Assembly: GCA_937967805.1 (NCBI GenBank)
Contig: CALBTC010000022.1
Span: 1-18,076, forward strand
From: an uncultured Anaerolineaceae bacterium
GTDB taxonomy: Bacteria > Chloroflexota > Anaerolineae > Promineifilales > Promineifilaceae
Direction: 5' to 3'
Length of the DNA: 18,076 nucleotides
The position numbers were made by a program, and so were the translations under genes. Below are positions 1 to 18,076 of the stretch, piece by piece. Below the pieces are notes generated by a model. It was not told where the DNA came from and did not search any database. It saw only the letters and a program-made list of their open reading frames with translations. The stretch's first letter is position 1. Every line of letters starts with the position of its first letter.

Positions 1-51
1 GAACGGTTACTTTAAGCCCATTCGCCAATTCCGCAGCGCATTTCTGTGCCC

Positions 52-2658
52 TTATTCTGCCACTGGCCAGAAATCATCATCGTCATCATCATCATCATCA
101 TCGTCGTCACCAACACCGCCCTGGCTGCATGGACCAAGCGTATCGCCATGACCCTTGTGTGCATTTTCCCAGGCGGATCTGCTCACCGTGATGGTGTGGC
201 GGTTGTCGGGATTTCCCGGCGGAATATGACAAATCGTGACCTGTCCGCCGCCGGCATCACCGTCGTCGTCATCATCATGGCCAGGACCACCGTCATCACC
301 TGGACCTGGCGTGGTATTGATGATGACTTGAATCACGATGATGTTCACAACAACGATTGTGTCATCGTCGCCCAGGCAAATGTTGATGGCAATGGTGCTG
401 TTGGGAACCAGGTTGCCATCTACTTCAATATCGTCATCCAGAGTGAGCGTTGGCCAGTTGGCCAGCACAATTTGGCTGCCGTTGATGGTGGTAATGCGCG
501 TGTGCACGGTGAAGCAGCCGGTTGTTGGGGGCAGCAACGGCCGTATCCACACAATCTCCCAACTGCCATCGTCGGCCAGACGCGCCGCCACCTGTACCAA
601 CATACCCACTTCGAGATCATCGTCCAGGCGTGACTCATCCGTCAGCAGCAGCGTGATGCCGTTGACCATCCAGGGATCAATGCTCTCAAGAATGCCCGTA
701 AAGCGCAGAATGATCTCATCGTCATTGTCGTCGTCCAGCAGCTTGATTTCCTCAGCCAGCCAGGTGCCGTCGGGCAAGATAATGCCTTCTACTTTAACCA
801 GACTGCCGGGTTCAACGGCCGAATCAATCTCCGTCCATTCATCCGTTGCCAGCGCAATGCCGGCGACCATCCAGGGATCTGTCGTTTCGACCAGCCCGAT
901 GAACTCAAAGTCGTTATCATCGTCATCGTCGTCATCTGCGGCTTTGATTTCGCGGGCCAGCCAGGCGCCATCCGGAGTGATTTGACCTTCTACTTTGGCC
1001 ACATCGCCCACTTCCAGATCGTCTTTGATTTCGGTACGGTCGTCCACCACCACTGCAATCCCGGAAATTTGCCAGCTTTCATCGCCGATGGTTTGCACCA
1101 CGCCGGTAAACTCAAACGGAGCACCTTCCGCTGCCTGTTTTTGAATGCGTCGCGCCAGCAGGCTACCATCTGCCTGCACCACGCCGCTGACGCGCACCCA
1201 ATCACCGGTTTCGATGTCAGGATCAACGGCCGTTTCCCCATCCAGCAGGATAACCAGATCGCCCAACAGCCACTGCTCAGCGCCTATTTCGGTGACAACG
1301 GCCGTCAGCGTAAACAAATTCTGCGACACCTCGCGCACCAGCACAATCTGGTCCGCCACTTTGGTGCCGTCCGGCAGCAGGTGTCCCTGTACCATCACCC
1401 AGTCGCCCACCTGCGGATTGCCCACAATGACCGTTTGGTCGTCGGTGGCAAACGTCTGCCCGCCAATGGTCCAGGTTTCGCCAATTTCCGTCACTTCCCC
1501 TTCGCCGCTCACCTGAAAGACAGGATCGGCGGGTGGTTCATCGGCCACAATGGTGCTGAGCTGGCCGGCCATTACCACTACTGTGATATTGATGCTGGTG
1601 ACATCGACGCGGCCCTCCAGCACGGTGTAGCGGCTGCTGAGATCAGGCAGCACAACCACTTCAAAGATGGTGCCGCGGGCAATGCCCGTGCCGGTTGGCG
1701 ATTTCACTTCGTATTGCGAACCGCTGTCGTTGCGGAACTCAACGTCGTGGGTGCTGGTGCCCTGCCATTGGGTCAAAACAACTGTGCGAAACCCTTCTTC
1801 TGGGCGCAGCGCGTTTAGCGTATCGATAGAAATTTCGCTGTCCGGCCCCAGCCTGGCCACGCTGCCGTCAAAAAAGGTGAGGCTGGCTTTGGACAGCGCG
1901 CCGGTGCGCACTCGGGTTCCGGCGGCCACGCTGCTAAGGGTGCTGACCTGTTCCCAATTGCCATCCGGTTTTTGCACGGAAACGACGCCTTGCAGATCGC
2001 CGAGAACGGCCGTTTGCGGACCCGTTTGCAAAGGAGCCGTTATATTGGGCAAATAAAGCGCAAAGCCCGGATCGTCTTCCGGCACGACAGCCACCTCGGC
2101 CGCCTCGCCTGTAACTGTTTCGCCACTGGCTACAGGCGGGGCCGCATCTGCCGGCGCATCGGCTACCTCTTCATTCTCACCAAACAGCCGGTCCAACAGG
2201 GAAGGACCTTCGGCTTCACTCTCTTGTGCCGGTTGATCCGCATCCCGATCCAGGACCGTGGCGCTGTTGTCCGCGCCGCGCTCGAACCAACCATAGGCAA
2301 AGCCAAAGATGACCAGTAAAACGGCAGCAAAAGCCGTCGCTCCGATCGCTACGGCCCGATGGCTGCGCCACCAATCCACAAAGGCGGCGAAAGCGGCAAA
2401 CCTGCCTTCAGCGGGCTCGTTCGCCGCCTCTGCGGATGAGAGCTGTGCCTGCGCCGCCCGCAAAACGGCCGCTCTGTGATGGGTGACGGCCGTTTCCTCC
2501 GGTTCCGGCAATTCCAGTTCTTTTAATTCAGCAGCGAGGTTGAGGGTTACGGCCGTTTCATCCGGCAAATCCGCCCCAGCGGTGGTCAACGGCTCCCCCG
2601 CCTCCAACCGCGCCAATCGTTCTTGTAGTAGCTCATCGTAATCGTTCATCGTTTGCAT
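52..2658 (-). CDS. Membrane FecR-domain protein with DUF5666-like repeats, putative anti-sigma/surface sensor
   Basis: 868 residues; a second Met at residue 4 (2649) is an equally possible start, as neither has a clear ribosome site. Residues 1-100 are acidic and presumably cytoplasmic. One membrane helix lies at about 102-120. A FecR-like domain follows at about 215-360 (VRTGALSKASLTFFDGS region). Then come five DUF5666-like modules (about 385-445, 450-508, 515-573, 585-640, 652-706), each with a pattern like V-G-x-V-x-V-x-G-x-x-x-x-D-G-x-x-x-A, and a degenerate sixth. Poly-Asp linkers separate some modules. The C-terminus holds a CHIPPGNPDNRHTI module with a later Cys (about 806-844) and a 12-Asp run. 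FecR proteins regulate ECF sigma factors, and the next gene upstream is one, so an anti-sigma role is likely. The cytoplasmic part shows no zinc anti-sigma motif. Much longer than classic FecR (about 320 residues). The Asp-rich outer region might bind divalent cations (inference). Confidence 0.85.
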   Translation of the reverse strand: MQTMNDYDELLQERLARLEAGEPLTTAGADLPDETAVTLNLAAELKELELPEPEETAVTHHRAAVLRAAQAQLSSAEAANEPAEGRFAAFAAFVDWWRSHRAVAIGATAFAAVLLVIFGFAYGWFERGADNSATVLDRDADQPAQESEAEGPSLLDRLFGENEEVADAPADAAPPVASGETVTGEAAEVAVVPEDDPGFALYLPNITAPLQTGPQTAVLGDLQGVVSVQKPDGNWEQVSTLSSVAAGTRVRTGALSKASLTFFDGSVARLGPDSEISIDTLNALRPEEGFRTVVLTQWQGTSTHDVEFRNDSGSQYEVKSPTGTGIARGTIFEVVVLPDLSSRYTVLEGRVDVTSINITVVVMAGQLSTIVADEPPADPVFQVSGEGEVTEIGETWTIGGQTFATDDQTVIVGNPQVGDWVMVQGHLLPDGTKVADQIVLVREVSQNLFTLTAVVTEIGAEQWLLGDLVILLDGETAVDPDIETGDWVRVSGVVQADGSLLARRIQKQAAEGAPFEFTGVVQTIGDESWQISGIAVVVDDRTEIKDDLEVGDVAKVEGQITPDGAWLAREIKAADDDDDDDNDFEFIGLVETTDPWMVAGIALATDEWTEIDSAVEPGSLVKVEGIILPDGTWLAEEIKLLDDDNDDEIILRFTGILESIDPWMVNGITLLLTDESRLDDDLEVGMLVQVAARLADDGSWEIVWIRPLLPPTTGCFTVHTRITTINGSQIVLANWPTLTLDDDIEVDGNLVPNSTIAINICLGDDDTIVVVNIIVIQVIINTTPGPGDDGGPGHDDDDDGDAGGGQVTICHIPPGNPDNRHTITVSRSAWENAHKGHGDTLGPCSQGGVGDDDDDDDDDDDDFWPVAE
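74..111. repeat. Trinucleotide microsatellite encoding poly-Asp
   Basis: A run of TCA/TCG triplets on the plus strand, read as GAT/GAC (Asp) on the minus strand, near the C-terminus of the FecR-like protein. It encodes the terminal 12-Asp tract. Smaller runs of the same kind occur near 257-281, 720-740 and 915-940. Slippage would change the tract by whole codons without a frameshift. Confidence 0.85.
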
Positions 2659-2767
2659 CCCATACCAATCAAGTAATGATTCTAATCTTCAATCTGTGAA
2701 ATGGTTCGGCTCACTCAATTGCATTGAGCAGCTCACCACAAGCCTGCGCAATCTGCGGATAAAAAAC

Positions 2768-3328
2768 TCATAGTTCAACCTGTGCAAGTGTGGCCCGCAT
2801 TGTTTTCAGGCCGCGGTGCTGCATGGCTTTGACGGCCGAAAGCGTGCGTTCCATGACATCGGCCGTTTCTTGCAGCGATAGGCCCACTAAAAAACGCAAG
2901 ATGATCACCTGCCGCTGGTCCGGCACCAGCGTTTCTAGCGTTTCCAGCAGCGTTTCACTGGTCATCTGCTGTTCCACCTGCCGCACCGGACTTTGCTCCG
3001 GCTGGGCTACGGTCCTGGCCTGTTCCAGCGGAGCCAGCTCTTTGCCATTGGCTACGCGAAAATGATCCATCGTCAGGTTGTAGGCGATGCGAAACAGCCA
3101 GGCGCGAAACGGCACCCCGGTTGGCTGAAAGGACGGCAGATGGTGCACCATCCGCGTAAACAGCTCACCGGCCAAATCTTCGGCCTGCTGGCGCTGCCCC
3201 ACCCGGGCATAAAAGTAGCGGAACATGGAACGATAATGTTTATCAAACAACGATCCCACCGCTTCCACATCGCCGGATTGGGCCTGTTCTACCAGTCTTA
3301 AATCGTTTTCCACTTCATGTTTATCCAT
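2768..3328 (-). CDS. ECF-type RNA polymerase sigma factor
   Basis: 186 residues from the ATG at 3328. A TTG at 3376 would add 16 residues (MPLLLVETLINNRKKS) that do not look like a sigma N-terminus, so the ATG is preferred, although its ribosome site is weak. Sigma region 2 spans roughly residues 20-90: LFDKHYRSMFRYFYARVG, then AEDLAGELF and FRAWLFRIAYNLTMDHFR, the core-binding and -10 recognition helices. Region 4 is at about 128-180: LVPDQRQVIILRFLVGLSLQ, then the helix-turn-helix ETADVMERTLSAVKAMQHRG. Lengths and order are those of ordinary group IV sigma factors. The FecR-like membrane protein lies 109 bp downstream on the same strand, which points to a sigma/anti-sigma pair. The exact ECF subgroup cannot be told by eye. 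Confidence 0.93.
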   Translation of the reverse strand: MDKHEVENDLRLVEQAQSGDVEAVGSLFDKHYRSMFRYFYARVGQRQQAEDLAGELFTRMVHHLPSFQPTGVPFRAWLFRIAYNLTMDHFRVANGKELAPLEQARTVAQPEQSPVRQVEQQMTSETLLETLETLVPDQRQVIILRFLVGLSLQETADVMERTLSAVKAMQHRGLKTMRATLAQVEL

Positions 3329-3435
3329 AGATTTTTTTCGGTTGTTGATCAACGTTTCTACTAAGAGTAACGGCAATTGTTTACAAAGGATGCAAATTGG
3401 TACAAAAGGGGGTGGATTTTACTGAAATAACAAAG

Positions 3436-4872
3436 TTAAAGCTGTACTTCGTCACGGGTCCAGGCTTTGGGGAAGTGGCTTTCTACCTGGTTAGATTTGG
3501 CGTGGAAGATGCCCAGCCCCAGCGAATAACCCCGGTTGCACACGACAACGTAGCCGGTATCTGTGCAGTTTGCAGTTTGGGCAGCGCTGGGGGTGATGGT
3601 TTGACGCTGGAGGTAGGCCTGGGCCTGGATCGTGGTTAGCTCGATGCGGTTGCGGGTGGCGTGTTGGCCCAGCAGCATGGTAGCGGCCGTTGTCATTTTG
3701 GGGTAACGGCCGCTGTCTCGCATAAAAAAGAGGCCGGGGGAATCCAGACGGGGTTGAAGCGGCAGCTGCTGGTCCCGGCTCACCAAATACACCCCGCGCT
3801 TACTCCAGCGCACAATATCAAAATCATCAAACACCGCCGGGTCGATGCCAAACCGCTCCGTCACAATCCCCAGCCACGGCTCCGTTTCGATCATTTTTTC
3901 AACGCGGAGGCGCGGAGAACGCAGAGAAATGTCATCCTCTCTCTGCGGCCTCTGCGCCCCTGCGGTCAATTCCAACACCGCCACAAAAAATCCGCCGGTA
4001 TCATTTTGCTGCGGCCAGATGCGGCCGGCGTGGCGCAGGTCGGGGTGCAGCCGCTGGCTTTGCCATTCAGTGAGGCCGGGCGAAGCGACCAAACCTGGCA
4101 CGTTGCTGGGGTACAGGCGGAGACTGTCGCCTGCTTCGCGCAGGATGGTATTGACGACCAGCTCGTTTTCTTCCGGGGCGAAGGTGCAGGTGGCGTAAAC
4201 GATGCGTCCGCCGGGGCGGCAGAGCTGCACCGCCTTGCGCAGCAGCGCCGTTTGGATGCGGGCCAGCTTTTGCGACGCACCCACCGACGAAGGTTCCAGG
4301 ACGCTGGGGTCTTTGCGGCAGGTGCCTTCGCAGGAGCAGGGCACATCGACCATAATTTTGTCGAACAGCCCAATCTCGGCCGGCAGATTGCCGCCGTCGT
4401 GGGTCATGGTGGTGACGTTGGCCAGACCAATGCGGTTAAGGGCGTGGCGGGCGGCGCGCATACGGCCGTTGCTCCGATCATTGGCGATTAGCGTGCCCTG
4501 GTTTTGCATCATTGTCCCCATTTGAGCCGTTTTGTTACCGGGCGCGGCGCACAGGTCCAGCACCCGCTCCCCCGGCTGCGGGTTGAGCAGCAGCGCCGGC
4601 AGCAGGGCGGCTTCTTCCTGCACCTGGTACAGTCCGGCCAGATATTCCCAGCGCAGACCGGGCATCACCTCATCGGGCAGGCGGAACGCGCCGGGATACC
4701 AGGGAATTGGCGTCAGTTCCACACCCCCTTCGGCCATCAGAGTTTGTAGTTTGTCTGGCGTAATTTTCAGGGGATTGGCCCAGATGGTGGTGGGTAACGG
4801 CCGTTGCACCGCCGCCACAAAATCTTCCCAATCCTCAATTAAATCCCGGTACCGCTTAAAATAATCCATCAT
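3436..4872 (-). CDS. rsmF: RsmF/RsmB-type rRNA (cytosine-5) methyltransferase
   Basis: 478 residues (a second Met at 4869 is also possible), close to E. coli RsmF (479). NOL1/NOP2/Sun family enzymes transfer methyl from SAM to C5 of rRNA cytosines. Visible motifs: SAM-binding motif I DLCAAPGNKTAQ at about 106-117; motif IV DVPCSCEG with Cys179; motif VI TCTFAPEENE with Cys229. The family uses two cysteines, one for attack and one for product release, and both are present. The N-terminal 100 residues match the RNA-binding cap of the family. After the catalytic domain comes a C-terminal RsmF-like/PUA-like part (about 326-478). About 22 residues between the two parts (304-325) are encoded by a palindromic repeat and appear inserted. 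Divergent from the nitroreductase gene. RsmF is favoured over RsmB because of length and the C-terminal extension; the target base is not certain. Confidence 0.9.
   Translation of the reverse strand: MMDYFKRYRDLIEDWEDFVAAVQRPLPTTIWANPLKITPDKLQTLMAEGGVELTPIPWYPGAFRLPDEVMPGLRWEYLAGLYQVQEEAALLPALLLNPQPGERVLDLCAAPGNKTAQMGTMMQNQGTLIANDRSNGRMRAARHALNRIGLANVTTMTHDGGNLPAEIGLFDKIMVDVPCSCEGTCRKDPSVLEPSSVGASQKLARIQTALLRKAVQLCRPGGRIVYATCTFAPEENELVVNTILREAGDSLRLYPSNVPGLVASPGLTEWQSQRLHPDLRHAGRIWPQQNDTGGFFVAVLELTAGAQRPQREDDISLRSPRLRVEKMIETEPWLGIVTERFGIDPAVFDDFDIVRWSKRGVYLVSRDQQLPLQPRLDSPGLFFMRDSGRYPKMTTAATMLLGQHATRNRIELTTIQAQAYLQRQTITPSAAQTANCTDTGYVVVCNRGYSLGLGIFHAKSNQVESHFPKAWTRDEVQL
3901..3966. repeat. 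Imperfect palindromic repeat inserted in frame in the rRNA methyltransferase
   Basis: Arms 3901-3929 and 3938-3966 are inverted copies (22 of 29 positions match by eye) around an 8-nt loop. The arms are built from GCGGAGG/CGCAGAG-like words, related to the CCACAGAG hairpins at 7455 and 8966. The 66 bp equal 22 codons and read through without a stop, giving the stretch AQRPQREDDISLRSPRLR between the catalytic and C-terminal domains. Confidence 0.75.
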
Positions 4873-4952
4873 AAAGTTGCCGTATGCGCCTGATGTGCCA
4901 CAATAAGATTTGAGTTCACACCAACCATACCATCAACTGTAGGAGAAATCAC

Positions 4953-5609
4953 ATGGACCTTGCTTCCGTCGATAAGTTGCTAACCACCACTCGCTCCGTT
5001 CGCAAAAGGCTTGATCTGGACCGTCCGGTGCCGCCTGAAATCATTGAGGAATGTTTGCAGATTGCCATTCAGGCACCTACCGGCAGCAATGCCCAGGGCT
5101 GGCACTTTTTGGTTGTCACCGATGCAGAAAAAAGGGCGCAGGTCGGCGAACTGTACAAGCAGTCATTTTTCATCTATGCTCGCTCCGACCGGGAGCAGCC
5201 GGAGAGGCGCGGCAATCGGAAACGCGATCCGGAACAGCAGAATCGGGTGGTGAAATCGGCCGTTTACCTGGCGCAAAACATGCACAAAGTCCCGGTGTTG
5301 GTGATTCCCTGCATCCACGGACGTGTAGAAACATTGGGGCCAATGGCCCAGGCTGGGCTCTACGGTTCCATCTTACCGGCAGCCTGGTCCTTCATGCTGG
5401 CTCTGCGGGCCCGGGGGTTGGGCACATCCTGGACCACGCTGCATCTGCGCTACGAGAATGAAATTGCAGAGATTTTGGACATACCCAGCCACATCACCCA
5501 GGCGGCTTTGCTGCCGGTGGCTTATTTCATCGGGGAGGATTTTAAGCCTGCCAAAAGAGTACCTGCCGTTGAGGTCACATCCTGGGATAGCTGGGGCAGC
5601 AAACGGTGA
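4953..5609 (+). CDS. Nitroreductase family FMN-dependent oxidoreductase
   Basis: 218 residues, typical for the family. The ATG has a good ribosome site (AGGAG at 4941-4945). The N-terminal TTRSVRKRLDLDRPVPPEIIEECLQIAIQAPTGSNAQGW is the classic start of nitroreductases: Arg-Ser-x-Arg contacts the FMN phosphate and APTGSNAQ lines the flavin site. The later segment ARGLGTSWTTLHL matches the second FMN-binding part. Such enzymes reduce nitroaromatics, quinones or flavins with NAD(P)H as cytoplasmic homodimers; the real substrate cannot be read from sequence. It is transcribed divergently from the rRNA methyltransferase over 80 bp and converges on the unknown anchored-protein gene, with a strong inverted repeat between them. 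No regulator gene adjoins it. Confidence 0.9.
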   Translation: MDLASVDKLLTTTRSVRKRLDLDRPVPPEIIEECLQIAIQAPTGSNAQGWHFLVVTDAEKRAQVGELYKQSFFIYARSDREQPERRGNRKRDPEQQNRVVKSAVYLAQNMHKVPVLVIPCIHGRVETLGPMAQAGLYGSILPAAWSFMLALRARGLGTSWTTLHLRYENEIAEILDIPSHITQAALLPVAYFIGEDFKPAKRVPAVEVTSWDSWGSKR

Positions 5610-5618
5610 ACTACGATA

Positions 5619-5675
5619 ATTTCCCCGGAAACATTTTGAAGGGCAACCGATCCAAATCGTAGTTTCCGGGGAAAT
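5619..5675. terminator. Perfect 14-bp inverted repeat between convergent genes
   Basis: ATTTCCCCGGAAAC (5619-5632) and its exact inverse (5662-5675) flank a 29-nt loop. The heptamer CTACGAT (5611-5617) also recurs inverted at 5656-5662, but on the loop side of its arm, so the element is a permuted palindrome rather than a simple stem. Placed between two converging stops (5609 and 5693), it could end transcription both ways. No long T-run follows, so it may instead be a REP-like element. Confidence 0.6.
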
Positions 5676-5692
5676 AGGATGAATTTGGGGAT

Positions 5693-6274
5693 TTACTCCA
5701 GCGAATCGATGAAACGGCTAATCCCACCTTCATCCCAGTTGTCCAGGTCCCCGAAGATCATCAACATGCCGGGGCTGCCACTTTTGGCTTCAAACACACC
5801 CACAATTTGGCGTATGTTGTTCCCTTGACCATCGGTCCCCTCGTAGGTACCCAGGGTAGCTTCCGCGCCGTTGATGGTAACATCCTCGCTACCAACAAAT
5901 TCCAGATTTAGATTTTGTCCGGTCCCGGTCTGGTTGGCAAAGGCGTCACGCATTTGCTGCTGCATCTGCTCTTCATCCCCGGACAATGCAGCCGGAAACT
6001 CAGCCAGCATGATCATCGACTCCTCACTGGGTCCGGTAATGAACGCCATGCGAAACCCTAGCAAATTCATCGCGCCCTGCTCATCATAGCCGGCAGGAAG
6101 ATCATAATCTACAATGGCTCCGGCCACTTCGGCCGCTTCAGCGGGGTCGTCGACGCTTTCGGCAAAATTTTGGAACATACGCGGCAAGGCCACAGCCGCT
6201 ACGATGGCAATCAGACAGCAAATGGCCAAAATCCCGCCAATAATACCAAGAACAATTTTTGTATTCCGACTCAT
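5693..6274 (-). CDS. Membrane-anchored protein of unknown function
   Basis: 193 residues from the ATG at 6274, chosen because GGAGGA sits 6-7 nt upstream; the frame extends 15 codons further but without a ribosome site. After MSRNTK there is one hydrophobic helix (about residues 8-31, containing CC), so it is a membrane anchor or uncleaved signal. The rest is soluble, acidic and presumably outside the membrane: VDYDLPAGYDEQGAMNLLGFRMAFI, then a Gln/Glu-rich stretch (EEQMQQQMRDAF), then a strand-rich end with VTINGAEATLGTYEGTDGQG and MLMIFGDLDNWDEGGISRFIDSLE. I do not recognise a named family. A sigma70-like promoter lies at 6367-6396. It converges on the nitroreductase gene. Confidence 0.85.
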   Translation of the reverse strand: MSRNTKIVLGIIGGILAICCLIAIVAAVALPRMFQNFAESVDDPAEAAEVAGAIVDYDLPAGYDEQGAMNLLGFRMAFITGPSEESMIMLAEFPAALSGDEEQMQQQMRDAFANQTGTGQNLNLEFVGSEDVTINGAEATLGTYEGTDGQGNNIRQIVGVFEAKSGSPGMLMIFGDLDNWDEGGISRFIDSLE

Positions 6275-6366
6275 TGAAAATCCTCCATTATTGCAAAATG
6301 ACAAACGGCCGTCTTGCATAATTATGTAAAATCACTAGCTACCTATTTCTTTCATACAACAACGGT

Positions 6367-6396
6367 ATTAAAGACTGAACCACTCGTTTTTGTCAA
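6367..6396 (-). promoter_or_regulatory. Putative sigma70 promoter of the anchored-protein gene
   Basis: On the minus strand TTGACA (6396-6391), an 18-nt spacer and TTTAAT (6372-6367). This would start transcription near 6360, giving a leader of about 85 nt that contains the 6305 octamer. Confidence 0.55.
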
Positions 6397-6455
6397 CTCA
6401 ATATTAACCAGTTTTGCTCGCATAAATTACAGTTGATTAACGGCCGTTGTGAAAA

Positions 6456-6485
6456 TTGACGCAGCCAGCTAAAATTAGGTATAAT
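6456..6485 (+). promoter_or_regulatory. Putative sigma70 promoter of the DAHP synthase gene
   Basis: TTGACG (6456-6461), an 18-nt spacer and a perfect TATAAT (6480-6485). It is the best promoter match in the window and predicts a leader of roughly 115 nt before the GTG start at 6607. Confidence 0.65.
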
Positions 6486-6518
6486 TCGTTCAAAATATTT
6501 TGAAAGTTTTGTTACTTC

Positions 6519-6577
6519 CTGATTGGCGCTCCGAAAAAATTGTTAGATAATCAGCCAAATTCTGAGAGACCAATCAG
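6519..6577 (+). promoter_or_regulatory. Inverted repeat in the DAHP synthase leader
   Basis: CTGATTGG (6519-6526) and its exact inverse CCAATCAG (6570-6577), 43 nt apart, lie between the promoter and the ribosome site. CTTTTAAAG follows directly. It could form a long-loop stem in the leader RNA or be a split operator. I see no T-box or leader peptide. Confidence 0.35.
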
Positions 6578-6606
6578 CTTTTAAAGATTAAATAACAAGG
6601 ACAATT

Positions 6607-7446
6607 GTGAGTATCCTATCGAAAACTCAAACAACTTCGCCCAAATCGGTAACTACGCCACTCACCAAATTGGTGCCCATTACGTCTGATTTTGCTGTAG
6701 GTAGCACCAATGTGGTGCTGATGGCCGGTCCTTGCTCGGTTGAAAGCTATGCCCAGACGCGCGCTGCGGCCGAAGCGGTGGCTCTGGTAGGCGGCCGCGT
6801 ATTGCGCGGCGGAGCCTTCAAACCGCGCACCTCGCCAGACAGCTTCCAGGGGCTTGGTCAAGAAGGGCTGGAAATTTTGCGTGACGTGGCCGATGAGTTT
6901 GGCCTGCTGGTCATCACCGAGGCATTGGCCGTGGAACATGTGCCGTTGGTTGCTCGCTATGCCGACATCATTCAGCTAGGCAGCCGCAACATGCAGCATT
7001 ATCCTCTACTTTGGGCTGTGGGTGAACTGGAAAAGCCGGTGCTGCTAAAGCGTGGTTTTATGTCAACCATCGACGAGTGGCTCAAAGCGGCCGAGCACAT
7101 TAGCAGCCGGGGCAACACAAACATCATGCTGTGCGAGCGCGGCATTCGCACGTTTGAGACGGCCACGCGCAACACGCTGGACACAAATGGCATTGCCCTG
7201 GTCAAGCAGCTCAGCCCGTATCCCATCATTGCCGATCCCAGCCATGCCACCGGACGGGCCGACCTGGTGCTGCCCGCGGCGCGTGCCGCCGTTGCTGCCG
7301 GAGCCGATGGCCTGCTGGTCGAATTTCATCCCGATCCGGCCAATGCCCTTTCCGACGGCCAGCAATCGCTGCCGCTGACGGCCCTGCCCCATTTTGTGGA
7401 AGAGGTGGGCAAGATTACGGCCGTTTTCGGCCGTCGTTTCACCTAA
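6607..7446 (+). CDS. aroF: 3-deoxy-7-phosphoheptulonate (DAHP) synthase, type I-beta
   Basis: 279 residues from a GTG with AAGGA just upstream (about 6596-6600). It condenses phosphoenolpyruvate with erythrose 4-phosphate, the first step to chorismate, in the cytoplasm. Family signatures run in order: AGPCSVES (about residue 40), [16 protein letters not shown] (PEP-binding loop), [20 protein letters not shown], [12 protein letters not shown] (metal Cys), [12 protein letters not shown] (metal His) and [10 protein letters not shown]. This pattern and length are those of the I-beta/KDO8P synthase-like class. The first 30 residues are not a full ferredoxin-like (ACT-type) regulatory domain as in Thermotoga, so it may be unregulated by that route or controlled by a partner. 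It has its own promoter, a long leader and a hairpin terminator right after the stop. Confidence 0.96.
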
Positions 7447-7454
7447 ATTAATTG

Positions 7455-7510
7455 GCCACAGAGAACTCAGAGCTTTTCTTTCAATTCTCTGTGAACTCTG
7501 TGGCTTTTTT
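7455..7510 (+). terminator. Rho-independent terminator of the DAHP synthase gene, CCACAGAG-type hairpin
   Basis: Arms 7455-7472 and 7487-7504 (GCCACAGAG...CTCTGTGGC, 15 of 18 positions matching) followed directly by six T (7505-7510), 8 bp after the stop codon. Same repeat family as the hairpin at 8966-9024. Confidence 0.8.
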
Positions 7511-7542
7511 GTTCTCTGGTCCGATCACCTGTTTGAGACTTT

Positions 7543-7995
7543 ATGACCGACTTCATCTTCAGCCTGGGCTACTTTGGGCTGTTTCTCATCAGCTTTTTGT
7601 CTGCTTCGCTGCTGCCGCTGGCGTCTGAGGTGTTTGTGGTGGGAATGCCGCCGCTGGGCTACAATGTTTGGGGCGTGATCGTTGTGGCGACGCTTGGGAG
7701 CTACTCAGGTTCTGTGGTTAATTACTTGATCGGCAAAAAGGGCACGGATTTTGTGCTGGGCCGCTATGTGAAGATTGATCCCAAGACCTGGGACCGGGCA
7801 GAACGCTTTTATAACCGGTGGGGGCCGGTGGCCCTCTTTTTTTCCTGGGTTCCATTTATTGGCGATCCGTTAACGGCCGTTGCCGGTGCCCTCAACATGC
7901 ATTTTGGCGTCTTCAGCTTTTGGGTGCTCTTTGGCAAAACGCTGCGCTACCTGGTATTGCTCGGCATTGCCTCCCGTTTTCTCAATATGTTTTAA
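7543..7995 (+). CDS. YqaA-like small DedA/VTT-superfamily membrane protein
   Basis: 150 residues; ATG start with only a weak GAG upstream. Hydrophobic stretches at about 5-30, 40-62, 90-112 and 120-148 suggest an integral inner-membrane protein. The family core is visible: F-L-S-A-S-L-L-P-L-A-S-E-V near the start, a GSYSGSVVNYLIGKKG segment, and the re-entrant-loop motif FFSWVPFIGDPLTAVAGALNM with the conserved P-x-x-G-D-P. This matches YqaA, a short relative of DedA lipid transporters/scramblases, although the function of YqaA itself is not established. It lies 96 bp after DAHP synthase but beyond its terminator, so it probably has its own promoter; none is obvious. One ACGGCCGT octamer (7873) encodes Thr-Ala-Val in the conserved loop. 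Confidence 0.88.
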   Translation: MTDFIFSLGYFGLFLISFLSASLLPLASEVFVVGMPPLGYNVWGVIVVATLGSYSGSVVNYLIGKKGTDFVLGRYVKIDPKTWDRAERFYNRWGPVALFFSWVPFIGDPLTAVAGALNMHFGVFSFWVLFGKTLRYLVLLGIASRFLNMF

Positions 7996-8031
7996 CAGGA
8001 AAAATATAGAACATTGATTTACCTGCTCTTC

Positions 8032-8058
8032 TTAATCAGGATAATCAGGCAAATCAGC
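8032..8058. repeat. Three 9-bp tandem repeats upstream of the cyclase gene
   Basis: Units TTAATCAGG, ATAATCAGG and CAAATCAGC follow each other directly, ending 12 bp before the ribosome site of the cyclase gene. They resemble other short degenerate tandem tracts in this window (15060, 15354, 15401) but have a 9-bp period. Confidence 0.65.
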
Positions 8059-8083
8059 GTCCCATTCAAAAAGGAGGAAACTC

Positions 8084-8959
8084 ATGAAATTTATTGATCT
8101 AACCATTCCCCTGGGCATTGGCACCCCCCCCTGGCCCACGTATGAACCTCTCCAGGTAAAATATTTCAAGCGGCTGGCCCCAAATGGAGCCAACGGACAA
8201 GTCGTCACGCACAGCAACCACGTCGGTACACACCTGGATGGCGAAATTCACTTTTATACCCCCGGCAAAGATATTGCCCAACTCAACTTTGACTTCCTGG
8301 CCGGCGATGCGGCCATTGTCGATTTAAGCGACGTGTGTGGCGATTACGATGTGTACACGCCAGCCATGATTGAAGAACGCGTCGAGGTACGCGAAGGCGA
8401 CATTCTCATCATCCACACCGGCTACCATCATTTCGGCTGGGACCAACCTTACGGCAACGAGGTGCGCTACATGGTGATGCATCCCGGCCCGGATGCCCGT
8501 TTTGCCCAATGGTGCATCGACAAGAAGATCAAGTGGATTGGCGTGGACTGCGGCAGCGCCGACCATCCGATGAATACCAAGATCCGCGACTGGATGCCGG
8601 CCCAGGCGGAAGACGCCGACGCCCATTTCCAGAAAAAGTACGGCAAGCCGCTGGCAGAGTACTTTACCAAAGATATGTACCAGATGATGCATTTGTGGAT
8701 GTTTGACAAGGGCATCATCCATGCCGAATGTGTCGGCGGCGACATTGATTTGCTGGTGAATCGCCGGGTGCAGGTAGGCTGCTTCCCCTGGCGCTTTGTC
8801 GATGGCGAAGCCAGCATTGCCCGTATCGTGGCGATGGTGGACGATGACGAGTACGAGGATTTGATGGCCAAAAAGGCAGAAATGCCCAAAACCAAGTTCG
8901 GCGACTGCTACGATCCGGTTCACGTTGAGCGGCTGGGCGGTCGTGGCCCGGTTTATTGA
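8084..8959 (+). CDS. Cyclase-family metal hydrolase (kynurenine formamidase-like)
   Basis: 291 residues; ATG preceded by a near-perfect ribosome site AAGGAGG (8071-8077). The family motif HxGTHxDxPxHF is seen as HVGTHLDGEIHF at residues 46-57, giving His46, His50, Asp52 and His56 as metal ligands; the usual Pro is replaced by Glu. Further signs are FIDLTIPLG at the start, GDILIIHTGYH in the middle and a cysteine-bearing IGVDCGSADHP. Proteins with this fold include KynB (N-formylkynurenine hydrolysis), isatin hydrolase and polyketide-type cyclases. At 291 residues it is longer than KynB (about 210), with an extra part around WMPAQAEDADAHFQKKYGK, so another cyclic or amide substrate is at least as likely. 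Flanked by hairpin repeats. It carries no ACGGCCGT octamer. Confidence 0.88.
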   Translation: MKFIDLTIPLGIGTPPWPTYEPLQVKYFKRLAPNGANGQVVTHSNHVGTHLDGEIHFYTPGKDIAQLNFDFLAGDAAIVDLSDVCGDYDVYTPAMIEERVEVREGDILIIHTGYHHFGWDQPYGNEVRYMVMHPGPDARFAQWCIDKKIKWIGVDCGSADHPMNTKIRDWMPAQAEDADAHFQKKYGKPLAEYFTKDMYQMMHLWMFDKGIIHAECVGGDIDLLVNRRVQVGCFPWRFVDGEASIARIVAMVDDDEYEDLMAKKAEMPKTKFGDCYDPVHVERLGGRGPVY

Positions 8960-8965
8960 ATTTTT

Positions 8966-9024
8966 GCCACAGAGAGCACAGAGGATTAAGAGATTTTCTC
9001 TTTTTGTTCTGTGCCCTCTGTGGC
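8966..9024. terminator. CCACAGAG-type hairpin repeat after the cyclase gene
   Basis: Arms 8966-8993 and 8997-9024 start and end with GCCACAGAG/CTCTGTGGC and match at about 23 of 28 positions around a TTT loop. It begins 6 bp after the stop. It probably ends transcription of the cyclase gene, but no long T-run follows on the plus strand. It belongs to the same dispersed family as 7455-7504. Confidence 0.65.
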
Positions 9025-9044
9025 TACTTTTCGCCTGAATTTTG

Positions 9045-9072
9045 GTTGGTCAGTTTTTAAAACCTGACCAAC
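9045..9072. repeat. Inverted repeat upstream of the DUF2867-like gene
   Basis: GTTGGTCAG (9045-9053) and exact inverse CTGACCAAC (9064-9072) around a TTTTAAAA-containing centre. It lies just before the ribosome site at 9080, so it could be an operator or a translation-affecting hairpin. It shares the TTGGTC/GACCAA core with the repeat at 10028-10060. Confidence 0.5.
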
Positions 9073-9090
9073 GATTGACGGAGCAGATCG

Positions 9091-9612
9091 ATGAAAAATG
9101 AAGCGTTGTTTACGGCCGTTCCCCACCTTCCCAACCTAATGGAAACGGCCGATCACATTGACATAAAAACTGTCAGCGGTGATGTGTCGCTGCGGGAATT
9201 TATTGCCGGCATGATTTCTTACAGTCCTGGCTGGGTCAAATTTCTGTATGGCGTGCGCTGGTTTTTTGTGCGGCTGTTGGGAATGAAGCAAGAAGGCCTG
9301 CCCCAGGAGCTGACAATGCAACCGGAAGATGTCTCATTTGTCACGGGAGAACCAGCGGCCTTTTTCTCGGTAAAAATGGCAAAGGAAGACAAATACTGGT
9401 TTGCCGGGATCACTGAATCCCACCTGACGGCTCATTTGGGTGTCATTGTGGAGCCAGGCCAGCCAAACCGCTTTCACGTGCTGACGATTGTCCATTACAA
9501 CCGTTGGACGGGCCCGGTGTACTTTAATGTGATACGGCCGTTTCACCATCTCGTCGTCGGACAAATGATGAAAGCGGGTGTGAGGCAGTCGTTACGTTTG
9601 CAGGAAACTTAA
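9091..9612 (+). CDS. DUF2867-like protein
   Basis: 173 residues; ATG with GGAG at 9080-9083. The sequence has the look of the DUF2867 family: a short N-terminal part (ADHIDIKTVSGDVSLREFIAGMI), a middle with YWFAGITESHLTAHLGVIVEP, and the conserved end VLTIVHYNRWTGPVYFNVIRPFHHLVVGQMM. No catalytic motif is recognised; the compact strand-rich pattern suggests a small ligand-binding fold. The amphipathic stretch KFLYGVRWFFVRLLGM might touch the membrane, but no clear transmembrane helix is seen. Its last 21 bp overlap the tail of the convergent arsenate reductase gene. Two octamers (9112 and 9534) lie inside. The family call is from memory of the pattern and is moderate. Confidence 0.75.
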   Translation: MKNEALFTAVPHLPNLMETADHIDIKTVSGDVSLREFIAGMISYSPGWVKFLYGVRWFFVRLLGMKQEGLPQELTMQPEDVSFVTGEPAAFFSVKMAKEDKYWFAGITESHLTAHLGVIVEPGQPNRFHVLTIVHYNRWTGPVYFNVIRPFHHLVVGQMMKAGVRQSLRLQET

Positions 9613-10005
9613 AATTTGATCGGCTATCTCATCACGGATTTGGCGGAAAACGGCCGTTACTTCTTCATCGGTCCCGGTGGCTTCGGCCGGATCATAAAAA
9701 CCGATGTGCGTTTTTTGCCCCGCCTTCTCCAGCCAGACCGGGCACGTTTCTTTGGCCGAATCGCAAACGGTAATCACGTGGTCAAAATATTGCCCCTTGA
9801 ACAACTCTGTTGACTTAGATTCGTTCCGGCTCAGGTCAATGCCCAGCTCGCCCATGACGGCAATCGCCTTTGGATGCACATAGCCGCTGGGCTGCGTGCC
9901 TGCGGAATAGGCCACATATTGGTCGCTTAAGCGGGCGTTGATCAACCCCTCCGCCATCTGGCTGCGGCACGAGTTGCCGGTACACAAAACAAGCACTTTT
10001 TTCAT
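9592..10005 (-). CDS. arsC: Arsenate reductase, thioredoxin-coupled (low-molecular-weight phosphatase fold)
   Basis: 137 residues; ATG with GGGAG about 9 nt upstream. The start KKVLVLCTGNSCRSQMAEG holds the phosphatase loop C-x5-R (Cys8 to Arg14). Two further cysteines sit at 81 and 88 in CDSAKETCPV, with the same spacing as the Cys82/Cys89 shuttle of Staphylococcus aureus ArsC. FYDPAEATG carries the Asp-Pro general acid. The complete triad supports arsenate-to-arsenite reduction recycled by thioredoxin rather than simple phosphotyrosine phosphatase activity. No arsR regulator or arsenite exporter is in the window, so export must be encoded elsewhere or the enzyme acts in another role. It lies downstream of trpB on the same strand, separated by 62 bp containing a strong palindrome, and overlaps the convergent DUF2867-like gene by 21 bp. 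Confidence 0.92.
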   Translation of the reverse strand: MKKVLVLCTGNSCRSQMAEGLINARLSDQYVAYSAGTQPSGYVHPKAIAVMGELGIDLSRNESKSTELFKGQYFDHVITVCDSAKETCPVWLEKAGQKTHIGFYDPAEATGTDEEVTAVFRQIRDEIADQILSFLQT

Positions 10006-10027
10006 TCTGATACTCCCACGAATGTTC

Positions 10028-10060
10028 AGATTGGTCCAATCTGCGAGATTGGACCAATCT
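10028..10060. repeat. Perfect 15-bp inverted repeat, each arm itself palindromic
   Basis: AGATTGGTCCAATCT (10028-10042), loop GCG, then the exact inverse (10046-10060). Each arm is also a palindrome around its central base, so two alternative structures are possible: one long hairpin or two small ones. It fills the gap between the trpB stop and the arsC start. No T-run follows on the minus strand; T-rich sequence follows only on the plus strand. Operator, terminator or dispersed repeat are all possible. Confidence 0.7.
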
Positions 10061-10067
10061 TGGATTT

Positions 10068-11273
10068 TTACAAATCCAGGGCAGACATCACCGTGTTGAG
10101 GTCTTTATCTCCCCGCCCGCTTAAATTAACCAAAATAATTTGATCCGACCGCATTTTGGGCGCCTGCTTGATCGCTTCAGCTACGGCGTGGCTGGATTCC
10201 AGCGCGGGGATAATGCCCTCAGTTTTACATAACGTTTGGAATGCTACCAGGGCTTCTTCATCGGTGGCGTAAGTGTAGCCCGCCCGCTCCTGGTCGCGCA
10301 GCAGGGCGTGTTCCGGCCCCACGCTGGGATAATCCAGCCCGGCGCTAATGCTGTGTGTTTCCATGATCTGGCCATCGGCCGTTTGCATCACGTAGCTTTT
10401 GGTGCCGTGCAGCACACCCACGCGGGCAATGTTCATGTCGGCAAAACGAGCCGCGTGCTTGCCGCTGGCAATGCTCTCCCCACCCGCCTCCACGCCAATC
10501 AACACCACGTCCTCATCATTGCGGAAGGCGTGGAAGATGCCCATCGCGTTGCTGCCGCCGCCGACGCAGGCAATGATCGTGTCGGGCAATTTACCGACTT
10601 CGTCCAACATCTGCTGCCGCGCTTCGTGGCCAATCACGCTTTGGAAGTCGCGCACCATCATCGGGTATGGGTGCGGTCCCAAAACCGAGCCAAGCAGGTA
10701 ATGGGTTGTCTCCACATGGGTCACCCAGTCGCGAATCGCTTCGTTAATGGCATCCTTGAGCGTTTTGCTGCCGCTTTCCACGGCGCGCACTTCGGCGCCG
10801 AGCAGCTTCATGCGGTAGACGTTGGGCTGCTGCCGGGCAATATCCACGCTGCCCATGTAGACGATGCATTCCAGCCCCAGCAGCGCACAGGCGGTCGCCG
10901 TGCCCACGCCATGCTGCCCCGCCCCCGTCTCGGCCACGATGCGGGTTTTGCCCATCCGTTGCGCCAGCAGCGCCTGCCCCAGGGCGTTGTTGATTTTGTG
11001 CGCCCCGGTATGGTTTAAATCTTCCCGCTTGAAGTAAATTTGGGCACCGCCCAGGCTGGCGCTGAGCCGCTTGGCGTGGGTGATGGGCGACGGCCGTCCC
11101 ACATAGCTCTTCAATAAATGGTTAAATTCGGACATAAACGCCTCGTCCTGGCGCACTTCATCGTAGACGTGAATCAGTTCATCCAGGGCAGGCATGAGCG
11201 TTTCCGGCACAAACTGGCCGCCGTACGGGCCAAATTTGCCGCGCTCGTCGGGAACGGTTGTAGATTGCATCAT
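10068..11273 (-). CDS. trpB: Tryptophan synthase beta subunit
   Basis: 401 residues from the ATG at 11273, chosen for GAGGA seven nt upstream; the open frame reaches 11390 but that extension has no ribosome site and crosses the likely promoter. The enzyme makes L-tryptophan from indole and serine with PLP. The sequence is classic TrpB1: [19 protein letters not shown] at the start, [18 protein letters not shown] with the PLP lysine (about residue 93), [38 protein letters not shown], the phosphate-binding GGGSNAMG and the terminal SGRGDKD. Length matches the family. It stands without trpA, trpC or trpF next to it; trpF lies about 4 kb away in another unit. A TGCTATAAT promoter sits just upstream. 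Confidence 0.97.
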
Positions 11274-11304
11274 GAAATTGTCCTCTTTATTTTTTTCGAG
11301 GCAG

Positions 11305-11313
11305 ATTATAGCA
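11305..11313 (-). promoter_or_regulatory. Putative extended -10 promoter of trpB
   Basis: TGCTATAAT on the minus strand (TATAAT at 11310-11305 with TG one base upstream). No good -35 lies at 17 nt; TTTACA is about 20 nt upstream. An octamer (11347-11354) lies just further upstream. It predicts a short leader of about 25 nt. Confidence 0.55.
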
Positions 11314-11401
11314 AGGGGCATGAATTGTGGTGTAAACGTTTTGTAAACGGCCGTACAGGGCAAAGGGTGAAAATGCCGTAGATCGAACAATAGAATTTTT
11401 T

Positions 11402-11431
11402 GACGCTAAGAACACAAAGAGTTAAGAGGGA
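11402..11431. repeat. Single arm of a CACAGAG-like repeat
   Basis: GACGCTAAGAACACAAAGAG followed by TTAAGAGGG resembles one arm of the hairpins at 7455 and 8966 (ACACAGAG, TTAAGAG) but has no opposite arm here. It lies 9 bp after the stop of the EAD-like gene. Likely a decayed copy. Confidence 0.35.
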
Positions 11432-11439
11432 GCAAATTG

Positions 11440-12492
11440 TTATTTGATTGCGTCAAAGCCAAAATCCCAACCACCCAGCAAAGTCACGCTGCCCTCGTTG
11501 CTCGTTTCGATGTGGAACCACCAGGTCTCATTGGCCCACGCTTCTGGCTCTACGTGCACAAAATTGGCGTCTTCCTCCACGCCGCTGCTAAAGCCAAAGA
11601 TGGAAGCCAGGAAACGGCCGTTGCCATCAAGCCCCATAACCGCGGTATAAGATTCATCTGGAGAGAGCGTTGTGTTCCGGGCAAACTGGTCGGCGGCCGT
11701 TGCTTCGCCATTTTCCAGCGATTCGCTTTCTGGCTGCCGCAGCGCCTGCAGCGTAATGACGCGCGTCGCGTCGTCCGAATTGGCTGCATTTTGCAGGGAG
11801 AAAGTGACAATAGAGTTGCTGCTGCTCACCTCCGACATCTCAAAGTCAATTAAAATGCCCTGACCCGGAGCAAACGTTTTATCCCGCACCAACACCGATT
11901 GCGGCCCGATTGTTACCGTTTCATCGGAAACAACCGCATTTGAAGAAGTCACGCGCCAGCCGGGCAGCCCTTCTTCAAAAAAAAGGTCGGTTTGCGGCTC
12001 GGGGTTTTCCACCAGCGTGGCCAGCTTAATAGCCAATCCCTCATCGTTGTCAAAGGCGCCGCCGGTCTCACGCAAGTTCATAACCACGAGCACAACCACC
12101 ACAATGAGCACCAGGGCGGCCAGTCCAATGAGCAGGTTTTTGTTTTGTAACAGAGATGAGGTGGTGGGGGTGGGAACGGCCGTTTCCGCCTCACTATAAT
12201 CCACATGAAAACTCAACGGTTCAATTCTGGCTGCCTCCAGCAGGGGCTGCCAATCTTCTCGGGGGCGCAGCGCCTGGCAGCGCTCAACAAACTCGGGAAT
12301 GCGCTGCTGTCTGGCCAAAATTTGCAGCAGCTCAACCACTTTCCCCGACTTTCCTCGCCCCGGCAAATCATCATAATCCAGATTGAAATCAAAGGCTAAT
12401 TCGTGCATTTCGTTGGTATCAAAGGACCGGTTGACCAGATCGCGCAGCTCAGCCGCCCAATTGGTTGGAGTTGGCGATGGGTCTGATTTCAT
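11440..12492 (-). CDS. Membrane protein with N-terminal EAD-like (death-fold) domain and outer domain
   Basis: 350 residues; ATG with GAGGTG upstream. Residues 13-78 (AELRDLVNRSFDTNEMHELAFDF, then DYDDLPGRGKSGKVVELLQ, then LARQQRIPEFVERCQALRP) match my memory of the effector-associated domain EAD1, a small helical adaptor fold that joins parts of bacterial conflict and signalling systems. A flexible Pro/Thr linker leads to one membrane helix (118-140), after which comes an outer strand-rich domain of about 200 residues (GWRVTSSNAVVSDETVTIG; FAPGQGILIDFEMSE; ETWWFHIETS; LLGGWDFGFDAIK), which looks like a lectin/LamG-type beta-sandwich. The layout is that of a receptor: sensor outside, adaptor inside. 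EADs usually pair with another EAD on a protease or NTPase; no such partner is in this window. Divergent from the GMC oxidoreductase. Confidence 0.8.
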   Translation of the reverse strand: MKSDPSPTPTNWAAELRDLVNRSFDTNEMHELAFDFNLDYDDLPGRGKSGKVVELLQILARQQRIPEFVERCQALRPREDWQPLLEAARIEPLSFHVDYSEAETAVPTPTTSSLLQNKNLLIGLAALVLIVVVVLVVMNLRETGGAFDNDEGLAIKLATLVENPEPQTDLFFEEGLPGWRVTSSNAVVSDETVTIGPQSVLVRDKTFAPGQGILIDFEMSEVSSSNSIVTFSLQNAANSDDATRVITLQALRQPESESLENGEATAADQFARNTTLSPDESYTAVMGLDGNGRFLASIFGFSSGVEEDANFVHVEPEAWANETWWFHIETSNEGSVTLLGGWDFGFDAIK

Positions 12493-12654
12493 GTTGCACC
12501 TCGTTTTTGGTCAATGTGGATGCTGTGTGCAAAGATGCCCAGGCAGCGATTGTGCGGATCATTCTAACATAAAATGAGTTGTTGGCTAACCATTGAAAAA
12601 GAATTTGCACCAAAAGGAATTTTGCCAAAAGAAGTAAATTAAATTGGGATAGCA

Positions 12655-12660
12655 TATAAT
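12655..12660 (+). promoter_or_regulatory. Possible -10 element for the GMC oxidoreductase gene
   Basis: A perfect TATAAT lies 116 bp before the GMC start within the AT-rich divergent gap (12493-12776), but no recognisable -35 is at the right distance. For the EAD-like gene, TAGAAT on the minus strand (12566-12561) is a comparable weak candidate. Confidence 0.3.
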
Positions 12661-12776
12661 GAGTCACCAAGTAAACCTTGCGCAGCCAACAACAATCATC
12701 TATCTAATGCCCCGAGCGGCCTGGTTCGCTTCACAAGCAACAACTGTCATACCTGAAAAGAAGGAGGCTTTTGCAC

Positions 12777-14489
12777 ATGCAACTTTCATCCCCCAAATCT
12801 GAGCTTAAGAAACGGTATCAAATCGTGGTCATCGGTTCGGGCTATGGCGGCAGCATTGCCGCCTCGCGGCTGGCGCGGGCCGGCCAGGAGGTGTGCCTGC
12901 TGGAGCGGGGGCGCGAGCTTCAGCCGGGCGACTACCCAAACAGCGAACTTGAGCTGGCCAAGGAAACGCAAATGAACACCCCGTTAGGCCGCGTTGGCAG
13001 CAAAACGGCGCTCAATGAATACCACGTCAACGATGAGATGACTGTTTTGGTGGGATGTGGTTTGGGCGGCGGCTCCATTATCAATGGCAACGTGGCGCTG
13101 CGCACCGATCCGCGCATTTTTGAGCATCCCGACTGGCCGCAGCCCTTCCGCGAAGATGTAACCACCCGGCTGGCGCGCGGCTACGAGCTGGCCGAGCAGA
13201 TGTTGGGCACAACAACGTACCCGGACAACTTTCCCACTGTTGCCAAATTTGAGGCGTTACAAAAAACGGCCGCAGCCCTCAATGCCAACTTCTATCCCGC
13301 CCCCATGAACGTCACCTTTAAGGATGGACCCAACGTGGTGGGCATTGAGCAAAAAGCGTGCCGGCTGTGCGGTGACTGCATGACCGGCTGCAACTACCAC
13401 GCCAAAAACACCCTCATCATGAACTACCTGCCCGATGCCAAAAAACACGGTGCCCGCATCTTTACCGAAATTGAAGTGCATCATCTGGCGCGCAGCGACG
13501 GAGAATGGACCGTCCACTGTCGCATTCTGGGCGATTCAGATGCCGCCAAAGCCCAGCCGGAGCGCATCATCAAAGCGGGTTTGGTGATTTTGGCGGCGGG
13601 CACGTTGGGGTCTACCAAGATTATGTTTCGCTCGCGCCAGGCCGGGCTGGCTTTGTCGCCGCAGTTGGGGCATCACTTTTCGGGTAACGGCGATGTGGGC
13701 GCGTTTGCCTACAACAACGATGTGCCGGTAAACGCCGTGGGCACCGGCCCAAAGGCGGCCAGCAAGCCACCGGTCGGACCGCTGATCAATGGGGTCATCG
13801 ATACCCGCCCGCAGGTTGACAACTGGCAAGAGGGGTTGGTGATCCAGGAAGGCACCTTCCCCAGCGCGGCGGCCCTGCCGCTGGCCAAGGGGCTCAAGGT
13901 GATGGCCACAGCATCGGGCAAGGACACGGATAAAGGGCTGGTTGACAAGCTGAAGGAAAAGTATCGAGAATGGGTCAGCTTTTTCCGGGGACCGTATCAC
14001 GGTGCGGTGCACCATACGCTCATGTGGCTGGTGATGACCCACGATGACAGCCGTGGGCGGCTTGTTCTGGAAAAAGACCGCATTCGGATTATTTGGCCCG
14101 ACATCGGCGATCAGCCTTTTGCCAAACGGATCAATGATTTTTTACGGCGGGGCACGGCCGTACTCGGCGGCACCTTTGTCTCTAATCCGTTGTGGAGCCT
14201 GCTGGCCGACCGGCCGATGGTTACCTCCCATCCGCTGGGCGGCTGCCCCATGGGTGAGGATGCCTGGCGCGGTGTGGTGAACCATAAGGGGCAGGTATTT
14301 TCTGGGGATGGGGGAACGGCCGTTCACGAAGGGCTCTACATTTGCGACGGCTCCGTCATTCCCCATTCCATCGGCGTTAATCTGATGCTGACCATCTCGG
14401 CTATGACCGAACGGGCCATTGCCATCCTGGCAGAGGAGCGCGGCTGGCAAATTGATTACCGCCTGCGCGGGTATGACAATTCCAATTGA
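12777..14489 (+). CDS. GMC-family FAD oxidoreductase (cholesterol-oxidase-like) with four-cysteine motif
   Basis: 570 residues from the ATG at 12777, which has AAGGAGG (12761-12767) at ideal distance; an in-frame TTG at 12771 lies too close to that site. YQIVVIGSGYGGSIAASRLARAG plus LLERG is the FAD-binding Rossmann start. GCGLGGGSIINGNVALR is the second GMC flavin motif. A C-x2-C-x2-C-x3-C cluster, CRLCGDCMTGC (residues 195-205), sits in the middle and resembles a 4Fe-4S ferredoxin motif. Near the end, TSHPLGGCPMG and VIPHSIGVNLMLTISAMTERA carry the active-site His and the terminal FAD contacts. Such enzymes oxidise alcohols such as sterols; the substrate is unknown here, and the cysteines hint at an electron-transfer acceptor other than oxygen. 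No signal peptide is seen. It is the only plus-strand gene between 9612 and 17934. Confidence 0.93.
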   Translation: MQLSSPKSELKKRYQIVVIGSGYGGSIAASRLARAGQEVCLLERGRELQPGDYPNSELELAKETQMNTPLGRVGSKTALNEYHVNDEMTVLVGCGLGGGSIINGNVALRTDPRIFEHPDWPQPFREDVTTRLARGYELAEQMLGTTTYPDNFPTVAKFEALQKTAAALNANFYPAPMNVTFKDGPNVVGIEQKACRLCGDCMTGCNYHAKNTLIMNYLPDAKKHGARIFTEIEVHHLARSDGEWTVHCRILGDSDAAKAQPERIIKAGLVILAAGTLGSTKIMFRSRQAGLALSPQLGHHFSGNGDVGAFAYNNDVPVNAVGTGPKAASKPPVGPLINGVIDTRPQVDNWQEGLVIQEGTFPSAAALPLAKGLKVMATASGKDTDKGLVDKLKEKYREWVSFFRGPYHGAVHHTLMWLVMTHDDSRGRLVLEKDRIRIIWPDIGDQPFAKRINDFLRRGTAVLGGTFVSNPLWSLLADRPMVTSHPLGGCPMGEDAWRGVVNHKGQVFSGDGGTAVHEGLYICDGSVIPHSIGVNLMLTISAMTERAIAILAEERGWQIDYRLRGYDNSN

Positions 14490-14513
14490 AAATTGCTTCT
14501 CGGATACTTCTTA

Positions 14514-15059
14514 CTATGTCTGGAGAGTACGCAGTTTCTCGGCACATTGCAGCAAAACCAGGGCGGAGGGCGCGTCGCTGATCTGGCCGGCGTAGGCCAT
14601 TTGCAATACCTGGTCGATGGGTTTGCGGTGGACCTCAATCACTTCGGCCGGTTCGTGGGCCGGCGCGGCGAGGGTGACGCCGGTGGCCAAAAAGTAGTGA
14701 CCCACTTCATCACAAATGCCGTTGGCAGTATAAAACTGGCCCAAATGGGTCAATTCCTCGCAGGTGCCGCCCACTTCCTCATGCAGTTCTTCTAAGGCCG
14801 CTTCGGCCAACGTTTGCCCCGGCTTCACGCCACCGGCGGGCAGCTCCCAGCACCAGTCATCAACAGTGTACCTGTAGCTGCGGCACAAGACGATTTCATC
14901 CTGATGTGTTACGGGTAGAATCCAAACGGCCGTTGGCTTCGTCACCGTGTTGTAAACTCCCTGGCTGCCATCGGGCAGCAAGATCTCATCCTGGCGCACG
15001 GCGTACCAGGGGCAGGACCAGGCGATATGGGAAGATAATGTTTTGATAGGTCGTTTCAC
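14514..15059 (-). CDS. NUDIX hydrolase (ADP-ribose pyrophosphatase-like)
   Basis: 181 residues from a GTG at 15059. This start is weak: there is no ribosome site, and the DNA immediately upstream is a heptamer repeat array; the frame stays open further up without an ATG. NUDIX enzymes cleave X-linked nucleoside diphosphates using Mg2+. The box is visible in LPAGGVKPGQTLAEAALEELHEEVGG, but two consensus positions differ: the first Glu is Thr and the Arg of R-E-x-x-E-E is Glu, while the catalytic E-L-x-E-E core is kept. The strand pattern before it (AVWILPVTHQDEIVLCRSYRYTVDDWCWELP) and the acidic F-Y-T-A-N-G-I-C-D-E after it fit ADP-ribose pyrophosphatase relatives. It lies 26 bp after the trpF stop and is likely cotranscribed. 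Activity may be altered by the changed box. Confidence 0.88.
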   Translation of the reverse strand: MKRPIKTLSSHIAWSCPWYAVRQDEILLPDGSQGVYNTVTKPTAVWILPVTHQDEIVLCRSYRYTVDDWCWELPAGGVKPGQTLAEAALEELHEEVGGTCEELTHLGQFYTANGICDEVGHYFLATGVTLAAPAHEPAEVIEVHRKPIDQVLQMAYAGQISDAPSALVLLQCAEKLRTLQT

Positions 15060-15101
15060 AATGGTTAATGGTAAATTGTAAATGGTTAATGGTTAATGGC
15101 A
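15060..15101. repeat. Six tandem heptamers at the trpF/NUDIX junction
   Basis: On the plus strand the units are AATGGTT, AATGGTA, AATTGTA, AATGGTT, AATGGTT, AATGGCA. The array covers the last codons and stop of trpF (giving the C-terminal AINH) and abuts the GTG start of the NUDIX gene, replacing any ribosome site there. It resembles the heptanucleotide short tandem repeats described in filamentous cyanobacteria. Confidence 0.8.
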
Positions 15102-15808
15102 CTCTTGGCGTTTTGGATGAAGGCGCGGACGAGGCTGGGGTCTTTTTGGCCGGGGCTGGCTTCGACACCGCTGGCGACATCGACGGCAAACGGCCGTACC
15201 ACTCTTACCGCCTCGGCCACATTGTCGGCATTCAAACCGCCGGCCAGCATCAAGCCGGGAATCGACTGGGCCAGTTGGGCGCTCATCGCCCAATCGCCCG
15301 TCTCCCCCGTACCGCCGCGCAGCGTGGGATGATAAGTGTCAATCAGCAAAGAAGGAGATTGGAGATTAGAGATTAGAGATTGCTCGCCACCCATTGATTC
15401 ACTGATTACTGAATACTGCTTACCGTTCACCGGCACCGCATACCACTCCGCCTCCGCTTCCGCTTCGGCCAGGCTGGTAGGGCGCAGCGCTTTGTAGGAA
15501 CGGCCGTAAATTGGCGACCGTTCATCCCCCACCAAGAACGGCACCTCTTCGCCGCTGAGCTGAGCCAGGTCCAGGCCAACCTCGTCTAAAATCTCGGCCA
15601 TGCGCGGGCCGGTTTCGTTGACAAAGACGCCCACCAACACCGGGCAGCGAGGCGCCGCACGCAGCGTTTGCACAACGGCTTTGGCCGTGTTTATCTCAAT
15701 TGCGCGTTTGCTGGGTGGGTAGAAGATAAAACCAAGATAGTCGGCGCCGGCGGTGACGGCCGTTTGGGCATCGGCCAGGTTGGTGAGGCCGCAAATTTTT
15801 ACGTTCAT
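15086..15808 (-). CDS. trpF: Phosphoribosylanthranilate isomerase with repeat-encoded insertion
   Basis: 240 residues, about 25 more than usual (205-215). It converts phosphoribosylanthranilate to CdRP in tryptophan synthesis on a TIM barrel. Seen in order: MNVKICGLTNLADA with the catalytic Cys6; GADYLGFIFYPPSKR; VGVFVNE; the QLHGDE equivalent as QLSGEE; SYKALRP; LLIDTY with the catalytic Asp157, then GGTGETGDW; LMLAGGLNADNV; and VDVASGVE with the phosphate-binding end. The extra length is one block, residues 127-152, just before the catalytic strand, encoded by two degenerate heptamer tracts. Because the catalytic residues and the reading frame survive, the enzyme may still work, but this needs proof. 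The stop codon itself lies in another heptamer array. A weak AGAGG precedes the ATG. The gene carries three octamers. Confidence 0.93.
   Translation of the reverse strand: MNVKICGLTNLADAQTAVTAGADYLGFIFYPPSKRAIEINTAKAVVQTLRAAPRCPVLVGVFVNETGPRMAEILDEVGLDLAQLSGEEVPFLVGDERSPIYGRSYKALRPTSLAEAEAEAEWYAVPVNGKQYSVISESMGGEQSLISNLQSPSLLIDTYHPTLRGGTGETGDWAMSAQLAQSIPGLMLAGGLNADNVAEAVRVVRPFAVDVASGVEASPGQKDPSLVRAFIQNAKSAINH
15354..15428. repeat. Two heptamer tracts inserted in frame in trpF
   Basis: Tract one (15354-15381) reads GGAGATT twice then AGAGATT twice. Tract two (15401-15428) reads ACTGATT, ACTGAAT, ACTGCTT, ACCGTTC. Together with the 19 bp between them they almost exactly cover codons 127-152 of trpF, the block absent from normal TrpF proteins. 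Lower GC than the flanking gene. Confidence 0.75.
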
Positions 15809-16007
15809 GCCTCTATTATGCCGTGCCGCAGCAGCCAGGCCAATAGGGAAGAGATTGCTAGGGGTTCAACCATTCCGAAGATTTGTAACACTCCTGATCT
15901 TTCTCCAAGACCAATTAGAATGTTTGGGCTTTTAGCCACGCGTTGCAGTATGGCAGATTCTTCAACCAGGAAGTGGATGCAATGGGAACGGCCGTCCCAC
16001 GATTGGG

Positions 16008-16778
16008 CTACTGTAACGTTGGAAAAAGCTCTAGCAGGGCCAGCGACAAATAAAGCAGCAAAACGGCCGCACTGTTTGTGGTCAGGTGGATGATGATGGA
16101 AATGAAGAGGGAGCGGGTGCGCTCGTAAGCGTAGGCATTGACCAGGCCAATGACAAAGCTGGCGGCCACCACGCTGATGCTGTCGGCGTGGGCCAGGGCA
16201 AAGATAGCGCCGCTGGCCAACACGCGCAGCCAAACGCGCTCCATTTTGCCCCAAAACCAGGTGTGCAGCAGACCGCGAAAATACAGCTCTTCAGAAATGG
16301 GCACCAAAATCCCGGCACCAATAAGCGTGCTGAAAAAGCCGATCCAGGAAAATTCCAGCGCCCCACCCATGATCAGATCGCTGCGGGCTTGCAGGCTGTC
16401 CAGGTTGCCCTCCACCAGCATCTGCACCAGCAGCCCCAGCACCGCCCGCCCCGGCAGCAGCAGGATGGCCACCCCGGTGCCAATCAGCAGCCACTGCCAG
16501 CGCCAGCGCAACGGCCGTAGCCCCAGCCCGCGCCAGCTAATCTTCCCCCGCCGCACACCCAGCAGATAGGTGGTGCCGGCCAGACAAACAAAATTGGCCA
16601 AGAAGATCAGGAACGAAGCCCCCAGGCTAATTTCCACAAACAGCCACCCGATTAACCCGGACAGCAAAATAAACGAGCCAAAGCCGACCAGCAAATAGAG
16701 CGCCAGGTCTAGCCAGCTCTGCGGTGCAGGGGCCGGGTCCGCTGTTTCTGCTACGACCGGTTGCTTAATCTCCGCCAT
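16008..16778 (-). CDS. CPBP-family intramembrane protease (Abi/CAAX-like), second of a pair
   Basis: 256 residues from the ATG at 16778, preceded by GGAG nine nt upstream; a TTG directly before it is less likely. Hydrophobic helices cover most of the protein after a short Pro/Ala-rich N-terminus. Three active-site motifs of the CPBP (Rce1-like) family are present: SEELYFRG (Glu-Glu and Arg, about residues 163-168), FALAH (His about 197) and HLTTN (His and Asn about 231/235). In this numbering the first Met is the ATG. CPBP proteins include prenyl-protein endopeptidases, bacteriocin immunity proteins and signalling proteases; the substrate here is unknown. The start overlaps the end of the upstream CPBP gene by 14 bp, so translation is probably coupled. 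Confidence 0.92.
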   Translation of the reverse strand: MAEIKQPVVAETADPAPAPQSWLDLALYLLVGFGSFILLSGLIGWLFVEISLGASFLIFLANFVCLAGTTYLLGVRRGKISWRGLGLRPLRWRWQWLLIGTGVAILLLPGRAVLGLLVQMLVEGNLDSLQARSDLIMGGALEFSWIGFFSTLIGAGILVPISEELYFRGLLHTWFWGKMERVWLRVLASGAIFALAHADSISVVAASFVIGLVNAYAYERTRSLFISIIIHLTTNSAAVLLLYLSLALLELFPTLQ

Positions 16779-17712
16779 CAAACAGTTCTCCAGGCTGAAC
16801 CGCCGGTCCGGTGCGCTGCCGCAGTAAAATCAGGTAAAAGAGTGCGGCAATCACCCATAAGGAACTCAGCGCGTAAACAGCGTCCAGCTCCGTGACGAGG
16901 AAAATGGACTCCGTTTGCAAGGCAGAGTTGGTGTAGTTGGCAAAGAGGGCCGAGTAAAGATTGTTGGCCGCGTGAGCGCCAATGGCCAGCTCGGCCGAAT
17001 TGTCGCGCAGGGTAACAAAAGCAAAAAAGGCACCGATGCTCAGGTAAAACAGCGGCAGCAAAATAGCGCTGGCGGCTAGCTCCGGGTTGCCCAAATGCGG
17101 GATCATAAACAACACGCCATTCACCAGCGCCAGCACCAAAAAGTTGCGCCCCAAATGGCCGCTGGCCTGCAGCAGATAGCCGCGAAACAGCAGCTCTTCG
17201 GCGGTGGTTTGCATGGGGGTAAGCAGCAGCACCGCCAGGGCAAACACAAAAAAGCGGCCTGGGTTGAAAACAACGGTATAAATCTCTGGATTGATGAGAT
17301 ATTCCACCACGCTGGCCAATGTCACTAGCAGCAGCCAGACGCTAAACCCCTGCGCCACGCGCCGCCAGTTGATCTGTTTGGCCGGGGTGATGATGGAGCG
17401 CAACGGCCGTCCATGCACAAACTTCACCGTGATAAATACGCCCACAATCAACAGGGCAAAGCTCAGACTGAGCACGATGTAGTTAAAAAGGGGATCAACC
17501 CCGGTGAAGAAACCTGTTTGCATGTTGACGGCCGTTTCCGGATCACCGTCAATCATTACCCAAAATAACGGCACCACCAGAAACATGGAGCCGAGCACAA
17601 ACCAAAAAAACAAAATCAGAACCAGGCCAAAAAAGTAACGGTACCACTCTGTCTGCCCCAAATAAACCTGATCCAGGAAAGAGTCCGAGGCCTTATTAGC
17701 AATATCATCCAT
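16765..17712 (-). CDS. CPBP-family intramembrane protease (Abi/CAAX-like), first of a pair
   Basis: 315 residues; ATG with a weak GAGAG upstream. Several membrane helices (about 27-53, 75-97, 122-140, 153-167, 190-206, 212-235, 283-302). Active-site motifs: AEELLFRGYL (Glu172, Glu173, Arg177), a His in FMIPHLGN (His206) and HAANN (His247, Asn251). It is diverged from its neighbour, with a longer N-terminus and a polar C-terminal tail, so the pair is either an old duplication or two subfamilies. First gene of the minus-strand run that goes on with the second CPBP gene, trpF and the NUDIX gene. TATGAT on the minus strand (17754-17749) is a possible -10, without a clear -35. Two octamers lie inside. 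Confidence 0.92.
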   Translation of the reverse strand: MDDIANKASDSFLDQVYLGQTEWYRYFFGLVLILFFWFVLGSMFLVVPLFWVMIDGDPETAVNMQTGFFTGVDPLFNYIVLSLSFALLIVGVFITVKFVHGRPLRSIITPAKQINWRRVAQGFSVWLLLVTLASVVEYLINPEIYTVVFNPGRFFVFALAVLLLTPMQTTAEELLFRGYLLQASGHLGRNFLVLALVNGVLFMIPHLGNPELAASAILLPLFYLSIGAFFAFVTLRDNSAELAIGAHAANNLYSALFANYTNSALQTESIFLVTELDAVYALSSLWVIAALFYLILLRQRTGPAVQPGELFDGGD

Positions 17713-17823
17713 AAAATTCTCTCAAAAGTTCGCTTACGATTAAAGCAAATCATACCTCACTCACTTGAAATTGGGGCATTTATGAGCCCCGCCTAAAAGA
17801 AAGATATAACTTTGGGTATAAAA

Positions 17824-17841
17824 TTAGCGCATTCGCGCTAA
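17824..17841. terminator. Small hairpin in the 17713-17933 gap
   Basis: TTAGCGC (17824-17830), loop ATTC, GCGCTAA (17835-17841): a perfect 7-bp stem. On the minus strand it is followed by TTTTAT, so it could end a minus-strand transcript entering from beyond the window, or be an operator for the small plus-strand gene. A second stem, CCGCCG-GCA-CGGCGG, lies at 17872-17886. Confidence 0.35.
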
Positions 17842-17933
17842 AAATCATTATCCTTCTCAGGTTGTTCTCAGCCGCCGGCACGGCGGGCGGTAATATACGA
17901 AGTGATGTAATGTAAGTGAATGGAGAAAACAAT

Positions 17934-18041
17934 ATGAAAACCAAAAACCACAGGCCCGTATGGGCCGTATTTTTTGTTTTTTGTCTTTCTATATTTGGCT
18001 TTGTTATTACGTACTTCATTATTATACAGTTTAAGGCTTAG
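17934..18041 (+). CDS. Small predicted membrane protein, 35 residues
   Basis: ATG at 17934 with GGAG (17922-17925) eight nt upstream; stop TAG at 18039-18041. The product starts MKTKNHRPVW, with a basic N-terminus followed by an unbroken hydrophobic helix (VFFVFCLSIFGFVITYFIII) and ends QFKA. This is the layout of single-helix small membrane proteins or subunits of membrane complexes. No family is recognised. The alternative minus-strand frames over the same DNA have no ribosome site and mixed composition. Downstream partners lie beyond the window. Confidence 0.5.
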   Translation: MKTKNHRPVWAVFFVFCLSIFGFVITYFIIIQFKA

Positions 18042-18076
18042 CGCTACGGTCGGTGCGCACAATTTTCTTCTCTGTT

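Follow-up and report, generated by a model that had tools for sequence, protein, structure and literature searches.

A HIP-like palindrome in one Chloroflexota order and a candidate methyltransferase with NotI-family neighbours

The octamer ACGGCCGT recurs throughout an 18,076-nucleotide stretch of Chloroflexota DNA (the window) and by the thousand in related genomes, and its single sites are conserved. On balance, we favor the reading that it is a HIP of one Chloroflexota order, built around the recognition word of a methyltransferase that has lost its NotI-type restriction partner.

Occurrence and conservation of the word

An exact count gave 29 copies of ACGGCCGT in the 18 kb, spanning 537-17535, the number and span reported by the first-pass annotation. 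The word is a GC-rich octamer and a perfect palindrome, so the annotation's statement that it occurs on both strands carries no meaning. A Chi-like recombination signal was rejected because of the same symmetry; such signals are asymmetric words with strand bias. Dinucleotide-preserving shuffles of the window (n = 200) held 0.26 copies on average and 3 at most. ACGGCCGT was also the most over-represented octamer under Markov models of orders 1 to 5, in a ranking of window octamers with at least 8 occurrences, both strands counted. Halving the two-strand figures gave expectations of 0.75 sites (order 2), 1.3 (order 3), and 10 (order 5). The claim of an excess far above that expected from composition was therefore correct. 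We placed the sites against 17 ORFs that we chose from the window's ORF list. Coding sites (27 of 29) were spread over 14 of these ORFs and used all three reading phases (phase 0 in 16 of 27), and two sites (6440 and 15988) were intergenic. This agrees with the described spread over most genes and the spaces between them. Searches of Rfam and of plasmid records gave no lead.

Features of the window (coordinates, strand, feature, basis):
537..544, strand., ACGGCCGT, exact match
1226..1233, strand., ACGGCCGT, exact match
1298..1305, strand., ACGGCCGT, exact match
2006..2013, strand., ACGGCCGT, exact match
2486..2493, strand., ACGGCCGT, exact match
2549..2556, strand., ACGGCCGT, exact match
4462..4469, strand., ACGGCCGT, exact match
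4797..4804, strand., ACGGCCGT, exact match
6305..6312, strand., ACGGCCGT, exact match
6440..6447, strand., ACGGCCGT, intergenic, exact match and ORF placement
6607..7446, strand +, DAHP synthase gene, probe for finding relatives, outside the palindrome system
7417..7424, strand., ACGGCCGT, exact match
7873..7880, strand., ACGGCCGT, exact match
9112..9119, strand., ACGGCCGT, exact match
9534..9541, strand., ACGGCCGT, exact match
9650..9657, strand., ACGGCCGT, exact match
11090..11097, strand., ACGGCCGT, exact match
11347..11354, strand., ACGGCCGT, exact match
11614..11621, strand., ACGGCCGT, exact match
12176..12183, strand., ACGGCCGT, exact match
14154..14161, strand., ACGGCCGT, exact match
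14316..14323, strand., ACGGCCGT, exact match
14926..14933, strand., ACGGCCGT, exact match
15190..15197, strand., ACGGCCGT, exact match
15500..15507, strand., ACGGCCGT, exact match
15756..15763, strand., ACGGCCGT, exact match
15988..15995, strand., ACGGCCGT, intergenic, exact match and ORF placement
16511..16518, strand., ACGGCCGT, exact match
17403..17410, strand., ACGGCCGT, exact match
17528..17535, strand., ACGGCCGT, exact match

We also counted ACGGCCGT in sets of 12, 298, and 56 genomes, largely metagenome bins of untold completeness. The closest relatives of the window had 11,512 copies in 7.3 Mb and 12,866 in 7.7 Mb; the reversed word occurred there 99 and 64 times. In the first set, 5 of 12 genomes had 6,888 to 15,176 copies, and in those five the reversed word was 82 to 201 times rarer. 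Therefore, the excess is genome-wide in these relatives and is not confined to the window. The order of the closest relatives includes Promineifilum, and 27 of its 56 genomes had 991-2,102 copies per Mb (high-copy genomes). This fits the annotation's probable Chloroflexota origin: the nearest relatives are Chloroflexota, and the order that includes a Promineifilum genome is that of G001. The pooled observed/expected ratio in stretches of ten high-copy genomes was 49.5, and loci with similar GC were found without the word. In an RpoB tree of 30 chosen genomes, every palindrome-rich genome fell in one clade.

Sites were spaced nearly at random in four contigs out of five; the remaining one had a 25.8-kb gap. 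An examination of spacing for periodicity revealed nothing of note. The variance of 10-kb counts was at or below Poisson in the G001 and G202 stretches, and counts were over-dispersed in G009, G252, and G002. Some contigs listed as viral were dense in the word.

The common core of the word is CGGCCG, and its flanks differ between lineages: most have A..T, one genome has G..C, and others show no preference. Ratios to expectation for each genome rest on stretches of 9-221 kb. In the ten high-copy genomes, outer-position variants of ACGGCCGT occurred at 3.9 (T), 2.0 (G), and 0.69 (C) times expectation, and eight of nine core variants at 0.32-0.81 times. C-to-T or G-to-A core changes were at 0.78, 0.61, and 1.36 times, so the depletion is not specific to them. 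Thus, ACGGCCGT resembles a HIP in density, excess, and spread over genes and spacers and in the bias of its one-base variants to the first and last base.

Of the 24 sites that could be aligned between the window and its nearest relative (81% identical), 22 were unchanged, against 24% of matched controls. Identity was 0.975 across the 8 bp, 0.84 at the two adjoining bases, and about 0.80 at 100-300 bp. Fourfold-degenerate positions were identical in 45 of 45 cases inside sites versus 1,177 of 2,088 (56%) outside. In the G008/G009 pair (86% identity), 16 of 16 sites of G008 and 16 of 18 of G009 were kept; more distant pairs offered few comparable sites, with mixed conservation. Constraint acts on single ACGGCCGT sites and ends at the octamer. 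Because the synonymous positions within it are frozen, single sites matter, which argues for a function of such words and not for a by-product.

A candidate methyltransferase and its NotI-family neighbor

Methyltransferases were searched in families PF00145 and PF01555. One gene of about 660 codons, encoding the DNA methyltransferase that we call MT660, was present in 25 of 27 high-copy genomes. It was the only DNA-methyltransferase gene found to be common to the high-copy genomes G001, G007, G175, and G202 (PF01555 matches). It was also present in 18 of the 29 other genomes of the order (Fisher 0.010 versus high-copy, kinship ignored). Because the palindrome-rich genomes share one RpoB clade, these gene-word associations stay uncorrected for descent. 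High-copy G142 and G328 had no MT660 match, and MT660 is not sufficient for the word because its 18 other carriers in the order have fewer than 900 copies per Mb. Among the 298 genomes, 96 matched MT660 at 1e-10; we counted as carriers the 36 with at least 48% identity, some of which match only in pieces, and left out the 60 of lower identity. The same MoxR-type genes adjoin MT660 in G002, G078, G325, and G329, which suggests descent.

MT660 has a weak DUF1156 start plus an N6_N4_Mtase domain. Its second half was matched by DUF1156_antiphage (NCBIfam) and by PglXI and DUF1156_MTase (PADLOC), with DUF1156_antiphage scores of 84.1 and 71.2 bits falling below the cut-off of 1000. PADLOC had no model for seven MT660 neighbors from G001, G002, G009, G202, and G320. 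Matches to the NCBIfam CcrM model were weak (28.8 and 23.0 bits, cut-off 830). When a structural model of P0006, a relative of MT660, was searched for similar folds, it matched only class I methyltransferases in general, with no match at E <=0.001 and CcrM among the weak ones (E 2e-3).

Two other methyltransferases were rejected as the cause. PF00145 had no match in high-copy G001, G007, G008, G175, G202, and G222, and an m5C methyltransferase was rejected as the common cause on that ground; when fetched m5C genes of G142 (2 of 3), G160 (2 of 3), and G289 (2 of 6) were compared, the best identity between genomes was 44% at full length and 41% for partial matches. The other was a PF01555 methyltransferase of about 329 aa in G002. 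It was 70-75% identical in high-copy G222, G008, G242, G262, and G252, was also found in low-copy G208 (77%) and in G164 (68%) and G012 (63%), and had no close match in G001, G007, G009, G142, G175, or G202. A second PF01555 protein of G001 (393 aa) had no close relative among 502 fetched loci. The matching, possibly orphan, methyltransferase suggested by the annotation thus has a specific candidate in MT660.

We inspected the flanks of 48 MT660 loci: 20 of the 25 high-copy carriers, 11 of the 18 others of the order, and 17 of 21 outside it. Outside the order, 14 of 17 MT660 loci had a NotI-like gene or its remains alongside; within it, so did 1 of 20 high-copy loci and 2 of 11 others. The visible flanks of the remaining 19 high-copy loci held no endonuclease gene. 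G252 was the sole high-copy genome found with a whole NotI-like copy, and its catalytic Glu is replaced by Lys. In an alignment of 12 NotI-like proteins, D114 and Q135 are invariant and E133 is present in 11, the exception being the Lys of G252. These columns align with SFDW and LEIQ of NotI, the G252 Lys being in the Glu column of LEIQ. The G252 gene matched Pfam NotI (PF12183) at 1.3e-52 and 179 bits and that of G189 at 42.7 bits (cut-off 22), and a profile of the family matched solved NotI at 8.8e-7. With a model of P0121 (pLDDT 70.6; 89% identical to the G086 gene), Foldseek matches 1 to 4 were NotI chains (E 1.5e-7 to 7.4e-6) and the fifth was only at 0.096. Searches of solved structures with single NotI-like proteins were empty in two cases and gave an unrelated flagellar protein in one. 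By family score, predicted fold, and active-site residues, the gene beside MT660 is a NotI-family endonuclease, with cutting predicted.

Among MT660 genomes, the median CGGCCG ratio was 2.57 without a restriction gene (n = 11) versus 0.81 with one (n = 15), a weak difference (p 0.049). G189, which has MT660 and the NotI-like gene together, had 65 copies of GCGGCCGC in 40 kb versus 2.0 expected. CGGCCG was in excess with no A..T preference in G160 (7.7-fold), G289 (6.5-fold), and G212 (3.7-fold), all of which lack MT660. Avoidance of CGGCCG in G031, G062, and G133 was dismissed as evidence for a system with that target, since GGCC itself was nearly absent from their short stretches (1 observed versus 33.5 expected, 0 versus 17, and 0 versus 19).

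Proposed origin of the word and alternatives

NotI-type enzymes cut words with the core CGGCCG (NotI recognizes GCGGCCGC and EagI recognizes CGGCCG), and for this reason we infer that MT660 recognizes CGGCCG or a word containing it. Because MT660 belongs to the amino-methyltransferases and adenine is absent from the core, its product would be N4-methylcytosine. Early loss of the restriction gene in the order would have left the methylated word free to multiply and be used. Once methylated and flanked by A..T, the word may be read by a second factor, whose task would most likely lie in maintaining the genome through repair, replication, or segregation; selection would now preserve each ACGGCCGT site. 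The copy number and upkeep of the word are probably due to a methylating enzyme left from a lost restriction system. The fuller sequence of events, in which a restriction-modification system became a genome-wide mark by losing its nuclease and keeping its methyltransferase while the word spread until it occurred once in every 0.5-1 kb and came to be read by a protein, is one that we advance tentatively.

Alternatively, ACGGCCGT might be the site of a chromosome-organizing, segregation, or repair protein, with the methyltransferase an unrelated old gene of the clade. The sharp 8-bp constraint that includes synonymous positions is what a bound site would show, the even 10-kb counts of G001 and G202 also fit (those of G009, G252, and G002 are over-dispersed), and G142 and G328 hold the word with no MT660 match. 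However, this leaves unexplained why the methyltransferase gene that 25 of the 27 high-copy genomes carry should be tied, in relatives, to a NotI-type enzyme of a kind that cuts this core, and it does not account for the GCGGCCGC variant in G189, which has kept its NotI-like gene. We consider this reading, which takes in the chromosome-organizing protein suggested by the annotation, unlikely, though a serious contender.

It is more doubtful still that mismatch repair (methyl-directed or very-short-patch) or mutation bias makes the word, with the sites useless in themselves. The enriched variants are the outer-position ones, as in HIP1, and Elhai (PMC4390886) proposed the methyl-directed model for this kind of pattern. 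However, repair acting across about 1 kb would be expected to shield neighboring bases, and the adjoining ones were at 0.84 versus about 0.80 at a distance. The long-range form of the repair bias raised by the annotation is disfavored because conservation stops at 8 bp. Very-short-patch repair of 5-methylcytosine predicts a depletion specific to C-to-T and G-to-A changes, unlike the one observed.

A DNA uptake signal, accumulated through biased uptake within the group, would raise the uptake of DNA and seems very improbable. ACGGCCGT occurs about once per 0.5-1 kb, much as known uptake words do, and the viral-listed contigs are dense in it. However, we know of no palindromic uptake word. A study of such words reports that mismatched forms are over-represented (PMC1939737), whereas ACGGCCGT has no graded excess of such forms, since all but one of its nine core variants fell short of expectation.

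Finally, a bias in codons or base composition, or a single mobile repeat array, might draw on the favored phase 0 but is refuted by the lead of the word under Markov orders 1-5, the rarity of the reversed word, the similar-GC loci without ACGGCCGT, and the spread over three phases, two intergenic sites, and whole genomes, as the annotation had said of an array.

Known systems and significance

We return to the proposed orphan methyltransferase. MT660 resembles the solitary methyltransferases CcrM, Dam, and DmtC in having no endonuclease and the same location in several genomes of the order, but it scores far below the CcrM cut-off. It shares a NotI-family neighbor or its remains and the core CGGCCG with the NotI/EagI restriction-modification systems. 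Unlike in those systems, the endonuclease of high-copy genomes is gone from visible flanks or has lost its Glu, and the word is abundant rather than avoided. Its weak DUF1156 start and N6_N4_Mtase domain recall the anti-phage and BREX-related methyltransferases of PMC12839542, but it is far under their family cut-off and seven of its neighbors have no PADLOC model.

The annotation's comparison with HIP1 is upheld by the genome-wide copies, gene spread, outer-variant bias, and mostly solitary methyltransferase gene. HIP1 proper was not matched: the word is ACGGCCGT with core CGGCCG in Chloroflexota relatives, whereas HIP1 is GCGATCGC with core CGATCG in cyanobacteria. In Elhai 2015 (PMC4390886), HIP1 and alternate HIPs are likewise GC-rich palindromes at about 1,000-2,000 per Mb. 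Their one-base variants are biased to the first and last base, beyond the methyltransferase core, their flanks are lost or changed among related genomes, and a methyltransferase is proposed for the core. The HIP1 CGATCG enzymes described there are m5C methyltransferases, unlike the candidate here. HIP1 also has a second enzyme for the inner word GATC. Also unlike HIP1, a former restriction partner is visible in relatives and is mostly absent, and once mutated, in high-copy genomes.

Our literature search found HIPs described from cyanobacteria only, and its matches gave no description of ACGGCCGT, as the annotation had supposed. HIP1 is already known and unexplained, and how HIPs relate to their methyltransferases was still a mystery to Elhai in 2015 (PMC4390886). 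Given a second phylum with another word, relatives with and without it, lineage-specific flanks around one core, and a former restriction partner visible in neighbors, the methyltransferase hypothesis can be put to a direct test. The frozen synonymous positions argue for a function of HIP-type words. If the proposed conversion is true, the task of the reader protein would be important enough to freeze synonymous bases, cyanobacterial HIP1 would be a second, independent case, and HIPs would be a general outcome of orphaned methyltransferases, not a cyanobacterial oddity.

Conservation of ACGGCCGT site by site

A recount of the window confirmed the 29 exact copies of the palindrome ACGGCCGT that the first-pass annotation had reported between 537 and 17535. 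Dinucleotide-keeping shuffles of the window held 0.26 copies on average and 3 at most, and among octamers with at least 8 occurrences, ACGGCCGT ranked first under Markov orders 1 to 5. Coding sequence holds 27 copies, which hit 14 of 17 open reading frames and use all three codon phases (16, 4, and 7); the other 2 are intergenic. The window also encodes a FecR-domain protein with five DUF5666 stretches (52-3376), which adjoins an ECF sigma factor gene, and a protein (11440-12492) with effector-associated domain 7 (EAD7), a domain of conflict systems.

Relatives were found by using the window's DAHP synthase as a probe against genome_contigs (84,980 species), and 80 loci were kept. By this protein, L001 (uncultured Anaerolineae bacterium) is nearest, with 92% identity, and L002 (Anaerolineae bacterium SJ142) has 89%. 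The window (18,076 bases) aligns collinearly with L001 over 15,378 bases at 81% identity. By the grouping used, the genome of L001 falls in an order (here, the order) that includes the genome of L006, titled Promineifilum. Judged by such relatives, including the Candidatus Leptofilum protein described below, the window itself would fall in the order as well.

Of the window's ACGGCCGT sites alignable to L001, 22 of 24 were intact, compared with 24% of octamers matched on codon phase and GC, and none of 10,000 control draws reached 22. Against L002, 6 of 9 were intact (control, 30%; P = 0.025). Two other pairs gave similar values: 16/16 sites of G008 and 16/18 of G009 (control, 0.34), and 21/24 and 21/23 for G242 and G262 (control, 0.58). 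Distant pairs (67 to 73% identity; controls, 0.06 to 0.15) had few comparable sites and a mixed outcome, for example, 6/10 for G002/G009, 2/5 for G001/G202, and 0/2 for G009/G142. Between genome G001 and the window, identity was 0.975 within the octamer, 0.84 one base to either side, and about 0.80 at 100 to 300 bp, and fourfold-degenerate positions were identical at 45/45 within sites versus 1,177/2,088 elsewhere. Therefore, the constraint acts on the DNA, on each site individually, and stops at the octamer edge. Selection on HIP1, the highly iterated palindrome (HIP) of cyanobacteria with core CGATCG, was reportedly the subject of a 2018 study.

Distribution among relatives

Five of the 80 DAHP synthase loci were as rich in ACGGCCGT as the window (L001, 35 copies; L002, 28; L041, 9 in 5 kb; L046, 34; L055, 59), and the remaining 75 had 0 to 3. 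Whole-genome counts in five of 12 genomes were 6,888 to 15,176, versus 40 to 183 for the reversed word TGCCGGCA; the other seven had 23 to 646 copies of ACGGCCGT. In a class sample of 298 genomes, ten had at least 1,727 copies, one had 1,189, and the rest had at most 646. Densities within the order fell into two separate classes: 27 of 56 genomes had 991 to 2,102 per Mb (here, high-copy genomes), and no genome had a value above 514 but below 991. When 30 selected genomes were placed in an RpoB tree, the 12 high-copy ones among them all fell in one clade (support, 100/100), which also takes in G160, G289, G212, G189, G298, G005, G003, and G078. ACGGCCGT is patchy within that clade.

A 25.8-kb stretch of a genome of the set (G002:C90:103166-128945, in L176 and L177) contains no ACGGCCGT and has a GC content of 0.47 versus 0.55. 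It encodes a TnsA-like protein, TniB, an m5C methyltransferase, and an Mrr-domain helicase and is probably a Tn7-like island; the missing word may mark a recent arrival. Four IMG/VR sequences listed as viral (L395, L432, L383, and L391), chosen for having two close ACGGCCGT copies, contain 3.0 to 3.7 per kb versus 1.0 to 2.1 in high-copy genomes. L395 has genes for ParA, FtsK/SpoIIIE, an SLT transglycosylase, and MoxR, and the genes of the other three yielded few names.

The core CGGCCG and its flanks

We counted cores and flanks in sampled stretches of 22 other genomes (9 to 221 kb each). Among hexamer palindromes, CGGCCG showed the strongest enrichment in 18 of 19 sampled clade members, the exception being G298 (9 kb). 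In high-copy genomes, the A..T flank that makes up ACGGCCGT predominates, as at 540 of 738 CGGCCG in G009. In three others CGGCCG was in excess without it (observed versus expected: G160, 253 versus 33; G289, 112 versus 17; G212, 86 versus 23). G189 has a G..C flank, with 65 copies of GCGGCCGC in 40 kb (L287 and L288) versus 2.0 expected, so the NotI site acts as a HIP there.

One-base variants were pooled from ten genomes. Changes of the outer base to T, G, and C occurred at 3.9, 2.0, and 0.69 times expectation, whereas eight of nine core variants were at 0.32 to 0.81 times and the ninth was at 1.36 times. HIP1 variants have a comparable outer-base bias, and the same source describes alternate HIPs of cyanobacteria, each paired with a fitting methyltransferase (Elhai 2015, PMC4390886); a term search of its text gave no match to CGGCCG, ACGGCCGT, or Chloroflex. 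Methylated GANTC, TTAA, and GCWGC are described for lake Chloroflexota of the CL500-11 group in a text that does not contain CGGCCG (PMC6329791). Among the open-access papers searched, one, on DNA codes, contained ACGGCCGT, and no HIP outside cyanobacteria was among the matches listed, as judged by titles and abstract openings.

In sampled stretches of the high-copy genomes G002, G009, G202, G252, G222, G242, G262, G008, and G007, avoidance of GGGCCC ranked in the top four for hexamer palindromes (in G009, 1 versus 147 expected). In G142 (L254 to L258), AGGCCT (1 versus 14), GGGCCC (1 versus 24), and TGGCCA (7 versus 32) were rare and CGGCCG was abundant (214 versus 32). CGGCCG is nearly missing from the whole genomes of G031, G062, and G133 (19, 16, and 13 copies), and GGCC is almost absent from their short sampled stretches, as if a GGCC restriction system were present.

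A candidate methyltransferase and its NotI-like neighbor

Of 15 examined genomes that were rich in ACGGCCGT or its core, 7 had no match to Pfam family PF00145. PF01555 matches in G001, G007, G175, and G202 had a single gene common to all four (a fragment in G007). This gene, MT660, encodes about 660 amino acids, with two halves of a methyltransferase domain plus a long insert; Pfam reported N6_N4_Mtase and a weak DUF1156 start. The other matches were proteins of 393 (G001), 949 (G007), 426 (G175), and 351 (G202) amino acids; G001 and G175 additionally had matches to RlmL-like rRNA enzymes. The 393-residue protein, compared with the remaining matches, gave weak local matches and no further likeness. 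Its gene (L197:598-1776), with a partial PF01555 domain, adjoins a NurA-domain gene, and a NurA-domain gene adjoins MT660 in G320.

MT660 was found in 36 of the 298 class-sample genomes at a cutoff of at least 48% identity, some copies being in pieces. One relative at 86% (P0006) carries the name Candidatus Leptofilum, a taxon of Promineifilales according to NCBI. The CGGCCG/GCCGGC ratio had a median of 1.20 in carriers versus 0.64, a statistic that ignores shared descent. Within the order, 25 of the 27 high-copy genomes had MT660, as did 18 of the remaining 29; this association ignores descent too, covers PF00145 and PF01555, and includes several partial matches at contig ends and a G105 copy split across two frames. 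MT660 is thus insufficient for ACGGCCGT richness. It is perhaps also unnecessary, given that high-copy G142 and G328 had no match. Genome bins in the set may be incomplete. A G142 m5C gene is 57% identical to one in the GGCC-poor G031, and so, as a guess, G142 may now rely on a different enzyme. Core-rich G160, G289, and G212 are without MT660. Among carriers outside the clade, CGGCCG was mildly up in G201 (127 versus 84) and G280 (56 versus 33) and down in G086 (1 versus 16).

MT660 adjoins MoxR-type, DUF58, and DUF4129 genes in G002, G078, G325, and G329, likely the same neighbors in all four, and a Dus gene in G009, G306, and G305; assignments are by Pfam for G002 and G009 and by protein similarity for the rest. 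In a tree of 46 MT660 proteins, the order's sequences formed a small number of groups, and four sequences from elsewhere lay close to them, which may be compatible with one origin in the order.

In G252, the neighbor of MT660 is a NotI-family endonuclease gene (Pfam, 1.3e-52). We sought such a gene in the flanks of 48 MT660 loci, mostly 1.3 to 1.5 kb per side. Outside the order, it or its remains adjoined MT660 at 14 of 17 loci (remnants only in G070, pieces in G201 and G207, and partial in G185). Within the order, it was present at 1 of 20 high-copy loci and 2 of 11 others (whole in G189 and in pieces in G280). Less than 900 bp was visible on one side at 5 of the 19 high-copy loci that lacked it; among well-seen loci, the counts were 1 of 15 high-copy versus 14 of 16 outside the order. 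A translated search of 14 solitary high-copy MT660 loci found no NotI-like remnant.

A profile of 15 NotI-like proteins matched solved NotI at 8.8e-7. When a homologue was modeled, NotI chains took the top four places among its fold matches. In the profile alignment, the conserved Asp falls on SFDW of NotI, and Glu and Gln, likewise conserved, fall on LEIQ. Counted along the alignment, these are residues 160, 182, and 184, presumably of the active site. Lys replaces the Glu in G252, whose gene was the one whole copy detected among high-copy genomes; the Glu is retained in the other 11 of 12 and 14 of 15 proteins of two alignments and in 25 of 25 homologues compared. A second, longer NotI-like gene lies next to m5C methyltransferase genes in G189 (L091:396-1664) and G298 (L090:317-1513), and these methyltransferases are 65% identical to each other.

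NotI cuts GCGGCCGC and EagI cuts CGGCCG. Both targets contain CGGCCG, so the word that MT660 protects most likely has this core. We propose that ancestors carried a NotI-type restriction-modification pair, that the nuclease disappeared early in the evolution of the order, and that MT660 was kept and methylates CGGCCG. The modification would be N4-methylcytosine, because the core has no adenine and MT660 is of the amino-methyltransferase kind. The A..T flank, which resembles the G..C around CGATCG in HIP1, may be read by a further factor. Since the sites lie mostly in genes, run the length of the contigs examined except for some islands, and are maintained singly, we favor a role for ACGGCCGT in genome upkeep.
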